NCBI RefSeq assembly: GCF_003258365.1
Contig: NZ_QHKM01000001.1
Coordinates: 496,001 to 560,000, forward strand
Direction of reading: 5' to 3'
DNA: 64,000 bases
From: Hymenobacter edaphi
Lineage (GTDB): Bacteria > Bacteroidota > Bacteroidia > Cytophagales > Hymenobacteraceae
The position numbers were made by a program, and so were the translations under genes. The first letter of the stretch is position 1. Each line of letters starts with the position of its first letter. Below are positions 1-64,000 of this stretch, in pieces. The notes beneath the pieces are model-generated. The model was not told the DNA's origin. It made no database searches and saw only the letters and a list, made by a program, of their open reading frames with translations.

Positions 1-441
1 GCGCCCTTCCGTGCGCAGCAGCCCAACCAGCACCAACGGCAGCTGCCAGTAATACAGCAGCTTGCGCCGCAAGGAAAGGCGGTTGACCTGCTGGTTGTAG
101 CGCCCGATCTGCTTGGCCTGCCCCGCCAGCAGCACCGCATCGGCCCGGTGCTCCCGGATAAAGCGCAGCGAGTCGTAGTTGTTCTGGCTGACCACGTATA
201 GCCACACCGCCCCGCGCAGCTGCTCGGGGTTGCGGATGGGCTTGAACGCGTTGCCCACAAGTCGCACGGCCGCGTAGCCCAGCACCTTGGCCAGGCGCTT
301 GAGCGGGTTGCCGGGCGAAATCGACTCCAACAGCGCCCGCGGAAACGCTTCGAAGTGGTCGGTGAAGCGCACGTACAGCAGGTCGCGCAGCCGGGCGGTG
401 CGGGTGGGCGGGACGGCGTCGGTGGGAGTGGTGCGGGGCAA
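1..441 (-). CDS. Hypothetical protein, N-terminal 147 codons (runs off the left edge)
   Basis: An open frame on the minus strand runs from about 441 off the left end of the window. The most upstream plausible start is a TTG at 441-439, because an in-frame TAA lies eight codons further upstream and no ATG is present. The visible part is basic and rich in Leu, Arg and Tyr. It contains a segment resembling a short hydrophobic helix near its visible end (YYWQLPLVLVGLL). I do not recognise the family. Codon usage (G/C at third positions) is like that of its neighbours, which supports real coding. It lies downstream of the PIG-L deacetylase gene on the same strand, so it may belong to the same surface-glycan locus. 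The start codon is uncertain. Confidence 0.55.
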   Translation of the reverse strand, partial: MPRTTPTDAVPPTRTARLRDLLYVRFTDHFEAFPRALLESISPGNPLKRLAKVLGYAAVRLVGNAFKPIRNPEQLRGAVWLYVVSQNNYDSLRFIREHRADAVLLAGQAKQIGRYNQQVNRLSLRRKLLYYWQLPLVLVGLLRTEGR

Positions 442-448
442 AGCTGAG

Positions 449-472
449 TGTAGCGCGAACTTTTAGTTCGCG
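449..472. repeat. Short interspersed palindrome (GCGAAC-N5-GTTCGC family)
   Basis: The core is GCGAAC, five bases, GTTCGC, preceded by GTAGC. The same core occurs twice more at 17284-17383. It lies in the 128-nt gap between the partial gene and the PIG-L gene. A second short repeat, 534-556 (GTCGACCTTCGGTTCGC core), recurs almost unchanged near 58956-58978. Confidence 0.7.
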
Positions 473-569
473 TTTAACGGAACAACGAATCAGAGCCAGA
501 AGCGGCACATGCGCAATACGCGACCTGAAAATTGACTGCGTCGACCTTCGGTTCGCGCTGCATACGCTG

Positions 570-1280
570 CTACCCGATGTGGCGCACCAGCATAAACGCC
601 TCGGCAAACGGCTGGCCGATAACCACGCCCCAGCGCTGAGCCAGGATGCGCAGGGCCTCCGGGGAGCGGGGGTGCGGGTACGGCCGCTTCTCAAACTCGT
701 AAGCCTCCATGCCGCTAATCTTGGCCTGCACGTCGTCCTCCGTGACGGCCAGAAACACGTTCGGCAGAAACGGATTCGGGTAGCTGGCCGCCTGCCATTC
801 GGTGCTGGAGGGGGTCTCGCAGGCCAGGATGGTGCGCATCGGCTCGCCCGGCACGGGGCGGCTGCCCGTTACCACGGCCTCGAAGGTGCGGCGGTGGTCG
901 ATGTTGGTGTCGCCGCCGTGGTGGGTGAAGATGTAGTCGGGCTGAAACTGCTCCTTTTCCTGCTCGAACACCTTCACCAGATCCAGCAAATCCACCGAGT
1001 CGAAGCGGTTGTCGGCAAAATCGTAGATGCCGGTGGAGCCGTAGCCGATGGCCGCCGCTGCCCGCTCGATGTTCGAGCGGTGCACGCGCAGCTCCTCGGC
1101 CCACTTTTCCGGGTCGCGCACTTCCGAGCGGGAAGTAATACCCTCGCCCAGGATGACGGCCCGGGCCGTGCAGCCGTGGCGGTGCACGAGGCGGTGAATG
1201 GTGGCGCCCAAACCCAGCAATTCGTCGTCGGGGTGGGCTACCACGACTAGGACTTTCTTCCCTTCGAAATCAAACGGCAT
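570..1280 (-). CDS. PIG-L (LmbE) family deacetylase
   Basis: This 236-residue protein belongs to the PIG-L/LmbE family of zinc-dependent N-deacetylases, which remove acetyl groups from GlcNAc-type substrates. The hallmark AHPDDE motif is at residues 15-20. The second metal and active-site region is HHGGDTNIDH at 120-129. Length is usual for the family. The start overlaps the end of the upstream acyltransferase gene by 11 nt, which suggests translational coupling. In a pseudaminic acid locus, a deacetylase coupled to an acyltransferase suggests exchange of an N-acetyl group for another acyl group on a sugar. That substrate is inferred; only the family is seen directly. Confidence 0.88.
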   Translation of the reverse strand: MPFDFEGKKVLVVVAHPDDELLGLGATIHRLVHRHGCTARAVILGEGITSRSEVRDPEKWAEELRVHRSNIERAAAAIGYGSTGIYDFADNRFDSVDLLDLVKVFEQEKEQFQPDYIFTHHGGDTNIDHRRTFEAVVTGSRPVPGEPMRTILACETPSSTEWQAASYPNPFLPNVFLAVTEDDVQAKISGMEAYEFEKRPYPHPRSPEALRILAQRWGVVIGQPFAEAFMLVRHIG

Positions 1281-2208
1281 CGGGCGAAACGGCTAGCAGA
1301 CGGCGGTATTCCTCGGGCAGTACCGACGAGAACGGGCGGCCGGTGTAAAACTTGATGCCCCGGCGGCGCAGGAAGTCACGGAAATCCTCCTCGACTTCGC
1401 CGAAGGCCCCGGCGGCTTGCATAGTGGTGAGGTCGAACACCGCCGCGTTGCAGTGAATGCGCTGGCTGTCGGCGTCGAAGCGCAGCTGCGCGCGGAGCTG
1501 CTTGTACTCGGCCAGCTCCTGGTAGTCGGCCAGCACGCGCTGCACCAGCTGGTCGTTGCGCTGCGCATCGTGGCTGGGGTACACGTTTTCGCGCAGAATC
1601 TTTACCGGGATGCCACCGGCCAGGCAGCCGTCGGGCAGGTCCTTGTTGATGAGCGAGTTGGTGCCGATAACCACGTTGTTGCCGATGCGGCGGTTGGGCA
1701 GCACCGTCGACTTGGCGGGCAGCCACACCCGGTTGCCGATGCTCACCGGCCCGAAATCGGCCGGGAAGCCCTCCAGAATGGGCAGGTAGGAGCCGTGCGT
1801 CCACACGGCCACGTCCTCGCCGATGCCCACGTACTCCCCGATGTCGATGTGGTGGTTGACGTTCAGCGTGATGCGGGCGCAGATCATGGAGTAGCTCCCC
1901 ACGGTCAGGTGGGCATCCGGGCTGAACTTGCCGCCGTGCCCGACCACCACGTTCGAGTCCCAGTACACGTAGCGGCCCACTTTCACGGTGCGCGCCGTCA
2001 CGTTGTTCTGGTTGCCGAAGATGGTCAGCTCCTCAATTTCCAGCCGCTGGCTGACCAGGAACGCGTTGCCCGCCCCAATGCTCACGTTGTCGCCGATGAT
2101 GCACTCCGAGGCCCGGATCGTGGTGTTCGGCCCGATGCGGAAGTTCGCCCCGATGCTCAGGCGGTCGGCAATGATGTAGCTGCCGTTATCGAATTTGCGG
2201 ATTTCCAT
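1270..2208 (-). CDS. Left-handed beta-helix (hexapeptide repeat) acyltransferase
   Basis: The N-terminal two thirds (about residues 10-210) consist of hexapeptide repeats of the kind that build a left-handed beta-helix, as in LpxA, WbbJ and DapH-type O- or N-acyltransferases (for example IGANFRIGPNTTIRA, IGDNVSIGAG, IGNNVVIGTNS). A roughly 100-residue C-terminal helical region of unknown function follows. The chosen ATG at 2208 begins MEIRKFDNGSYI. Open frame continues further upstream, but it runs through an inverted-repeat element and is not believable as protein. The gene overlaps the PIG-L gene by 11 nt. Acceptor and donor are unknown; a nonulosonate or its precursor is a reasonable guess from context. 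Confidence 0.85.
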   Translation of the reverse strand: MEIRKFDNGSYIIADRLSIGANFRIGPNTTIRASECIIGDNVSIGAGNAFLVSQRLEIEELTIFGNQNNVTARTVKVGRYVYWDSNVVVGHGGKFSPDAHLTVGSYSMICARITLNVNHHIDIGEYVGIGEDVAVWTHGSYLPILEGFPADFGPVSIGNRVWLPAKSTVLPNRRIGNNVVIGTNSLINKDLPDGCLAGGIPVKILRENVYPSHDAQRNDQLVQRVLADYQELAEYKQLRAQLRFDADSQRIHCNAAVFDLTTMQAAGAFGEVEEDFRDFLRRRGIKFYTGRPFSSVLPEEYRRLLAVSPDAV

Positions 2209-2210
2209 AG

Positions 2211-2389
2211 ACCTCACCCCCCGGCCCCCTCTCCTTGGGGAGAGGAGGAGCCTGACGATTGGCGTGGGGGTGGTTTTCGTCAGTGAATGACTTGCAATAG
2301 TAAACAGAAGAATCAGCCCGATAGCGCAGAAACCATTCCTGGTCGTCAGGCTCCCCCTCTCCCTAAGAAGAGGGGGCCGGGGGGGAGGT
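2211..2389. mobile_element. MITE-like inverted-repeat element filling the pseI/acyltransferase gap
   Basis: Imperfect terminal inverted repeats of about 48 bp (2211-2259 and 2342-2389) flank about 82 bp of unique sequence. Each arm has a C-rich outer part (CCGGCCCCCTCT) and an inner GAGCCTGACGA part, and each contains a smaller hairpin. No transposase is encoded. The element starts 3 nt before the acyltransferase start codon and ends 1 nt from the pseI stop codon, so it makes up the whole spacer. Confidence 0.72.
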
Positions 2390-2390
2390 T

Positions 2391-3440
2391 CTACAACAGG
2401 TCCCAGCTGAGCGCGGTGCCGCGGCGCACGGCCTGCCGCACCGGCCGGCCAAGCACCTGCTCCAGCAGGTGCGGTGGCAGGCCGTGGCCGGGCCGGATAA
2501 CGCGCACATTCTGGCGCGTCAGTACTTCGCCCGCGGCCACGTCCTCCACCACGTAGAGGGAGCGGCGGAAGGCCAGGGACTTCCGCTCGGCCTCGGTGGG
2601 GCCGTACTGCACGGTGCCCAGGGCCTGCCAGGCCTGCCGGCACTCCTGTACGAGGCGGGCCATTTCGTCGGGCTCCATCGAGAAGGACGAGTCGGGGCCG
2701 CCGTCGGCGCGGCGCAGGGTCAGGTGCTTCTCGATGACGGCGGCGCCGAGCACGGTGGCGGCCACGGCTACTCCCGTGCCCATGGTGTGGTCGGAGAGGC
2801 CCACGTGGCAGCCGAGCATCTGGCGCAGGTGCGGAATGGTGGCCAGGTTGGTGTTGTGCGGCAGGGCGGGGTAGGTGCTGGTGCACTTGAGCAGAATCAC
2901 TTGCTCGTTGCCCTCGGCCCGCACCGCGGCCACCATGCGCTCCAGGTCGGCCAAATCGGCCATGCCGGTGCTGATGATGACCGGCTTGCCGGTGCGGGCG
3001 GCGTGGCGGATCAGCTCGGGCCAGTTGTTTTCGAAGGAGGCAATCTTGTAGGCCGGGCAGCCCACGGATTCCAGAAAATCAATGGCCTCGGTACCGAAGG
3101 GCGAGCTGAAGGCCACCATGCCGTGCTCCTGGGCGCGGGCGAAAATGGCCGCGTGCCACTCGTAGGGCGTGTAGTTGGTGGTATACAGCTCGTAGAGCGA
3201 CTGGCCTTCCCAGTCCTGGTTGGCCCCGCGCACGATGAAGTCCGGCTCGCGGCTGTTCAAGGTGAGCATGTCCGGGGTGCTGGTCTGAATCTTCAAACCC
3301 TGGCAGCCCGCGGCGGCGGCGGCATCCACAATTTCCAGAGCCTTTTCCAGGCTCTGGCCGTGGTTGCCCGACATTTCGGCGATGATGAACGGCAGGTGCC
3401 CCGCGCCGATGCGGTAGTCGCCGATGAGTATTTCCTGCAT
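2391..3440 (-). CDS. pseI: Pseudaminic acid synthase (PseI)
   Basis: A NeuB-family protein of 349 residues, the usual PseI length. It condenses phosphoenolpyruvate with 2,4-diacetamido-2,4,6-trideoxy-L-altrose to give pseudaminic acid. The NeuB signature starts near residue 20 (AEMSGNHG). The TIM barrel continues through PFGTEAIDFLE, STGMADLADLE and GLSDHTMG. The C-terminal SAF/antifreeze-like domain contains SLYVVEDVAAGE and the PGHGLPP turn. The start at MQEILIGDYRIG fits the family; the longer frame upstream overlaps the preceding gene and is rejected. It begins 10 nt after the pseGH stop, in an operon. The set of pathway neighbours supports PseI over sialic or legionaminic acid synthase. 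Confidence 0.92.
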   Translation of the reverse strand: MQEILIGDYRIGAGHLPFIIAEMSGNHGQSLEKALEIVDAAAAAGCQGLKIQTSTPDMLTLNSREPDFIVRGANQDWEGQSLYELYTTNYTPYEWHAAIFARAQEHGMVAFSSPFGTEAIDFLESVGCPAYKIASFENNWPELIRHAARTGKPVIISTGMADLADLERMVAAVRAEGNEQVILLKCTSTYPALPHNTNLATIPHLRQMLGCHVGLSDHTMGTGVAVAATVLGAAVIEKHLTLRRADGGPDSSFSMEPDEMARLVQECRQAWQALGTVQYGPTEAERKSLAFRRSLYVVEDVAAGEVLTRQNVRVIRPGHGLPPHLLEQVLGRPVRQAVRRGTALSWDLL

Positions 3441-3450
3441 AGAAGCGCAA

Positions 3451-5034
3451 TCAAAGGGGCCGCCCAAACGCGGCGGCCGTCCGCAAAAATACGTCGTAGG
3501 GCTGACCGTGCAGCCACGCGGCCGGCTGCCGCTGAAAACCCAGCCGCTCAAACACCCGCGCCGAGGCCTGGTTCTGCGGTTTCACCTGACCGACAACGGT
3601 CCAGTCGCCCGCCCGATCCTGCCGCAGCTGCCGCAGCGCCTGGTGCAGAAGAGCCGTACCCAGGCCACGCCCACGCCAGGCCGCATCCACCGAGTAATCA
3701 ATGAGGCCGGGCGCCGCAGGGCGTTCGGCCTCGAACTCAATGCGCACCTGCCCGACGGGCGTGCCGTCCTGCTCCAGCACGTACAGGTAAGCGTCGGCGT
3801 CGGCGAGGCGGCGCGCAAACCAGCCCCGGTGCCCTTCCCATTCGATGGGCTCGGTCTGCACCGCGTTCTGGCGCACGGCCGGGTCGTTGGCCCAGTCGAA
3901 GTACAGGCGGGCATCGTCGGCGGTGGCGCGGCGAGTGGTGAGGCCGTCGGTGGCAGCCGGTGCAGAACGGGCGGCGGGCGTAACCACAGCGCCTTGCTCA
4001 GCTGGCGGCTCAGCCGATACCAGCTCGGCAAAAGCCTGGCGCAGGCGCTCCGCCACGCGGCCATCGAAATGCCGGCGCTGGGCCTGACGCATGCGGTCGG
4101 CCACGCGGGCTGCTTCGCCGGAGGTCAGCACGTTGGCGGCCGAGTGGTAGGGCAGGGCCAGGCCCTGTTCGCGCAAAAACCGGTCGATGCCGCGCTGGTT
4201 GTCGGCCAGGGGCTGGGTGAACAGCAGGCCGCCGCCGGCCGCGCAGTACTCGTAGCTGACGGTGCTGGGGGCGCACACGGCGGCCCCGCAAAGCTGCATC
4301 AGCGCCACCATGTCGGCCGCGGCAAGGTTGCGGTGCAGCAGCAGGCGCGGCTGGTCGGCGGCCCATTGCTGCAAGGTGTCCCAGCCCTGGTAGGCACTGC
4401 CCACCACGGCGTGTACCTGCCGCACCGGAGCCAGGGCCAGCAGGGCTTCGGCCACGCGCTGGGTTTGCTGCGCCGGGTCGGCGCCGCCCAGGCAGATGAG
4501 GATGGTATCGGGCGCGGCGGCCGGGCGCTCAGCCGCCGTGGCTGCCGCAGCCATGTAGGCCGGACGCAGCGGGGCGTAGGCCGGGCCGCTCAGCAGCCGG
4601 GCGCCGGGCTGGCGCAGCTCGTAGTCGGCCGCCAATACGCCCCCGGCGGGATTGATAACCAGATCGGCCGCCGAGGGGAAGCTGTGCAGGTCGTCGAGGC
4701 AGACGAGGCGGGCCACGTGCGGGCGCACTTCCTGCTGATAGCTGTACTCGAAGCCGTAGCCATCAAGAATCAGAATATCATGTGGTTGTAATACGTGCTG
4801 TGCTAACCAGGCTGGTTCGCCCGCGGCCGGCTGCGGGGTCATGTCCACCACCTCGTCCACGGCCGCGGTCAGCAGTTGCTGCAGCTCCGCGGAGGGCTCC
4901 TGGATGACGAATACGGTGCGAAAATCCGGCCCGAGCATATCGGCCAGGGCCAGCAGGCGCATCACGTGGCCCAGGCCGATACGCGGGTTGCCGTCGGCGC
5001 GGAGCACCAGGCGGGGAAGGGCAGAGCGGCTCAT
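3451..5034 (-). CDS. pseG: Bifunctional PseG UDP-sugar hydrolase / PseH-like GNAT N-acetyltransferase
   Basis: A 527-residue fusion. Residues 1 to about 335 are PseG, the GT-B-like hydrolase that releases UDP from UDP-2,4-diacetamido-2,4,6-trideoxy-beta-L-altropyranose. The nucleotide-binding loop DGNPRIGLGHVMR (14-26) carries the His matching the catalytic His of known PseG. After an Ala/Pro-rich linker (about 336-362) comes a GNAT domain (about 363-520). Its acetyl-CoA motif A is WRGRGLGTAL, and the substrate part is RRATADDARLYFDWANDPAVR, as in PseH. PseH acetylates the 4-amino group in the step just before PseG, so consecutive enzymes are joined. The start overlaps the upstream cytidylyltransferase stop by 4 nt (ATGA). 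Confidence 0.9.
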   Translation of the reverse strand: MSRSALPRLVLRADGNPRIGLGHVMRLLALADMLGPDFRTVFVIQEPSAELQQLLTAAVDEVVDMTPQPAAGEPAWLAQHVLQPHDILILDGYGFEYSYQQEVRPHVARLVCLDDLHSFPSAADLVINPAGGVLAADYELRQPGARLLSGPAYAPLRPAYMAAAATAAERPAAAPDTILICLGGADPAQQTQRVAEALLALAPVRQVHAVVGSAYQGWDTLQQWAADQPRLLLHRNLAAADMVALMQLCGAAVCAPSTVSYEYCAAGGGLLFTQPLADNQRGIDRFLREQGLALPYHSAANVLTSGEAARVADRMRQAQRRHFDGRVAERLRQAFAELVSAEPPAEQGAVVTPAARSAPAATDGLTTRRATADDARLYFDWANDPAVRQNAVQTEPIEWEGHRGWFARRLADADAYLYVLEQDGTPVGQVRIEFEAERPAAPGLIDYSVDAAWRGRGLGTALLHQALRQLRQDRAGDWTVVGQVKPQNQASARVFERLGFQRQPAAWLHGQPYDVFLRTAAAFGRPL

Positions 5035-5768
5035 ACGCGTACCTGTTGGTTGTCGTGGTTGATGTGCGGCAGCCAGGGCTGCGCCGCCAGCAGCGCCCCC
5101 ACCTCGGCCAGTCCAAAGCCGGCCGGCAGGGTGGTGAACAGCAGGTGCAGCAGGGCGTAGTCGCTGGGGTAATCCAGGGTCAGGCGCAGGCTGGCCGGGG
5201 CGCCCGGGGCCGTCAGCGGCAGCGTCTGCAGCCGGAACTGCTCGGGGTGGCGGCGCAGGTAGGGCGTCACGTGTTCCCGCTCCTCGGGCAGCCGGGCTTG
5301 GGCCGCGGCGCGCTCCAGAGCAGCCCGACTGATGATTTCCAGATTGGTGCCCAGGGGCAGGCCGGTCGTGAGCGTGTAGTCGGCGCCGGCGGCCAGGTGC
5401 CCGCCCACGGCTTCGTCGAGGTAGTGCGGGTCGAGGGCGGGGTTGTCGCCGGTGAGCCGCACGATGACGTCGAGCCCGTGGGCGGCGGCGGCCTGCTGGA
5501 AGCGGCCCAGCACATCGGCCTCGTCGCCGCGAAACACGGGTACGCCCAGCGCCGCGGCCGCAGTGGCCAGCACGTCGTCGGCGGGCAGGGTGGAGGTAGC
5601 TACCACGGTGGTGTGCAGCGTGGCGGCGCGGCCGGCGCGGGCCAGCACCTGGGCCAGCACCGAGGTCGGGCCGCCCAGCGGCAGCGGCAGCAGCGCCTTG
5701 CCCGGCAGCCGCGTCGAGCCCATGCGCGCCTGCACCAGCGCCCCGAGGCGCGTTACTTGATGGTCCAT
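5031..5768 (-). CDS. SpsF-type nucleotidyltransferase, probable CMP-pseudaminic acid synthase (PseF role)
   Basis: A 245-residue protein of the CTP_transf_3 (KdsB/NeuA/SpsF) superfamily. The nucleotide-binding signature QARMGSTRLPGK is at residues 13-24. DVIVRLTGDNPALDP and REHVTPYLRR are later family motifs. This signature is that of SpsF-like proteins rather than the PARxGSKRIPxKN of classical PseF and NeuA. No other cytidylyltransferase is visible in the locus, so activation of pseudaminic acid with CTP is the likely job. It overlaps the upstream SDR gene by 16 nt and the downstream pseG by 4 nt, which ties it firmly into the pathway operon. The family is seen; the substrate is inferred. 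Confidence 0.82.
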   Translation of the reverse strand: MDHQVTRLGALVQARMGSTRLPGKALLPLPLGGPTSVLAQVLARAGRAATLHTTVVATSTLPADDVLATAAAALGVPVFRGDEADVLGRFQQAAAAHGLDVIVRLTGDNPALDPHYLDEAVGGHLAAGADYTLTTGLPLGTNLEIISRAALERAAAQARLPEEREHVTPYLRRHPEQFRLQTLPLTAPGAPASLRLTLDYPSDYALLHLLFTTLPAGFGLAEVGALLAAQPWLPHINHDNQQVRV

Positions 5769-6544
5769 CCGCCGTCGACTACGAGGTTGTGGCCCGTCAC
5801 GAAATCCGAGGCCCGCGAAGCCAGAAACACGAACGCCCCGGCCAGGTCCCCAGGCTGCCCGATACGGCCCAGCGGAATGCGCCGGGTGAGCTGGTCGACG
5901 AATTCGGCGCTCTGCTGCTGCACCGCCGGGCTGGGGAAGGCGCCGGGCGTGACGCAGTTGACCTGGATGTTTTCGGGGCCGAGAAAGGAGGCGAAGTATT
6001 TGGTGAGCTGAATCACGCCGGCCTTGGCCGCGCCGTAGTGCGGCGGATTGGTAAACTGCGGCGTGGCCGCGTAGGCGCTGAAATCGGGGGCCACCACGCC
6101 GTACATCGACGCTACGTTGATGATTTTGCCGCCGCCGCGCCGTCGCAGGTAGGGCAGCGCCTCCCGAATGCAGCGGTAGGTGCTGCCCAGGGAGCCGTCG
6201 AGGCCGAGGGCAAACTCCTCGTCGGTGAGCTGGTCGGGGCGGCTGCCGCGGCTGTAGAAGGCGTTGTTGATGAGCACTGCCGGCAGCCCGTGCTGCGCCT
6301 CCACGGCCGCCAGCGCCGCCTGCACGGAGGCGGTATCGGCCACGTCGCAGGGCTGGAACCGAATGGTGGGTTCCGCCGCGAAGGCCGTTTGGAAAGCCGT
6401 TGCGTCGCGGCCCAGCACCACCACGGTGGCCCCGTGGGCCGCCAGGCCGCGGGCCACGGCCTGGCCCAGGTAGCCGTAGCCGCCGGTGAGCAGCACGAGC
6501 TGGCCGGCGAGGGAAAACAAATCGGTAGGAGGGAATTCAGGCAT
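5753..6544 (-). CDS. SDR family oxidoreductase
   Basis: A classical short-chain dehydrogenase/reductase of 263 residues. The cofactor-binding TGGYGYLG is at residues 20-27. INNA marks the central strand. The catalytic Ser lies in NVASMYG, the YxxxK pair in HYGAAKAG, and a C-terminal TGHNLVVDGGW ending is typical of the family. The chosen ATG at 6544 gives a normal N-terminus; the upstream extension is Arg/Pro-rich and unlike an SDR. It is the first gene of the pseGFI operon and probably acts on a sugar or a sugar modification in the same pathway. Its exact reaction cannot be read from sequence. Confidence 0.85.
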   Translation of the reverse strand: MPEFPPTDLFSLAGQLVLLTGGYGYLGQAVARGLAAHGATVVVLGRDATAFQTAFAAEPTIRFQPCDVADTASVQAALAAVEAQHGLPAVLINNAFYSRGSRPDQLTDEEFALGLDGSLGSTYRCIREALPYLRRRGGGKIINVASMYGVVAPDFSAYAATPQFTNPPHYGAAKAGVIQLTKYFASFLGPENIQVNCVTPGAFPSPAVQQQSAEFVDQLTRRIPLGRIGQPGDLAGAFVFLASRASDFVTGHNLVVDGGWTIK

Positions 6545-6605
6545 GTGAAAAACCGGCGGACCTAGCGAGGGGACGCGTGGCCGCAGCCGGAGCAGCGGGT
6601 GAAAG

Positions 6606-6614
6606 CGCAAAGGT
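6606..6614 (-). promoter_or_regulatory. Candidate -7 element for the SDR-pseF-pseGH-pseI operon
   Basis: On the minus strand the sequence reads ACCTTTGC, close to the Bacteroidota -7 consensus TAnnTTTG, about 62 nt upstream of the SDR start. No clear TTG is seen at the -33 position. It is back to back with the plus-strand element at 6647-6654. Confidence 0.4.
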
Positions 6615-6646
6615 GACGAAATAGCCGAAGCGGTGCCAGATAGACT

Positions 6647-6654
6647 TACCTTTG
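6647..6654 (+). promoter_or_regulatory. Candidate -7 element (TACCTTTG) for the T9SS protein gene
   Basis: TACCTTTG matches the Bacteroidota TAnnTTTG consensus exactly and lies 57 nt before the ATG at 6712. A -33 TTG is not evident at the right spacing. Confidence 0.45.
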
Positions 6655-6711
6655 TTTGCTAGCGTTTATGGTGTCACCATCATTGTTTTATTGAATCTAA
6701 ACCGATTAAGG

Positions 6712-9700
6712 ATGCTCAACAATTACTTACGCCGGCTGCTGCTGCTGTGGCTGACCACGGGCTGGCTCTGCGCAAACGGGCAGGGCTACAACAACAATTG
6801 GTACTTCGGTACGCAGGCGGGCCTGCACTTCAGCGGCGGCAGTCCCAGCCCGCTCACCAACGGGCAGTTTGTTTCCTACGAGGGCTGCGCGTCGATTTCC
6901 AACGGCGCGGGCGTGCTGCAGGCTTACAGCAACGGCATCAACGTCTGGAACCGCAACCACCAGGTGATGCCCAACGGGGCCGGCATGGGCGGGCACGAAT
7001 CGGCTTCGCAGTGCAGCCTGTTTCTGCCCTATCCCGGCGACCCGACCAAGTTCGTGTTCCTGATGGTCGACGCCATCGACAACAACCTGATCTACGGCCT
7101 GCGTTACTCCGTGCTCGACATGACGCTGCAGAGCGGCTTGGGCGACGTGACGGCGACCCGCAACGTACGACTGCCCACGCCCACGCCGAGCGGCAAAGTC
7201 ACGGAAAAGCTCACGGCGGCCCTGCACGCCAACGGCCGGGACTACTGGATTATCGTGAAAGGCTGGCAGAACAACGAGTTCTACAGCTTTCTGCTCAGCC
7301 CCAGCGGCGTGAGCAGCACGCCGGTCGTCAGCGCCGCCGGGCCGGTGCACCAGGGCGGCGGCAGCTTTTTCGGCGCCGGCAACGCGGTGGGCTGCATGCG
7401 CGTGTCGCCCAATGGGCAGTGGCTGGCCCTGGCGCAGCGCGACAACCAGTTTGCCCTGCACAACTTCGATAACGGCACGGGCGTGGTGTCGAACTACGTC
7501 AGCCTGGGCCATTACGGCTACAACTACGGGGTGGAGTTTTCGCCCAACAGCTCCCGTTTGTACTGCTCGGCCAGCCCCGGCGGCAGCATTGGGCAGTACA
7601 ACCTGCAGGCCGGCACGCCGGCGCAGATTGCCGCCTCGCGGGTGAGCATCTACAGCGGCGACATCAGCGGCCTGCAGCGCGGCCCCGACGGCAAGATTTA
7701 CGGCGCGATGCTGTTCAACAACGCCCTCAGCGTCATCAACCACCCCGATGCGCTGGGCGCCGCCTGCAACCTGAGCGTGGGCACCGTGGGGTTGGGCGGC
7801 CGGCAAAGCCAGAACGGGCTGCCCAACTTCCCCAACGCCTTCCCGCGCGTGGTGAACGAGTGGACCGGGGTCGTCAGCACCGCTTACACCGACGCGGCCA
7901 ACTGGAGCGCGGGCTACGTGCCCGGCGCTGCCGACGACGTGACCATCCCGGCCACGGCCGTGCGCATGCCGGTGCTCGGCGCGGCGGCGGCGGCGGCCGG
8001 CTTCACCGTGGCCAGCGGCGCGTCGATGACGGTAGCCAGCGGCGGCGACCTGACCCTGGCCCGCACCCTGACCAACAACGGCACCTTCGGCGGCGACGGC
8101 ACGGTGCGCATGGGCGCCAGCGGCACCACCCAGCTGCTGGGCACGAGCCCGGTGCGCATCGGCAGCCTGGCGGTGGGCGGCAGCCCGCTCAACATCGTGC
8201 AGGACGTGGATGTGCAGACGCCGCTGTTCGTCACGCGGGTGCTGACGCTGGGCGGCAACCTGACCATGAGCGGCGCTGGCTCCCTGACGCTGGTTTCCGA
8301 TGCCAGCGGCACGGCCATGATTGTCAACCAGAACGGGCTGGTACGTGGTACGGCAACTATTCAACGCTGGATTGATCCGAGTCTGAATCCCGGCCTGGGC
8401 TATCGGCACCTGGCGGCACCGGTAACGGGCAGCACGCTGGCCGACCTGTCGACGACTACTTTTACGCCTACCTTCAATTCGGCCTACAACACCAGCCCGT
8501 ATCCCGGCTCGGTAACGCCGTTCCCCACGGTGTTTGCCTACAACCACGAACTGCTCAATACCAGCGTTGCCGCGGGCATGAGCGACTTTGACAAAGGCTG
8601 GTACTCGCCCAACGGAGCCGCGGCGGTTATGCAAAACGGCGTCGGTTACACCGTGAACATGGCCGGTGGGCAGACGGTCGACTTTGTCGGCCAGCCGTCG
8701 GCTTCCGGCTTTTTCGTGCAATTCCGGCGGCGTGGCAGCTCCCCTGAATCCGGCTGGATGCTCTGGGGCAACCCATTCCCGTCCCCAATCGACTGGGACG
8801 TGCTCCACACCAACGGCAACGCAGGCGGGGTTGCCTCGGTCGACAATGCCGTGTACGTCTACAAGTCCAGCGGGCAATACACGGGCGCCTACGCCAGCTA
8901 CGTCAACGGCGTCGGCGCCAACGGCGGCACCAACATCATCCCGCTGGGCCAGGCCTTCTTCGTGCGCGCCAACACCGCGGGCTCCGATGCCGTGCGCAAC
9001 AACTTCTTTTTTAGCAGCACGGCCCGGGTAACTACGTATCAGAACCCGCCCCTGCAGCGCGGCCGGGAAATCCGCCCGTTGATTGCCCTGGAGCTGCGCA
9101 CGGCTGCCGGCCAGCGCGACGAAGCCGTGCTGTACGCCGAAGCCGGCGCCACGGCCGGGTTTGATGCGGCGTTCGACGCGGCCAAGGTTATGGCCGGCGG
9201 CAGCACGCTGAGCCTGCCCGCGGGCGCCGGGCAGGAGCTGTCCATCAGCGGCCTGCCCGCGCTGGGCACCACGGCGCAGACGATTCCGCTGACGGTGCGC
9301 GTGGCCTCGACCGGCACTTACTCGCTCACGGCCACCGGGCTGCTGAACCTGCCCGCCGGCTGCCGCGTGCACCTGCTCGATGCCCAGACCGGCACCAGCA
9401 CCCCGCTCACCGCCCGGGCCGCATACTCGTTCAGCGCCGCGGCCGGTACGCTGGCCGGGCGTTTCGCCCTGGTTATCGACCCGGCCCGCCCGACGGCTGC
9501 CACCGGGGCCCTGGCCCGGCAGGTAAGCGTGTACCCCAATCCGGCCCACGGCCAGCTGTGGGTGGCGCTGCCGGCCGGCTACGCCCGGCAGGCCGTGCGC
9601 GTGACGGTGCTGAACCTGCTCGGCCAGACCGTGCTGACGCAGGAGCTGCCCGCCGGCCGGGCCGCCGCTGCGGCCCTGACGCTGCCGGCTACCCTGGCCC

Positions 9701-9768
9701 GGGGCGTGTACGCCGTGCGCGTGCAGCTGCCCGACGCGGTGGTCGACAAGCGGGTGGTTATCGAATAG
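6712..9768 (+). CDS. T9SS-exported surface protein with N-terminal propeller-like domain and type A sorting tail
   Basis: A 1018-residue secreted protein. ATG 6712 gives a signal peptide (NNYLRRLLLLWLTTGWLCANG) of about 23 residues. Residues about 25-380 form a WD40-like/propeller region typical of gliding-bacterium adhesins (NWYFGTQAGLHF, WNRNHQVMPNG, GLQRGPDGKIYGA). Residues about 380-530 are beta-rich. Residues about 534-930 form a module that recurs in the giant protein at 41637-46565. The end (about 936-1018) is a Por_Secre_tail/TIGR04183 sorting domain starting VYPNPAHGQ and ending in a Lys-Arg-rich strand. It is presumably exported by T9SS and anchored or released at the surface. It is transcribed against the surrounding pse genes. 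The ligand is unknown. Confidence 0.88.
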   Translation: MLNNYLRRLLLLWLTTGWLCANGQGYNNNWYFGTQAGLHFSGGSPSPLTNGQFVSYEGCASISNGAGVLQAYSNGINVWNRNHQVMPNGAGMGGHESASQCSLFLPYPGDPTKFVFLMVDAIDNNLIYGLRYSVLDMTLQSGLGDVTATRNVRLPTPTPSGKVTEKLTAALHANGRDYWIIVKGWQNNEFYSFLLSPSGVSSTPVVSAAGPVHQGGGSFFGAGNAVGCMRVSPNGQWLALAQRDNQFALHNFDNGTGVVSNYVSLGHYGYNYGVEFSPNSSRLYCSASPGGSIGQYNLQAGTPAQIAASRVSIYSGDISGLQRGPDGKIYGAMLFNNALSVINHPDALGAACNLSVGTVGLGGRQSQNGLPNFPNAFPRVVNEWTGVVSTAYTDAANWSAGYVPGAADDVTIPATAVRMPVLGAAAAAAGFTVASGASMTVASGGDLTLARTLTNNGTFGGDGTVRMGASGTTQLLGTSPVRIGSLAVGGSPLNIVQDVDVQTPLFVTRVLTLGGNLTMSGAGSLTLVSDASGTAMIVNQNGLVRGTATIQRWIDPSLNPGLGYRHLAAPVTGSTLADLSTTTFTPTFNSAYNTSPYPGSVTPFPTVFAYNHELLNTSVAAGMSDFDKGWYSPNGAAAVMQNGVGYTVNMAGGQTVDFVGQPSASGFFVQFRRRGSSPESGWMLWGNPFPSPIDWDVLHTNGNAGGVASVDNAVYVYKSSGQYTGAYASYVNGVGANGGTNIIPLGQAFFVRANTAGSDAVRNNFFFSSTARVTTYQNPPLQRGREIRPLIALELRTAAGQRDEAVLYAEAGATAGFDAAFDAAKVMAGGSTLSLPAGAGQELSISGLPALGTTAQTIPLTVRVASTGTYSLTATGLLNLPAGCRVHLLDAQTGTSTPLTARAAYSFSAAAGTLAGRFALVIDPARPTAATGALARQVSVYPNPAHGQLWVALPAGYARQAVRVTVLNLLGQTVLTQELPAGRAAAAALTLPATLARGVYAVRVQLPDAVVDKRVVIE

Positions 9769-9776
9769 CCCGGACG

Positions 9777-9836
9777 GCATGAAACGGCCAACGGCCGGCC
9801 ATTCCGCGGAATGACCGGCCGTTGGCCGTTTCATGC
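9777..9836. terminator. Long hairpin between convergent genes
   Basis: A 60-nt inverted repeat has 22-bp perfect outer arms (GCATGAAACGGCC...) around a nearly palindromic 16-nt centre with one mismatch. It separates the convergent T9SS and aldo/keto reductase genes. There is no T-run, so termination is inferred from position. Confidence 0.6.
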
Positions 9837-9846
9837 GGCAAGCCCG

Positions 9847-10749
9847 TTAGTCGGCCGCGTGGGTTTTGGGCCAGCGGTAGGGCAGGAGTAGTTCCTCCCG
9901 GGTTTCCAGCAGCCCGGCCAGGGACGGCCGCAGCGCGCTGAAGGGCGTCAGGTACTGTGCCGCCGCCACGTTGGCCCGCAGGTTGGCCGCCGTATCGACG
10001 CCGATAACCACCCGGCTCACGCCCGGCGCCGTGGCGGCGAAGAGCAGCAGGGTGGCTTCCAGCGGAATACCCGCTTCGGCGGTCAGCGTGCGTAGCTGCG
10101 TCAGCCGGGGCCGCAGCGGCTCGAAATACGTCGGCAGCGCGTCCAGCGGGCGGAGTAGCAGGCCCTGCAGAAACGCCGAGCGCACGTGTACTTCCACACC
10201 CCGGGCCGCCAGCGCGGGCAGCACCGTCGCGAAGCGCTGGTCGAGCACGTTGTAGGGCACCTGCAGCAGGTCCACGTCCCAGCCGCGGCGGTCGAGCAGC
10301 CACTGGGCCTGCCAGGGGTGGTAGAGCGAGATGCCGATGCGCGCGGTCAGACCGGCGGCGCGGCTGGCCTGCAGGCCTTGCCAGGCGGCGGGCTGCTGCT
10401 GCAACGCGTTGAAATCGTGGAAGAGCACCCCGTACACCTGCGGCAGCTGCAGCCGGGCCAGGCTGGCCTGCACGGCGCTGCGCACCACCGCCGGCGCGGC
10501 CGCGGCTACTTTGGTCACTACCCCGAACGACGCTTCCGCCTGCTCGCTCAGCCACTGGCCCAGGCGCGCCTCACTGTCGCCGTAGGCCGCGGCCGTGTCG
10601 AGCAGCGTCAGGCCGGCCGTGCGGGCTTCGGCCAGCACGGCGGCCACGGTGGCGTCGGCGGGGCGGCCGTGGGTGTTGTTGATGCCGTAGGCCAGGCCAA
10701 ACTGCGCCGTGCCCAGGGCTAGCTTCTGCCGGAATTCCGCCGCCGTCAT
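9847..10749 (-). CDS. Aldo/keto reductase family protein
   Basis: A 300-residue TIM-barrel aldo/keto reductase. The full catalytic tetrad can be placed: Asp51 and Tyr56 in LLDTAAAYGDSE, Lys80 in VVTK, and His111 in LFHDFN. The cofactor-binding end appears as SRVVIGVDTAANL. The start overlaps the pseC stop by 4 nt, so the two genes are co-transcribed and translationally coupled. AKRs of this kind are often found in nonulosonate and other deoxysugar clusters. Here it probably reduces a keto-sugar or supplies an acyl or sugar modification, but the substrate is not determined. It is one of two oxidoreductases in the locus that the core Pse pathway does not need. Confidence 0.85.
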   Translation of the reverse strand: MTAAEFRQKLALGTAQFGLAYGINNTHGRPADATVAAVLAEARTAGLTLLDTAAAYGDSEARLGQWLSEQAEASFGVVTKVAAAAPAVVRSAVQASLARLQLPQVYGVLFHDFNALQQQPAAWQGLQASRAAGLTARIGISLYHPWQAQWLLDRRGWDVDLLQVPYNVLDQRFATVLPALAARGVEVHVRSAFLQGLLLRPLDALPTYFEPLRPRLTQLRTLTAEAGIPLEATLLLFAATAPGVSRVVIGVDTAANLRANVAAAQYLTPFSALRPSLAGLLETREELLLPYRWPKTHAAD

Positions 10750-11918
10750 TGGCCCACAAACTCGCGCACGCAGTCGATGACGTACTGCTGCTCCTCGTCG
10801 CGGAGGCTGGGAAACATGGGCAAGCTCAGGCAGCGGGCGTAGTAGGCCTCGGCCGCCGGAAAGTCGCCGGGCTGCCAGCCCAGCTGCTGGTAGTAGGGCA
10901 TGGTGTGCACCGGGATGTAGTGCACCTGCGCGAAAATCTGCTTGCTGCGCAGAAAGTCGTAGAGCCCGCGCCGGTCCTGTACCTGGATGACGTAGAGGTG
11001 GTAGGCGTGGCCCGCGGCGCCGGCCAGCGGCGTCACGCCCGATACCTCGGCAAAAGCCGCGTCGTACTGCCGGGCCAGCTGCCGGCGGCGGGCCAGGCCC
11101 TCGTCGGCCCGCGCCAGCTGGGTCAGGCCCAGGGCGCAGAGCATGTCGGGCATGCGGTAGTTGTAGCCCAGCTCCTGCATTTCGTAGTACCAGCCGCCCT
11201 CGTCGGGGTGCTGCAGGCGGCCCGGGTCGCGGGTGATGCCGTGGGTGCGCAGCAGCAGCAACTGCTCGTACAGGTCGCGGCGGTTGGTGGTAATCATGCC
11301 GCCTTCACCGGTGGCAATGTGCTTGACGGGGTGAAACGAGAAGATGGCCAGCTCGGCCAGCTGCCCGTTGCCGCAGCGCTGCGCCCGGCCCTCCGCGTCG
11401 GTGAAGAAGCCGCCGGGGGCGTGGCAGGCGTCTTCGATCAGCCAGAGCCCGAACTCGTCGGCCAGCTGCCGGGCCAGCTGCAGATCCACGGGCAGGCCGG
11501 CGAAATCCACCGGAATCAGGCCGTGAAAGTGCCCCCGCGGGTGGCTTTCGAGCAGGCGCCGCACGGCCTGCAGGTCGATCAGGGCCGTGGCGGGGTCGAT
11601 GTCGACGAAGTGCACCTCGCCGCCGCAGTAGCGCACGCAGTTGGCCGAGGCGGCGAAGGTGATGGGCGTGGTGATAACGCGCTGCCCCGGCTGCACGCCC
11701 AGGGCCAGCGCGCACAGGTGCAGGGCCGCCGTGCCGTTGCTCACCGCCACGGCGTACTCCGCGCCGATGTACTGGGCGAAGCGGCGCTCAAACTCGGCCA
11801 CCTGCGGCCCCTGGGTCAGAAAATCGGAGTGCAGCGTGCTGATAACGGCCTGCACGTCGGCGTCGGTGATGTGCTGGCGGCCGTAGGGGATGGGGCGGGT
11901 CGGAGTGAAGGCGGACAT
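10746..11918 (-). CDS. pseC: UDP-4-amino-4,6-dideoxy-N-acetyl-beta-L-altrosamine transaminase (PseC)
   Basis: A DegT/DnrJ/EryC1/StrS aminotransferase of 390 residues. It performs the second step of pseudaminic acid synthesis: PLP-dependent transfer of an amino group from glutamate to C4 of the PseB product. The PLP lysine is Lys199 in SFHPVKHI. SNGTAALHLCA (60-70), EDACHAPGG (162-170) and YNYRMPDM are PseC-like motifs. The start at 11918 (MSAFTPTRPIPYGRQ) matches known PseC N-termini; longer frames upstream are low-complexity. A TATTTTTG element lies at 11927-11934, very close to the start. It overlaps the aldo/keto reductase gene by 4 nt. Confidence 0.93.
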   Translation of the reverse strand: MSAFTPTRPIPYGRQHITDADVQAVISTLHSDFLTQGPQVAEFERRFAQYIGAEYAVAVSNGTAALHLCALALGVQPGQRVITTPITFAASANCVRYCGGEVHFVDIDPATALIDLQAVRRLLESHPRGHFHGLIPVDFAGLPVDLQLARQLADEFGLWLIEDACHAPGGFFTDAEGRAQRCGNGQLAELAIFSFHPVKHIATGEGGMITTNRRDLYEQLLLLRTHGITRDPGRLQHPDEGGWYYEMQELGYNYRMPDMLCALGLTQLARADEGLARRRQLARQYDAAFAEVSGVTPLAGAAGHAYHLYVIQVQDRRGLYDFLRSKQIFAQVHYIPVHTMPYYQQLGWQPGDFPAAEAYYARCLSLPMFPSLRDEEQQYVIDCVREFVGQ

Positions 11919-11926
11919 AGTAACGC

Positions 11927-11934
11927 CAAAAATA
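11927..11934 (-). promoter_or_regulatory. Candidate -7 element (TATTTTTG) for pseC
   Basis: The minus strand matches TAnnTTTG exactly and sits only 9 nt upstream of the pseC ATG. If it is used, the transcript would be leaderless or nearly so. No clear -33 TTG is seen. Confidence 0.35.
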
Positions 11935-12164
11935 CGCGGCGAAAGGCTTGGGCCCAGCCCGGCCGCCGCTAACTTCCGCCGGGTCCCGCACTGGGCGCTT
12001 GGCCGGCGGCCCGCGCAGCGGTGGAATACGGCGCCGGGCTGCGTAATTTTAAGCCCTTGATTACAAGCCGGCCGTGCCGACAGGGCCCGCGGTCGGCCAG
12101 CCGGCGGGCAAGAGTTGCCCAATTCTTGCGGTTGCGGGCCAGACTGTACCTATTTGTCAATTTT

Positions 12165-14114
12165 ATGATCCAATCCTTACGCCGCTGGCTGATACTGGCT
12201 TTGCTGGGTCTGGGGCTGCTGGCCCCCGCCCGGGCGCAGGGCGTCTACGCCCGCTGGGACTTCGGCCAGCGCGCCGGCCTCTACTTCGGCGCCGATTCCG
12301 TGCGCGCCCTCACCGACAGCCAGCTGCAGTCGGAGGAGGCCAGCGCCACCGTCTGCGACGAGCAGGGCGGCCTGCTGTTCTACGGCAACGGCGAGCAGCT
12401 CTGGAACCGCCAGCACCAGCCCATGAGCAACGGTCAGGCCCTGGGCGGCAGCCACCGGGCCGCCCAGGGCTGCGCCATCGTGGCCAAGCCCGGCCAGCCC
12501 GGCCGCTACTACGTCTTCACCCTCGACGCCCTCGAAAACCAGCCCCGCAACGGCCTGCTGCTGGCCGAGGTGGACATGGCGGCGGCCGGCGGGCTGGGAA
12601 GCGTCGTCAGCAAGCGCGGGCGCGTATTGCCCGATACCCTGCTGCAGCGCTTTGGCACCACCGGCATGGCCGAAGAAATGGCCCTGGTGCGCCACGCCAA
12701 CGGCCGCGACTATTGGCTGGTCACGCACCTGTACTACGCCAACGTCTTCGTGAGCGTGCTGCTGCGCGCCGGCGTGGCCCCCGGCAGTCAGTACGTGGTC
12801 AGCGCCGTGGGCCGCACCATCGGCTTCAGCGGGGTCATTCCGTTCGCGGGCGGGGGGAGCATGGCCGTCACGCTCGATGGCCGGCGCCTGGCCTACACCT
12901 ACGCCACCGCCGCCACCGAGCTGCTGAACTTCGACCCGGCCACCGGCCGCCTGAGCAACCCCGTGCGGCTGGAAATTCCGCCCACCGCGCTGCGCACCGA
13001 CATGAACCCCTACCACTACGGCGCCGCTTTTTCGCCCGACGGCCGCTTTCTCTACACGTCGCTGGTGCAGCCCGACTCGCGCGCCGAAATCGACCAGCGC
13101 CCCAACGTGTTCGTGGTGCAGTATTTCCTGCAGCCGGTGGTGACCAGCGTGGCGCAGTCGGGCCTGGTGGTGTACAGCACGCCCCAGTCGCAGCAGCGCG
13201 GGCTGGTCAGCCGCTTCGTGCGCGGCCTGCAGCGCGGCCCCGACGGGCTGATTTACGCCGCCGTCAACAACGGCCGGCGGCTCGACGTCATTCGCCAGCC
13301 CAACCAGCGCGGCGGCCTGTGCGAGTACACCGTCGACGGCCGGCCGCTGGCGGGGCGCGTGGCGCAGCTGAACCTGCCCCTGCTGCCCAACGACGTGTTT
13401 TATCCCTCTTTGCGGCTGGCCTCGCTGCCCTGCCCGGGCCTGACGCGCACGCTCACGGTGAGCGGCACCGCGCTGGGCGTGCTCGGCGACACGCTGCTCT
13501 GGCAGCTCGGCGACGGGCAGGTGCGCCAGACCACCACGGCCTCGCTCACCTACACCTACGCCCCGGGCCAGTACACGGCCACGGTGCAGCTGCTGCGCCA
13601 CCGCCGGCCCCAGGCCACGGCCACGCTTGCCTTCACGGCCGAGCCCGCCCTGCGCGTCCAGCTCGGCCCCGATACTTCGTTGTGCGCCACCAGTGAAGTG
13701 CTGCTGCTCCCCGGCGCGCAGCCCGCCGGCACCACCTACCGCTGGCAAGACGGCAGCACCGCGGCGGCCTTGCGCGTCACCGCGCCGGGCACCTACTGGC
13801 TGGAGCTGCGCACGCCCGCCGGCTGCACCGCCCGCGACACGGTGGTGGTGGGCGGGGAGCCCTGCCGCACGCTGGTGCCCAACGTCATCACACCCAACGG
13901 CGACCGGCAAAACGACGCGTTTGTGCTCAAGGGCATGAACGCGGCCGAGTGGCGCTGCCGCGTCTTCTCGCGCTGGGGCCGTCTCGTGTACCAGGCCGAG
14001 GCCTACGCCAACGACTGGGACGGCGCCGCCCAGCCCGCCGGTACCTACTTCTACGAGCTCATCAACCGGCGCACCGGCCAGCGACTCAAGGGCACGGTGG
14101 AAGTGGTACGCTGA
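12165..14114 (+). CDS. T9SS gliding-motility-type surface protein with CHU_C C-terminal domain
   Basis: A 649-residue secreted protein. ATG 12165 gives a signal peptide of about 24 residues ending APARAQG. Residues about 25-430 repeat the propeller-like region seen in the protein at 6712-9768 (WDFGQRAGLYFG, LWNRQHQPMSNGQALGG, HANGRDYWLV, LQRGPDGLIYAAV). A PKD-like region follows (about 440-490), then an Ig-like part (about 500-560). The C-terminal 85 residues are the gliding motility-associated CHU_C domain (TIGR04131: VPNVITPNGDRQNDAF, FSRWGRLVYQ, WDGAAQPAGTYFYEL), a type B T9SS sorting signal. It is nested between pseC and pseB on the opposite strand. Confidence 0.88.
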   Translation: MIQSLRRWLILALLGLGLLAPARAQGVYARWDFGQRAGLYFGADSVRALTDSQLQSEEASATVCDEQGGLLFYGNGEQLWNRQHQPMSNGQALGGSHRAAQGCAIVAKPGQPGRYYVFTLDALENQPRNGLLLAEVDMAAAGGLGSVVSKRGRVLPDTLLQRFGTTGMAEEMALVRHANGRDYWLVTHLYYANVFVSVLLRAGVAPGSQYVVSAVGRTIGFSGVIPFAGGGSMAVTLDGRRLAYTYATAATELLNFDPATGRLSNPVRLEIPPTALRTDMNPYHYGAAFSPDGRFLYTSLVQPDSRAEIDQRPNVFVVQYFLQPVVTSVAQSGLVVYSTPQSQQRGLVSRFVRGLQRGPDGLIYAAVNNGRRLDVIRQPNQRGGLCEYTVDGRPLAGRVAQLNLPLLPNDVFYPSLRLASLPCPGLTRTLTVSGTALGVLGDTLLWQLGDGQVRQTTTASLTYTYAPGQYTATVQLLRHRRPQATATLAFTAEPALRVQLGPDTSLCATSEVLLLPGAQPAGTTYRWQDGSTAAALRVTAPGTYWLELRTPAGCTARDTVVVGGEPCRTLVPNVITPNGDRQNDAFVLKGMNAAEWRCRVFSRWGRLVYQAEAYANDWDGAAQPAGTYFYELINRRTGQRLKGTVEVVR

Positions 14115-14119
14115 TAACT

Positions 14120-14178
14120 GCCAATCCACGAAAAAAGCCCGGCTGTTCTGCACAGCCGGGCTTTTTTCGTGGATTGGC
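14120..14178. terminator. Bidirectional terminator, perfect 27-bp stem
   Basis: Two perfectly complementary 27-nt arms flank a 5-nt loop (TCTGC). Each arm contains a six-base A or T run next to a G/C-rich top (GCCCGGCTGT), so it can act as an intrinsic terminator in both directions. It lies between the convergent CHU_C gene and pseB. Confidence 0.9.
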
Positions 14179-14188
14179 AAAGCGGCGC

Positions 14189-15367
<1,179 letters not shown>

Positions 15368-15378
15368 GCTAAACCCAG

Positions 15379-17265
15379 ATGGCGCCCGATCTGACTACTG
15401 ACAACTTCCAACTGTCAACTGAAAACCCCGTCAAGCTCATCATCTGGGACCTGGACGACACGTTTTGGCGCGGCACGCTCTCGGAAGGCGAAATCGAAGC
15501 CATTGCCGACAACGTGGAGCTGGTGCGCGCCACGGCGGCCCGCGGCATCATCCACGCCGTGGTCAGCAAAAACGACCTGGCCCCGGCCGAAGCCAAGCTC
15601 CAGGAGCTGGGCGTGCGCGACCTGTTCGTGTTCCTGCGAGTGAGCTGGCAGCCCAAGGGTCCGATCATCAAGCAGCTGCTGGAGGATATGCAGCTGCGCG
15701 CCCCCAACGCGCTGTTCCTCGACGACAACCCCATCAACCGGGCCGAAGCCCTGCACTACAACCCCCGGCTGCAGGTAGCCGACCCCGCCGAGCTGCCGCG
15801 TCTCGCGCCCGCGCTGCTGGCCCTCGGCAAGCCCGACCCCACGTACGCCCGCCTGGAGCAGTACCGCCTCTTGGAGCGCCAGCAGCAGGCCCGCGCCGAC
15901 TACCAGGGCGACAACCTGGCCTTCCTGCGCGACGCCCAGGTGCGGGTGGAGCTGCGCGAGGGCAAAGACGCCGTGTGGCCCGACTTCAACCGCATCGAGG
16001 AGCTGATCAACCGCTCCAACCAGCTGAACTACACCAAGAAGCGCGTGGTGCTGCAGCAGCTGGAAGCCCGCTTGGAGGCCACGCGCCTGCGCTGGGGCAC
16101 CGTGCGCGTGCGCGACCGGTTCGGCGACTACGGCCTGGTGGGTGTGTACGCCCTGAACACCTTCACCAACGAGCTGGAGCAGTTTACCTTCAGCTGCCGC
16201 ATCCTGCACCTGGGCGTGGAGCAATGGACGTACGCGCACCTGGGTTTCCCGAAGCTCGACGTGCAGGGCGACGTGGCCACCCCGCTCAACCAGACCGAGC
16301 AGCCCGACTGGATTACGCTGGAAACCCCGGCCGAAGCCGCGCAGGGCCGCGAAGCCGCCGCCCTGCCGCCGGGTGCCGACAAAGGCCGCCTGCGCATCCT
16401 GCTCAAAGGCGGCTGCGACCTGGGCCAGCTCACGCCCTACCTGCAGACCTACCAGGTCGACGTGACGGAGGACTTCAACTACGTGAACGACCACCAGGTG
16501 CCGGTGCACACCGAGCACACCGAGCTGCTGCGCCTGAGCCACACGCTGCCCGCCACCGAGCAGCACCGCCTGGCCGACGCGCTGCCCTTCCTCGACCGCG
16601 AAGCCTTTCAGCCCCGGCTCTGGCAGCCCGGCCCCGGCTACGACGCGGTGGTCTACAGTCCGCTGATGGACTACACCCAGGACCTGTACCGCGAAAACGC
16701 CACCGGCCTGCTGATTCCCTTCGGCGGCTACCAGGACCTGACCCAGGCGGACCCCGCCGAACAGGCCCGGCGCTACGCCCAGCGCAAGTTTCGCGGCATG
16801 GATGAAGCCTGGCTGCGCCGCTTCCGCGAGGAATTCAGCTACGCCGGCCCGCTCACGCCCGAGCGGTTTCAGGAGAATCTGCAGTGGCTGCGCCAGCAGC
16901 TGCCCGCCGCGGTGCCGCTCATCCTGCTCACCGGCGCCGAAATAGAGGTGCCCGGCTCGCCCGAACCCGGGGCCGTACAGCGCCATCAGCAAATGAACGC
17001 CGCCCTGCTCGACTTCGCCGCCCGCACGCCCAACGTGCTGGTGGTCGACGTGCGCGAGGTGGTGCGCACCCGCGCCGACGTGACCAACAACCTGCGCCAC
17101 TACCAGCGGCCTTTATACAAAGCCCTGGCCGAGAAGCTGGCCGCCGAGCTGGCGCAGTGGCAGGGTCGGCAGCTGAAACGCTCCACTGTGGGGCAGCTGC
17201 GGGCCGCCCTGCTGGACGCTCTGCCCAAGCCCGTGCGCAAGGTGTGGGACCGGCTGACGCAGTAG
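15379..17265 (+). CDS. FkbH-like protein (HAD-IIIC family)
   Basis: A 628-residue protein with an N-terminal HAD-IIIC/FkbH domain. Motif I is WDLDDTFW (Asp24 and Asp26), the Ser/Thr motif is probably VVSKND, and the acidic motif is LFLDDNPINR. FkbH enzymes dephosphorylate 1,3-bisphosphoglycerate and load the glyceryl group onto an acyl carrier protein. A middle GNAT-like segment (NRIEELINRSNQLNYTKKR, then RFGDYGLVGVYAL) is usual in this family. The C-terminal half (about 340-620) is less clear and may be SGNH-like. The first 16 residues appear to be encoded by an intergenic repeat. ATG 15379 is the most upstream start because an in-frame TAA precedes it. A role in acyl modification of the glycan is inferred. 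Confidence 0.8.
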   Translation: MAPDLTTDNFQLSTENPVKLIIWDLDDTFWRGTLSEGEIEAIADNVELVRATAARGIIHAVVSKNDLAPAEAKLQELGVRDLFVFLRVSWQPKGPIIKQLLEDMQLRAPNALFLDDNPINRAEALHYNPRLQVADPAELPRLAPALLALGKPDPTYARLEQYRLLERQQQARADYQGDNLAFLRDAQVRVELREGKDAVWPDFNRIEELINRSNQLNYTKKRVVLQQLEARLEATRLRWGTVRVRDRFGDYGLVGVYALNTFTNELEQFTFSCRILHLGVEQWTYAHLGFPKLDVQGDVATPLNQTEQPDWITLETPAEAAQGREAAALPPGADKGRLRILLKGGCDLGQLTPYLQTYQVDVTEDFNYVNDHQVPVHTEHTELLRLSHTLPATEQHRLADALPFLDREAFQPRLWQPGPGYDAVVYSPLMDYTQDLYRENATGLLIPFGGYQDLTQADPAEQARRYAQRKFRGMDEAWLRRFREEFSYAGPLTPERFQENLQWLRQQLPAAVPLILLTGAEIEVPGSPEPGAVQRHQQMNAALLDFAARTPNVLVVDVREVVRTRADVTNNLRHYQRPLYKALAEKLAAELAQWQGRQLKRSTVGQLRAALLDALPKPVRKVWDRLTQ

Positions 17266-17283
17266 CGCGCAGCGGACAGTGGT

Positions 17284-17383
17284 TGTAGCGCGAACGTTTA
17301 GTTCGCGTATCGTAGCTGACGTCCGTCCGATTGCCGTTTGACGGCTTCGTTCAAGATTACGCGAACGGAAAGTTCGCGCTACA
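17284..17383. repeat. Paired GCGAAC-N5-GTTCGC palindromes, MITE-like
   Basis: Two copies of the palindrome, one starting TGTAGCGCGAAC and the other ending GTTCGCGCTACA, sit in inverted orientation about 55 bp apart, giving a 100-bp element with outer inverted ends. It is in the intergenic space between the FkbH-like and GT4 genes, both of which end here. The same unit occurs at 449-472. Confidence 0.72.
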
Positions 17384-17385
17384 GC

Positions 17386-18690
17386 CTATCTCCGAATCAG
17401 CTCCACCAGCCGCTCGGTCAGGCCGCGGCGGGAGTAGCGGGCGCTGCTGAAGGCGGGCAGGTCCTGGTTCGGGTTCTGCTGCCAGCTGGCCACCAGCTGG
17501 TCGAGGTAGGCGCGCATAGCGTCCCGGTCTTCGTAGTCGAAGTTCTGCCCGGCGCTGGTTTCGTCCAGGATGTGGGCCGCGTCGGAGCCGGTGGGGCCGA
17601 TGCAGATGACGGGCTTGTTGGCGGCCAGGTACTCGAACACCTTGCCCGGCAGAATGCCGCGGTTGTGCGGCACATCGGGAATGCCGAGCAGCAGCGCGGT
17701 GCTGCGCAGCATGTAGCCCACGGCCTCGTCGTGCGGCACGAATTCCACCAGCTCGGTGCGCTCCAGCAGGCCCGCATCGGCCAGCTGCTGCGCCACTTCC
17801 TTGGCCACGCGCCCCACGAAGCGCAGGCGCAGCGGCACCTGCGGGTGCCGGACCGCGCAGGCCGCTACTTCCGCCAAGAACGGCCCGACGTGGTACTGCC
17901 CGGTGATGGTGCCCACGTAGGTAAGCAGCAGCGTATCAGCGGGTGGGAGCGAGGGATGCTGAAAATCGGCTTCGTCGTAGCCGTTGGGCAACACCGCGAA
18001 CTTATCCGAGTGCAGCCCGGTGCCCTTGCCCTGCAGCAGCCGGCCCGTGTCGGGGCTGGTGGTAATGACCACGTCGGCGGCTTCCAGCACCTGCCGCTCG
18101 TAGCGCTGATCCAGCCAGCGGGCCACGGCGGTGCGCATCAGGGTCTGGGTGTAGTAGATGTCGGTCCACGGGTCGCGCAGATCGGCCAGCCAGCGCCAGC
18201 CGTAACGCTTTTTCAGGGCCAGGCCGATGAGCTGGGTGGAGTGCGGCGGCGAGGAGGTCAGCACCGCGTCGAACTGCTCGCCGGCGGCCACCAAGGCCGC
18301 TACTTGCTTCAGCACGAAGCTATTCCAGCCCCGGCGCGGGTCGGGCAAAAACACGTTGCCGCGCACGAAGCGCGCCACCCGCTGCGCCACCGAGGGCCGG
18401 CCTTCGTTGGCAAAGCCGCCGTGCGGAATGGGCCGGTTGGTGAGCTTCTGGTAGGCCCCGAACGGCTCCCGCGTGCCCGTGCGCAGCACCCGCACGCCCG
18501 GCGGCACGTCGGCCTCCAGCGAGTAGTCCAGCACCGGATACGCCGCCTGGGCCGGGTCCACGGTGATGACCGTCGGTTCGACGCCCAGCGCGGGCAGGTG
18601 CTTCACCCACTTCAGGCAGCGCTGCACCCCGGCCCCGCCCGAAGGCGGCCAGTAGTAGGTGATGACCAGCAAACGAAGCGGGGCGGGCAC
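17386..18690 (-). CDS. Glycosyltransferase, GT4-like (GT-B fold)
   Basis: A 434-residue GT-B glycosyltransferase. The N-terminal acceptor domain starts with LLVITYYWPPSGGAGVQR, a signature of the GT4-like sugar transferases of Bacteroidota. A characteristic middle motif is LADLRDPWTDIYY. The nucleotide-sugar side carries VLPNGYDEADF and a donor-binding stretch FVPHDEAVGYMLRSTALLLG, followed by GILPGKVFEYLAANKPVI with the conserved Glu. It probably adds a sugar to a lipid-linked glycan at the cytoplasmic membrane. It lies at the edge of the pseudaminic acid locus, divergent from ffh. Donor and acceptor are unknown. Confidence 0.88.
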   Translation of the reverse strand: MPAPLRLLVITYYWPPSGGAGVQRCLKWVKHLPALGVEPTVITVDPAQAAYPVLDYSLEADVPPGVRVLRTGTREPFGAYQKLTNRPIPHGGFANEGRPSVAQRVARFVRGNVFLPDPRRGWNSFVLKQVAALVAAGEQFDAVLTSSPPHSTQLIGLALKKRYGWRWLADLRDPWTDIYYTQTLMRTAVARWLDQRYERQVLEAADVVITTSPDTGRLLQGKGTGLHSDKFAVLPNGYDEADFQHPSLPPADTLLLTYVGTITGQYHVGPFLAEVAACAVRHPQVPLRLRFVGRVAKEVAQQLADAGLLERTELVEFVPHDEAVGYMLRSTALLLGIPDVPHNRGILPGKVFEYLAANKPVICIGPTGSDAAHILDETSAGQNFDYEDRDAMRAYLDQLVASWQQNPNQDLPAFSSARYSRRGLTERLVELIRR

Positions 18691-18760
18691 GGCGGGGTGG
18701 TTTTTAATGTTACGGGAGGGCGAAAGTAAAGCGCAGAACCGGCTTTCATGGTTTTGTGGC

Positions 18761-18768
18761 TATTTTTG
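18761..18768 (+). promoter_or_regulatory. Candidate -7 element (TATTTTTG) for ffh
   Basis: Exact TAnnTTTG match, 87 nt upstream of the ffh ATG. No convincing -33 TTG is present at the usual distance. Confidence 0.4.
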
Positions 18769-18854
18769 TGCCTGGTGCTCCGGCCCCGCGCTTGGGGCGC
18801 GGCTTCCCAGCCTGCACTTTTTCGCCCGAAGCAGCTCTTTGCTACTCCCGACCC

Positions 18855-20195
18855 ATGTTTGATAATTTATCTACCAAGCTCGACCGCGCCTTCAAAACCC
18901 TCAAAGGCCAGGGCAGCATCACCGAAATCAACGTCGCCTCGACGGTTAAGGAAATCCGCCGCGCGCTGGTGGACGCCGACGTGAACTACAAGGTGGCCAA
19001 GGAAGTCACCGACAAGATCAAGGACGAGGCCATGGGCCGCGAAGTCCTGACCGCGGTGTCGCCGGGCCAGCTGATGGTCAAAATCGTCTACGACGAGCTG
19101 ACCGAGCTGATGGGCGGCGAGAAAAAGGACATCCAGATCAAGGGCGACCCGGCCGTGGTGCTGCTCTCGGGCCTGCAGGGCTCGGGCAAAACCACCTTCG
19201 CCGGCAAGCTGGCCGCCTTCATCAAAAAGCAGAACCGCACCGTGCTGCTGGTGGCCTGCGACGTGTACCGCCCGGCCGCTATCGACCAGCTGAAGGTGCT
19301 CGGGGAGCAGATCGGGGTGGAGGTGTACGCCGAAGTCGAGAACAAGAACCCCGTTCAGATTTCGCAGAACGCCATTGAGTACGCCCGCAAAAACAACAAA
19401 AAGGTCGTCATCATCGACACCGCCGGCCGCCTGGCCGTGGACGAGCAGATGATGCGCGAAATCGAGCAGGTGAAGCGGGCCATCAACCCGTCGGAGACCC
19501 TGTTCGTGGTGGACTCCATGACCGGTCAGGACGCGGTGAACACCGCCAAGGCCTTCAATGAGCGCATCAACTTCGACGGCGTGGTGCTCACCAAGCTCGA
19601 CGGCGACTCCCGCGGCGGCGCGGCCCTGAGCATCCGGGCCGTGGTCGAGAAGCCCATCAAGTTCATCTCGACGGGCGAGAAGATGGAGGCGCTGGACTTG
19701 TTCTACCCCGACCGCATGGCCCAGCGCATCCTGGGCATGGGCGACGTTATCAGCCTGGTAGAGCGCGCCCAGCAGCAGTTCGACGAGGACGAGGCCAAGC
19801 GCATCAACGCCAAGATCCGGAAGAACCAGTTCAACTTCGACGACTTCCTCTCGCAGCTGGACCAGATCAAGAAGATGGGCAACCTGAAGGACCTCGTCGG
19901 CATGATTCCGGGCATGGGCAAGGCCATGAAGGACGTGGAAATCGACGACGACGCCTTCAAGCCGATTGAGGCCATTATCAAGAGCATGACTCCGCAGGAG
20001 CGCGCCAACCCGGACATCATCAACGGCAGCCGCCGCAAGCGCCTGGCCGCCGGCTCGGGCCAGGGCATTCAGCAGGTCAACAACCTGATGAAGCAGTTCG
20101 ACGAGATGCGCAAGATGATGCGCACCATGAACAAGATGAGCCAGACCAAGGGCGGCATGGCCCAGATGGCCAAGATGATGGGCATGCGCCGCTAA
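18855..20195 (+). CDS. ffh: Signal recognition particle protein Ffh
   Basis: A 446-residue SRP54-family GTPase that binds signal sequences of nascent inner-membrane proteins and docks with FtsY. The N domain (about 1-90) is helical. The G domain has the P-loop GLQGSGKTT (106-114), VACDVYRPAAIDQL, DTAGRL and TKLDGDSRGGAA. The C-terminal M domain is Met-rich (MGNLKDLVGMIPGMGKAM, MRKMMRTMNKM, MGMRR end) and binds SRP RNA and signal peptides. The ATG at 18855 (MFDNLSTKLDRAFKTL) is the family's normal start; upstream in-frame codons are not family sequence. It is a stand-alone housekeeping gene divergent from the GT4 gene. Confidence 0.97.
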   Translation: MFDNLSTKLDRAFKTLKGQGSITEINVASTVKEIRRALVDADVNYKVAKEVTDKIKDEAMGREVLTAVSPGQLMVKIVYDELTELMGGEKKDIQIKGDPAVVLLSGLQGSGKTTFAGKLAAFIKKQNRTVLLVACDVYRPAAIDQLKVLGEQIGVEVYAEVENKNPVQISQNAIEYARKNNKKVVIIDTAGRLAVDEQMMREIEQVKRAINPSETLFVVDSMTGQDAVNTAKAFNERINFDGVVLTKLDGDSRGGAALSIRAVVEKPIKFISTGEKMEALDLFYPDRMAQRILGMGDVISLVERAQQQFDEDEAKRINAKIRKNQFNFDDFLSQLDQIKKMGNLKDLVGMIPGMGKAMKDVEIDDDAFKPIEAIIKSMTPQERANPDIINGSRRKRLAAGSGQGIQQVNNLMKQFDEMRKMMRTMNKMSQTKGGMAQMAKMMGMRR

Positions 20196-20229
20196 TCACG
20201 GATTGGCTACGCCGAACTTCGTTTGTTGC

Positions 20230-20278
20230 GGATTCGTTCGGATTGCACGGATTGTAGCTCCGCTGACCTTCGGTTGTA
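20230..20278. repeat. Left copy of an inverted repeat pair (partner at 21114-21171)
   Basis: The reverse complement of this stretch matches 21114 onward over about 40 nt (core ACAACCGAAGG, then AGCGGAGCTACAATCC) with few differences. The pair brackets the lipoprotein gene at 20414-20962. Confidence 0.75.
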
Positions 20279-20286
20279 GACGATTA

Positions 20287-20325
20287 ACGGGCGCCCCGGC
20301 TAGCAGCCGGGGCGCCCGTTTTTTT
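20287..20325 (+). terminator. Intrinsic terminator downstream of ffh
   Basis: A 15-bp perfect stem (ACGGGCGCCCCGGCT), 3-nt loop, and a run of seven T. It is 92 nt past the ffh stop codon. Confidence 0.85.
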
Positions 20326-20413
20326 ACCGGCGGAAGCCAAGGCCTGCGCAACGGTTGAGCTAACCCTGGCGTACCAGACGGCGTTTGCGGACGGGTACCA
20401 GTCTTGTCTGCCG

Positions 20414-20962
20414 ATGATTTTTCTCCCCCGAATACTGCCCGGATTGTGTCTGCTGAGCCTGCTGGGTGGCTGCAACGGCCCCGCTGAGCAAACCGCCACG
20501 ACTGCGCCGCCGGCTGATTCTACTGCTTCTGCCGCCGCGCCAGCCGCGGATACTGCTGCCCGGCCAGCTGCCCAGGGCCAGCCCGTGGCGTTGGGCGGCC
20601 AGACTTTCCGGCTGAAAGCGTTTCCGCTGGGGCAGCCCAACGCCGATGCGCCGCAGTTCAACATCTACCTCTACCCGAGCCAACGGCCCGACAGCGTGCT
20701 GGTGGCCCAGGACACCGAGCCCTCGGTGCTCGACCGGGACCAGGGCCCGCGCATGGGCGTGCCCAAAACGGCCGTCATCCTGTTCCAGACCTACAACGCC
20801 GGGGCCGGCTACCATTATTACGCCACAGCGGAAGGCCACCAGCTGCGCATCTACCGCAAGCGGCTGGAGGAAGCCACCCCGGAAAACGAGCACGCCGCCC
20901 GGCCCGCGTGGCAGCTGGTCAAGACGTTTGGCTTCTTCACCGATGGCGCACGGCCGCTATAG
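20414..20962 (+). CDS. Putative lipoprotein of unknown function
   Basis: A 182-residue protein with a lipoprotein signal peptide: a basic start, a hydrophobic core and a lipobox (LLGGC) placing the lipidated Cys near residue 20. A long Ala/Thr/Pro-rich spacer follows (about 22-55), then a globular region with no family I recognise (VALGGQTFRLKAFPLGQP, YLYPSQRPDSVLVAQDTEP). It is probably anchored in the outer or inner membrane. The gene is bracketed by inverted repeats and has a strong terminator just downstream. No operon partner is visible. Confidence 0.75.
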   Translation: MIFLPRILPGLCLLSLLGGCNGPAEQTATTAPPADSTASAAAPAADTAARPAAQGQPVALGGQTFRLKAFPLGQPNADAPQFNIYLYPSQRPDSVLVAQDTEPSVLDRDQGPRMGVPKTAVILFQTYNAGAGYHYYATAEGHQLRIYRKRLEEATPENEHAARPAWQLVKTFGFFTDGARPL

Positions 20963-20978
20963 AAGGCCATATAATAGG

Positions 20979-21016
20979 AGTGGTGCCACGGCTCAAAGCC
21001 GTGGCACCACTTTTTT
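20979..21016 (+). terminator. Intrinsic terminator made of a GTGGTGCCACG palindrome
   Basis: A 15-bp perfect stem (AGTGGTGCCACGGCT), 3-nt loop and six T, starting 17 nt past the lipoprotein stop codon. The same arm sequence recurs in the hairpin at 21063-21095. Confidence 0.85.
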
Positions 21017-21062
21017 AAGCTACAAGTAATTTCAGCCATCAGAACGGCGCGGCGTAAACGTA

Positions 21063-21095
21063 GTGGTGCCACGACTTTTGGCGTCGTGGCACCAC
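21063..21095. repeat. Second GTGGTGCCACG palindrome
   Basis: 13-bp perfect arms (GTGGTGCCACGAC) around a 7-nt loop. It shares 11 bases of each arm with the hairpin at 20979-21011, so the two are members of one palindrome family. Confidence 0.75.
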
Positions 21096-21113
21096 CCTGG
21101 GCGTTAGTCTTCC

Positions 21114-21171
21114 ACAACCGAAGGTTAGCGGAGCTACAATCCGTGCAATCCGAAAAATCCGGACGAATCCG
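21114..21171. repeat. Right copy of the inverted repeat pair; AATCCG-rich
   Basis: Matches the reverse complement of 20230-20278. Its right half (AATCCGTGCAATCCG and variants) also resembles 32137-32185, which runs into the pdhB 3' end. It ends just before the guaD stop codon. Confidence 0.7.
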
Positions 21172-21174
21172 TAC

Positions 21175-21651
21175 TTAGTACTCCGTCTTGCCTTCCTGCT
21201 GCTCCCAGGCGCCGAAACCTTCCAGCGCTTCGTCGCGCAGCAACTGCTGCATGGGAATGCTGCGCTCGGCCAGGGGCTTCTCGATTTCGTCGTAGATAAA
21301 CTGGTCGTCGAAGCCGATGGCGGCCGCGTCCTGCTTGGTGTTGCCGTAAAACACGCGGCGCGGGCGGGCCCAGTAGATGGCGCCGAGGCACATCGGGCAC
21401 GGCTCGCACGAGGTGTACAGGTCGCAGTCGGTGAGCTGGAAGGTGCCCAGCTCCCGGCAGGCCTTGCGGATGGCGTCGACCTCGGCGTGGCAGGTGGGGT
21501 CGTTGGTGCTGGTGACCTGGTTGTAGCCGCGGGCAATGATGCGGCCGTCCTTGACGACAACGGCGCCGAAGGGGCCACCGTGGCCGGCCTGCATCTGCTC
21601 GACGGAGAGGCGGATGGCCTCGCGCATGAAGTCGGGGTTGGGGGAATCCAT
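21175..21651 (-). CDS. guaD: Guanine deaminase (cytidine deaminase fold)
   Basis: A 158-residue zinc deaminase that converts guanine to xanthine in purine salvage. It closely follows Bacillus subtilis GuaD from end to end. The zinc ligands are His55 in CHAEVDAIRKAC and Cys85/Cys88 in CEPCPMC (82-88); Glu57 is the proton shuttle. LGAIYWARPRRVFYG, FDDQFIYDEI and a C-terminal EY are GuaD-specific rather than TadA-like. The ATG at 21651 gives the family length; the longer upstream frame is not conserved-looking. A TATTTTTG promoter element lies at 21675-21682. Confidence 0.93.
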   Translation of the reverse strand: MDSPNPDFMREAIRLSVEQMQAGHGGPFGAVVVKDGRIIARGYNQVTSTNDPTCHAEVDAIRKACRELGTFQLTDCDLYTSCEPCPMCLGAIYWARPRRVFYGNTKQDAAAIGFDDQFIYDEIEKPLAERSIPMQQLLRDEALEGFGAWEQQEGKTEY

Positions 21652-21674
21652 AGGAGAAAGGGGAAATGAACCGG

Positions 21675-21682
21675 CAAAAATA
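21675..21682 (-). promoter_or_regulatory. Candidate -7 element (TATTTTTG) for guaD
   Basis: Exact TAnnTTTG on the minus strand, 24 nt upstream of the guaD ATG. Confidence 0.45.
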
Positions 21683-21826
21683 CGCTGCCGACGGGCAACT
21701 ATCCGCGCCCGGACTCCGAGTTTGAAACTGGCACTTAAAACAGGCCGGCTGGTACTGCGCAAAGCAGCAGCTCGGCTGCCCCACAACCAAACCCCTTTCT
21801 TCCTCCCCAACCAAACATCCTCCGTT

Positions 21827-23701
21827 ATGAACCAACCATCTACTCTCGGGCGACTGTTCGGGCTGGTCGCCGGGCTGCTGCTGAGCCTGGTCGCCCGCGC
21901 CGACCACCTGCGCCCCCACCTGCTGCTGGGCGCCCAGCTTACCGGCGACCAGGAGGTGCCGGCCGTTGCCACGGCGGCCCGGGGCGTGGCCAGCTTCACG
22001 CTCAACGCCACCCGCGACACCCTGTTTATCACGGGGGCCTTCAACGGCCTGAGCGGGCCCGTCACGCAGGCCCACGTACACGACGGAGCCCGCGGCGTGG
22101 CCGGCCCGGTCGTTACCAACCTGCTGCCGTTCATCACCGCCAACCGCCTGCGGGGCTTCCTCACCGGCGCCGACATCGACCGGGCCAAGCTCAGCAAGTA
22201 CCTGCGCGGCGAGTATTACATCAACGTGCACACGGCCGCCAACCCCGCCGGCGAAATCCGCGGGCAGATCGAAGTGGAGTCGGATGCGGAGTACGCGGCC
22301 ACCCTGAGCGGCGCCCAGGAAGTGCCGGCCGTCACCACCAGCGGCACGGGCCTGGGCACCTTCAACCTAAGCCAGGACCAGACCCGGCTGCGGTTCAAGG
22401 TGGTGGTGGCGGGTCTGGGCAGCGCCATCACCAACAGCCACTTTCACACCGGGGCCGCTGGGGTCAGCGGCCCGGTAATCGTCGGCACGGAGTCCTTCCG
22501 CACCGGCAACGTCATCGAGGGCGAAATCACGCCCACTGCGGCCTTCCTCACGGCCTTGGCCGCCGGGCAGATTTACTTCAACGTGCACACGGTCAATAAC
22601 CCCGGCGGCGAGGTGCGCGGGCAGGTGCTGCCCACCGTCCGCTCCCTGCCCCACGACGCGCGCCTCACCGGGGCGCAGATGGTGCCGGCCGTCGTCACTG
22701 CCGGCCACGCCGTGGCCGTGCTGCGCCTCAACACCACGCTCGACACCGCCCGCATCGTGGTGGCGCACACGGGGCTGAGCGGCGCGCCCACCGCCGTCCA
22801 GTTTCACGCTGCCGAAGCCGGGCAGCCCATCAGCGCCAGCACCCTGTTTGCCTCGGCGGCCCTCACGCCCACGTCGGGCAACCTGCTGAGCTTCTTTCTG
22901 AGCGGGCTCACGCCGGCCGGGCTCAACCTGCTGCTCAGCGGCGGGGGCACGGTGGTGTTTACCACGGCCGCCAACCCCAACGGCGAAATTCGTGGGCAGA
23001 TTTACCGGTTGGCGCGCGAGGGCTACAGCTTCGTCCTGAACGGCCAGCAGGAGGCGCCCAACCCCGTGAGTAGCAGCGGCTACGGCGCCGGCTTCGTCTC
23101 CATCGACCGCGACCAGACCAATGCCCACTTCGCCCTGGTGTGGGGCGGGCTGAGCGGCCCGGCCACCAACGCCCACTTCCACACCGGCCTGTTTCGGCAG
23201 GCTGGCCCGGTGGTGTTCAATCTACCGCCGTTCTTCAATAACACCACCAACCCCTTCGAGGCCAACGGGTTCTGGACCGCCGCGGCCGCGCAGCCCTTTA
23301 ATCTGCGCCGCTCCCAGCAGTTCCGCCGGGACAGCATGTACGTGAACCTGCACACGGCCACCAACCCCGGCGGGGAGATTCGCGGGCAGGTGTTTCGCGG
23401 GGCCCGCAACCTGAGCCGGGTGCTGGCTACGGAGCCCGCGGCCCTGGTGGCCGGGTCGTTGGCGGCCTTCCCCAATCCCGTGCGCGAGCAGTTGCAGCTA
23501 ATTTTTGAAGGCCGGGTTGCCGCGCCGGGCACTATTCAGGTGACGGATGTGTTAGGCCGCCGAGTTCTTTCGCAGACCGTGCGGATGCAACCCGGAGCCA
23601 ATAATCCGACTCTTGGGGTTAGTGACTTGAAGGCCGGAATATATTTTGTCACCATAAATGTTTCTGGCACGAAGATTGTCACTAAATTTGCGAAAGAATA
23701 G
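21827..23701 (+). CDS. T9SS-exported protein with four CHRD domains
   Basis: A 624-residue secreted protein. ATG 21827 gives a signal peptide of about 25 residues ending LVARA. Four CHRD domains follow in tandem (about 35-145, 150-262, 268-390 and 395-535). Each starts with a form of LxGxQEVPAV and ends with INVHTAANPxGEIRGQ. The third is the most divergent: it starts with QMVPAV and has FTTAANPNGEIRGQ. The last 80 residues are a type A T9SS sorting tail (AFPNPVREQLQL, VLGRRVLSQTV, GIYFVTINV, KFAKE end). CHRD domains occur in chordin and in many bacterial surface proteins; their bacterial function is not known. The last 60 or so codons are richer in A/T than the rest. Divergent from guaD. Confidence 0.9.
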   Translation: MNQPSTLGRLFGLVAGLLLSLVARADHLRPHLLLGAQLTGDQEVPAVATAARGVASFTLNATRDTLFITGAFNGLSGPVTQAHVHDGARGVAGPVVTNLLPFITANRLRGFLTGADIDRAKLSKYLRGEYYINVHTAANPAGEIRGQIEVESDAEYAATLSGAQEVPAVTTSGTGLGTFNLSQDQTRLRFKVVVAGLGSAITNSHFHTGAAGVSGPVIVGTESFRTGNVIEGEITPTAAFLTALAAGQIYFNVHTVNNPGGEVRGQVLPTVRSLPHDARLTGAQMVPAVVTAGHAVAVLRLNTTLDTARIVVAHTGLSGAPTAVQFHAAEAGQPISASTLFASAALTPTSGNLLSFFLSGLTPAGLNLLLSGGGTVVFTTAANPNGEIRGQIYRLAREGYSFVLNGQQEAPNPVSSSGYGAGFVSIDRDQTNAHFALVWGGLSGPATNAHFHTGLFRQAGPVVFNLPPFFNNTTNPFEANGFWTAAAAQPFNLRRSQQFRRDSMYVNLHTATNPGGEIRGQVFRGARNLSRVLATEPAALVAGSLAAFPNPVREQLQLIFEGRVAAPGTIQVTDVLGRRVLSQTVRMQPGANNPTLGVSDLKAGIYFVTINVSGTKIVTKFAKE

Positions 23702-23723
23702 TTTTTAGGTGTTTTGGTTGTGG

Positions 23724-23755
23724 AAAAGAGGGCGGCTGTTAGCTGCCCTTTTTTT
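23724..23755 (+). terminator. Intrinsic terminator after the CHRD protein gene
   Basis: GGGCGGC pairs with GCTGCCC (one G-T pair) across a 5-nt loop, extended by A/T pairs and followed by seven T. Confidence 0.75.
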
Positions 23756-23839
23756 ATTGCTGATAATTAACACTTTAGCCGATTTGCGTGGTGCCCGGAC
23801 GGGCTGACGGGCTGCTCCTGGCCGCGGATTCAGGCCTGC

Positions 23840-25546
23840 TTAGGGCTTGGCATAGAAGTACTCCTGCCGCGGGGCGGGGCTGCCGTGCTGGCGGAGTTGC
23901 GCTTCCTGCGCCCGCAGTTCCACCCGCCGGATTTTGCCGCTGATGGTCTTGGGCAGCTCCGCGACAAACTCCAGGATGCGCGGCATCTTGTAGGGCGCCA
24001 GCTGCTGCCGGGCAAAGACAAACAGCTCGGTAGCCAGGGCTTCGGAGGGCGAGGAATCGGGGTGCAGAATGACGAAAGCTTTGATTTCGTGGCCCTTGAT
24101 GGGGTGCGGCGAGCCGACTACGGCCGCCTCCACCACGGCCGGGTGGTCAATCAGCGCGCTTTCCACCTCGAAGGGGCCCACGCGGTAATCGGAAGATTTG
24201 ATGACGTCGTCGTCGCGGCCCACGAACCACACGTAGCCGTCGGCGTCGCGGTAGGCTTTGTCGCCGGTGTAGTAGAGGCCGTGGCGGAACACGGTGGTGG
24301 CGCGCTCCGGCTCGCCGAAATATTCCTTGAAGATGCCGTTGGGCCGGGCCGGGTCGAGGCGCACCGCAATGTGGCCTTCCGCCAGAGCGGGCAGTTCCCG
24401 GCCCTCGTCGTCGGCAATGACGATGTCGTACATAAACGAGGGGCGGCCCATGGAGCCGAAGCGCACCGCGCTGCCGGGCAGGTTATACACCATGGCGGTG
24501 CTCTCCGTCTGCCCGTACCCGTCGCGGATCAGCTGGCCGGTGCCGCGCTGCCAGGCCTCGATAACTTCGGGGTTGAGCGGCTCACCGGCGCTGACGCACT
24601 CGCGGAAACGGAAGCGGTAGGCCGTGAGGTCTTCCAGGATGAGCAGGCGCAGCACCGTGGGCGGGGCGCAAAAGGTGCTGACGCCCTCGCGCTGCAGGGC
24701 CCGCAGCAGGGGCGGGGCCGCGAATTTGCCGCCCTGCCGGTACACCAGCAGGGCGGCGCCCACGCTTAGCGGGGCAAAAAAGCTGCTCCAGGCAAACTTG
24801 GCCCAGCCCGCCTGCGAGATGTTGCAGTGCAAATCGTCGGGGCCGACGCCGATCCAGGCGGCCGTGCTCAGGTGCCCGACGGGGTAGGAGAAGTGGGTGT
24901 GCGTGACGACTTTGGGCAGGCCCGTGGTGCCCGAGGTGAAAAAGAGGAACAGCGGGTCGTCGGCGCGGGTGGGGGCGGCCGCGGCCGTGGCGGGCAGCTC
25001 CCGGGTTTCGGCAAAACCGACCCAGCCCGGCCGCGCGCCCGGGCCCACCAGCATTTTCAGCGGTATCTGCACATCCAGCGCGGCTTCGGCCTGGTCGATT
25101 TTGGCGGCGTTATCGGCATCGGCCACGACCACGGCGGGCAGCAGGCGGCCGAAGCGGTACTGCAGATCGGCCACCGTCATGATGGTGGCGGTGGGCACGA
25201 GCACCTGCCCGCCCTTGATGCCGGCCAGGTAGGTAAACCACAGCTCGGCCACCACGGGCACCATCAGCAGCACGGCCTGCCCGGGCAGCACGCCGCGCCG
25301 GCGCCAGTAGTTAAGCAGCCGGTTGGCGTGGGCGCTCAGCGCCGCGTAGCGGTAGCTTTCCACCGGCCCGGCCTCGTCGCCCACCAGGCGCAGGGCCTCT
25401 TTGTCGGGGTGCGCGGCCGCGTGCAGGCCCTCGAAGATGTCGGCGGTCCAGTTGAACAGTTCCGGCTTGGGAACGGGCAGCCGGGCCAGCTCGTCGTAGC
25501 GGCCGGCGGCGGCCAATTGCTGAAACTGCTGGAAATACGCTTTCAT
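23840..25546 (-). CDS. AMP-dependent acyl-CoA synthetase (medium-chain ACSM/acetate-like)
   Basis: A 568-residue ANL-superfamily ligase that adenylates a carboxylic acid and transfers it to CoA. The P-loop is FFTSGTTGLPKVV, followed by YGQTESTAM and the hinge region YYTGDKAYRDADGYVWFVGRDDDVIK. The C-terminal catalytic lysine is in PKTISGKIRR. The YRVGPFEVESAL stretch resembles medium-chain acyl-CoA synthetases (ACSM), not classical acetyl-CoA synthetase. One oddity is SSDYRVGP, where most members have a Gly before Tyr. ATG 25546 (MKAYFQQFQQLAAAG) gives the family length. It is followed on the same strand by nothing close; the upstream hypothetical gene ends 86 nt away. Confidence 0.88.
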   Translation of the reverse strand: MKAYFQQFQQLAAAGRYDELARLPVPKPELFNWTADIFEGLHAAAHPDKEALRLVGDEAGPVESYRYAALSAHANRLLNYWRRRGVLPGQAVLLMVPVVAELWFTYLAGIKGGQVLVPTATIMTVADLQYRFGRLLPAVVVADADNAAKIDQAEAALDVQIPLKMLVGPGARPGWVGFAETRELPATAAAAPTRADDPLFLFFTSGTTGLPKVVTHTHFSYPVGHLSTAAWIGVGPDDLHCNISQAGWAKFAWSSFFAPLSVGAALLVYRQGGKFAAPPLLRALQREGVSTFCAPPTVLRLLILEDLTAYRFRFRECVSAGEPLNPEVIEAWQRGTGQLIRDGYGQTESTAMVYNLPGSAVRFGSMGRPSFMYDIVIADDEGRELPALAEGHIAVRLDPARPNGIFKEYFGEPERATTVFRHGLYYTGDKAYRDADGYVWFVGRDDDVIKSSDYRVGPFEVESALIDHPAVVEAAVVGSPHPIKGHEIKAFVILHPDSSPSEALATELFVFARQQLAPYKMPRILEFVAELPKTISGKIRRVELRAQEAQLRQHGSPAPRQEYFYAKP

Positions 25547-25632
25547 GCGAACGGGAAGGGAAGGCGCAGAACGAAACAGGGCGCGGCCGCCCGAAGCCGG
25601 CCGCGCCCACCGCGGGGGGGCGGCCCGGGGGG

Positions 25633-26025
25633 TTAATGTACGACTCGCAGGATGTAGTTGGGCGCGTCGGCGGGGCTGGCTTCGTCGCGGAAAGCGCCCA
25701 CGCGGCTGGGGCCGTAGCCCAGGTTCACCTTTACCCATTCGTCGCGGGTGGGCAGCAGGGCCAGCACCTCCTGGCGCAGCGCGTCCAGGGCGGTTTGCAG
25801 GTTGTCGCGCTGCTGGGCTTGCTCGTCGGTGGTCTGGTCGAAGCTGCCGGTGGGCGGCCGCTGCTCGAAGGGGCTGGTGTCGGGGGCGGGCAGGGCGGTT
25901 TCGGCCTGGTGCGAGCGGGTGGCCACGGTCAGCTGGCGCAGCTCCTGCTCGGCGGCGAGGTAGGCAGTGACTTTCTCCTCCAGCGGGAGCAGGTTGGGGT
26001 CGAGGTAATCGAGGTTGGAGGCCAT
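25633..26025 (-). CDS. Hypothetical protein
   Basis: A 130-residue acidic, probably cytoplasmic protein with a central region of predicted helix (about 15-95: LPLEEKVTAYLAAEQELRQL, then TTDEQAQQRDNLQTALDALRQEVLALL), which could form a coiled coil. The tail is WVKVNLGYGPSRVGAF ... NYILRVVH. I do not recognise the family. ATG 26025 (MASNLDYLDPNLLPLE) is preferred because upstream codons look non-coding. It may be co-transcribed with the acyl-CoA ligase gene 86 nt downstream. Confidence 0.7.
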   Translation of the reverse strand: MASNLDYLDPNLLPLEEKVTAYLAAEQELRQLTVATRSHQAETALPAPDTSPFEQRPPTGSFDQTTDEQAQQRDNLQTALDALRQEVLALLPTRDEWVKVNLGYGPSRVGAFRDEASPADAPNYILRVVH

Positions 26026-26109
26026 AGTTGAGAGAAAAACGAGGTCGGTAACTGAACGGAAGGCGCCGGTGGAAGGATACAGCGGGGGCCGGAGCACCCC
26101 GTCGGGCGG

Positions 26110-26283
26110 CTAGGGCGCGGGGTCGGGGCGGGGACGGTTGCGCTGGCACTTCTCGCCGCAGTACTTCACCTCGTCCCAGCTGCGGGCCCACTTCCGGCGC
26201 CACGCGAAGGGCCGCCCGCAGGTGGCGCAGATCTTGGTGGGCAGCGTGGCTTTGGTGTAGCGCGGAGTGGGGGGGGCGGGCAT
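26110..26283 (-). CDS. DUF2256 domain-containing mini-protein
   Basis: A 57-residue protein. It shows the DUF2256 pattern: LPTKICATCGRPF, then WRRKWARSWDEVKYC, then GEKCQRN. Four Cys (two CxxC-like pairs) suggest a small zinc ribbon. DUF2256 proteins are short and widespread, and their function is unknown; a link to DNA or RNA binding is only a guess. The start ATG at 26283 begins MPAPPTPRYTK and the stop is TAG at 26110-26112. It is tucked between a hypothetical gene on the same strand and a divergent transporter gene. Confidence 0.88.
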   Translation of the reverse strand: MPAPPTPRYTKATLPTKICATCGRPFAWRRKWARSWDEVKYCGEKCQRNRPRPDPAP

Positions 26284-26342
26284 GGGCAGGCGCGGCTGGG
26301 GGCGTAATTCCTATACTCGGTGGCCGGGCGGCGCGTTGTGGC

Positions 26343-26350
26343 TACCTTTG
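26343..26350 (+). promoter_or_regulatory. Candidate -7 element (TACCTTTG) for the DMT transporter
   Basis: Exact TAnnTTTG, 26 nt before the ATG at 26377. Confidence 0.45.
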
Positions 26351-26376
26351 CGGGCTTTTTCCGTTTCCCCACCCGC

Positions 26377-26826
26377 ATGAATCGTTTACTCCTGATGCTG
26401 CTGGCCGTCAGCATGGGCGCGCTGCTGCCCGTGCAGGCCGCGCTCAATACGCGCCTGGCCCGCGCCACCGACGGCCCGGTGGTGGCGGCCCTGGCCTCGT
26501 TTGCCGTGGGCACGCTCACCCTGCTCGTCATTGCCCTGGCCGCCGGCATGCGCCTGGGCAGCATCGCCGAAGCCGTGCGCAGCCAGTCGCCCACGGTGTG
26601 GCTGGGCGGCGTCATCGGGGCCTGCTACGTGGGCTCCGTCACGGTGCTCACGCCGCGCCTGGGCGTGGCCCTCACCTTCGGGCTGCTCATTGCCGGGCAG
26701 CTGGTGCTGTCGGTGCTCTTTGATCATTTCGGTCTGTTCGGCCTGCCGATGCAGCGCCTCTCGCCGGGGCGCGTCGCGGGCGTACTTTTGCTGCTCATCG
26801 GCGTAGTCCTGATCCGCCGCTTCTGA
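26377..26826 (+). CDS. DMT family transporter, DUF606/YdcZ type
   Basis: A 149-residue inner-membrane protein with about four or five hydrophobic helices. It matches the DUF606 (YdcZ) branch of the drug/metabolite transporter superfamily: the opening GALLPVQAALNTRLARATD, the FAVGTLTLL helix, then WLGGVIGACYVGSVTVLTPRLG and the final GVLLLLIGVVLIRRF. Members are half-size and thought to work as dimers. The substrate is unknown. The start at ATG 26377 (MNRLLLMLLAV) fits the family. It is divergent from the DUF2256 gene and 84 nt ahead of a methyltransferase gene on the same strand. Confidence 0.88.
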   Translation: MNRLLLMLLAVSMGALLPVQAALNTRLARATDGPVVAALASFAVGTLTLLVIALAAGMRLGSIAEAVRSQSPTVWLGGVIGACYVGSVTVLTPRLGVALTFGLLIAGQLVLSVLFDHFGLFGLPMQRLSPGRVAGVLLLLIGVVLIRRF

Positions 26827-26910
26827 GCAGATAACCCCGGACCACCGGCTGACCTGACCATGGCCGCCGGCGCTTGACCCGCCCACTGGCCCTACCAACT
26901 GACAACCCCC

Positions 26911-27636
26911 ATGGCTTCCACTTTCGACCCCATCGGCGCCGCCCTGCTCGACTACGTGGCCGGCCAGACGGCCGCCACCATCACCGTGCACAGCAACGTG
27001 GCCGAGGACGAGCCGCTGCCCGCCAAGTATTTTTTTCGCACGCTCTGGGAGATGCCCGCCCTGGAGCGCACCGCCCTCGACCAGTGCCGCGGCCGCGTAC
27101 TCGACCTCGGGGCCGGGGCCGGGGCCCACGCCCTGGAGCTGCAGAGCCGGGGCTTCCAGGTGAAGGCCGTCGACGTGTCGCCGGGCGCGGCGCAGGTGAT
27201 GCAGCAGCGCGGCGTGCAGGAAGTGGCCTGCCACGACGTGTTTGAGCTGAGCACCCGCCACGACGAGGCCCGCTACGACACCCTGCTCATGCTTATGAAT
27301 GGACTGGGCGTGGTGGGCACCCTGGAGGGGCTGGAGCGGTTTCTGGCCCTGGCGCACCCGCTGCTGGTGCCCGGTGGGCAGATTCTGGCCACCTCGGCCG
27401 ACATCAGCTACCTTTACGAGGACGAGGACGGCGCCCTGGTGTTCGACCTGAACGCTCCGTACTACGGGCAGGTGGATTACCAGATGAGCTACCAGGAGCA
27501 GACCGGCCCCGCGTTCCACTGGCTGTTTGCCGACCCCACCATCGTGCAGGACTACGCCGAAGCCGCCGGCTACGAGGTGGAGTTTGTCGACGAGGACGAA
27601 AACCAGCAGTTTCTGGTGCGCCTCACGCGCCACTAG
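26911..27636 (+). CDS. Class I SAM-dependent methyltransferase
   Basis: A 241-residue Rossmann-fold methyltransferase. The SAM-binding motif I is RVLDLGAGAGAHALEL (about 62-77), motif II is VKAVDVSPGAAQVM, and later motifs are LLMLMNGLGVVG and LVPGGQILATSAD. The N-terminal region MASTFDPIGAALLDYVAGQ is typical of a group of small-molecule methyltransferases in Bacteroidota. The substrate is unknown. It starts 84 nt after the DMT transporter stop and may share its transcript; a thioesterase gene follows after 89 nt. Confidence 0.86.
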   Translation: MASTFDPIGAALLDYVAGQTAATITVHSNVAEDEPLPAKYFFRTLWEMPALERTALDQCRGRVLDLGAGAGAHALELQSRGFQVKAVDVSPGAAQVMQQRGVQEVACHDVFELSTRHDEARYDTLLMLMNGLGVVGTLEGLERFLALAHPLLVPGGQILATSADISYLYEDEDGALVFDLNAPYYGQVDYQMSYQEQTGPAFHWLFADPTIVQDYAEAAGYEVEFVDEDENQQFLVRLTRH

Positions 27637-27725
27637 CCGCCCTGGCCGGCGAAACATCTGCTCCCGGCGCCGGTTACCTGCCTTTCGGGCGGGCGCGGGC
27701 CGGCCGCGCCCCCATTCCCTGCTGC

Positions 27726-28178
27726 ATGATCTACGCCAAGCATTACCCCATTCGTTGGGCCGACCTCGACCCGAACGGCCACATGCGCCACTCGGCCTAC
27801 AACGACTACGCCGCCCAGCTGCGCCTCGACTACCTCAGCGACGCGGGCTTTCCGCTGGCCCAGTTTGCCCGGCTCGGCATCGGCCCCATTCTGTTTCGCG
27901 AAGACACGCGCTTTCTGAAGGAAATCAGCCCGAACGAAACCATCCGCGTCGATGCCCAGCTGGCCGGCCTGAGCGCCGACGGCAGCCGCTGGCGCATCGT
28001 GCACACCGTCTATAAGCAGGACGGGCGCGAGTCGGCCACCATCACCGTCGACGGGGCCTGGCTGGATCTGCGCCAGCGCAAGCTGGCCGTGCCGCCCGCC
28101 GAGCTGGCCGAGGCCCTGGGGCAGCTGGCGCGCCACAGCACCTACGCCACTATCGAGCGGCGCCCCCCGGCGGAATAG
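27726..28178 (+). CDS. Acyl-CoA thioesterase, 4HBT hotdog fold
   Basis: A 150-residue protein of the 4-hydroxybenzoyl-CoA thioesterase/YbgC group. The active-site segment RWADLDPNGHMRHSAYNDYA (about 10-29) carries the conserved Asp and the downstream His. The rest of the hotdog fold is FREDTRFLKEISPNETIRVDAQL and RWRIVHTVYKQDGRESATITVDGAWLDL. Such enzymes hydrolyse acyl-CoA thioesters in the cytoplasm. It is the last of three plus-strand genes. The next gene is convergent, with a GC-rich hairpin between them. Confidence 0.87.
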   Translation: MIYAKHYPIRWADLDPNGHMRHSAYNDYAAQLRLDYLSDAGFPLAQFARLGIGPILFREDTRFLKEISPNETIRVDAQLAGLSADGSRWRIVHTVYKQDGRESATITVDGAWLDLRQRKLAVPPAELAEALGQLARHSTYATIERRPPAE

Positions 28179-28234
28179 GCCCGCCCCGGCCCGGCAGATT
28201 CGGCGCGCGGTTGGCTTACGCCGGGCCGGGCGGC
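28179..28234. terminator. GC-rich hairpin between convergent genes
   Basis: GCCCGCCCCGGCCCGGC pairs with GCCGGGCCGGGCGGC (imperfect, two-base bulge) around a 24-nt loop. It starts at the thioesterase stop codon. T-run weak; function inferred. Confidence 0.45.
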
Positions 28235-28275
28235 TTTGCGGGAAGCCGGCTGCGGGCCAAAACGGGACGCGGGGT

Positions 28276-28878
28276 TCAGCTCGTGGCGGCCTGCTGGCCC
28301 TTGCGCACGGGCTGCGGCGCGGCCGGGGCGGCGCCCAGGGCCCGGGTGATGCGCGCCAGCTGCTGGCGGTGGTGCAGCACGTGGTCGAGCATGAAATCCA
28401 GCGTCTGCTCGATGGTGAGCATGCCGGCGCGCGGGTGCTTGAAGATGGCCCGGTGCGCCAGCCGGCTCGGAAACTCGTTGAGCAGCTGCTCCAGCTGCCG
28501 CCGGGTGGCGGCCCATTGCTGGCGCATGTCGGCCAGCGGGGGCAGGGCGGCGGCATCTGCCGGGGTCAGGGCGGCCACGCGCGAGGGGGCTTTGAAGCGC
28601 AGGCCCGGCAGACGCAGGGCCAGCCGCAGCAGCGTCGAGCGCAGCTTCATGCCGAGCGTGGCCTGGCCCAACTGCTGCTGCTGCTCGCGCAGCTTCTGCT
28701 GCAGGTACTGCCCGATGGCCACTTCCGAGGCCAGCAGGTGATGCACCACGTGCGCGGCCGACCACTGCCCGGCGGCCGGGGCCGAGTAGGCCCGCTCGCC
28801 CAGGTGCGCGGCGGCTTGCAGGAGTTGTTCGGTGGCACTTTCGAGCTGCTCGAAGCGCAGGTGCAGGCGGTGATTCAT
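28276..28878 (-). CDS. DinB family protein
   Basis: A 200-residue four-helix-bundle protein of the DinB/YfiT group. Metal-binding histidines fit the family: HVVHHLLASE near residues 43-52 and FMLDHVLHHRQQL near 162-174. DinB-like proteins are often zinc- or nickel-dependent and include bacillithiol or mycothiol-linked transferases; many have no known role. The C-terminal 25 residues are Ala/Pro-rich and probably disordered. ATG 28878 (MNHRLHLRFEQLESA) is a normal start. It is divergent from the first GT-C-like gene. Confidence 0.82.
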   Translation of the reverse strand: MNHRLHLRFEQLESATEQLLQAAAHLGERAYSAPAAGQWSAAHVVHHLLASEVAIGQYLQQKLREQQQQLGQATLGMKLRSTLLRLALRLPGLRFKAPSRVAALTPADAAALPPLADMRQQWAATRRQLEQLLNEFPSRLAHRAIFKHPRAGMLTIEQTLDFMLDHVLHHRQQLARITRALGAAPAAPQPVRKGQQAATS

Positions 28879-28948
28879 GGGAAGGCAGCGGGGGAGAAGC
28901 GGGGCGGGCGGGCAAAGCTCGGTCTAAAAGGTACACCTTTGCGCCCGA

Positions 28949-30349
28949 ATGTCCCTGCAGTCGTCCTCCGCCCCCGAGCGCGTCGTCGTCCGGCGCCTGA
29001 CCGGTGCCCTGTTTCTGGGCTACCTGGTCTACCTTTTCAGCACCCCGTACACGGCCCTGTACTACGATTCGCTGACGTACTGGGAGCTGGCCAGCCAGTA
29101 CTACTACGCCACCAAGAGCTTTAAGCTGCTCTCGTTCACTTCCAGCGTCCGGGGGTATCTGCTGCCGCTGCTGCTGTTTCCGGTGCGGGTGGTGGCCTAC
29201 CTCACGCTCATCCCCCCGATTCAGTTCACGCGGGTGCTGGGGGCCGCGCTGGCGGCGGGGCTGTTTGGCTGGGCGGCGCCGGCGGTCTGGCAGGCGGTGG
29301 TGGCGCCGGCGGCGCTGAGCTGGCGGCGGCGGCTGGCCTTTGCCGGGCTGGGCTTCGTGTTCTGGCGCGACTACTTCAACTTCCCGCTCACCGACTTTCT
29401 TTCGCTGGCCGTTATGCTGGCTGCGGTCTGGCTGCTGATTCGGCGCGGGCAGCGGCCGGGCTGGCTGCTGCTGGCCGGGGCGCTGTGCATGGCCGCCGTC
29501 AACATGCGGCCGGTGTACGCGGGGGCGGCCGGCCTGCTGCTGCTCGGCGGCCTGGGCCTGGCCCGCCGGCAGGGGCTGGGCTGGCCGCGCAGCGGGCGGC
29601 TGGCGGGGGCGTTTCTGCTGGGCCTGGCCCTGGTGGGCGCGCCGCAGCTGGTCATCAATGCCCGGCACTACGGCCAGTACACACCCCTGGTGCTGGCCTG
29701 GAAAAACCCCGCCGCGCCGCAGAGCCTCTACCTCTCGCAGCTGAGCTGGGGCCTGGCCGTGCAGAAGTACGAAACCACCATCGACCCGGCGTACCCCAAC
29801 GCGCGTATCATTTACGTGGACGAGGTGGGCCAGCGCATCATGGACGAGGAGCAGATTTCCTTTGTCTACGGCCTGCGCGACCTGAACCACTACCTCCGGG
29901 CCGTGGCCCGCAACCTGCCCGACGTGGCCGCCCTCTACGCCCGGCACTTCTTCAACGGCCTCGACCTGAAGTACCCCACGCCCTACATTCGGCAGGTGTA
30001 CGGCCCCACGCTGCCCCTCTCGCTGCTGAACTACACGGTGCTGTTTCTGGCCGGGCTGCTCCTGCTGGGCCGGCGGCACCAGCGCCCCACCGGGCCGCAG
30101 TGGCTGGTGCTGGCGGTGCTGGTCGGGCCCTGCCTGGTGGCCATTCCCACGGCCATCGAGTGCCGCTTTTTCATCCCGATCTACCTGCTGCTCTACGCCG
30201 TGCTCTGCTTTCAGTGGCCCGCCGACTGGCGACGCTGGCTGCGCTGGCCGGTGGCGCTGGCCTACGTGGCCTTCGTGCTGCTGTGCCTGGTCGTGTCCTC
30301 AAACTCGCTGTGGCACATGAGCAACGGCCCGCGCCTGCTCTGGCCTTGA
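28949..30349 (+). CDS. Polytopic membrane protein, GT-C-like (copy 1)
   Basis: A 466-residue protein with about 10-12 predicted transmembrane helices. The layout suggests a GT-C-type glycosyltransferase or related protein (ArnT/PMT-like): a first helix, then an acidic loop YYDSLTYWELASQYYY in the position where GT-C enzymes keep catalytic Asp/Glu residues, and later FWRDYFNFPLTDF. The GT-C assignment is an inference from shape; no family signature is certain. The next gene is a clear paralogue (shared RRRLAFAGLGF, NFPLTDF, LNGLD-like and YPTPYIRQVY segments). A CACCTTTG element lies at 28935-28942 just before the ATG. Confidence 0.72.
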   Translation: MSLQSSSAPERVVVRRLTGALFLGYLVYLFSTPYTALYYDSLTYWELASQYYYATKSFKLLSFTSSVRGYLLPLLLFPVRVVAYLTLIPPIQFTRVLGAALAAGLFGWAAPAVWQAVVAPAALSWRRRLAFAGLGFVFWRDYFNFPLTDFLSLAVMLAAVWLLIRRGQRPGWLLLAGALCMAAVNMRPVYAGAAGLLLLGGLGLARRQGLGWPRSGRLAGAFLLGLALVGAPQLVINARHYGQYTPLVLAWKNPAAPQSLYLSQLSWGLAVQKYETTIDPAYPNARIIYVDEVGQRIMDEEQISFVYGLRDLNHYLRAVARNLPDVAALYARHFFNGLDLKYPTPYIRQVYGPTLPLSLLNYTVLFLAGLLLLGRRHQRPTGPQWLVLAVLVGPCLVAIPTAIECRFFIPIYLLLYAVLCFQWPADWRRWLRWPVALAYVAFVLLCLVVSSNSLWHMSNGPRLLWP

Positions 30350-30354
30350 ACCAC

Positions 30355-30522
30355 CAATCGATGATGCTCTAACAAATGGCCCGTCGAATATCCCGCTTGT
30401 TACAGCCCTGGTAACCAACCGGGGATTATTGAGCCCATTTGTTACAGCGTTAGCAACAAAGGGTATACTAAACAGCGAGTTTGTTCCCGGCGTAAGGGCT
30501 TGCTACCAACAGTCTTCCGCGC
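30355..30522 (+). repeat. Degenerate 42-bp tandem repeat upstream of GT-C copy 2
   Basis: TTGTTAC-type unit starts are seen at 30397, 30439 and 30481, spaced exactly 42 bp. The best-kept part is TTGTTACAGC followed by an AAC-rich stretch; a weaker unit precedes at about 30355. Because 42 is a multiple of three, one frame stays open through it and reads as a 14-residue repeat (TALVTNRGLLSPFV and TALATKGILNSEFV). Confidence 0.65.
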
Positions 30523-30575
30523 AAGCGCAGCCTCGGCTCCAGCTTGGTAACTTCGTCCGCCGCCCGTCATTTCCG

Positions 30576-32015
30576 TTGCGCTTGCCCGATTCCGCCATCC
30601 ATCAGCCGAGCCGCCCCGCCTGGCGCCACTACCTGCCGCTGGCGCTGCTGGTGCTGGCCGGTTACCTTCTCTATCTGCCGCTGACCAGCTACCCCGGCCT
30701 GGTGTATGACGCCGAGCTGTACTGGTTCATAGCTATTTACTTCCACAAGGCGGGCAGCCTCTCGCTGCTGCACTTCCACGACGCCATGCGCGGCTACGTA
30801 TGGCCGCTGCTGCTGCTGCCGGCGCGGGTGGCGCAGTTCTACTCGGGCCTGCCGCCGCTGCTCTTCACCCGCGTGCTGGGCGCGCTGACGGCGGCCGGGG
30901 GCTTTGGGCTGCTGGGGCCGCTGCTGTGGCAGGCCGTGCGGGCGCAGGCCGCCCCGCTGAGCTGGCGTCGCCGGTTGGGCTTTGCCGGCCTGGGCTTCCT
31001 GCTGTGGCGCGACCATTTCAATTTCCCGCTCACCGATTTTCCGGCGCTGGGAGCTTTGGGCCTCGGCCTGCTGCTGCTCTACCGCCGGCCCGGGCGCCTG
31101 GCCCCGGCGCTGGCGGCGGGGCTGTGCCTGGCCGCGGCCACCAACCTGCGCCCGATTTACCTGGCCGCGGTGCCGTTCTTCCTGGCGCTGCAATGGACGC
31201 TGCTGCCCACCGGGCTGAGCCCGGGCCGCCGCGCCGGGGCGGTGGCCGCGCTGCTGCTGGGCGCGGCGCTGGTATTGGGGCCGCAGCTGCTCATCAACCA
31301 GCGCCATTTCGGCCGGGCCACGCCGCTGGTGCTGGCCCAGGACGCCAACATTGCCCCCGGCACGCTCTACCGCTTCAAGCTGCTGCGGGGCCTGAAGTTT
31401 CAGAAGTACGAAACCAGCATCGGCGCCGATTACCCGCAGTCGGTGCTCTTCTTTTTCGACCCCGCCGGCCGCCGCTTCGTAGAGCGGGAGCACGTGCAGG
31501 AGTTTCGCTCCACCGCCGAGTACGCCCGCCTGGTGCTGCGGCATCCCGGCTTCTTCGCCGGCCTTTACCTGCGCCGCCTCTTCAACGGCCTCGATGTGCA
31601 GTACCCCACGCCCTACATCCGGCAGGTCTACACGCCCACCTGGGGCCTGGCCGCGCTGAATTATTCGGTCTGGTTTGCGGCCGCGCTGGTTGCGTGGCAC
31701 CGCCGCCGCGGCCTCAGCCCGCCGTTGCGGCTGACCCTGGTCGTGCTGCTGCTGCCCTGCCTGCTGGTGCTGCCCACCGACGTGGAATGCCGCTACCTGC
31801 TGCCGTTGCACCTGCTGCTCTACGCGCTGGTCTGCTTCGGCTGGCCTGCGGAGTGGCGGCCGGCTCGCTTCAGCCGGCGCCGGTTGGGGCTGGTGGGTGC
31901 GGCTTACGCGGTATTCCTGACGTTGTGCTTTGCCACCTCGGCCGCCACGCAGGCGCAGTTGGAGTACGGCGGCCGCTCGTTGCTGGGCCAGCAGCTGCCC
32001 GCTCCGAAACCGTGA
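30576..32015 (+). CDS. Polytopic membrane protein, GT-C-like (copy 2)
   Basis: Paralogue of the upstream gene, about 479 residues if TTG 30576 is the start. That start (LRLPDSAIHQPSRPAW, read as Met) aligns the first membrane helix with copy 1. No ATG is available in frame, and open frame further upstream only reads through tandem repeats. The acidic loop is YDAELYWFIAIYF. RRRLGFAGLGFLLWRDHFNFPLTDFP, LFNGLDVQYPTPYIRQVY and a basic loop before the last helices are shared with copy 1. A possible promoter (TTG in AGCTTGG, then TAACTTCG at 30548-30555) sits just ahead. GT-C function is inferred from topology only. Confidence 0.7.
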   Translation: MRLPDSAIHQPSRPAWRHYLPLALLVLAGYLLYLPLTSYPGLVYDAELYWFIAIYFHKAGSLSLLHFHDAMRGYVWPLLLLPARVAQFYSGLPPLLFTRVLGALTAAGGFGLLGPLLWQAVRAQAAPLSWRRRLGFAGLGFLLWRDHFNFPLTDFPALGALGLGLLLLYRRPGRLAPALAAGLCLAAATNLRPIYLAAVPFFLALQWTLLPTGLSPGRRAGAVAALLLGAALVLGPQLLINQRHFGRATPLVLAQDANIAPGTLYRFKLLRGLKFQKYETSIGADYPQSVLFFFDPAGRRFVEREHVQEFRSTAEYARLVLRHPGFFAGLYLRRLFNGLDVQYPTPYIRQVYTPTWGLAALNYSVWFAAALVAWHRRRGLSPPLRLTLVVLLLPCLLVLPTDVECRYLLPLHLLLYALVCFGWPAEWRPARFSRRRLGLVGAAYAVFLTLCFATSAATQAQLEYGGRSLLGQQLPAPKP

Positions 32016-32103
32016 GTTTTGACCTCAGCCCTGGCGTCAGGTTCTCGCCGAGGGCGTAGAGGTTTGGGCAGACGATGCCGAGGTCTGCCGAACCCAAAAA
32101 CAG

Positions 32104-32135
32104 AAAGGCCCGGAGCCGTAAAGCTCCGGGCCTTT
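32104..32135. terminator. Bidirectional terminator between GT-C copy 2 and pdhB
   Basis: 13-bp perfect arms (AAAGGCCCGGAGC) around a 6-nt loop, with A and T runs at the outer ends. The flanking genes converge. Confidence 0.85.
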
Positions 32136-32185
32136 AATCGTCCACAAAATCCGTGAAATCCGGAATAATCCGCCGAATCCGTGGG

Positions 32186-33166
<981 letters not shown>

Positions 33167-33392
33167 GTAGATGTCAGGAAAGAAAAAGTCGGGTCAATGA
33201 AAACTTGCGCCGGCTCATGGCTGAACCGGCTCGTAAAGCTACAACCCCCGGCGGGAGTGGGCAAATTCGGGCCGCCTCGCGGGAAATAGCAAACGTTTGC
33301 GGCGGGTAAAAGCCAGCTGCAACGGATGGAGCAGCTGCTAGGCTAAGGGTGCCAGAGCCCGGCAGACGGCCCGCCGCCGCAAAGCGTGGGCG

Positions 33393-33716
33393 TTACAGCT
33401 TCTCCAGTCGCAAGGCGTCGCCCGCCCCGGCTAGCCGGTACACGTGGCCGGCACATTTGATAAAGCGGACTGCGGGAGCCAGCTGCACGGTATTGCCCGG
33501 CGACGTGAAGGCGCCTGTTTTGTACCAGATCAGCAGCGTGTCGCCGGACAAGGCTTGGCGGACAATCCGCGTCTGCTGGGCCGAGTTGAGGGACCAAATC
33601 TTTAATTGTCGGCCCGACAGATCCATTTGCAAGGCCGTATCGGCGCTGCCGGGGGCTTTGTGGGCGGCTAGGCAGCTGGTCAACACAACTGGAAGGAGCA
33701 GGCAGAAATGTCGCAT
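33393..33716 (-). CDS. Small putative lipoprotein of unknown function
   Basis: A 107-residue protein. The N-terminus MRHFCLLLPVVLTSC is a short signal with a plausible lipobox (VLTSC; Cys15). The mature part is beta-rich (LSGRQLKIWSLNSAQQTRI, GDTLLIWYKTGAF, VRFIKCAGHVYRLAG). I do not recognise a family. It lies 65 nt from the end of the OmpA/TPR gene on the same strand, so it may be the last gene of that transcript. Codon usage is somewhat less G/C-rich than its neighbours. Confidence 0.65.
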   Translation of the reverse strand: MRHFCLLLPVVLTSCLAAHKAPGSADTALQMDLSGRQLKIWSLNSAQQTRIVRQALSGDTLLIWYKTGAFTSPGNTVQLAPAVRFIKCAGHVYRLAGAGDALRLEKL

Positions 33717-33781
33717 CAGCGGAAAGGTTGTCTGCGCGGTTGAACGCCCATACAGCGCCTGACATTGCTCGGCTGGTCCGC

Positions 33782-35599
33782 TTACTGCCGCAGCGCCTCG
33801 GTAAACACCTTGTTGGTGGCGTAGTCGCGGAATTCCAGGTCCTCCACGGCCCGTTGGGCGTAGCTGCGGTCGAGCTGCACGGCGCGGCGCAGAAACTGGC
33901 CCACGTCGCCGGGGCGCTGGGCGCGGGCGGCCACCACGGCCAGGCAGTAGTAGGCCTGGGCATCGTTGGGCTTGAGGGTGAGAGCCTGCTGGTAGATGTC
34001 GGCGGCGCCCTCGTAGTTTTCCTTCATCAGGTAGATGAGGGCCTTGTTCATCACGTTCTGGTAGGCCTGCGGGTCGCCGAAGGCGAGGCTGCGCAGGGCA
34101 TCGTCGGTCTGGCCGATTTCGATTTCCAGGGCGGCTTTGTCGGCAAACACCTTGTCGAGCACCAGGCGCGGGCCGCCGAGCTTAATGGCGTAGTCGTAGT
34201 TCTGCAGGGCTTCGAGCCGGTCGCCGGCGCGGTGCCAGGCCGTGGCCACGTGGTAGAACATTTCGGCCGTAGGGTTGCGGTGGGCGGCCAGGGTGAAGTT
34301 GGTGGCTGCCCGGCGCTGGTAGGCCTTGCGCACCCGGTCCGACACTTCCTTGTCGGCCCGCTCCAGCAGCACCACCCCGAGGTTGTGGTAGGCTTCCCAG
34401 CTGCCCGAGGTGGCCACGGCCGTTTCGTAGATGCGCTGCTTTTCGGCCAGCAGCGGCGTGAGCGTGGCCGAGTAGCGCAGCTCCTCGGGCGTCAGGGCGT
34501 CGGCCTCCACTTCCTTCTCCACGATTTTCTTGGAGAGAATATAAATCTCCGACTGCAGGCGCTTGGGCGCCGAGTACTTCACGGCCACCGTGCCGAAGCG
34601 CATCACCGGGTAGATGTACTGCTCCAGGTAATCGAAGTAGCTGAGGCGGTGCAGGGCTTTTTCCTTGCCGGTCCAGCCACCGGGCGCGTCGTTGATGATG
34701 TCGATAACCGAGTCCTGCTGGGCCGGCTTCAGGGCCGAGGCCTGCACCTTGCTCACAAACAAATCCCAGCGGCGGTGGTAGGCCTGCGTCTCGAAGCGCA
34801 CCGACCGCAGCGAATTCAGGTAGGAATCGGTGTCGAGGCGCTTCTGGTAGTACTTCAGCAGCGCCTTCACGCGCTTGTCGGCCAGCTGCGCGTCGTGTGA
34901 GTCCAGCGAGTCGGGTGAGTGGCCGGCCACAATCATCACCCGCTCGGTGCGCTGGTTGGCCTCGATAAATTCTTCCAGGGCGGCCACGTTGGTGCCCAGG
35001 TAGTTGCGCACGGCCGACTGGCCCTGGTCGAAAAAGAAGGGCAGCACGCGGGTGCCGCCGCCCTCCAGGCTGGCCGCTTCGGGCAGGTACTGCACGGGCA
35101 GCACCTCGCGCACCACCAGGCGGCTGGGCTGGGCCACACCCCGCGCCAGCACGATTTCCTGCTCGGCCTTGAGCACCTTGCCGTTGGGCTTGAGCTGGCG
35201 TACCTGCGGGCGGGCCAGCAGCTGGCCGGGGTTTTTGCGCGGCTCGAAGCGGAAAGCCACCGGCTTGCGGATGACCAGCAGGCTCTTGTCGGCGTCGTCG
35301 TACACGTACTCGCCGAGCTGAAAGCGCACGGTGCCCACGGTGTCTTCGCGCAGGCCGTTGTCGTAGCGGTAGCGCAGGGGCAGCTCGTACACGGCGCCCT
35401 TGTGCAGGTGCGCGGCGGGCACTTTAATGGTCAATTCCCCGAGCACCTGGTCGCCGTTGGCCTCGAGCACCGGCGGGTGAGGCTGCACTTGCTGGCCGCT
35501 CTGGGCAACCCGTAGCATGCGCGGCAACGTACAAGCAGGAAGCCAAGCCGTTGAAATAAGCGTAATTAGCGGGACCAGCGCGCGGCGCGAAACATTCAT
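33782..35599 (-). CDS. Lipoprotein with OmpA-like and TPR regions
   Basis: A 605-residue protein starting MNVSRRALVPLITLI with a lipobox LPAC (Cys near 23), so probably an outer-membrane lipoprotein. The first 190 residues are beta-rich. Residues about 195-250 resemble the OmpA C-terminal peptidoglycan-binding fold (RVMIVAGHSPDSLDSHDAQLADKRVKAL), though the usual TD after GH is changed to SP. The C-terminal half (about 370-600) is TPR-like, with YHNLGVVLLERADKE, MFYHVATAWHRAGDRLEALQNYDYAI and ADIYQQALTLKPNDAQAYYCLAVVAA. It may tether or scaffold an envelope assembly. Function is inferred from domains only. The start at 35599 is chosen for its signal sequence. Confidence 0.75.
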   Translation of the reverse strand: MNVSRRALVPLITLISTAWLPACTLPRMLRVAQSGQQVQPHPPVLEANGDQVLGELTIKVPAAHLHKGAVYELPLRYRYDNGLREDTVGTVRFQLGEYVYDDADKSLLVIRKPVAFRFEPRKNPGQLLARPQVRQLKPNGKVLKAEQEIVLARGVAQPSRLVVREVLPVQYLPEAASLEGGGTRVLPFFFDQGQSAVRNYLGTNVAALEEFIEANQRTERVMIVAGHSPDSLDSHDAQLADKRVKALLKYYQKRLDTDSYLNSLRSVRFETQAYHRRWDLFVSKVQASALKPAQQDSVIDIINDAPGGWTGKEKALHRLSYFDYLEQYIYPVMRFGTVAVKYSAPKRLQSEIYILSKKIVEKEVEADALTPEELRYSATLTPLLAEKQRIYETAVATSGSWEAYHNLGVVLLERADKEVSDRVRKAYQRRAATNFTLAAHRNPTAEMFYHVATAWHRAGDRLEALQNYDYAIKLGGPRLVLDKVFADKAALEIEIGQTDDALRSLAFGDPQAYQNVMNKALIYLMKENYEGAADIYQQALTLKPNDAQAYYCLAVVAARAQRPGDVGQFLRRAVQLDRSYAQRAVEDLEFRDYATNKVFTEALRQ

Positions 35600-35689
35600 G
35601 CAACTCAATTCAGACGGCAAAATCAGCACCCTTAACGCAGATTGCGGCGGCTCGGACACGTAACCAACGAACTTTACGGCGTCCGGGAT

Positions 35690-35720
35690 TTGCCCGAATG
35701 CCGGCAGCAAGTTAACTTTT
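35690..35720 (+). promoter_or_regulatory. Candidate promoter (TTG-N20-TAACTTTT) for the PspC-like gene
   Basis: TTG at 35690-35692, 20 nt, then TAACTTTT at 35713-35720 (one base off TAnnTTTG), 30 nt before the ATG. Spacing matches the Bacteroidota consensus. Confidence 0.5.
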
Positions 35721-35750
35721 CAGCACCACTGCCCTGAACCCCACCCGGCT

Positions 35751-35969
35751 ATGAAACGGATTACCGACTTTATCGAACAGCAAAGTTTCGGCGTGTGCAG
35801 CGCCATGGGCAACCGGCTGGGCTTCTCCACGCGCAGCGTCCGCCTGTCCTTTGTCTACGCTTCGTTCTTCACGTTTGGCTCGCCCATCGTGCTCTACTTC
35901 GCGCTGGCGTTCTGGATGAACATGCGCCGCGCCTTGCGCCAGCAGCGCAGCACCGTGTGGGATTTGTAA
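35751..35969 (+). CDS. PspC domain-containing protein
   Basis: A 72-residue membrane protein with the PspC pattern: a short N-terminal region (ITDFIEQQSFGVCSAMGNRLG), STRSVRLSFVYASFFT leading into one transmembrane helix (FGSPIVLYFALAFWMNM), and a basic tail. PspC proteins sense or modulate envelope stress in other bacteria; in Bacteroidota the role of these short copies is unclear. A possible promoter lies just upstream and an intrinsic terminator just downstream, so the gene seems to be monocistronic. Confidence 0.82.
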   Translation: MKRITDFIEQQSFGVCSAMGNRLGFSTRSVRLSFVYASFFTFGSPIVLYFALAFWMNMRRALRQQRSTVWDL

Positions 35970-35998
35970 GCCCCGCGGCTTTCGACCTTGACCCTGGG

Positions 35999-36039
35999 CC
36001 CGGCTGGCTGACGTTGTTACGTCGTCCGGCCGGGTTTTT
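35999..36039 (+). terminator. Intrinsic terminator after the PspC-like gene
   Basis: CCCGGCTGG pairs with CCGGCCGGG around a centre that itself contains GACG/CGTC, followed by five T. Confidence 0.75.
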
Positions 36040-36120
36040 CGTTGCGCCCCGGCCTTTCAGCCGACAACTTGACCCGCCGAGGGCGTCGAAGAAACGCTGA
36101 AGGCGCCGCGTGCGGACGCT

Positions 36121-37176
36121 TTAGGGCAGCAGCTCGCTGAAGCGGCGCTTGCCCTGCGCGAAGTAGGCCCAGACCAGGCTGCCATTGTAGGTGCCGGGCC
36201 GCTGGGCGGCGCGCAGGTGCGGCTTGGCCAGGGCGCGGCGCTGCCGCCAGTAGCCCAGCTTCTGCCAGAAGTGCCAGTGGGCGCGCAAAATGGCCTGGAA
36301 GTCGCCGGTCTGGCCTTTGGCCAGCAGCTGCGCGGCGGCGGCGAGGTCGAGCAGCGTGCGTTGCAGCAGCGTGGGCCACAGCTCGCCGGGCGCCAGGTTT
36401 TTGTAGAGCAAGGCCAGGCCGTTGCGGAAGTTCAGGTAGGTTTTGCGCGGGTTCGACTTGTGCAGCGTGCCGCCGCCCACGTGGTACACCGTGCTCCCGC
36501 CGTGGTACCACACCTCGTGGCCGGCGTTCCAGAGGCGCCAGCACAGGTCGATTTCCTCCATGTGGGCGAAAAACGCCGGCTCCAGGCCTTGCAGCGCGTG
36601 CCAGGCTTCGGCCCGCACCAGCATGCAGGCCCCGGTGGCCCAGGCCACGGGGCGCGCATCGTCGTATTGTCCCTGGTCGGTTTCCAGCGTGTCGAAGAGG
36701 CGGCCGCGGCAGAAGGGGTAGCCCAGGCGGTCGAGGTAGCCGCCGGCGGCGCCGGCGTACTCAAACTCGGTTTTGGCGTGGAAGGCGCGAATCTTGGGCT
36801 GCACGGCCGCCGCGGCGGGGCGCTCGGCCAGCAGCTGCAGCTGCGGGCGCAGCCAGCCGGGCGTCACCTCCACGTCGGAGTTGAGCAGCACGTAGTACGC
36901 GTAGCCGGGCAGCTCGCGCAGGGCATGGTTGTAGCCCTGGCAGAAGCCAAAATTCTCCGCCAGGCGCAGCACCTGCACCTGCTCGGGATAGTGCGCCCGC
37001 AGCCAGGCCACCGAGTCGTCGGTGCTGGCGTTGTCGGCCACCACGATGCGGGCCGCGTCGGAATGGGCCAGCACCGACGGCAGAAACTGCTCCAGCCAGC
37101 GCCGCCCGTTCCAGTTCAGGATGACCACGGCCACGCCGGCGGCGTAGCCGGTGGCCGGCAAGCTGCTAGAGGCCAA
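36121..37176 (-). CDS. Family 2 glycosyltransferase (GT-A fold)
   Basis: A 351-residue GT2 glycosyltransferase. The start of the fold is VAVVILNWNGRRWLEQFLPS (about 15-34), followed by the nucleotide-binding VADNASTDDSVAW and a DxD-like LLNSDVEVTPGW. The acceptor-side motif is GACMLVRAEAW ... FFAHMEEIDLCWRL, where ExD acts as the catalytic base region. The C-terminal 90 residues are helical and basic (NFRNGLALLYKN). It probably adds a sugar to a surface glycan precursor on the cytoplasmic side. The start overlaps the ybaB stop by 11 nt. Substrates are unknown. Confidence 0.9.
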   Translation of the reverse strand: MASSSLPATGYAAGVAVVILNWNGRRWLEQFLPSVLAHSDAARIVVADNASTDDSVAWLRAHYPEQVQVLRLAENFGFCQGYNHALRELPGYAYYVLLNSDVEVTPGWLRPQLQLLAERPAAAAVQPKIRAFHAKTEFEYAGAAGGYLDRLGYPFCRGRLFDTLETDQGQYDDARPVAWATGACMLVRAEAWHALQGLEPAFFAHMEEIDLCWRLWNAGHEVWYHGGSTVYHVGGGTLHKSNPRKTYLNFRNGLALLYKNLAPGELWPTLLQRTLLDLAAAAQLLAKGQTGDFQAILRAHWHFWQKLGYWRQRRALAKPHLRAAQRPGTYNGSLVWAYFAQGKRRFSELLP

Positions 37177-37501
37177 ATCCGCTCAGGTCGAGGCCGGGAA
37201 TGTTGGGCAGCAGGCCCTGGGTGCGCGACTTGAGATGCTCCTTGCCCTTGTCGCCGGCTTCGTCGAGCACCTTGTTGACGGCAGCCACCACCAGGTCGGC
37301 CAGCATGTCGCGGTCCTGCGGGGTGAGCAGCGTTTCGTCGATTTCCAGCTTGAGCAGCTGGCGCTTGCCGTTGGCGGTGGCGCGCACCATGCCGCCGCCG
37401 GCTTCGGCCGTGGCCGTAATGTGCTGCAGCTCGTCCTGGGCTTGCTTTACTTTTTCTTGCAGGTCTTTCAGGCGACCCATCATGCCCATCATGTCGAACA
37501 T
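37166..37501 (-). CDS. ybaB: YbaB/EbfC family nucleoid-associated protein
   Basis: A 111-residue member of the YbaB/EbfC family, small dimeric DNA-binding proteins linked to nucleoid structure and recombination. The pattern is MFDMMGMMGRLKDLQEKVKQAQDELQHI (an N-terminal helix), a central sheet MVRATANGKRQLLKLEIDETLLTPQD, and a C-terminal helix ending LPNIPGLDLSGFGL. ATG 37501 is the family start. A TACTTTTG promoter element lies at 37586-37593. The 3' end overlaps a glycosyltransferase gene by 11 nt. The usual dnaX/recR neighbours are absent. Confidence 0.92.
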   Translation of the reverse strand: MFDMMGMMGRLKDLQEKVKQAQDELQHITATAEAGGGMVRATANGKRQLLKLEIDETLLTPQDRDMLADLVVAAVNKVLDEAGDKGKEHLKSRTQGLLPNIPGLDLSGFGL

Positions 37502-37585
37502 TGCGGAAGTGATTTTCGGGGAAAAGCAGGAAAACAACGGCGCCGGGCCCCGGCCAACCCGCGGCCCGGCGCTGTCTTGGAGGCG

Positions 37586-37593
37586 CAAAAGTA
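37586..37593 (-). promoter_or_regulatory. Candidate -7 element (TACTTTTG) for ybaB
   Basis: Exact TAnnTTTG on the minus strand, 85 nt upstream of the start codon, followed by GCGCC as at pseB. Confidence 0.5.
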
Positions 37594-37627
37594 CGCCACG
37601 CCGCCCGACTGGCCTACGGGCCCCGCC

Positions 37628-39598
37628 TCAGCGCAGCAAGGTGACGGTGGCGCGCTGCACGATGCGCTGCCCCGTTTCGTCGACGGCCTCGAAGCGGTAC
37701 GAAAACACCTGCGGCGCGGCCAGCGTGCCGCGGATGCGGCCGTCCCAGGTCTGGGCGCGGTCGGTGGCGCGGAATACTTCCACGCCGTTGCGGTCGTAGA
37801 GCGTGAAGCTGAAGGCCTTCAGGAAGCGGCCCTTGATTTCGAGCACGTCGTTCAGCCCGTCGCCGTTGGGGCTGAAGGCCGTCGGAATGGCCACCAGCAG
37901 CTTGCGGGTGACGACGACGACGTTGCTGAACACCACCAGGCCCGCGGCCGAGGTAGCTTCGAGGCGGTAGCGCAGCACCTGCCGGTCGGCGGGCGGGGCG
38001 GGGGCCTGCACGGGCTGGGCAGTGGCGCTTAGGGCCGAGCTGCTGAGTTCCTGGCCGGCCTCGTCGAGCAGGAGCAGGCGGTAGCGCCAGCCGCTGCCCT
38101 GCCCGGCCGGCTCGGCCCAGGTCAGGTCGATGCGGTTGCCTTCGCGGTCGGTGGCCACGGCGGCCAGCACCGGCGGGCAGGCGCTGGGCCCGTCGGCCGA
38201 GGCATTGCCGCAGGGGTCGGTGAGGCGGCCGGCGTAGCAGGGCACCTGCGCGGGCGTCACCAGCCCGGGCTGATCCACCACCGGGCGCTGGCGGGTGAAG
38301 GGCAGCTCCGTGGTGGTGGTGCCCACGGTGCGGCGCAGCAGCAGGCGGCTGGCGGTATCGGCGGCCGCGCTGAGCGGGGTGATTTCAACGCTGTTGTCGG
38401 GGCGGAACGAGGCCGTCAGGCGCGGGGCGGGCGCGGCCTGGGCCGCCACCGTTGTCACCGGGCGCTCGGCCGAAACCGACGCGGCCGCCCCGCTGCGGGC
38501 AACCACCTGGTAGCGATAGGTCACGCCGCAGGTCACCGTCTGGTCGATGTACTGCCGGGCCGTAGCCGCCACGGTAGTCAGCGGCTGCCCGTCGCGCAGC
38601 AGGTCGTAGGCCGTGACGGTGCTGCCGGCGGGCTGGCTCCAGCTGAGCGTGTTCTGGCGGTCGGCCGATGTCGCCTGCAGATCCACGGGGCACAGCACCG
38701 CCGAGGACTGGTTGAGCAGGTTGCAGGCATCGGTGAGGCGCAGGCGGTAGCAGCTGCTGAGCGGGGCACCGGACAGCTCAAACGTGGTGCTGGTGGCAGG
38801 TACGGGCGTACCGGCGCCGGCATCGGGTTCCAGCACGTAGCGGAAGCTCGGGTCGTTGACCAGCCCGCTGAACGTGAAGGCCAGGCCCGTGGGCAGCACC
38901 GCCAGCCGCTGCAGCACCGGGGCGCCGGCGGTGGGCGGCGCGCTGAACGTCACTGGGGTGCTGCCCTCGCAGAGCAGCACGTCGGTGTAGTTGGCGTACA
39001 CGGTGAGGCCGGTGGCCCCGGCCGGCACCGTGTACGCCGCCCCGGTGGGCTGCGTCAGGGGCTGGCGCGGGCCGTTGCCCAGCTGGATTTCGTAGCGGAT
39101 GTTGGCCTGGGCGTTGGTAACGGCCACGAACACCTGCGTGAACGGCGCGCCGCAGTAGCGCACCTGCACGGCCGGCACCGGCGGCGTGCGCACCTCGAAG
39201 GAGCGGGAGTACTGCAGGCCCAGGCGGGCCGGCGGGTAGCCGTTGCCGCCCGCCGGAAAGGGGTTGGGCCGCTGCTGCAAAATGACGAAAGGCCCCGCGC
39301 CGGGCACCGTCAGCGTGGTGACGGTGTCGGTATTGGTGCCGGTGCAGCCGATGCCGTAGCGGATGTTGGTGCGCGGAATGCCCTCGTTGCCGCAGTAGCG
39401 GACGCGAATCTGGGTGCCGGCGCAGAGCACCGTGGGGCCGCTCTGGCCATTCAGGTCGAGCCGCTGGCCGCTGGTGCTGTACACCTGAAAGCAGTTGCCG
39501 GGCACGCCCACGTCGTCGAGGGAGCATACCTGGCCACGGGCGGCCCCTGCGGCCAGCGCCAGCAGGCACCCCAGCAGTCCGAAACGGCGAAGCATCAT
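37628..39598 (-). CDS. T9SS surface protein with CHU_C domain and Fn3-like repeats
   Basis: A 656-residue secreted protein. ATG 39598 (MMLRRFGLLG) gives a signal peptide of about 22 residues ending AARGQ. The N-terminal 130 residues are Cys-rich and beta-rich (VCSLDDVGVPGNCF, VRYCGNEGIPRTNIRYGIGC). Middle regions look like Ig/fibronectin type III domains (SWSQPAGSTVTAYDLLRDGQPL, LTWAEPAGQGSGWRYRLLLLDEAG). The last 85 residues are the gliding-motility CHU_C domain (AIPTAFSPNGDGLNDVLEIKG, LYDRNGVEVFRA, WDGRIRGTLAAPQVFSYRF), a type B T9SS sorting signal. The ligand is unknown. The hutH stop lies 81 nt upstream on the same strand. Confidence 0.86.
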   Translation of the reverse strand: MMLRRFGLLGCLLALAAGAARGQVCSLDDVGVPGNCFQVYSTSGQRLDLNGQSGPTVLCAGTQIRVRYCGNEGIPRTNIRYGIGCTGTNTDTVTTLTVPGAGPFVILQQRPNPFPAGGNGYPPARLGLQYSRSFEVRTPPVPAVQVRYCGAPFTQVFVAVTNAQANIRYEIQLGNGPRQPLTQPTGAAYTVPAGATGLTVYANYTDVLLCEGSTPVTFSAPPTAGAPVLQRLAVLPTGLAFTFSGLVNDPSFRYVLEPDAGAGTPVPATSTTFELSGAPLSSCYRLRLTDACNLLNQSSAVLCPVDLQATSADRQNTLSWSQPAGSTVTAYDLLRDGQPLTTVAATARQYIDQTVTCGVTYRYQVVARSGAAASVSAERPVTTVAAQAAPAPRLTASFRPDNSVEITPLSAAADTASRLLLRRTVGTTTTELPFTRQRPVVDQPGLVTPAQVPCYAGRLTDPCGNASADGPSACPPVLAAVATDREGNRIDLTWAEPAGQGSGWRYRLLLLDEAGQELSSSALSATAQPVQAPAPPADRQVLRYRLEATSAAGLVVFSNVVVVTRKLLVAIPTAFSPNGDGLNDVLEIKGRFLKAFSFTLYDRNGVEVFRATDRAQTWDGRIRGTLAAPQVFSYRFEAVDETGQRIVQRATVTLLR

Positions 39599-39678
39599 GG
39601 CGAGACCAACGCGGGCTGGCCGAATTTCATATATCATCAGCGGCAATCTAGACGAAAGCGGGCCGGCGCCGGGCGCGG

Positions 39679-41175
39679 CTAGGCCCAGGCGTACGCGCGC
39701 ACAAATTGTGCCGCGGCGTGCAGGTCGGGGTAAAGCACCCGGTCGCGGGCAATAAAGGGTGTCTGGGCCTGAAACGCGGCCACCACCGCTTCCAGGGCCG
39801 CGGACGAGCGGGCCGGGCGGCGGAAAGCCAGGGCCTGCACCGCGTTGAGCAGCTCGATGCCGAGCACCTGCTCGGTGTTTTCGATGACGCGCAGGGCCTT
39901 GGTGGCCGCGTTGGCGCCCATGCTCACGTGGTCTTCCTGCCCGTTGCTGCTCACGATGCTGTCGACGGAAGCCGGGGTGCACAGCTGCTTGCTCTGGCTC
40001 ACGATGCCGGCCGCCGCGTACTGCGGAATCATCAGGCCGGAGTTCAGGCCCGGCTCGGCCACCAGGAAGGGCGGCAGGCCGCGCTGCCCGCCGATGAGCT
40101 GGTAGGTGCGCCGCTCCGAAATCGAGCCCAGCTCGGCCACGGCAATGGCCAGGAAATCCAGCGACAAAGCCAGGGGCTGGCCGTGGAAATTGCCGCCGGA
40201 GAGAATGGCGTCGCTTTCGGGGAAGATGTTGGGGTTGTCGGTGACGGCGTTGCACTCGGTCTCGACCACGCCGGCCACGTGCTGCACCGCGTCGCGGGAG
40301 GCGCCGTGCACCTGGGGCATGCAGCGGAAGGAGTAGGGGTCCTGCACGGCCGTTTTCACCTGCTGCTGCAGCTCGCTGCCGGCCAGCAGCTCGCGCAGGT
40401 GGCGGGCCACGGCCAGCTGCCCGGCGTGGGGCCGGATGCGGTGCAGGCGCTCATCGAAGGGCTCGGGGCGGCCGTCGAAGGCTTCGAGGGAAAGGGCGCC
40501 GATGACGTCGGCGGCTTCGAGCAGGCGGCGGGCCCGCAGGGTGCAGTGCACCGCGTAGGCCAGCATAAACTGAGTGCCGTTCAGCAGGGCCAGGCCTTCC
40601 TTGGCCTGCAGCTCGATGGGCTGCCAGCTGAAGAGGTGCAGGGCGTCGGCGGCGGCGAGGCGGTAGCCCTCAAACTGCACCTCGCCCAGCCCGATGAGCG
40701 GCAGGCAGAGGTGGGCCAGCGGGGCCAGGTCGCCGCTGGCGCCCAGGGAGCCTTGCTGGTACACAACGGGGTGAATACCGCGGTTGTAGAAATCGAGCAG
40801 GCGCTGCACGGTGCGCAGCTGCACGCCGCTGTGGCCGTAGCTCAGGCTCTGGGCCTTGAGCAGCAGCATCAGGCGCACCAGCTCGGCGGGCACTTCGCCC
40901 CCCGTGCCGCAGGCGTGCGACATCATCAGATTGGTTTGCAGCTGGCCGCGGTCCTGGGGCGAGATGCTGGTGTTGCAGAGGGCTCCGAAGCCGGTGTTGA
41001 TGCCGTAAATGGGCGCGTCGGAGCGTTCGAGGCGGTCTTGCAGGTAGTGGTGGCAGTGCTCGATGCGCCGGCGGGCGTCGTCGCCGAGGGCGAGGGGGCG
41101 CTGCTCGCGGAGCACCTGCTCCAGGGTCGGCAGGTCGAGGTAGGTGGCGGGGCTGAGGGTGAACGTGTCGGGCAT
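39679..41175 (-). CDS. hutH: Histidine ammonia-lyase
   Basis: A 498-residue member of the aromatic amino acid lyase family. It removes ammonia from L-histidine to give urocanate, the first step of histidine degradation. The self-forming MIO cofactor comes from Ala146-Ser147-Gly148 in GSLGASGDLAPLAH. Further family motifs are YGINTGFGALCNT, QTNLMMSHACGTG, GTQFMLAYAV, VQDPYSFRCMPQVHG, and SSNGQEDHVSMGANAA. Length and motifs match HutH. No other hut genes are in the window. The CHU_C surface protein gene follows 81 nt downstream on the same strand. Confidence 0.94.
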   Translation of the reverse strand: MPDTFTLSPATYLDLPTLEQVLREQRPLALGDDARRRIEHCHHYLQDRLERSDAPIYGINTGFGALCNTSISPQDRGQLQTNLMMSHACGTGGEVPAELVRLMLLLKAQSLSYGHSGVQLRTVQRLLDFYNRGIHPVVYQQGSLGASGDLAPLAHLCLPLIGLGEVQFEGYRLAAADALHLFSWQPIELQAKEGLALLNGTQFMLAYAVHCTLRARRLLEAADVIGALSLEAFDGRPEPFDERLHRIRPHAGQLAVARHLRELLAGSELQQQVKTAVQDPYSFRCMPQVHGASRDAVQHVAGVVETECNAVTDNPNIFPESDAILSGGNFHGQPLALSLDFLAIAVAELGSISERRTYQLIGGQRGLPPFLVAEPGLNSGLMIPQYAAAGIVSQSKQLCTPASVDSIVSSNGQEDHVSMGANAATKALRVIENTEQVLGIELLNAVQALAFRRPARSSAALEAVVAAFQAQTPFIARDRVLYPDLHAAAQFVRAYAWA

Positions 41176-41535
41176 GGATGGGGCCGGGGTGGGGCAGGGG
41201 CGGGGAAGGAGCTGAAAAAGGCCGGGGCCGGGGTGGGCGGCGAAGCGGGCCTGAAACTACTGGTTTCGCGGCAAACCACCGCCGCGGGCCACTGCTGCCG
41301 GAGGGCGTAGCTCCCGGGCAGCTCATCGAAAGGTGCAATTCGGAGCCGAGCGGGCAGAAGCCGGGCACGGTACCAAATCAGTATGGGCACGGTATAGGCA
41401 CTCCCTACCCAGAGCGAATCTGCCCCGGACGACTTTTGCTAGGAAAGTACAGTTTCAGGGAGCCGCCGGCGGCACTGCCCCGGCGCGGCCCCGCGCGGCC
41501 GGGGCAGTGCCGCCGACCTGCAAGCGGCCCGCCGG

Positions 41536-41561
41536 CACAATACCCGGAAGTGGGTATTGTG
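41536..41561. promoter_or_regulatory. Candidate operator overlapping the -33 element
   Basis: A perfect 10-bp inverted repeat (CACAATACCC, 6 nt, GGGTATTGTG). The right arm contains the TTG of the candidate promoter at 41557-41587, a typical place for a repressor site. The regulator is unknown. Confidence 0.5.
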
Positions 41562-41587
41562 GGCCGCCGCCCATGGCGCCACCTTTG
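41557..41587 (+). promoter_or_regulatory. Candidate promoter (TTG-N20-CACCTTTG) for the delta-60 repeat protein
   Basis: TTG at 41557-41559, then 20 nt, then CACCTTTG, one base off TAnnTTTG. It lies about 50 nt before the ATG. Confidence 0.5.
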
Positions 41588-41636
41588 CCGGTTGCTTTGT
41601 GCGGAAGCACTGGATATCTACCTCATTTTTGTTTGT

Positions 41637-44600
41637 ATGGGCAATTTTTCCTCGCTCCAGTCCACCAAGGGCGGGCGCTTACTGCGTCGACTCCGGGGAT
41701 GGATATTACCCGCGCTGCTGGGCGCGGGCGCGGCTTCGGCGGCGCAGGCGCAGTGCAATTTTACGGTGAGTGCCACCCTGGCCGGGCCGCTGACCCTGTG
41801 CCCGGGCAGCAGCACCACGCTCACGGCCGCGGCGACGACGCCGGGCTTCAATGCGGGCGGCAGCGGCTTCGTCGGACTCGTGCGCGCCGTGCTGCCGCTG
41901 CCCAACGGGAAGACCATGGTGGGCGGGACTTTTCAGGAATACAACGGGGCAACGGTACCGCGGGGACTGGTGCGGCTAAATGCCGATGGCAGCCGTGATG
42001 CCAGCTTTAACCGGGGCCCTATCGGCTTCGATGGCAGCGGCCAGGTACTGACGTTTGCCTTGCAGGCTGACGGGAAGGTGTTGGTGGGCGGCTCGTTTAT
42101 GACGTACGACGGGCAGGATGTACCGGACCACCTCATTCGCCTCAACGCCGACGGCAGCCGGGACCTGAGTTTTAACGGCACCAACATCGGCCTGGGTAAC
42201 ACCGGCGGCACCGTGGAGGCGCTAATCGTGCAGCCCGACGGAAAGATATTGGTGGGCGGCGGATTTAACACCTATAACGGTGTGGCCGTGCCCTCTGGCG
42301 TGATTCGCCTCAACGCCGACGGCAGCCGGGACACCGGCTTTAACGGCAACAATTACGGTGCGAGCGGCAGCGTACATGCGTTGGCGCTGCGGCCCGATGG
42401 CAAGGTGCTGGTGGGGGGCAGTGTCAGCGGATACAACAGCCCCACGGTGAGCAACGTGACACGCGGCCTTATCCTGCTGAATGCCGATGGCAGCCACGAT
42501 GCTACCTACAACACTCACACCGGCATTGCCCCCGGTTTTTACTACGGGGAGGTGTACAAGCTGCTGTTGCAGTCCGATGGAAAGCTGCTGGTAGGTGGTG
42601 CTTTCAGCTATTATAACAGCGAAGGGGTACCCAGTGGCCTGGTGCGCCTCAACGCCGACGGCAGCCGCGACCCGAGCTATACCGGAGCAAATCAAGGCTT
42701 TACGGCCAATTTCGGCAACGGCTTGGGCATCGTGTATACCTTGGCGCTGCAACCCGATGGCAAGGTGCTCGTGGGTGGCGCGTTTCATGACTACAACCTC
42801 GCCGAAGCAAATAATGCGACCGTGGTGCCAAACCACCTCGTGCGCCTGAATGCCAACGGTAGCCGTGACCTGAGCTTTAATGGCACCAACAGTGGCTTCG
42901 ACAATTACGTGTACGGCGTGGCAGTGGGGCCGGGCGGAAGCGTGCTGGCCGCGGGCTATTATACGAGTTACAACGGGGCGGCGGCTGCCCCCGATTATTT
43001 AGTTAGCCTTACCTCGAATGGCAACCTTAATAACGCTGCCGCTCCCGTAGCCGGCGCTACCTACCGCTGGAACACCGGCGCCACCGGCGCCAGCCTCACC
43101 GTAACCCAGCCCGGCACCTACACCGCCACAGCCACCACCGACAGCTGCTCGGTGGCCAGCAACGCGGTTACGGTGGGGGCGGCGACGCCCGTGATGGTGA
43201 CCGTGACGCCCGCCGGCCCCCTGGCCCTGCCCGTGGGCGGCAGCGCCACGCTGACGGCCTCCGCCACGCTGCCGGGGTTTGCTTCGGGCTTCGCCAACGG
43301 CACCCAGGTGACAACCAGCCTGGTGCAGCCCGACGGCAAACTGCTGGTCGGCGGCTTTTTCTTTGCCTACAACGGCGACGATGCCGCCCCCAACTATTTG
43401 CTGCGCCTGAACGTGGACGGCACGTTGGACAAGACGTTCAACTACGTACCCGGAAGCACCACCACCGGCGGCAACAACTACGTGCAGGCCCTGGCCTTGC
43501 AGCCCGATGGTAAAATCCTGGTGGGGGGAGACTTGTCGGCCTACAACGGCGACGCGGCCGCGCCCAACTACGTGATGCGGCTCAACGCCGACGGCACGCT
43601 GGACACCAGCTTCAACTACAACGGCGTGGGCGTCGACGGGTCCGTATTCGCGCTGGCCGTGCAGCCCGACGGCAAGGTGCTGGTGGGCGGCGGCTTCGAC
43701 CGCTACAACAGCAACACGGGGGCGCCCAACCGCCTGCTGCGCCTGAACGCCGACGGCACGCTGGACCAGACGTTCAACTACGTGGCCGGCAACAGCACCA
43801 ACGGCATTGCCGGGGGCGTGGTGCGGGCCCTGGCCCTGCAAGCCGATGGCCGCATCGTGGTGGGCGGGGCTTTCACCTCCTACAACACGCTGGCAGGTGC
43901 CCCGAACAACCTGCTGCGGGTACTCAGCGACGGCACGCTGGACCAGACGTTTAACTACGTGGCGGGTAGCACCACCACGGGGGCCAACAACGAAGTGTTT
44001 ACCCTGCTGGCTCAGCCCGACGGCAAAACCGTCGTCGGCGGCTTCTTTACGGGCTACAACGGCGCCGATGATGCTCCTAATTACCTGCTGCGGCTCAACG
44101 CCAACGGCTCGCTGGATACGGGCTTCAACTACGTGGCGGGCAGCAGCACCACCGGCCCCAGCACCACCGTTTCCAGTTCCTCCGTTTTCGTGCTGGGCCT
44201 TGGGCTGCAGCCCGATGGTAAAATCGTCGTGGGCGGCCTGTTTACCGGGTACAACGGCTCGGAATCGGCGCCGAACCGGCTCATGCGCCTGAACGCCAAC
44301 GGCAGCCTCGACACCAGCTTTAACTACGCCGCCGGTAATACCACCAACGGCGCCGACCTGGGCGTAGACGAAGTGGCGCTGCTGGCCGACGGCCGGATTT
44401 ACGCCACCGGCGTTTTCACCAGCTACAACGGCGTGGCCACCCCGTACGTGCTCCGCGTCAACGCCGACGGTACTTTGAACAACACGGCGCAGGCAGTGCC
44501 GGGCACCATCACCTACGCCTTCAACCCCGGCAATACCAGCGGCAACACCCGGGTGGTAACGTCCAGTGGCTCGTACACGGCCACCGTCACCACGGCTGAC

Positions 44601-46565
44601 GGGTGTTCCTACACCTCGGCGCCGGTAGTCGTAACGGTTGCCACGGCGCAGGATCTGGTCGTGAGCACCGCCGCGGGCATTCCGGCCGGCACCTACAACA
44701 ACGTGACCGTCACCGGCACCGGCGCGGGCACCCTGCAGGGCGACATCACCGTCAACGGTGCGTTGCTGGTGCAGGCCGGCGGGCAGCTGGCCTCGGGCTG
44801 CTTCGCAGTCACCGGCAGCGGCAGCTTCACCGTGGCCGATGGCGCCACGCTGGCCATCTGCTCGCCCCAGGGCCTGAGCAGCACGGCCGGCACGGGCCTG
44901 GTGCAAACCACCGGCGCCCGCTCGCTGAGCCCCAACGCCACCTACCTCTACAATGGCACCGCGGCGCAGGTAACGGGCAACGCCCTGCCGGCCACGGTGC
45001 GCGAGCTGGCGCTCAGCAACGCCGCCGGCCTGACCCTGACGCAGGGCGTGCAGGTGCGCCGGCGCGTGAACCTGATCAGCGGCAACCTCGCCCTGAACGC
45101 CCAGCCCCTGACGTTGCTGTCGGACACCAGCGGCACGGCCCTGGTGGCCAACACCGGCGGGGTGGTGACGGGCAGCACGGCCACCATGCAGCGCCACATC
45201 GAAACCAACCCGGCGGCCAACGGCTACCGCCACTACAGCAGCCCGGTCGGCAACGAAACCCTCGCCACGCTGGCCACCGCGGGCTACACGCCCAACTTCA
45301 GCGGGGCGGCGGCCTACAACAGCAGCCCCACGCCGGGCCTGGTCACGCCCTTCCCCACGGTGTTTGCCTACGAGCAGGACCGCATTGCCACGACCGTTTC
45401 CACCTTCTCGGCGTTCGACAAAGGCTGGGTGGCTCCCACCAGCGGCGCTACGCCCATGGAAGTCGGGCGCGGGTACTCGGTGAATGCCCCGGGCGCGGCC
45501 CTGGTTGATTTCACCGGCACCCTCACCACGGGCGCCGTCACGCGCAGCGGCCTGGGCCGCACGGGCGCCGACGGCGGCTGGCACCTGCTGGGCAACCCGT
45601 ACCCGTCCCCACTCGATTGGAGCACCCTCACGCTGGGCGCGGGGCAGAACCTGGAAAACATGGACGGGGCGATGTACGTGTTTCAGAGCAGCGGCCCCTA
45701 CAGCGGCTCGTACCGCACGTACCTGGCCGGCGCCCCCGGCGGCAGCTCGCCGCTGATTCCGGCCGGCTCGGGCTTTTTCGTGCACACCACCACCGCCGGC
45801 ACCCCCGGCACGGTGCGCCTGACCAACGCCAACCGCACCACCACGTTCGGCGCGCAGCCGGCCTTCGGGCGTCCCACGACCGATACGCGGCCGCAAGTGC
45901 TGCTCACCCTGGCCGGCGCCGCCGGTGGCCCGACGGATGCCGCTCTGCTGTACGCCGAAAACCGGGCCACGACGGGCCTGGACGCGGCGTACGACGCGGT
46001 GAAGCTGCCCAACCCCTCGGGCCTGAACCTGGCGACGCTGGCGGCCACGGGCGACGCCCTGGCCATTGATGGCCGTCCGGCCTTTACGGCCGCCACCGTG
46101 GTGGCCCTGCGGGTGCAGGTGCCGATGGCCGGGGCATACACGCTCCGGGCCTCGCAGCTGCTCAACCTAGTGCCCGGTACGCAGGTATTCCTGCACGATG
46201 CGCAAACCGGCCTGGACACGGAGCTGCTGCCCCAGACGGTGTGCCCGTTCGTGCTCAGCGGCCTGACGTCGGGCCCGCGCTTCACGCTGGTATTCCGCCC
46301 CGGCAGCGTCACGGCGACGGGCCGCGCCCAGCTGGCCGCGCAGGTGCAGGTGTACCCGAATCCGGCCAGTGGCAGCTTCCAGGTGCAGCTGCCCCTCGGC
46401 ACCACCGAGCTGGGCCTTTACAACGCGCTGGGCCAGCGGGTGCGGGTGCAGGCGGTGCACGGCCGCCACGCCACGATGAACGTCACGGGCCTGGCGCCCG
46501 GCGTTTACACGCTGCGCGTACAGGCCGGCACCACGGCCATCAGCAAGCGCGTGGTGCTCAACTAA
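41637..46565 (+). CDS. Large T9SS surface protein with two blocks of seven delta-60 repeats
   Basis: A 1642-residue secreted protein. ATG 41637 gives a long signal peptide (about 38 residues ending AQAQ). Residues about 76-471 hold seven delta-60 repeats (TIGR02608-like: QPDGKVLVGGxF, YNG, LVRLNADGSRDxSFN). A linker with an Ig-like stretch follows (about 475-552), then seven more repeats (about 553-955), whose ends read LNADGTLDxTFNY. Next come beta-helical regions (about 985-1165) and the module shared with the protein at 6712-9768 (about 1167-1545). The C-terminus (about 1567-1642) is a type A T9SS sorting tail (VYPNPASGSFQVQL). Two seven-bladed propellers are a natural reading. Function is unknown; surface adhesion is likely. 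Confidence 0.9.
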   Translation: MGNFSSLQSTKGGRLLRRLRGWILPALLGAGAASAAQAQCNFTVSATLAGPLTLCPGSSTTLTAAATTPGFNAGGSGFVGLVRAVLPLPNGKTMVGGTFQEYNGATVPRGLVRLNADGSRDASFNRGPIGFDGSGQVLTFALQADGKVLVGGSFMTYDGQDVPDHLIRLNADGSRDLSFNGTNIGLGNTGGTVEALIVQPDGKILVGGGFNTYNGVAVPSGVIRLNADGSRDTGFNGNNYGASGSVHALALRPDGKVLVGGSVSGYNSPTVSNVTRGLILLNADGSHDATYNTHTGIAPGFYYGEVYKLLLQSDGKLLVGGAFSYYNSEGVPSGLVRLNADGSRDPSYTGANQGFTANFGNGLGIVYTLALQPDGKVLVGGAFHDYNLAEANNATVVPNHLVRLNANGSRDLSFNGTNSGFDNYVYGVAVGPGGSVLAAGYYTSYNGAAAAPDYLVSLTSNGNLNNAAAPVAGATYRWNTGATGASLTVTQPGTYTATATTDSCSVASNAVTVGAATPVMVTVTPAGPLALPVGGSATLTASATLPGFASGFANGTQVTTSLVQPDGKLLVGGFFFAYNGDDAAPNYLLRLNVDGTLDKTFNYVPGSTTTGGNNYVQALALQPDGKILVGGDLSAYNGDAAAPNYVMRLNADGTLDTSFNYNGVGVDGSVFALAVQPDGKVLVGGGFDRYNSNTGAPNRLLRLNADGTLDQTFNYVAGNSTNGIAGGVVRALALQADGRIVVGGAFTSYNTLAGAPNNLLRVLSDGTLDQTFNYVAGSTTTGANNEVFTLLAQPDGKTVVGGFFTGYNGADDAPNYLLRLNANGSLDTGFNYVAGSSTTGPSTTVSSSSVFVLGLGLQPDGKIVVGGLFTGYNGSESAPNRLMRLNANGSLDTSFNYAAGNTTNGADLGVDEVALLADGRIYATGVFTSYNGVATPYVLRVNADGTLNNTAQAVPGTITYAFNPGNTSGNTRVVTSSGSYTATVTTADGCSYTSAPVVVTVATAQDLVVSTAAGIPAGTYNNVTVTGTGAGTLQGDITVNGALLVQAGGQLASGCFAVTGSGSFTVADGATLAICSPQGLSSTAGTGLVQTTGARSLSPNATYLYNGTAAQVTGNALPATVRELALSNAAGLTLTQGVQVRRRVNLISGNLALNAQPLTLLSDTSGTALVANTGGVVTGSTATMQRHIETNPAANGYRHYSSPVGNETLATLATAGYTPNFSGAAAYNSSPTPGLVTPFPTVFAYEQDRIATTVSTFSAFDKGWVAPTSGATPMEVGRGYSVNAPGAALVDFTGTLTTGAVTRSGLGRTGADGGWHLLGNPYPSPLDWSTLTLGAGQNLENMDGAMYVFQSSGPYSGSYRTYLAGAPGGSSPLIPAGSGFFVHTTTAGTPGTVRLTNANRTTTFGAQPAFGRPTTDTRPQVLLTLAGAAGGPTDAALLYAENRATTGLDAAYDAVKLPNPSGLNLATLAATGDALAIDGRPAFTAATVVALRVQVPMAGAYTLRASQLLNLVPGTQVFLHDAQTGLDTELLPQTVCPFVLSGLTSGPRFTLVFRPGSVTATGRAQLAAQVQVYPNPASGSFQVQLPLGTTELGLYNALGQRVRVQAVHGRHATMNVTGLAPGVYTLRVQAGTTAISKRVVLN

Positions 46566-46641
46566 TTCTTCGCTTGTTCACCCGCTCACCGCTCCGCCGG
46601 GGGCGGGTGGATGGGCCTTGTTCCAACTCTTATTGCAGCCC

Positions 46642-46833
46642 ATGACCCGCTTTCTGTTCTTCCTGTTTGCAGTTGCTTTGCTCACTTTGCCCGCCCGGGC
46701 CCAGACGCCCGGCTCGGGCGGCCCCGAGCCCGGAGCGCCCGAACCAACAGCGGTGCCCCTGGATGGCGGCGCCTCGCTGCTGCTGGCCGGTGGCGCGGCC
46801 TACGCCCTGCGCCGTCTGCGTCGCCGCCGCTAA
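46642..46833 (+). CDS. PID-CTERM-like small secreted protein
   Basis: A 63-residue protein: a signal peptide (MTRFLFFLFAVALLTLPARAQ, cut after ARA), a 20-residue Pro/Gly-rich mature segment, then VPLDGGASLLLAGGAAYALRRLRRRR. The tail (P-x-D-G-G, a Leu/Ala/Gly membrane stretch, then a basic end) matches the shape of the PID-CTERM sorting signal described in Bacteroidota. After removal of both ends almost nothing would be left, as is usual for these peptides. The start at 46642 is chosen for the signal peptide. It begins 76 nt after the large delta-60 repeat protein gene, likely on the same transcript. Role unknown. Confidence 0.75.
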   Translation: MTRFLFFLFAVALLTLPARAQTPGSGGPEPGAPEPTAVPLDGGASLLLAGGAAYALRRLRRRR

Positions 46834-46933
46834 CTCCCGCTGGCGGAGCGGCCCGGGGCTGCGTCCGAAGCCCGGCCGGGCGGAAGACGGGCGCCCCGGC
46901 GGGTCGCGCACGGCGGCCACCTTTTTTCGCCCA

Positions 46934-46969
46934 AAAAAGCCCAACAACCGCGTGGTTGTTGGGCTTTTT
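46934..46969. terminator. Bidirectional terminator between the PID-CTERM-like gene and hisS
   Basis: 16-bp perfect arms (AAAAAGCCCAACAACC) with a 4-nt loop, A-run on one side and T-run on the other. The flanking genes converge. Confidence 0.9.
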
Positions 46970-46999
46970 GCATAAACCACTCGGGCTATCGGCGCGCCG

Positions 47000-48400
47000 C
47001 TACGCCAGGGCCTGCAGCACCGCCACCACTTCGGCGGCGGGCACGGTCTGCTCGGTGCCGGCGCGCATGTCGCGTAGCTTCACCAAGCCGCCCGCCCGTT
47101 CCTCCGAGCCGGCCAGAATCATAAAGCGGATGCCGCGCTTGTCGGCGTATTCGAACTGCTTTTTGAGCTTCGAGACTTCCGGGTACAGCTCGGCCGAAAG
47201 GCCCGCGTCGCGCAGCTGGCGCAGCAGGGGTAGCACGGTGCTGCGGCCCTCGGCGTCGAAATTGGCCACCAGGCAGAGCGGGGCGGCCACGGCGCCTTCG
47301 GGAAACAGCTGCAGCTCCTCCAGCACATCGTAGATGCGGTCGACGCCGAAGGAAAAGCCTACACCAGAGAGGCCGGGCAGGCCGAAGGCGCCGGTGAGGT
47401 TATCGTAGCGGCCGCCGCCCGAGATGCTGCCCATCTGCACGTTGTTCACCTTCACTTCGAAGATGCAGCCGGTGTAGTAGCTCAGGCCGCGGGCCAACGT
47501 CACGTCGAAGTCGAGGCGCTCGAAGTGCTGGAAGCCGAAGTCCTGCAGGTACTGCTGCACCTCGGTCAGGTCCTGCAAGCCCTTGGCCGGGCCGGCGGTG
47601 GCGTCGCTCAGCACCCCGTCCTGCCCGAAGGCGGCGCGCAGGGCGGCCAGCTTCTCGTCGAACGAGCCGCCGACTTCCAGGTAGCCGAACACCTTGTCAA
47701 TGGCCGCCTGCGGAAAGCCGCGCTCCAGCAGCTCCTTGCTCACCCCGTCGCGCCCGATTTTATCGAGCTTGTCGATGGCCACGAACAGGTCCGACTCGCG
47801 GCCCACGCCGCCCAGGGCCTGGTAGATGCCCGAAAGCACGCCGCGGTGGTTGATTTTGATGGTGAAGTCCGTCAGGCCGAGCGTGCTGAGCACCTCGTTG
47901 ATCATCAGCACGATTTCGGCCTCGCAGAGCAGGGAGTTGGTGCCCACCACGTCGGCGTCGCACTGCACGAACTCGCGGTAGCGGCCCCGGGCGGGGCGGT
48001 CGGCGCGCCACACGGGCTGAATCTGGTAGCGCTTGAAGGGCAAGGTGAGCTGGCCGCGGTTCATCACCACGTAGCGGGCGAAGGGCACCGTCAGATCGTA
48101 GCGCAGGCCCTTTTCGGCCACTTTGGGCAGGATTTTCTGCGAGCCAGCGGCCAGGTCCTCGGCCGTTACGTCCTTGGCGAAGTCGCCGGAGTTCAGGACT
48201 TTAAACAGCAGCTGGTTGCCTTCTTCGCCGTACTTGCCCATCAGCACCGACAGGTTTTCCAGGGTCGGTGTTTCCAGCGGGGCGAAGCCGAATTTCTCGA
48301 ACACGCGGCGGATAACGCCGAAAATATAGTTGCGCCGGGCCACCTGCACGGGACCAAAGTCGCGGGTGCCTCTCGGGGTACTGGGTTTCTGAACGCTCAT
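47000..48400 (-). CDS. hisS: Histidine--tRNA ligase
   Basis: A 466-residue class II aminoacyl-tRNA synthetase that charges tRNA-His. Motif 1 region: PRGTRDFGPVQVARRNYIFG. Motif 2: GLRYDLTVPFARYVV followed by RYREFVQCDADVVG. The His-specific segments are LDFDVTLARGLSYYTGCIFEV and GSISGGGRYDNLTG. Motif 3 is GVGFSFGVDRIYDVL. The C-terminal anticodon-binding domain contains LCLVANFD, AGLSAELYPEVSKLKKQFEYADKRGIRFMILAG. Length is normal. A TACCTTCG element (48433-48440, minus strand) is a candidate -7 box, and a bidirectional terminator is shared with the upstream plus-strand genes. Confidence 0.96.
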   Translation of the reverse strand: MSVQKPSTPRGTRDFGPVQVARRNYIFGVIRRVFEKFGFAPLETPTLENLSVLMGKYGEEGNQLLFKVLNSGDFAKDVTAEDLAAGSQKILPKVAEKGLRYDLTVPFARYVVMNRGQLTLPFKRYQIQPVWRADRPARGRYREFVQCDADVVGTNSLLCEAEIVLMINEVLSTLGLTDFTIKINHRGVLSGIYQALGGVGRESDLFVAIDKLDKIGRDGVSKELLERGFPQAAIDKVFGYLEVGGSFDEKLAALRAAFGQDGVLSDATAGPAKGLQDLTEVQQYLQDFGFQHFERLDFDVTLARGLSYYTGCIFEVKVNNVQMGSISGGGRYDNLTGAFGLPGLSGVGFSFGVDRIYDVLEELQLFPEGAVAAPLCLVANFDAEGRSTVLPLLRQLRDAGLSAELYPEVSKLKKQFEYADKRGIRFMILAGSEERAGGLVKLRDMRAGTEQTVPAAEVVAVLQALA

Positions 48401-48432
48401 TCGTCAGTCAGGGGAAGCTCAAAATGTGGGCG

Positions 48433-48440
48433 CGAAGGTA
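48433..48440 (-). promoter_or_regulatory. Candidate -7 element (TACCTTCG) for hisS
   Basis: One base from TAnnTTTG on the minus strand, 33 nt upstream of the hisS start. Confidence 0.35.
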
Positions 48441-48486
48441 CGGCCCGCCGGGCACAGGGCCACTGGGTGGCGGGCGGGCCGTAAAC

Positions 48487-48522
48487 AAACCAGGCCCGCC
48501 GGTACGCCGGCGGGCCTGGTTT
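48487..48522 (-). terminator. Intrinsic terminator after the BNR/YCF48-like protein gene (48540)
   Basis: 16-bp perfect arms (AAACCAGGCCCGCCGG) around a 4-nt loop, 17 nt past the stop codon. Confidence 0.85.
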
Positions 48523-48539
48523 GGCGGCAGTTCGGAGCG

Positions 48540-49883
48540 TTATTGGATAACAAGCTTCTGCTGGACCACGCCGGCGGCCGAGCGCAGCTCCAGGGTGTAG
48601 AGGCCGGCCGGGTAGCCGCTCAGGTTTAACGACCGGCCGGCGGCCTGGGCCGCCTCGGCCAGCGGCAGCTGCTGGTGATGCACCTCGCGGCCCAGCGCGT
48701 CGCGTACGCGCAGCTCGGTGGCCGTGGCCGCTTCGGGACCGGTGCCGAGGTGGAATATACCATCCGCGCTCGGGTTAGGGTAGGCCAGTTGCGCATGGCG
48801 GGCCGCCGACGCGGCCGTGCCCAGCACGGTGGTGCTCAGGCGGTGTACGCCCAGCGGAGTGCCGGTGCTCAGATCGAGAGCCCCCGACCAGGCGGCGGTG
48901 GGGCTGTACACGCACAGGGTCAGGTGGTTGAGCTGGGTTTCCAGCGGCACCCAGGTCTGGCCGTTGTCGCGCGAGTAGGAGGAGCCGCGCAACCCGCTGC
49001 CTAAGCTCCCGCCCACCGAGAGGTACTGCCCGGTGCCGGGCACGGCCTGCATCGCGGCGCCGTGCAGCGGCCCGCTGAAACCGGTGACGGCCGTCCAGGT
49101 GCTGCCGCCGTCGGTGGTGCGGAACAGGCGCGTGGCCCCGCCGCTAAACGGATCCTGGTAGGAGGCCAGCCCGTGTTGGGCGTCGCGGAAGGTGAGGTTC
49201 CAGAGCGGCGTGCCGGCGCCGGAGTTGCTGGCCGTCCAGGTGCGGCCGCGGTCGGGGCTATGGTACACGTACCCGTCGAAGGAGCTAAACCACAGGTGCG
49301 AACCCACCACGGCGGGCGGGTTCTGCACCGCCGAGCCCGAGGTCGTAACGGGCACCGCCGCCACGGTTGTCCAGGTGGCGCCGCCGTCGGTGGTGGTGTA
49401 GATTTCCGGGGCCGCGCCGGGCGTGAGGGCCGGGGCATTGCCCATGCTCACGCCCTCAGTGGCGCTGAAGAAATGTACGAAGTTGGGGTAGCTGTTGGGC
49501 CCGCCGAACTGCTGGCTGCTGGTTTGCTGCTGCCAGGTCAGGCCGCCATCGGTGGTGCGCAAGATGCGGCCGCCGGCCTGTCCGTACCGGGTCGCAATCC
49601 AGGCCGTGGTGGGGCTGATGGCCGTCAGAGCGTTTATTTCTTCGGTAGCGTTGAGCACCGAGGGGTTGCGGATGGTCCAGCTCGTGCCCCCGTCGGTGCT
49701 CCGGGCCAGGGTGCGGGTTGCCCCGCCGTTTTCGGCGGCGGCCACCCACAGCGTATTGGCATCAGCGGCGTGCAACGCAACCACGTACGAGGGAGCCACA
49801 AAGTTGATGGGCTGCGTGACCCACTGCGCCGAAGCCAGCAAGCTGCTGCCGAGGAAACCAAGTGCGAGAAGCGCTGTTTTCAC
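48540..49883 (-). CDS. T9SS-exported BNR/YCF48-like propeller protein (copy 1)
   Basis: A 447-residue secreted protein. GTG 49883 (read MKTALLALGFLGSSLLASAQ) matches the start of its two paralogues; the open frame further upstream begins at TTG and is not signal-like. Residues about 22-370 contain repeated BNR/Asp-box-like blades (STDGGTSWT, TTDGGLTWQ, TTDGGATWT, SPDRGRTWT, TTDGGSTWT), as in YCF48 and sialidase propellers. The last 75 residues are a type A T9SS tail (AYPNPSADGIFHLG, VRDALGREVHHQ, LYTLELRSAAG, LVIQ end). It sits 72 nt downstream of its close paralogue. Function is unknown. Confidence 0.88.
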   Translation of the reverse strand: MKTALLALGFLGSSLLASAQWVTQPINFVAPSYVVALHAADANTLWVAAAENGGATRTLARSTDGGTSWTIRNPSVLNATEEINALTAISPTTAWIATRYGQAGGRILRTTDGGLTWQQQTSSQQFGGPNSYPNFVHFFSATEGVSMGNAPALTPGAAPEIYTTTDGGATWTTVAAVPVTTSGSAVQNPPAVVGSHLWFSSFDGYVYHSPDRGRTWTASNSGAGTPLWNLTFRDAQHGLASYQDPFSGGATRLFRTTDGGSTWTAVTGFSGPLHGAAMQAVPGTGQYLSVGGSLGSGLRGSSYSRDNGQTWVPLETQLNHLTLCVYSPTAAWSGALDLSTGTPLGVHRLSTTVLGTAASAARHAQLAYPNPSADGIFHLGTGPEAATATELRVRDALGREVHHQQLPLAEAAQAAGRSLNLSGYPAGLYTLELRSAAGVVQQKLVIQ

Positions 49884-49914
49884 GAAACTGGATAAGCTGG
49901 AAACGCCCAATAAG

Positions 49915-49949
49915 CCGCGCTGCCCCGACCAGGAGTCGGGGCAGCGCGG
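49915..49949 (-). terminator. Terminator between the two BNR/YCF48-like genes
   Basis: 14-bp perfect arms (CCGCGCTGCCCCGA) around a 7-nt loop, 6 nt past the stop of copy 2. No T-run, so it may attenuate rather than stop transcription. Confidence 0.6.
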
Positions 49950-49955
49950 TTGAGC

Positions 49956-51302
49956 TTACTGAATGACGAGCTTCTGCTGCGCCACGCCCTTATCCGAGCG
50001 CAGCTCCAGGGTGTAGAGGCCGGCCTTGTGCTGGCGCAGATCCAGCATGGCGCTGCTGGCCCGCACGCTGGTGGCATTGAGCGAGGTGCGGTACACTTCG
50101 CGGCCCAGCGCATCGGTCACGCGCAGCGCGGTGGCCTGGGGCAGGCTGGTGGCCAGGTTCAGCGTGAACACGCCGTCGTGGCTGGGGTTGGGGTACACCG
50201 ACAGGGCCTGCTGCAGGACCGCGTCGCGGCGGTTGCCGAGCACGGAGGAGCTGAGCTTGTTTACCCCCGTCCCGGAAAAGGTCGTGGGGTTGATGCCGCC
50301 CGTCCAGCCCTCGGTGGCGCTGACCAGGTCCAGGCTGATGTGCTCGGTGGTCGTTTCCAGGTTGGTCCAGGTGGCGCCGTTGTCGAAGCTGTAGGAGGAG
50401 CCCGCCTGGCCAAACAGGGACGTGCCCGCCGATACGTAGCCCGTCTTGCCGGGAATGTTGTCGAGGGCCAGGCCCCGCAGCGTGCCGGTGTAGGTGACGG
50501 TGGTCCAGGTGACGCCCCCGTCGGTGGTGCGCTTCACTTGTTGGGCCCCGCCCGAGGTGCTGACCACGGCCAGCCCGGCGGTAGCGGAGGCAAAGGAAAT
50601 GGCCGAAATTTCGTCGTTCAGCCCGGTGTCGCTCACGCTCCAGGTCAGGCCCTTGTTGGTGGAGTAGTACACCCGGCCTTCGGTGGTCGGAAACCAGATG
50701 CTGTTGCCGAACACGGCGGGCGGCGTGGTCATGCCGGAGGGGTTGAGCGCGCCCAGCTCGGTGCCCAGCGCCGCCGGAATGTTGGTCGCGCGCGTCCAGG
50801 TGGTGCCGCCGTTGGTGGTGGTGTAAATCTCCATGCCGGGCGTGGCGCCGTCGGGGTCGCCCAGGGCCACGCCTTCGGTGGCGTTGAAGAAGTACACGAA
50901 GTTGGGGTAGCTGTCGGCCCCGCCGAACTGGGTGGCGGTGGTCTGGGTGGTCCAGGTAGCGCCGCCGTCGGTGGTCTTCAGGATCTTGCCGCCCGCCTGG
51001 CTGATGGTGCTGACCCAGGCCGTGTTGGCGTCGAGGGCGCTGACGAAAGTGACGAACTGGCTGGTGCCCAGGCTGGTGCCGGCTCCGGCCGTCCAGGTAG
51101 TGCCGTTAGTGGTCCGGGCCAGTTCATAGTCGCCCGTAAACGGGTCGATGGCCAAGCCCCAGGCCGTGGTGGCGTTGACTGCATCCAGCTGCACCACGCC
51201 CATGGTGCTGTTGGCAAACGTAATCGGCTGATTGACCCACTGCGCCTGCGCGGCGAGGGTAACGAGGCCGAGGGTGGCCAGCGTCAGTAGTGTTTTTTTC
51301 AT
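49956..51302 (-). CDS. T9SS-exported BNR/YCF48-like propeller protein (copy 2)
   Basis: A 448-residue secreted protein. ATG 51302 starts MKKTLLTLATLGLVTLAAQAQ, a clear signal peptide. The body shares residue pattern and length with copy 1: WVNQPITFANS, Asp-box-like TTDGGATWTTQ, TTNGGTTWTRA, STNKGLTWSVS, TTDGGVTWTTV, and YPNFVYFFNATEGVALGDP. The tail is a type A T9SS sorting domain (VYPNPSHDGVFTLN, DALGREVYRTS, AGLYTLELRSD). The third member of the set starts at 63021 with an almost identical signal peptide. The long frame extending upstream of 51302 is rejected. Substrate or ligand unknown. Confidence 0.9.
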   Translation of the reverse strand: MKKTLLTLATLGLVTLAAQAQWVNQPITFANSTMGVVQLDAVNATTAWGLAIDPFTGDYELARTTNGTTWTAGAGTSLGTSQFVTFVSALDANTAWVSTISQAGGKILKTTDGGATWTTQTTATQFGGADSYPNFVYFFNATEGVALGDPDGATPGMEIYTTTNGGTTWTRATNIPAALGTELGALNPSGMTTPPAVFGNSIWFPTTEGRVYYSTNKGLTWSVSDTGLNDEISAISFASATAGLAVVSTSGGAQQVKRTTDGGVTWTTVTYTGTLRGLALDNIPGKTGYVSAGTSLFGQAGSSYSFDNGATWTNLETTTEHISLDLVSATEGWTGGINPTTFSGTGVNKLSSSVLGNRRDAVLQQALSVYPNPSHDGVFTLNLATSLPQATALRVTDALGREVYRTSLNATSVRASSAMLDLRQHKAGLYTLELRSDKGVAQQKLVIQ

Positions 51303-51499
51303 AGTGAAAAAGAAGATGGAGTTGGTGTTGGGGGGGCACTCAGGACCAGCGGCGGCAATAGTTCGTTGTTCGGTAAGAGTGCGAAGGAGCGAAATTGGTT
51401 GTTTCAGACCAATAATTTTTTCGACGTTGAACAGTATTTTATTTGTATTCGGCCCGGGCCATGCCCGCGCCCCGGCCCCGCCCAGCGTTGGCCGGCCGG

Positions 51500-52183
51500 C
51501 TACCGGGCCGCGCCCCGGCGGGCCTGGTAAATAACCGAGGCGGCCAGCGGGGCCTTCAGCGCCGCCCGGATGCCGGAGCGGCCCAGGGCCTGGTTGGTCC
51601 AGTCGTTGCAGGTGCGCAGGGCGTGGTAGCGGCCGCGGGCGCGGAAGAAAAAGTCCTCCGACGAATAGCCCGCCGCGTTGCGCAGCTGCCAGCGCCCCGC
51701 CGAATCGGGCGCGAAGGACTGCTCCACGTAGCCCGCGAGGCGCTGGTACTGGGCCACCGAAATGCGCAGCGGCACCACCCGCGGCCCCGCTTGCGGCCCG
51801 TGGCGGTAAAAATCGACGTGGACCAGGGTGCGGCCGGGCAGCAGGGCCCCCAGCACGGTGCCGGCCTTGGGGAAGTGGCCGCCGTAGGACTGCAGGTAGA
51901 ACTGCTCGTTGCCCCAGCCGAAGGCCACGTATTCGTACTGACCGAACCGGGCCTGCCACTGCGGCTGGCCCAGGCGCTGCAGCCAGTCCTGCCCGGTGCG
52001 CGGCTCGCGCAGGGGCAGCACCACGTCGGTGTGGAAGCCGTTCGACACCACGTAGATGGGCACGCCGTCCGGGGTCGGGCGAAAATCGGCGTGGCGGGGC
52101 ACCAGGGTGCCGCCCAGCAGCAGCAGCACGAAAACGGCAAAAGCGGGCATCAGCAGGCGAAAGGCGCGGCTCAGCAAACGCAT
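51500..52183 (-). CDS. DUF2459 domain-containing protein
   Basis: A 227-residue protein with an N-terminal signal anchor (LLMPAFAVFVLLLLGGTLV) and the DUF2459 pattern: IYVVSNGFHTDVVLP, FGWGNEQFYLQS, TLVHVDFYRHGP, and RTCNDWTNQALGRSG near the C-terminus. The conserved His, Cys and Asn/Trp suggest a papain-like hydrolase fold, but the biochemical activity is unknown. It is probably periplasmic or membrane-anchored. The gene stands alone on the minus strand between the BNR/YCF48-like pair and a carboxypeptidase-regulatory-like gene. Confidence 0.85.
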   Translation of the reverse strand: MRLLSRAFRLLMPAFAVFVLLLLGGTLVPRHADFRPTPDGVPIYVVSNGFHTDVVLPLREPRTGQDWLQRLGQPQWQARFGQYEYVAFGWGNEQFYLQSYGGHFPKAGTVLGALLPGRTLVHVDFYRHGPQAGPRVVPLRISVAQYQRLAGYVEQSFAPDSAGRWQLRNAAGYSSEDFFFRARGRYHALRTCNDWTNQALGRSGIRAALKAPLAASVIYQARRGAAR

Positions 52184-52269
52184 ACGCAGCGGGGTGAACG
52201 GCTCGCCGGTGGTGGCGGGCCCTGTTCATCCGCCGCGGCCGGCTTCGTAACCCACCTTACCGCAAACAG

Positions 52270-52301
52270 CCGGGCCCCGCACCACGATGGGCGGGGCCCG
52301 G
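52270..52301 (-). terminator. Hairpin after the carboxypeptidase-regulatory-like gene (52334)
   Basis: 11-bp perfect arms (CCGGGCCCCGC) around a 10-nt loop. Only a short T-rich tail; termination inferred. Confidence 0.55.
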
Positions 52302-52333
52302 ACCGGCGGGCAAACCCGGAAATAACGGTGGCG

Positions 52334-52840
52334 CTAGAGCTGCACCGGGCGCGAGGCCGTCAGGCGCTGGCGGTGGGCTGAGGTCAGCACGAAGCGGCCG
52401 GCGTTGCCCACCTTGGCCACGCGGCTGGCCGGGGCCGGCTCGGGCGTGCCCAGCAGCTGGCCGGCCAGCGGGGCGCCGTAGGGCATCAGTTCCACGGTGC
52501 CCAGGGCCAGGTGCGGCTGCCGGGCCGATACGGCCACCACCGGGCGCATGGGCTCGTAGCCGAGCACGGTGGGCTGCAGGCGGTAGCGGCCGAAGGGCAC
52601 GTGGTGGAAGGCAAACGAGCCGTCGGCGCGGGTGGCGGCGGTGGCTACGTAGGCCCCGTCGGCGGCGCGCAGCAGCACCACGTTGGCCTGCGGAATGGCC
52701 TCGTGCGAGCCGCCGTCGCGCAGGGTGCCGGTGAGTTGGCCGCGGGTGGGGGCTTCGGGAGCCGCGGCGGGGGCGTAGAGGGCCACCGAGGCCAGGGCCA
52801 GCACCGAGAGGAATAAGCGGAAAGGAGCGAAGGTTTTCAT
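52334..52840 (-). CDS. Free-standing carboxypeptidase-regulatory-like protein (downstream copy)
   Basis: A 168-residue secreted protein. ATG 52840 gives a signal peptide (MKTFAPFRLFLSVLALASVAL). Residues about 33-115 form a carboxypeptidase D regulatory-like (CarboxypepD_reg) domain: GQLTGTLRDGGSHEAIPQAN, VLLRAADGAYVATAATRADGSF, HVPFGRYRLQPTVLGYEPMR, ALGTVELMP. The same domain begins the TonB-type receptor at 53395-55857, whose residues ATVLGYQALRRPV and LGSVALQP it closely mirrors. The 50-residue tail is basic (HRQRLTASRPVQL). A good promoter (TTG-N21-TACCTTTG) lies 158 nt upstream. Function unknown. Confidence 0.8.
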   Translation of the reverse strand: MKTFAPFRLFLSVLALASVALYAPAAAPEAPTRGQLTGTLRDGGSHEAIPQANVVLLRAADGAYVATAATRADGSFAFHHVPFGRYRLQPTVLGYEPMRPVVAVSARQPHLALGTVELMPYGAPLAGQLLGTPEPAPASRVAKVGNAGRFVLTSAHRQRLTASRPVQL

Positions 52841-52997
52841 AGCAGCAGAAAGGGTCGGAAAGGCGGGTTGGGAAACGGAGCGAATCAGGGGCCTGGGCGG
52901 GCAGCCGCGGTACTGCCTCGGCGGGGTCGGATGATTCGTGGATGGCTTGGCAATCAGGGTATTGGCGGCAGCCGGGGTGTTGGTCATCCAACGCTAC

Positions 52998-53029
52998 AAA
53001 GGTAGCCCGGGCCCCCGGTGCGGATCAAT
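52998..53029 (-). promoter_or_regulatory. Promoter (TTG-N21-TACCTTTG) for the 52334-52840 gene
   Basis: On the minus strand TTG (53029-53027) is followed after 21 nt by TACCTTTG (53005-52998), an exact -7 consensus. The leader would be about 150 nt. Confidence 0.55.
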
Positions 53030-53313
53030 CGCACGATGATGTGGGACGGCTCGAAACCAGCGTTTGCAGCGGCTGAAGGCGGTTTTTCGGGGCTGCAAAA
53101 CGGCTGGTTGCTCGTTCTGTCACCAAGTCCCGGGTTGGGCCTGACATGCTTGGGTGATGCCCGGCCACAAAAGAAGCCGCCGGAGCAAGCATTGTCGGGC
53201 ACCTCCACTGCCAAGCCTGGGTTACACTCATTCACCAGCACCCGGAATCCTACGTGTAAGGCGCCGCGACGATGCTCAGTCCGGCAGCTCTGTGTTTATG
53301 GTTATCAGTGGCG

Positions 53314-53386
53314 GGTTGTCAGTTGTCTGGGCGGGCAACAACCCGGCTACGATGCGTCAGCGTATCCTCTGACAATTGACAACGAA
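53314..53386. repeat. Inverted repeat of the GTTGTCAGTTG family
   Basis: Arms GGTTGTCAGTTGTCTG and CTGACAATTGACAACGA (imperfect) around about 40 nt. Related to 15286-15367. It ends 9 nt before the receptor's stop codon. Confidence 0.6.
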
Positions 53387-53394
53387 CCACTCCA

Positions 53395-55857
53395 TTACCC
53401 GCCGAAGCCGCCCCCGCCGCCCTGCGGCTGGTTGTCGATTTTCTTGGAAGGCTTGGTGTTGCCCAGGAACCAGGAGAAGCCCAGGTAGCCCACCCGCGAC
53501 TCCCACTTGTTGTAGGACGTGGCCGCGTACTGCGTCTCGGGCGTTTGCACGAAGGATTCGGAGCGGTTGCGCAGGGTGTTGAACAGGTCCGACACCCGCA
53601 GCGTCAGCGCGGCCCGGTCGTTGAAGAGGCGCTGGCGCAGGGCCAGGTCAATCGAGCCCTGCGGGGCGAAGCGGCCCTGCGAGGTCAGCACGGCGGCGCG
53701 GTAGTTGCCGGTCAGCTGCACGTCCAGCTTGGGCGTGGGCGTGAAGGAGTTCATCACCCGGGCCGTGCCCGACACGGTGCGGCGGCTCGATTCGTTGCCC
53801 GTGGCGGCCGTAACGCTGGTCTGGAACAGGGAGCCGTTGGCCGTGAGGCGCCACCACTTGGCCAGCGGCTGGTTGATGCTCATCTCCGCGCCGTAGCTGT
53901 ACGCCTTGCCGAAGTTGTCGGCGTACTGGGCCGTAATGAGGGCGCCGTTGCCGTAGAGGCGGCTGGCCATGCTGTCGATGGCCGTCAGGCGCTGAATGGC
54001 GTTGGTGGTTTGGCGCACAAACAGGGTCGAGGTCACGTTGGCCTGGCCCAGGGTCAGCTGGTGGCCCAGCTCCAGGGCGTTGATGTACTCGGGGCGCAGC
54101 GTCGGGTCGCCGATGCGGTAGCTGCGCTGGTCCTGCCACAGCGGGAAGGCCAGCAGCTGCATAAAGTTGGGGCGGTTCAGGCGGCGCGAGTAGCTCAGCT
54201 GCAGGCGCTGGTCGTGGGCCTTGATGTTGCGCACGAGCGTGCCCGAGGGAAACACGTTCAGGTACTCGAGGCGGAAGGGGCCGCGGCCGTTTTCCACCTC
54301 GCCGCTGGTGTTGGTGTACTCGGCCCGCAGGCCGCCCTGCACGCTCCAGGGGCCCATTTCGTGCTGGTAGGTGGCGTAGCCGGCCTGGGTGTACTCGCTG
54401 AAGTCGTAGGCGTAGGAGCGGGGCGCCACGCGGTCGAAGCCGCCGTCGGGGCGCTGCTGCAGGAAGTCCCCGGTGCCGCTGTTGGTCTGAAACTGGCCCT
54501 TCAGGCCGGCGTCGATGCGGGTTTTCTCGCCCAGCGGGTGCACGTAGTCGACTTGCCCGGCCACCCCGTGCAGGTTCACCAGAAACTGCTGCTTCCACTG
54601 CAGCAAATCGGTGGTGGCGCTGCCTTCGGTGTTGCGCTGGCCCACTACCACGTCGGCGTGCAGGTAGGTATAGGTGGTGCTGGCCGTCAGCTCCCGGCCC
54701 TTGTGGGCCTCCCAGGTGCGGCGGTAGTCGGCCGATGCGTCGGTGTTGTCGACGTTTTCGCGGCTGGTGAATTCGCTGTTGATCTGGCGGGTGCCCTCGG
54801 CGTTGGTGATGGTGGCGGCCTGGGTGCCTGCGTTGAGGCCGCGGTTGAAGTTGGGCTGCACCGCCACCGTCAGGCTCTGGTTGGCCGGCAGCGTCAGGTC
54901 GAAGCCCAGGCGGCCGCCGTAGTTGCGGTTGTGCCGCACGTTGGTGCCCCGCTGAAAGGTCGTCACCCGCTCGCCGAGCAGGTAGGCGTCTTGGTCGGTG
55001 GTCGAGCGGCTGCGGAAAATCATGTCCCGCCCGTCGGCCGAGGCGAAGTAGTTCAGCTTGCCGGCCCGGCGGTTCAGGCTCAAACTGCCGTTGTACTTGT
55101 CCTGGGTGCCCAGGGTCAGCGCCGCCTGGCCATTCCAGCCGTCTTTCTTCTGCTTTTTCAGGATGATGTTGATGACCCCGCCGGCCCCGGCCGCATCGTA
55201 GCGGGCCGAAGGGTTGGTCACCACTTCCACTTTCTCGATGCTGCTGGCCGGAATCTGCTCCAGGCGGTTGCCGCCCCCCCCGTTGGCCGCCCCCGAGGGC
55301 TTGCCGTCGATGAGGATGGTGATGTTCGAGGAGCCGCGCATGCTCACCGTCCCGTCGGCCGACACGGCCACCGAGGGCACATTCTGCAGCACGTTCACGG
55401 CCGTGCCGCCCACGCTCGTCAGGTCCTTCTCCACGTTGATGACCTTTTTATCGAGGTTGTCCTGCACGGCGGCCCGCTCGCCGGTCACCGTCACGCCCTT
55501 CAGCTGCGTGGTGGTGGGCTGCAGGGCCACGCTGCCCAGGTCCAGCGTCCCGGTGGGCCCCACCGTCACCGGCCGGCGCAGGGCCTGGTAGCCTAGCACC
55601 GTGGCGCGCAGGGTGTAGGTGCCGGCGGCCACTTTCTCCAGCCGGAAGCGGCCGGTTTCGCCGGTCTGCGCGCCCGTCACCAGGGCCGAGTCCTGGGCCC
55701 GAAACAGCACGACGTTGGCGAAGGGCAGCGGCTGTTGGTTGCTGCCGTCGAGCAGGGTGCCGCTGATGCTGCCCGTGGTCTGGGCCTGTACCGCCAGCGG
55801 GGCAGTCAGGGCGAAGGAAGCAGCGCAGCAGGTTTGGAAGAAGGAGAGCGTATTCAT
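53395..55857 (-). CDS. TonB-dependent receptor-like outer membrane protein
   Basis: An 820-residue outer membrane beta-barrel protein. The signal peptide ends near residue 25 (AVQAQ). Residues about 28-112 are a carboxypeptidase-regulatory-like domain (GSISGTLLDGSNQQPLPFAN). Residues about 118-225 are the plug (VINVEKDLTSVGGTAVNVLQNVPSVAV, RGSSNITILIDGKPSG, IEKVEVVTNPSARYDAAGAGGVINI). The rest is the barrel (RRTWEAHKGRELTASTTYTY, LSYSRRLNRPNFMQLLAFP). The plug type is that of the OMP_b-brl_3 group common in Bacteroidota. The C-terminus is a Gly-rich GGGGGFGG. No TonB box is obvious. The substrate is unknown. A GTAC-type inverted repeat upstream is a candidate operator. Confidence 0.9.
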   Translation of the reverse strand: MNTLSFFQTCCAASFALTAPLAVQAQTTGSISGTLLDGSNQQPLPFANVVLFRAQDSALVTGAQTGETGRFRLEKVAAGTYTLRATVLGYQALRRPVTVGPTGTLDLGSVALQPTTTQLKGVTVTGERAAVQDNLDKKVINVEKDLTSVGGTAVNVLQNVPSVAVSADGTVSMRGSSNITILIDGKPSGAANGGGGNRLEQIPASSIEKVEVVTNPSARYDAAGAGGVINIILKKQKKDGWNGQAALTLGTQDKYNGSLSLNRRAGKLNYFASADGRDMIFRSRSTTDQDAYLLGERVTTFQRGTNVRHNRNYGGRLGFDLTLPANQSLTVAVQPNFNRGLNAGTQAATITNAEGTRQINSEFTSRENVDNTDASADYRRTWEAHKGRELTASTTYTYLHADVVVGQRNTEGSATTDLLQWKQQFLVNLHGVAGQVDYVHPLGEKTRIDAGLKGQFQTNSGTGDFLQQRPDGGFDRVAPRSYAYDFSEYTQAGYATYQHEMGPWSVQGGLRAEYTNTSGEVENGRGPFRLEYLNVFPSGTLVRNIKAHDQRLQLSYSRRLNRPNFMQLLAFPLWQDQRSYRIGDPTLRPEYINALELGHQLTLGQANVTSTLFVRQTTNAIQRLTAIDSMASRLYGNGALITAQYADNFGKAYSYGAEMSINQPLAKWWRLTANGSLFQTSVTAATGNESSRRTVSGTARVMNSFTPTPKLDVQLTGNYRAAVLTSQGRFAPQGSIDLALRQRLFNDRAALTLRVSDLFNTLRNRSESFVQTPETQYAATSYNKWESRVGYLGFSWFLGNTKPSKKIDNQPQGGGGGFGG

Positions 55858-55920
55858 GGCGAGGAGCGGAGAGTAAGTGAGCTGACGTTACGTCGCACGA
55901 AAGGAACCTGTGAGTGGCTA

Positions 55921-55941
55921 GTACTGTGCAAAACAAGGTAC
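55921..55941. promoter_or_regulatory. Candidate operator upstream of the TonB-type receptor gene
   Basis: An imperfect inverted repeat GTACTGTG-N5-CAAGGTAC. It matches 18 of 21 positions of the site at 56827-56847. It lies about 65 nt upstream of the receptor start and overlaps the expected -33 region. Confidence 0.5.
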
Positions 55942-56134
55942 ATGGCCGAAAAAAAGGCGGATAAATCCGCGGCAAGGCAATCAAGGACTATCCGAGGGCG
56001 GGATAGGAGCCGCCCGGGGTCCGGCGGAGTCAGCTGGCCAGCGAGGGGCAAGCCGGACTCCACCGGAGAGAAGAAGCAGCGGAGAAGACCCGCTGACGGC
56101 CGGGAATGCGGGGGCGGCACATGGCGCGGGCGGC

Positions 56135-56575
56135 TTAGGGCTGGGTAGCCAGGGCCACCATGGTCGCCGTTTTGGTCGAGGCCGTGGCGCTCAGCGGAAT
56201 CAGGGCGTAGGTGCCCAGGTCAATCAGGTCGCGGCCGGCGGCCAGCGTTACGGTTTCGTGGAGCGGTTGGTAGCCAGGTACTTCCACGTGCAGGGTGTAG
56301 TGGCCGAAAGAGGCGCGGTCGAGGCGGAATTCGCCGTTATCGGCCGACATGGCACCGGAAATCAGCTGCTCGTTGTCCTGGCGCATCAGGGCCACGGTGG
56401 CTTGCTGCAGCGGGCGGCCGGTGTACTGATCGAGCAGCACGCCGGTAAACGAGCCGGTCAGCTGCAGGGTGGGCCGCACCGGGTTTTCGGCCAGATTGGC
56501 CGTGGCGGGTTGGGAAACGGAAGCGGCGAGGAGGCTGGCGCCCAGCAGGGCGCGGTTCAGCAGGGAGAACAACAT
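56135..56575 (-). CDS. Free-standing carboxypeptidase-regulatory-like protein (upstream copy)
   Basis: A 146-residue secreted protein. ATG 56575 gives a signal peptide (MLFSLLNRALLGASLLAASV). Residues about 40-125 are a carboxypeptidase-regulatory-like domain: GSFTGVLLDQYTGRPLQQAT, LMRQDNEQLISGAMSADNGEF, SFGHYTLHVEVPGYQPLHET, LGTYALIPL. It parallels the first domain of the receptor and the protein at 52334-52840, so the receptor is flanked by two solo versions. Its promoter region carries a GTAC-type inverted repeat shared with the receptor. The long leader (about 230 nt) is notable. Function unknown. Confidence 0.78.
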   Translation of the reverse strand: MLFSLLNRALLGASLLAASVSQPATANLAENPVRPTLQLTGSFTGVLLDQYTGRPLQQATVALMRQDNEQLISGAMSADNGEFRLDRASFGHYTLHVEVPGYQPLHETVTLAAGRDLIDLGTYALIPLSATASTKTATMVALATQP

Positions 56576-56811
56576 GGCTTTGGAAAAGGAAAGGTTACAC
56601 GAACGGGTAAGGCCGTCGGGCAGCCGTGGCCGCGGATCCACGTGTTGCTGTCAGGTAGGCCGACTGCGGCAGAAAAACAGACGAGTCGCTGGAAGTCAAG
56701 GGGCTGGCAGGGCTCATCACCGGGGCCAGGCGGGGTTGGCAGCGGGCTTTGGGGGCCGGCGCCGCCCGGTTCAGAACCGGGCCTCGCGCTGGTGGGATGC
56801 TTTCAACGGTT

Positions 56812-56842
56812 CAAAGGTAATTACAGGTACTTTGTAAAGCAA
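56812..56842 (-). promoter_or_regulatory. Promoter (TTG-N20-TACCTTTG) for the 56135-56575 gene
   Basis: On the minus strand TTG (56842-56840), 20 nt, TACCTTTG (56819-56812). The exact -7 match and ideal spacing make this one of the best promoters in the window. The operator at 56827-56847 covers its -33 box. Confidence 0.65.
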
Positions 56843-56847
56843 GGTAC
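56827..56847. promoter_or_regulatory. Candidate operator upstream of the 56135-56575 gene
   Basis: Inverted repeat GTACTTTG-N5-CAAGGTAC, nearly the same as the site before the receptor gene. It overlaps the -33 TTG, so repression would be the simplest model. Confidence 0.55.
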
Positions 56848-57245
56848 TTGGTAAGTTTTTTTGTTGGCAGGTTTCAAAGCTCAGAAAGGCAGGGGAAGCG
56901 GGCGTGTGCAGGGGTAGATGGAAGCGCAACAAAGACCGTTGCCCGGCGTCGGAAAAAAGCCGGCGGAACCCGCGACGCGCAGCCGGGGCTGCTGGTCGCA
57001 CGAGCGGGAGGGAGTCGGCCGGCGGCCGCGGTTCCGCCGGCCTTTCACTCACTCATTCACTCGGGTTACTGACTACGAAACGATTCGTAGGTTGCACGAA
57101 GTATTGAACGAGCTGAATATTTTTTTCGGGCTCGTTCCGGCGGCCCCGGCAGGGCCACCCAAAAGCAGTGTCAGCGAGTGGCTAAGCGGCTTTCGGGGGT
57201 ATAGATGGCGGCCGGAAAGCAGGCGTTGCCTGGAAACAAAAAAAT

Positions 57246-57275
57246 AACCGCCGGCCCCTGCAGGGGCCGGCGGTT
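57246..57275 (-). terminator. Intrinsic terminator after the YwqK-like protein gene
   Basis: A perfect 30-nt palindrome (AACCGCCGGCCCCTG arm) followed on the minus strand by a T-rich stretch (TTATTTTTTTG). It lies 21 nt past the stop codon. Confidence 0.85.
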
Positions 57276-57295
57276 CAGTGAGTTAGCGGCGAAAA

Positions 57296-58708
57296 TTATT
57301 TGCTGCCCGCGGGTACTTCCTGGCCGTTGCGGAAAGTCTTTTTCTGCTGCACGGTTTTGCCGTCGGCCGCGAAGTAGCTCCACACGCCGGTTTCGCGGTT
57401 GCTGCGGTACTGGCCCTGCACTTCCGCGGTGCCGTCTTCGCGCAGCTGGCGGTAGGCGCCCACCTTGTTGCCCGATTTCCAGGTGGTTTCGCTGCGCAGC
57501 TTGCCCGAGGGGTAGTATTGCTGCTCCAGCCCGCTGGCGCGGCCCCCCTCGTACAGGAGCTTGCGCTGCACCTGCCCGTTGGGGTGATACGTCAGCTGCT
57601 CGCCCAGCAGGCGGCCGTTGGCGTAGGTTTCCTTGCGCTGCAGCTGCTTGCCGCCGGGGAAAAACGTGCGCCAAGTGCCGCTGCGCTGCCCGTTTTTGTA
57701 TTCCTGCTCCTCCTTGGTGCCGCCCTCCTCAAAGTATACCGTGACCTTGCGGTCCTTGCCGGCATTGGCGTATACCACGTCCTGCTCGGGCTTGCCGGAG
57801 GCGTAGAAGTAGTGCGCCGTGCCGCTCAGCACGCCGCCTTTATAGGTCTGGGTGCTCTTGACGGTACCGGTTTCATAATAGGTCTTCACCGGGCCTTCCA
57901 GGTTGGCGGTGCCCGGGGCCAGCTGCTGGGCCCGCTTGGTCAGGTCGTCGCCCAGCTGATTGGTTACGGCGCGGGTGGCGGCCGCGGCGGGCACGTAGTT
58001 GCCTTCGCTGCGCAGCTTGCCCGAGGGGTAGTAGGTGTTGATGGTGCCGCGGCCGGCTTTGTCCATGCTCACGTCGGTTTCCAGCTGGCCATTCGAGTAC
58101 CAGGTTTTGTAGCCGCCCGCCAGCAGCCCGTTGCGGTAGGTGCCTTCGCTTTGCACCTGCCCGTTGGGGAAGTAGGTGCGCACGAGGCCGTTGGGCTGGC
58201 CGCCGGCGTAGGTCATTTCCACCTGCGGCTTGCCCGAGGCGTACACCTGCCGCACCACGCCCGTGGGCTGGCCCTTTTCCAGGGTGGTTTCCAGCTTCAG
58301 CTCCCCCGAGGGGTGGTACATTTTGATCGTGCCGCTGGGCTGGTCGTCGAGGTAAGAGCCCTCCTGCGCGAGTTTGCCGGTGGGGTAAAAGGTGCGGAAC
58401 GGCCCCTGCCGCTGCCCGTCGCGGAAGGTCACTTCCAGCCGCCGCTGCCCGCTCTCGAAAAACTCCACGTAGGCGCTGTCGGGCTTGCCGGCGCGGTAGC
58501 CGGTCTGCACTTCCAGCTTGCCGGAGCGGTAAAAGCGCTTGTAGCCGCCTTCCAGCACGGTGTCGCGGCCCACCAGGGCGTGGTATACCTCGCGCCGCTT
58601 GGTGCGGGTAGTGTCGTAATACGTCGTCAGAAGGCGCGGGCGCTGGGCCAGCGCCTCGTGGGCGCCGAGCGTGAGCAGCGTCAGCAAAAGCAACAGGATT
58701 CGATTCAT
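57296..58708 (-). CDS. Secreted MORN/YwqK-like repeat protein
   Basis: A 470-residue protein with a signal peptide (MNRILLLLLTLLTLGAHEALAQ, cut near 22). The rest is a chain of about 17 repeats of 20-24 residues of the type YxxGxLxxExxYxxGxxxGxxxxYxxNG, for example YPTGKLAQEGSYLDDQPSGTI and YFPNGQVQSEGTYRNGLLAG. These are the variant MORN repeats of the YwqK family (sometimes called antitoxin YwqK). A roughly 45-residue non-repeat insert sits in the middle (VPAAAATRAVTNQLGDDLTK). It is probably periplasmic or surface-exposed and beta-rich. No partner toxin is seen next to it. Its function is unknown. Confidence 0.85.
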   Translation of the reverse strand: MNRILLLLLTLLTLGAHEALAQRPRLLTTYYDTTRTKRREVYHALVGRDTVLEGGYKRFYRSGKLEVQTGYRAGKPDSAYVEFFESGQRRLEVTFRDGQRQGPFRTFYPTGKLAQEGSYLDDQPSGTIKMYHPSGELKLETTLEKGQPTGVVRQVYASGKPQVEMTYAGGQPNGLVRTYFPNGQVQSEGTYRNGLLAGGYKTWYSNGQLETDVSMDKAGRGTINTYYPSGKLRSEGNYVPAAAATRAVTNQLGDDLTKRAQQLAPGTANLEGPVKTYYETGTVKSTQTYKGGVLSGTAHYFYASGKPEQDVVYANAGKDRKVTVYFEEGGTKEEQEYKNGQRSGTWRTFFPGGKQLQRKETYANGRLLGEQLTYHPNGQVQRKLLYEGGRASGLEQQYYPSGKLRSETTWKSGNKVGAYRQLREDGTAEVQGQYRSNRETGVWSYFAADGKTVQQKKTFRNGQEVPAGSK

Positions 58709-58774
58709 GCCCGCAAAAACGCAGAAATTCTGCCAAACGTGCGAACCACGGATTTTACGTCGGTTCCCCCCCGC

Positions 58775-58986
58775 CGTCATTGCGAGCAGGAACGACCAAG
58801 CAACCGCCGGAAGGCGTAACCAATGCTTCCTCCAGTAGTGCTGCCGTGCCGATACCAACCAAAAACAGCACCGCCCGAACCTGCAGACGCAAGTTTCGGG
58901 CGGTGCTGTTTGTAGAGTAGTAGGGACGTCGTCCAGGACCGATTGCCGCGCTTGACTACGTCGACCTTCGGTTCGCTCGCCATGAC
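58775..58986. repeat. Composite palindromic element with GTCATTGCGAGC-type ends
   Basis: The left end reads CGTCATTGCGAGC, and the right end is roughly its inverse (GCTCGCCATGAC) next to GTCGACCTTCGGTTCGC, which also occurs at 534-556. GTCATTGCGAGC-type elements are widespread interspersed repeats in bacterial genomes. Confidence 0.55.
58863..58911 (-). terminator. Intrinsic terminator after the thiolase gene
   Basis: 17-bp arms (AAACAGCACCGCCCGAA) around a 15-nt loop, followed on the minus strand by further T residues. Confidence 0.75.
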
Positions 58987-59026
58987 TGCCAGTGCAGCCA
59001 TGGGCTCAACTCAACGGAACCCGGTA

Positions 59027-60211
59027 TTACAATTTCTCAAACACCAGCGAGCTGGCGCCGCCGCCGCCGTTGCAGATGCCCGTCACGCCGATTTTGCCGC
59101 CTTCGTTCTTCATCACGTTCAGCAGCGTAGTCACGATGCGCGCGCCCGAAGCCCCCAGCGGGTGGCCCAAGGATACGGCCCCGCCGTACACGTTTACCTT
59201 CGTGCCTTCCAGGTTCAGCAGCTTGTTGTTGGCCAGAGACACCACCGAGAAGGCCTCGTTGATTTCGTAGAAGTCCACTTTGTCGGCCGATACGCCGGCG
59301 TTTTTCAGCGCCTTCGGAATGGCCAGCGACGGGGAGGTGGTAAACCACTCCGGCGCCTGCTCGGCGTCAGCGAAGCCCAGCACCTTGGCCAGGGGCGTGA
59401 GGCCCAGCTCCTCGGCCTTTTCCTTGCTCATCAGCAGCACGGCGGCCGCGCCGTCGTTCAGGGTCGAGGCGTTGGCGGCCGTCACCGTGCCACCCTCCTT
59501 GATAAAGGCGGGCTTCAGGCCGGGTACTTTGCTGAAATCAACTTTCAGGTACTCCTCGTCGTCTTCCACCACCACGGTCTTGCCGCGCTGCTCGATGCTG
59601 ACGGGAATAATTTCGTCCTTCTTCTTGCCGGCTTTGGCCGCGTTGGCGCTGCGGGTGTAGCTTTCGATAGCAAAAGCGTCCTGCTCCTCGCGGGTGATGC
59701 CCATTTCCTTGGCCGTATTCTCGGCCGCGTTGCCCATGGCGTAGTTGTGGTACGGGTCCCACAGGCCGTCCTTCATCAGGCCGTCAATCATCTGCCCGTG
59801 GCCGTACTTGGCACCGAAACGGGCTTTGTCGAGGTAGTACGGCACGTTCGACATGCTTTCCATGCCGCCGGCCAGCACCACGTCGGCCTGCCCGAGCATG
59901 ATGGCCTGGGCAGCCATCATAATAGCCTTCGAGCCCGAGGCGCACACTTTATTCACGGTCGTGCACTCCACCTCGTAGCCGAGGCCGGCCTTGAGGGCCG
60001 CCTGCCGGGCCGGGGCCTGGCCCAGGTTGGCCGAAATCACGTTGCCCATGATGACCTGCTGCACGTGCTTGGGGTCCACGCCGGCTTTTTCCAGCGCCCC
60101 TTTCAGCGCGATACCGCCCAGCTCGACGGCCGTCAGCGAAGCAAGGCTGCCCCCGAAGGAGCCGATAGGCGTGCGTACGGCCGAAATGACGTAGACTTCT
60201 TTGGTCTGCAT
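59027..60211 (-). CDS. Acetyl-CoA C-acetyltransferase (thiolase)
   Basis: A 394-residue thiolase of the biosynthetic acetoacetyl-CoA type. It condenses two acetyl-CoA, or cleaves 3-ketoacyl-CoA in the reverse direction. The nucleophilic Cys is in NKVCASGSKA (near residue 90). The other catalytic segments are NEAFSVVS, SLGHPLGASGARI and GICNGGGGASS, with His and Cys as acid/base. ATG 60211 (MQTKEVYVISAVRTPIGSFGG) is the family start; the longer frame upstream is not thiolase-like. A TACTTTTG element is at 60285-60292. No neighbouring beta-oxidation genes are present, so the metabolic direction cannot be stated. Confidence 0.93.
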   Translation of the reverse strand: MQTKEVYVISAVRTPIGSFGGSLASLTAVELGGIALKGALEKAGVDPKHVQQVIMGNVISANLGQAPARQAALKAGLGYEVECTTVNKVCASGSKAIMMAAQAIMLGQADVVLAGGMESMSNVPYYLDKARFGAKYGHGQMIDGLMKDGLWDPYHNYAMGNAAENTAKEMGITREEQDAFAIESYTRSANAAKAGKKKDEIIPVSIEQRGKTVVVEDDEEYLKVDFSKVPGLKPAFIKEGGTVTAANASTLNDGAAAVLLMSKEKAEELGLTPLAKVLGFADAEQAPEWFTTSPSLAIPKALKNAGVSADKVDFYEINEAFSVVSLANNKLLNLEGTKVNVYGGAVSLGHPLGASGARIVTTLLNVMKNEGGKIGVTGICNGGGGASSLVFEKL

Positions 60212-60284
60212 GATGGTAAGTAGGGTAGGGTTGGGAATGAGTTCGGGGCTGGAAACCGGGCGGCCCGTCGGGCCGGCACCGCAC

Positions 60285-60292
60285 CAAAAGTA
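60285..60292 (-). promoter_or_regulatory. Candidate -7 element (TACTTTTG) for the thiolase gene
   Basis: Exact TAnnTTTG on the minus strand, 74 nt upstream of the start. It is the third use of this octamer in the window. Confidence 0.45.
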
Positions 60293-60356
60293 GCAGGATT
60301 TTTCGGCCCTGCGGCGAAACTGCCTAACGTTTGTTTGCCTGCTGATAACCGCAAAA

Positions 60357-61229
60357 CTACCAAGCGGGTTTCCGCGGATCGGGGCGACGGGTGGCGCGGT
60401 GGGGCAGCTGCTGCAGATACTGCTGCTCGGCGGCCTGCAGCGCGTCGAGCACTTGGCGGGCCTGCGCCTCGTTGAGGTTGCCGGCCGGCTCGCGCTGGCG
60501 GGTACCCAGGCGGTTGTCCTCGGCGGTAGCGGCTTCGGCGCTGGGCGCTTTGCCGGGCGCGGTGCCGCTGCTGCCCGCGTCCAGGCCGCGGGTGGTGCCG
60601 CCGGCCGTGCCCTGGGCCATTTCCTGCGAAGTGCCCTGCCCCGGCGCCCGCCCGCCGCCGGCCGGGGCCGTGGTGGTGCCGCTGGCATCGGGGGCGGTCT
60701 GGGCTTTTTGCTGCGGCTGACTGCCCGGTTTGGGCTGGTTTTGCCGGCTCTGGCCGGGCGGCGGGGGAGGGGGCGGCAGCTGCGGCGGCAGGCGGCGGCC
60801 GAGCAGCGGGCTCAGCAGCTCGTAGTTGTAGCGCGCCGCCGCGTTGGCCGGGTTGTCCGTCAGGGCCTGCCGCAGCAGCGCCACCGCCTGCGGGTAGTTG
60901 CCCTCAGTAGCAGCCAGGACGCCCAGCTGCTGCCGGGCCACGCTGCGCAGCGCAGCCGAAGCGCTGCCCAGCACTTGGCCGTAAGCCTCCCGGGCCGCCG
61001 CCGATTGGCCCGATTGCGCGTACGCGTGCCCGAGGTCGAGCTGCAGTTGCGCGGAGCGGCTGCCCAGCTCCCGTGCCCGGGCAAACGCGGCGGCGGCCGC
61101 CTGGTAGTCCCGGCGGCGGAAGGCCGCCGTGCCCCGCTGCTGGGCCTCGTTGGCGTGCTGCACGCGCTGAAACGCCTCCCACCAGCTACCAATAAAGAGT
61201 AGCAGTAACAGCAGGGCCGGCCGCATCAT
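60357..61229 (-). CDS. batC: TPR protein, BatC-like
   Basis: A 290-residue protein with an N-terminal signal anchor (ALLLLLLFIGSWWEAF) followed by TPR repeats (about 30-140: AFRRRDYQAAAAAFARARELG, LQLDLGHAYAQSGQSAAAREAYGQVLG, NYPQAVALLRQALTDNPANAAARYNYELL). The C-terminal half is Pro/Gly/Gln-rich and low in complexity (PPPPPPPGQSRQNQP, GGGRAPGQGTSQEM), ending in a charged helix (NEAQARQVLDALQAAEQQYL) and a basic tail. In Bacteroides-type aerotolerance (bat) operons a TPR protein follows BatB; here the start overlaps the BatB-like gene by 4 nt (ATGA). The link to oxidative stress is by analogy only. Confidence 0.8.
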   Translation of the reverse strand: MMRPALLLLLLFIGSWWEAFQRVQHANEAQQRGTAAFRRRDYQAAAAAFARARELGSRSAQLQLDLGHAYAQSGQSAAAREAYGQVLGSASAALRSVARQQLGVLAATEGNYPQAVALLRQALTDNPANAAARYNYELLSPLLGRRLPPQLPPPPPPPGQSRQNQPKPGSQPQQKAQTAPDASGTTTAPAGGGRAPGQGTSQEMAQGTAGGTTRGLDAGSSGTAPGKAPSAEAATAEDNRLGTRQREPAGNLNEAQARQVLDALQAAEQQYLQQLPHRATRRPDPRKPAW

Positions 61230-62203
61230 GGCTTGATAACGGTAACGGTGAGGACCACGTCCAGCGCCAGCAGCAGCAGCGCGGCCGCCAGGGGGTAGGT
61301 GTAGCGGTTGTCGGCCACCGTCACGGTGCGCACCTGCTGGGCCTGGCCCTCAAGGCGGCTCAGGGCGCGCAGCAGCAGCGGCATTTCGTCGCGCTGGTCG
61401 GTCAGCTCCACGTAGATGCCACCCGTCGCTGCGGCCAGGCGGCGCAGCGGGGCGGCCTGTAGGCGTGTGACGACGGGCTTGCCCTGGGCAGTGCGCAGGT
61501 AGCCGCCCGGCCGCGGAATGCGGCCGCCGGCCGCCGTGCCCACGCCCACCGTGAACAGGCGTTGCCCGCTGCGGGCCAGGTCGCGCAGCACGGCTTCCTG
61601 GCTTTCCCCGAAGTCTTCCCCGTCGCTGACGAGCACCAGCGCCGTGGCGCGCGGGGCCGCCCCGGCCGAATCGGCGCCGCTGGCGGCCGCGCGTGCGAGG
61701 GCCAGGTTCAGCGGCTGGGCCAGGTCGGTGCTGCCCGGGGGCACTAGGCGGGTATCGAGGGTGCTGAGCAGCAGCAGCAGCGCATCCTGGTCGTAAGTAA
61801 GCGGGCAGTGCACGTAGGCTTCGGAGCTGAACACGATCAAGCCGATGCGGTCGGCCGGGAAGCGGCGCACCAGCTCCTCCAGCTCGGCCCGGGCTTTTTG
61901 CAGGCGCGAGGGGGCCACGTCGTCGGCATCCATCGAGCGGGAAAGGTCGACCAGCAGCCACAAATCCTTGCCGGCGGTGCGCACAGCCCGCTGGGTGAGG
62001 CCGTAGGCGGGGCCCAGCAGCGCTGTCAGCAGCAGGGCAAAAGCCAGCAGGCGGGGCAGCAGTTTCCAGCCCACGCGCCAGCCCGACTGACTCAGGGGCC
62101 GCGCCAGGCGAACGGTGCGCTGCACGTAGCCCAGGTACAACAGCCCCGCCGCCACGGCCAGCGCAGCCTCCCATTGCGACCAGGAATACAGCCAATTAAG
62201 CAT
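61226..62203 (-). CDS. batB: VWA domain membrane protein, BatB-like
   Basis: A 325-residue membrane protein. Two hydrophobic segments near the N-terminus (about 13-27 and 50-68) precede a von Willebrand factor A domain with the metal site DLSRS (86-90), LVPPGSTDLAQPL (Thr) and LVSDGEDFGES (Asp). One more membrane helix is near the C-terminus (YTYPLAAALLLLALDVVLTV). This layout is that of BatA/BatB proteins. ATG 62203 is the family-like start. It overlaps batC by 4 nt. A TATCTTTG element (62237-62244, minus strand) is the probable -7 box. BatA and BatD are not in the window. Confidence 0.87.
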   Translation of the reverse strand: MLNWLYSWSQWEAALAVAAGLLYLGYVQRTVRLARPLSQSGWRVGWKLLPRLLAFALLLTALLGPAYGLTQRAVRTAGKDLWLLVDLSRSMDADDVAPSRLQKARAELEELVRRFPADRIGLIVFSSEAYVHCPLTYDQDALLLLLSTLDTRLVPPGSTDLAQPLNLALARAAASGADSAGAAPRATALVLVSDGEDFGESQEAVLRDLARSGQRLFTVGVGTAAGGRIPRPGGYLRTAQGKPVVTRLQAAPLRRLAAATGGIYVELTDQRDEMPLLLRALSRLEGQAQQVRTVTVADNRYTYPLAAALLLLALDVVLTVTVIKP

Positions 62204-62236
62204 AGCGGGCAGCCGATGGTTGGGCCGGCAGGAAGT

Positions 62237-62244
62237 CAAAGATA
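62237..62244 (-). promoter_or_regulatory. Candidate -7 element (TATCTTTG) for batB-batC
   Basis: Exact TAnnTTTG on the minus strand, 34 nt upstream of the batB start. No matching -33 TTG. Confidence 0.45.
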
Positions 62245-62289
62245 AGGCCCTGGCGAGGCCGTAGGGCATAATTTTTTTTGTGGGTGGGG

Positions 62290-62319
62290 TTGGTTTGGCA
62301 AAAGTCGCTTGTATATTTG
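62290..62319 (+). promoter_or_regulatory. Promoter (TTG-N19-TATATTTG) for the tRNA genes
   Basis: TTG at 62290-62292, 19 nt, then TATATTTG at 62312-62319, 45 nt before the first tRNA. Both boxes and the spacing fit the Bacteroidota housekeeping sigma consensus. Best promoter in the window. Confidence 0.75.
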
Positions 62320-62363
62320 CTGCCCCGAAGGGTAAACGGCCCACGGGATAACGCCTCAAATAC

Positions 62364-62452
<89 letters not shown>

Positions 62453-62458
62453 TCTTGG

Positions 62459-62537
62459 AATTCTGAATTATGAACGCTGAATTCTGAATTGACTGGATTA
62501 CCCACAATTCAGAGTTCAGCATTCATAATTCAGAATT
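62459..62537. repeat. Inverted repeat between tRNA-Ser and tRNA-Pro
   Basis: Two 32-nt arms (62459-62490 and 62506-62537) rich in AATTCTGAATT, matching at 30 of 32 positions, around 15 nt. It is far more A/T-rich than the surroundings. It ends 7 nt before the tRNA-Pro gene, so it fills the spacer. Confidence 0.85.
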
Positions 62538-62543
62538 TTTTTT

Positions 62544-62620
62544 CGGGGTGTAGCGTAGCCCGGTATCGCGCCTGCTTTGGGAGCAGGAGGCCGCAGGTTC
62601 GAATCCTGCCACCCCGACCA
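62544..62620 (+). tRNA. tRNA-Pro (TGG)
   Basis: A 77-nt tRNA including encoded CCA. Acceptor stem CGGGGTG/CACCCCG, discriminator A. Anticodon loop TTTGGGA in stem CCTGC/GCAGG gives TGG. T arm GCAGGTTCGAATCCTGC. Confidence 0.95.
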
Positions 62621-62627
62621 CTTGTGT

Positions 62628-62667
62628 AAGCCGTCTGCCCGCCCTGCCGCGGTGGGCGGCTTCTGCT
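62628..62667 (+). terminator. Hairpin after tRNA-Pro
   Basis: AAGCCG and GCCCGCC pair with GGTGGGC and GGCTT across a small bulge and a 7-nt loop; five T follow a few bases on. It may be partial, as tRNA-Arg follows closely. Confidence 0.45.
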
Positions 62668-62675
62668 GTTTTTGG

Positions 62676-62749
62676 GCCCCGTTAGCTCAGTTGGATAGAG
62701 CATCCGCCTTCTAAGCGGACGGTCAGGAGTTCGAATCTCTTACGGGGTA
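62676..62749 (+). tRNA. tRNA-Arg (TCT)
   Basis: A 74-nt tRNA. Acceptor stem GCCCCGT/ACGGGGT (first pair G-T), discriminator A. Anticodon stem TCCGC/GCGGA encloses CTTCTAA, giving TCT. T arm AGGAGTTCGAATCTCTT has its usual loop. CCA is not encoded. Confidence 0.95.
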
Positions 62750-62753
62750 CTGC

Positions 62754-62779
62754 AAGGCTGCTCTTTGGAGCAGCCTTTT
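62754..62779 (+). terminator. Intrinsic terminator after tRNA-Arg
   Basis: AAGGCTGCTC pairs with GAGCAGCCTT around a short TTTG loop, followed by T residues, 5 nt past the tRNA end. Confidence 0.75.
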
Positions 62780-63020
62780 GCATTTCCGGGGCCACCCTAC
62801 GGCCCGCCCGCAGCGCCGCCGACCTACCGATAGTTCGACGCCCGTGCAACCAATCCGGCTCCCGGCCAGTCTACTTAACTAGCCGGCGGCAGGCTTTGCT
62901 TTTGTTGGGAAAACAGGGGTATTGTGCCCGTTTACCGTTTTTAAAGCAAAGTCATTACCTTGCGGTGCCTCACACCCAGGCAACACCATCCTCAGATTCC
63001 TTCCACTCAACACCTTCACC

Positions 63021-64000
63021 ATGAAGAAAACCCTACTCACCCTGGCCTGCGCGATGCTACTCGGGGCCGCTGCAAATGCCCAAACGACGCCGCCGCAACC
63101 GTGGACTATTGTTTCGGTTGGTTCAGCGGTGCCTACCAACTACATCACGGAGGACATCGTGACGGTAAACCCGGCTACGGTATGGGTACTGTACCGCGAG
63201 GTTTCCTCGGGGACGACGGCCCTGCCGGTGCGCACGTACGCCCGCACCATTGACGGGGGCACGACCTGGACGGGCGGCGCCCTCAACATCCCGACCGACC
63301 TGAACGTGTCCAACATCACCGCTATCGACGGCAACACGGCCTGGATTGCGGCTTTCTCGACGACCAGCAACAAAACCCAGCAGGGCGTTTACAAAACCAC
63401 CGACGGCGGCGTAACCTGGACCAAGCAAGGCACGGCCACCTACTCCCAGGCTGACTCGTTCCCGAACGGGGTGTATTTCTTTGATGCCAACAACGGCGTG
63501 ACCTTCGGCGACCCGCAGCCCGCCGGCATCGGCCAGCGCATGGAGATTTACACCACCACCAACGGCGGCACCAACTGGACGCGCAACACCACCAGCGCCC
63601 CGGTGGTTAACAGCAACCAGGAGTACGGCCTTGCCGGCTCGTTCTTCGCGCTGGGCAATACCATCTGGCACGGCGGCGTGAGCGACGACGGCTCGGGTCC
63701 GGCTTCGGGCCAGGGTGCCCGTCTGTACAAGTCGACGGACCGCGGCCTGACCTGGACGGCCGCTGACACCGACCTGCCCTACGCCGTGAGCAACCTGGCC
63801 TTCACCAGCCCGAGCCGCGGCCTGCTCTCCAGCGGCTTCGACCTGCTGGAGACCCTCGATGGCGGTGCCACCAACTCTACCCTGCTCTACTCGGGCCACT
63901 TCCGCGGTGCCGGTCTGGATGCCGTGCCCGGCCTGAACAATACGTACGTCAGCGTAGGGGTAATCGACACGACCTCGACCCTGCAGTCGGGCTACAACGG
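63021..64000 (+). CDS. T9SS-type BNR/YCF48-like propeller protein (copy 3, 3' end cut by the window)
   Basis: An open frame from ATG 63021 to the right edge (326 codons). The signal peptide MKKTLLTLACAMLLGAAANAQ is nearly that of copy 2 at 49956-51302. The body has the same Asp-box-like blades (TIDGGTTWTGG, TTDGGVTWTKQ, TTNGGTNWTRN, STDRGLTWTAA) and the SFPNGVYFFDANNGVTFGDP segment seen in both paralogues. The sorting tail lies outside the window, so T9SS export is inferred from the paralogues. It is separated from the others by about 11.7 kb and lies on the opposite strand, with its own upstream region. Confidence 0.88.
   Translation, partial: MKKTLLTLACAMLLGAAANAQTTPPQPWTIVSVGSAVPTNYITEDIVTVNPATVWVLYREVSSGTTALPVRTYARTIDGGTTWTGGALNIPTDLNVSNITAIDGNTAWIAAFSTTSNKTQQGVYKTTDGGVTWTKQGTATYSQADSFPNGVYFFDANNGVTFGDPQPAGIGQRMEIYTTTNGGTNWTRNTTSAPVVNSNQEYGLAGSFFALGNTIWHGGVSDDGSGPASGQGARLYKSTDRGLTWTAADTDLPYAVSNLAFTSPSRGLLSSGFDLLETLDGGATNSTLLYSGHFRGAGLDAVPGLNNTYVSVGVIDTTSTLQSGYN

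Follow-up and report, generated by a model that had tools for sequence, protein, structure and literature searches.

Which sugar is made by a locus that carries, besides the familiar genes for pseudaminic acid, a deacetylase, an acyltransferase, two oxidoreductases and an FkbH-like protein, and do these additional enzymes act together or apart? It is chiefly the acyl groups and the stereocentres that set sialic-acid-like sugars apart from one another; for some of these variations the enzymes are still missing. The locus studied here lies in a 64,000-nucleotide stretch of the Hymenobacter edaphi genome (the window; contig NZ_QHKM01000001.1, positions 496,001 to 560,000). The data are compatible with a model in which it represents one allele of a modular locus for a surface glycan and makes a CMP-activated pseudaminic acid-type sugar, a model that, with the mechanism outlined below, we give an even chance of being right. 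The gene blocks added to it, which seem to be swappable, probably change the acyl groups and the stereochemistry of the sugar, and the predicted product is a modified one; no such product was found for any Hymenobacter in the open-licence literature, in which 0 papers name both this genus and nonulosonic acid.

The initial annotation had described a complete pseudaminic acid core, and every gene that it named is present where it was placed. Completeness holds for PseB (14189..15208, minus strand; TIGR03589, 521.5 bits, cut-off 407.75), PseC (10746..11918, minus strand; TIGR03588, 467.5 bits, cut-off 423.5), PseI (2391..3440, minus strand; TIGR03586, 461.7 bits, cut-off 340.25) and PseG (TIGR03590, 179.2 bits, cut-off 153.55), all of which exceed the cut-offs of their curated family models. 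It does not hold for the other two steps: the supposed PseH is the C-terminal, PseH-like GNAT domain of a PseG-GNAT fusion (3451..5034, minus strand), with 31.9 bits against the PseH cut-off of 93.1 (TIGR03585), and no gene of the window matches a PseF model, the cytidylyltransferase being of the SpsF-like CTP_transf_3 type instead. A second PseH elsewhere in the genome was considered and rejected, as all 10 places found genome-wide score below the cut-off, the best of them at 50.3 bits. The pathway nevertheless appears to work as one for pseudaminic acid, with the canonical PseH missing. Specifically, PseB and PseC would supply UDP-4-amino-4,6-dideoxy-AltNAc, the fused GNAT domain would acylate its N4 (the future N7), and PseG together with a specialised PseI would yield the nonulosonate. 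A GT4-type glycosyltransferase (17386..18693, minus strand; PF13579, 49.4 bits) forms the right edge of the locus; on the left the locus extends beyond the window, where it encodes a conserved protein that matches no Pfam family, a protein with DUF7033 and a Wzx-type flippase.

Comparison of relatives resolves the additional genes into three candidate modification blocks, each of them separately testable: a PIG-L/beta-helix acyltransferase pair (block 1), an SDR, an aldo-keto reductase (AKR) and the cytidylyltransferase (block 2), and the FkbH-like gene (block 3). Among 39 related loci, the blocks occur in all eight combinations. The window has all three; H. perfusus (L073) and H. elongatus (L083) have PIG-L and FkbH but neither SDR nor AKR, and Hymenobacter sp. 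H14-R3 (L081) has PIG-L, SDR and AKR with no FkbH in the 2.5 kb covered on the far side of PseB. These loci were chosen rather than randomly sampled, and comprise all 17 PIG-L loci including the window, 15 other FkbH loci and 7 with neither gene; L064, a placeholder stretch, and L069, in which pse genes are missing beside PseI, were excluded from the count, and where a locus stretch stops before the GT4 gene the absence of FkbH was taken from a genome-level FkbH search. The label trees of the 39 loci, the FkbH tree of 24 loci and the Ffh tree are quick trees; the set of trees that serves for the careful PseI analysis and for the two halves of the fusion gene has trees of 40, 32 and 38 rows. 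It can be stated with high confidence that PseB, PseC, PseG and PseI score above the cut-offs of their family models, and likewise that the extra genes form three separately inherited blocks. The high scores of the core genes would also suit plain Pse5Ac7Ac, with the extra enzymes redundant or serving other sugars of the glycan, but blocks 1 and 2 are tightly inherited with particular genes of the Pse pathway, and we regard this simple product as quite improbable.

Block 1 pairs a PIG-L de-N-acetylase (570..1280, minus strand; PF02585, 70.8 bits, cut-off 28.2) with a beta-helix (hexapeptide) acyltransferase that has a conserved C-terminal extension (1270..2208, minus strand; PF00132, 50.9 bits, cut-off 27), and the overlap of the two genes, noticed from the outset, amounts to 11 bases. 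Identification of the PIG-L protein as the bacillithiol enzyme BshB was rejected (TIGR04000 and TIGR04001, 20.3 and 21.8 bits against 195.25 and 182.5). Residues H91 and H138 of the acyltransferase, presumably catalytic, are invariant in 17 sequences; a search of 395 phylum genomes at E 1e-40 found its gene in 2, each a member of the family, and the 12 loci confirmed by contig scan all bear the name Hymenobacter. Beta-helix enzymes also produce O-acyl groups. The pair is present in 17 of 180 family genomes, which bears out the expected co-occurrence with pse loci as far as these two genes are concerned, and it travels with one form of PseI: 16 of the 17 genomes encode PseI class A, and PIG-L, the beta-helix gene and class A PseI are found together in all 16 class A genomes, while only 1 of 149 genomes with another PseI (G072) has the pair. 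Class A sequences are 81-100% identical in the 16 genomes, and the other PseI among the matches listed reach at most 60%.

The trees link this block to two particular parts of the core. On quick trees, the label "PIG-L present" changes once for PseI and GNAT, 3 times for PseG and 5-9 times for seven others; on the careful PseI tree it changes twice, and once in 34% of bootstrap trees. The two halves of the fusion gene take different tree positions: for the window and G002, the PseG sequences cluster with those of relatives that have no PIG-L, while the GNAT domains fused to them cluster with PIG-L loci. On this sequence evidence, a recombination point is located inside the PseG-GNAT gene in the window's lineage.

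The linkage could be passive, since the genes of block 1 are contiguous. The beta-helix enzyme might then O-acetylate the nonulosonate and PIG-L act as a deacetylase on some other sugar in the glycan, with PseI and GNAT hitchhiking and the N-acyl groups of the nonulosonate left untouched. The solved structures nearest to the beta-helix enzyme by sequence, mostly O-acetyltransferases, fit this explanation, as does the divergent PseI of G072, which shows no class A signature (of 24 columns in which the two classes are fixed for different residues, it is A-like at 6 and B-like at 9) although that genome carries both genes of the pair. It accounts poorly, however, for the co-inheritance of the block with just the acyl-setting GNAT half, the break falling inside the fused gene, and for the identity of only 53-60% between PseI classes A and B, a divergence far beyond that of the flanking PseB and PseC across the same loci; we consider it rather unlikely. 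The best reading of block 1 is that the N-acetyl group derived from GlcNAc (N5) is removed and replaced. Specifically, PIG-L would strip the acetyl group that stems from UDP-GlcNAc and the beta-helix enzyme would put a replacement in its place. For acyl exchange as such we see the balance as level, and for its location at N5 as tilted slightly to the negative. A PseH-type step cannot set the acyl group inherited from UDP-GlcNAc; the locus constitutes a candidate system for its replacement. No relevant paper linking PIG-L with pseudaminic acid was found among the matches listed from the open-licence literature, in part with a narrow query that could miss some.

Block 2 comprises the SpsF-type cytidylyltransferase (5031..5768, minus strand; PF02348, CTP_transf_3, 87.5 bits, cut-off 22.6), an SDR oxidoreductase that is EpaB-like by domain (5753..6544, minus strand; PF13561, adh_short_C2, 169.5 bits, cut-off 27) and an AKR that resembles the AKR part of EpaA by domain (9847..10749, minus strand; PF00248, Aldo_ket_red, 106.6 bits, cut-off 24). 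Residues S146, Y170 and K174 of the SDR and D51, Y56, K80 and H111 of the AKR are invariant in 11 sequences each. The block is inherited as a unit: an AKR, together with a cytidylyltransferase of at least 49% identity, is found in 15 of 15 SDR loci and in 0 of the 24 others, and the SDR label changes once on the quick cytidylyltransferase tree. The initial annotation had given the SDR and AKR no place in the pathway, but a published one exists: according to the available portion of PMC12053666, EpaA and EpaB convert pseudaminic acid to 8-epipseudaminic acid, as shown by NMR, and their domain set of CTP_transf_3, Aldo_ket_red and adh_short_C2 occurs here together with Pse genes. By analogy, the three enzymes would activate the nonulosonate with CMP and invert C8, a role that we hold to be rather probable and that suggests an EpaA/EpaB-type 8-epimerisation set in Bacteroidota also. 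Among viral contigs, seven carry an SDR at 36-39%, but neither a cytidylyltransferase nor an AKR was matched next to it.

Block 3 is a gene on the plus strand (15379..17265) for a protein with a HAD-IIIC/FkbH domain and a weak GDSL/SGNH-like C-terminus, which is labelled FkbH-like because its TIGR01686 score of 128.3 bits lies under the cut-off of 146.65; relatives of the same architecture score 134.4, 158.1 and 148.3 bits. FkbH proteins are glyceryl-loading HAD-IIIC enzymes with 1,3-bisphosphoglycerate as the glyceryl source. Residues D24, D26, D115 and D116, which we take to be HAD motifs, and S272-C273-R274, presumably the functional Ser-Cys-Arg motif, are invariant in 40 aligned relatives. 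The C-terminal part matches PF13472 (E 0.0005) and, when set against four further FkbH proteins (L087-L090) with hhalign, shows no similarity to their N-terminal parts (probability 0.1%). Claims about fold are made neither for this protein nor for the beta-helix enzyme, as the predicted structures have pLDDT values of 43 and 63, respectively, and that of the beta-helix enzyme matches no PDB entry at an E-value of 0.001 or lower. The reported lack of an acyl carrier protein in the window extends to its whole 1.9 Mb contig, on which PF00550 has no match, the three matches in the genome lying on other contigs; in this the gene differs from the flagellin locus of Campylobacter jejuni, where carrier proteins are, we assume, present.

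FkbH lies on the same contig as PseI, 4.9-12.5 kb away, in 56 of the 56 measurable among 57 family genomes (G149 was left out of the count). Its label changes twice on the flippase tree and 4 times on the Ffh tree, against a shuffled mean of 9.2 (quick trees), and by these trees its distribution is one that follows lineage. Outside the family, FkbH stands beside PseI in 1 of 27 FkbH genomes, and none of three same-architecture relatives adjoins pse genes; in L100, from a distant Bacteroidota genome, FkbH and an ACP-like gene are located between PseH and PseI, inside the pse operon.

The initial annotation had proposed that the extra genes jointly add a glyceryl group, PIG-L freeing an amine of pseudaminic acid, FkbH providing the glyceryl and the beta-helix enzyme attaching it. 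All three genes do lie within the window, FkbH belongs firmly to the locus, and it is found in 9 of the 17 PIG-L/beta-helix genomes, with a weak positive association across 180 genomes (Fisher p 0.045, ignoring descent); identity to the window's beta-helix enzyme, moreover, is 78-96% in FkbH genomes and 72-75% in class A genomes without FkbH, a difference that may reflect lineage. Yet FkbH is missing in 8 of the 17 pair genomes, 48 FkbH genomes do without the pair, and the PIG-L label is scattered on the FkbH tree (24 loci, quick tree; 7 changes, where shuffling gives a mean of 7.5). FkbH does not seem to be tied to the pair, the proposal is only partly supported because the extra genes split into separately occurring blocks, and a joint pathway is highly improbable. 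The glyceryl idea may still hold for FkbH alone: acting separately, the protein may transfer an acyl group via its own C-terminal SGNH-like domain, the acceptor being this sugar or some other residue of its glycan. That it activates a three-carbon acyl is a tentative assignment, somewhat short of even. It is unlikely that the strain combines everything in an undescribed 8-epipseudaminic acid, with the N5-acetyl exchanged by PIG-L and the beta-helix enzyme and a glyceryl added by a single-chain, ACP-free FkbH-SGNH enzyme; if it did, the three modifications would occur among the relatives in every one of their eight combinations.

How does this locus relate to known systems? In the accessible text of PMC12053666, the EpaA/EpaB system of Acinetobacter baumannii prophages acts on pseudaminic acid with the same three domains, but EpaA is a prophage-borne cytidylyltransferase-AKR fusion, whereas the window has separate reading frames (5031-5768 and 9847-10749) plus the SDR inside a pse locus; the likeness is one of domain set. 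The nab cluster of Vibrionaceae and Moritella likewise places an SpsF-type cytidylyltransferase, an AKR and a dehydrogenase in a pse cluster, but there SpsF and AKR are fused, and PseH is followed by a methylmalonyl-CoA-epimerase-like gene (PMC7371886, as far as available), an arrangement that is absent from the window and recurs in L100. The flagellin locus of C. jejuni also has an FkbH-type gene (cj1302) and makes pseudaminic acid with a three-carbon acyl, dimethylglyceric acid-Pse; in strain 12664 cj1302 is a pseudogene and this sugar is absent, strain 12661, described as without cj1301, also has no dimethylglyceric acid sugars, and the requirement proven by mutation concerns cj1295 rather than fkbH (available part of PMC7099621). 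Tannerella forsythia is also a member of the Bacteroidota, with clusters that start with a Wzx-like flippase and an O-glycan that contains Pse5Am7Gra; its acetamidino group is putatively due to an AnsB-like protein, and the parts of PMC6120980 and PMC6388019 at hand mention no PIG-L/beta-helix pair. The gene for its N-glyceroyl step was termed elusive in the same portion of PMC6120980, and the FkbH enzymes of the window and L100 present candidates for this step.

The locus combines a pseudaminic acid (Pse) core with additional genes that fall into three separable blocks. The window (G000:C11:496001-560000, in a genome of 6.04 Mb in total) carries on its minus strand genes for a PIG-L deacetylase (570-1280), a beta-helix acyltransferase (1270-2208), PseI (2391-3440), a PseG-GNAT fusion (3451-5034), a cytidylyltransferase (5031-5768), an SDR (5753-6544), an AKR (9847-10749), PseC (10746-11918) and PseB (14189-15208), followed on the plus strand by an FkbH-like gene (15379-17265). 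To the left of the window lie a conserved protein without a Pfam match, which we could only by inference call a glycosyltransferase, a DUF7033 protein and a Wzx-type flippase. Two plus-strand genes for type IX sorting domain proteins (6712-9768 and 12165-14114) break up the minus-strand pse run; relatives of these genes, or fragments, are found in many compared loci, and the encoded proteins are perhaps glycan targets or hitchhikers.

The initial annotation listed a complete core pathway, and its gene inventory is right for every gene other than PseH. PseB, PseC, PseG and PseI all exceed their equivalog cut-offs, but the GNAT half of the fusion reaches 31.9 bits on the PseH model against a cut-off of 93.1, and none of the ten places found in the whole genome exceeds it; the GNAT half is best called a PseH-like GNAT. 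Some relatives encode a canonical PseH at the same spot (148.7, 156.1 and 152.1 bits in loci L050, L057 and L063), and locus L049 has a different GNAT there, with no PseH match at E 1e-5, so that the PseH position is variable among these relatives. In two family loci (L050, 4222-5235; L057, 9984-11036), canonical PseH is accompanied by a MaoC-type dehydratase (PF01575), hinting at a 3-hydroxyacyl group, e.g., hydroxybutyryl, on Pse.

The first block, PIG-L and the beta-helix acyltransferase, travels with one class of PseI. PseI occurs in 165 of 180 Hymenobacteraceae genomes (E 1e-40); 16 of these carry class A, with 81-100% identity to the window's protein, and the others among the matches listed in score order reach at most 60%. 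Exactly these 16 genomes encode PIG-L at 80% identity or more and the beta-helix protein at 72% or more. One further genome, G072, adds copies at 63% and 56%, and four others have only 29-32% PIG-L matches; by the beta-helix gene, the window's closest named relative in a genome-contig scan is Hymenobacter jeollabukensis (96%). Careful trees place all 17 PIG-L loci on one side of a 100/100 branch for the GNAT domain (32 rows) and 16 of 17 in a 100/100 group for PseI (40 rows), with G072 on a long branch of unsure placement; its PseI yielded no support when searched for class A residues (6 of 24 columns agree with A, 9 with B). For the PseG half (38 rows), PIG-L presence requires three switches. 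On quick trees of 39 chosen, non-random loci it requires one switch for PseI and for GNAT, three for PseG and five to nine for seven others. The fusion genes of the window and of G002 have a PseG half that clusters with PIG-L-less same-genus loci (L051-L053) and a GNAT half that clusters with PIG-L loci. A recombination point therefore lies inside this gene, and the moved unit consists of GNAT, PseI, beta-helix gene and PIG-L. Passive linkage is a real alternative for this co-movement. The co-moving PseI suggests that the acyl change precedes condensation. The PseH-type step already sets N7, which leaves the UDP-GlcNAc-derived N-acetyl as the acyl group for which a deacetylase is needed; PIG-L would thus act at N5 of the product, position and acyl both being predictions. 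It is reasonable to predict an altered acyl group on a sugar of the pseudaminic type.

The initial annotation had the deacetylase, acyltransferase and FkbH jointly adding a glyceryl group to Pse, a specific proposal that is not supported. All eight block combinations occur among the 39 loci (all three blocks, 2; PIG-L block with FkbH, 7; PIG-L block with the SDR block, 7; SDR block with FkbH, 4; PIG-L block only, 1, in G072; SDR block only, 2; FkbH only, 11; none, 5), which argues against one pathway shared by all five extra genes, and PIG-L presence is scattered on a quick FkbH tree of 24 loci (7 switches versus a shuffled mean of 7.5). The FkbH-like gene is single copy in 57 of 180 family genomes, nine with class A PseI (of 16) and 48 without PIG-L; over the 180 genomes its association with PIG-L is weakly positive (Fisher p 0.045, uncorrected for kinship). 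Its distribution largely tracks lineage: FkbH presence requires two switches on the flippase tree, four to eight on nine others and four on the Ffh tree (shuffled mean 9.2 for the latter). The gene's distance from PseI is 4.9-12.5 kb in each of the 56 measurable genomes. All 40 sequences compared keep the HAD motifs and a Ser-Cys-Arg motif unchanged, and the C-terminus weakly resembles a GDSL/SGNH domain (PF13472, E 0.0005), with weaker GDSL or SGNH matches in two of three distant relatives. No FkbH N-terminal domain (PF21211) was matched in the window's protein, and no acyl carrier domain (PF00550) on its contig. Putative carrier-free, single-chain acyl transfer is possible.

Outside the family, FkbH-pse linkage recurs. 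FkbH was found at E 1e-15 in 30 of 395 Bacteroidota genomes, three of them within the family; of the other 27, three have PseI over cut-off, and two (G318, G454) have a sub-cut-off PseI match about 25 kb from FkbH on the same contig. The genes adjoin in one, locus L100 (G538:C88:27000-46500, a distant Bacteroidota), whose operon (3740-13617) encodes PseB, PseC, a PseG-like protein (138.1 of 153.55 bits), a methyltransferase, PseH (107.3), a methylmalonyl-CoA-epimerase-like protein, FkbH (334.6), an ACP-like protein (PF00550, 19.1 of 20.8 bits), PseI (505.6), one further gene and an SpsF-type cytidylyltransferase. This FkbH, unlike the window's, has PF21211, and the operon is a candidate for (O-methyl)glyceryl pseudaminic acid. 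Full-length relatives of the window's type (three genomes, 36-39%) never lie beside pse genes, so this type is not Pse-bound across the phylum. In loci L084 (9100-10974) and L086 (8934-10817), where no pse genes occur, FkbH-like proteins of the window's architecture stand near polysaccharide genes, dTDP-rhamnose-type or other, which suggests a wider role in glycan acylation. On an Azospirillum ramasamyi plasmid (L091, 5941-12252), PseI and an SpsF-type cytidylyltransferase adjoin phosphopantetheine-binding proteins, a ketoacyl-ACP synthase and an AMP-binding protein in a stretch beside flagellin, possibly another acyl-modified pse locus.

The remaining block, SDR, AKR and cytidylyltransferase, is inherited as a set. 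All 15 SDR loci among the 39 have AKR and a cytidylyltransferase at 49% identity or more; the 24 SDR-less loci have no AKR, and 22 have a cytidylyltransferase at 34-43%, with no match in two. SDR presence requires one switch on the cytidylyltransferase tree and three to five on nine others. SDR S146, Y170 and K174 and AKR D51, Y56, K80 and H111, which we take to be the catalytic residues, seem intact.

Among published systems, work on Campylobacter jejuni describes strain 12664, in which the fkbH gene cj1302 is a pseudogene, as without dimethylglyceric acid-Pse, and strain 12661, reported to be without cj1301, as also missing these sugars; the gene that it proves by mutation to be required is cj1295 (PMC7099621). 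For Tannerella forsythia Pse5Am7Gra, the glyceroyl gene 'remains elusive' (PMC6120980). The SDR block has the closest published precedent of the modifications: Acinetobacter baumannii prophage EpaA (CTP_transf_3 and Aldo_ket_red) and EpaB (adh_short_C2) convert Pse5Ac7Ac to its 8-epimer, as capsule NMR showed (PMC12053666), and a similar set is reported from Vibrionaceae and Moritella (PMC7371886). The resulting prediction of C8 epimerization, absent from the initial annotation, likens this block to EpaA and EpaB by domain set.
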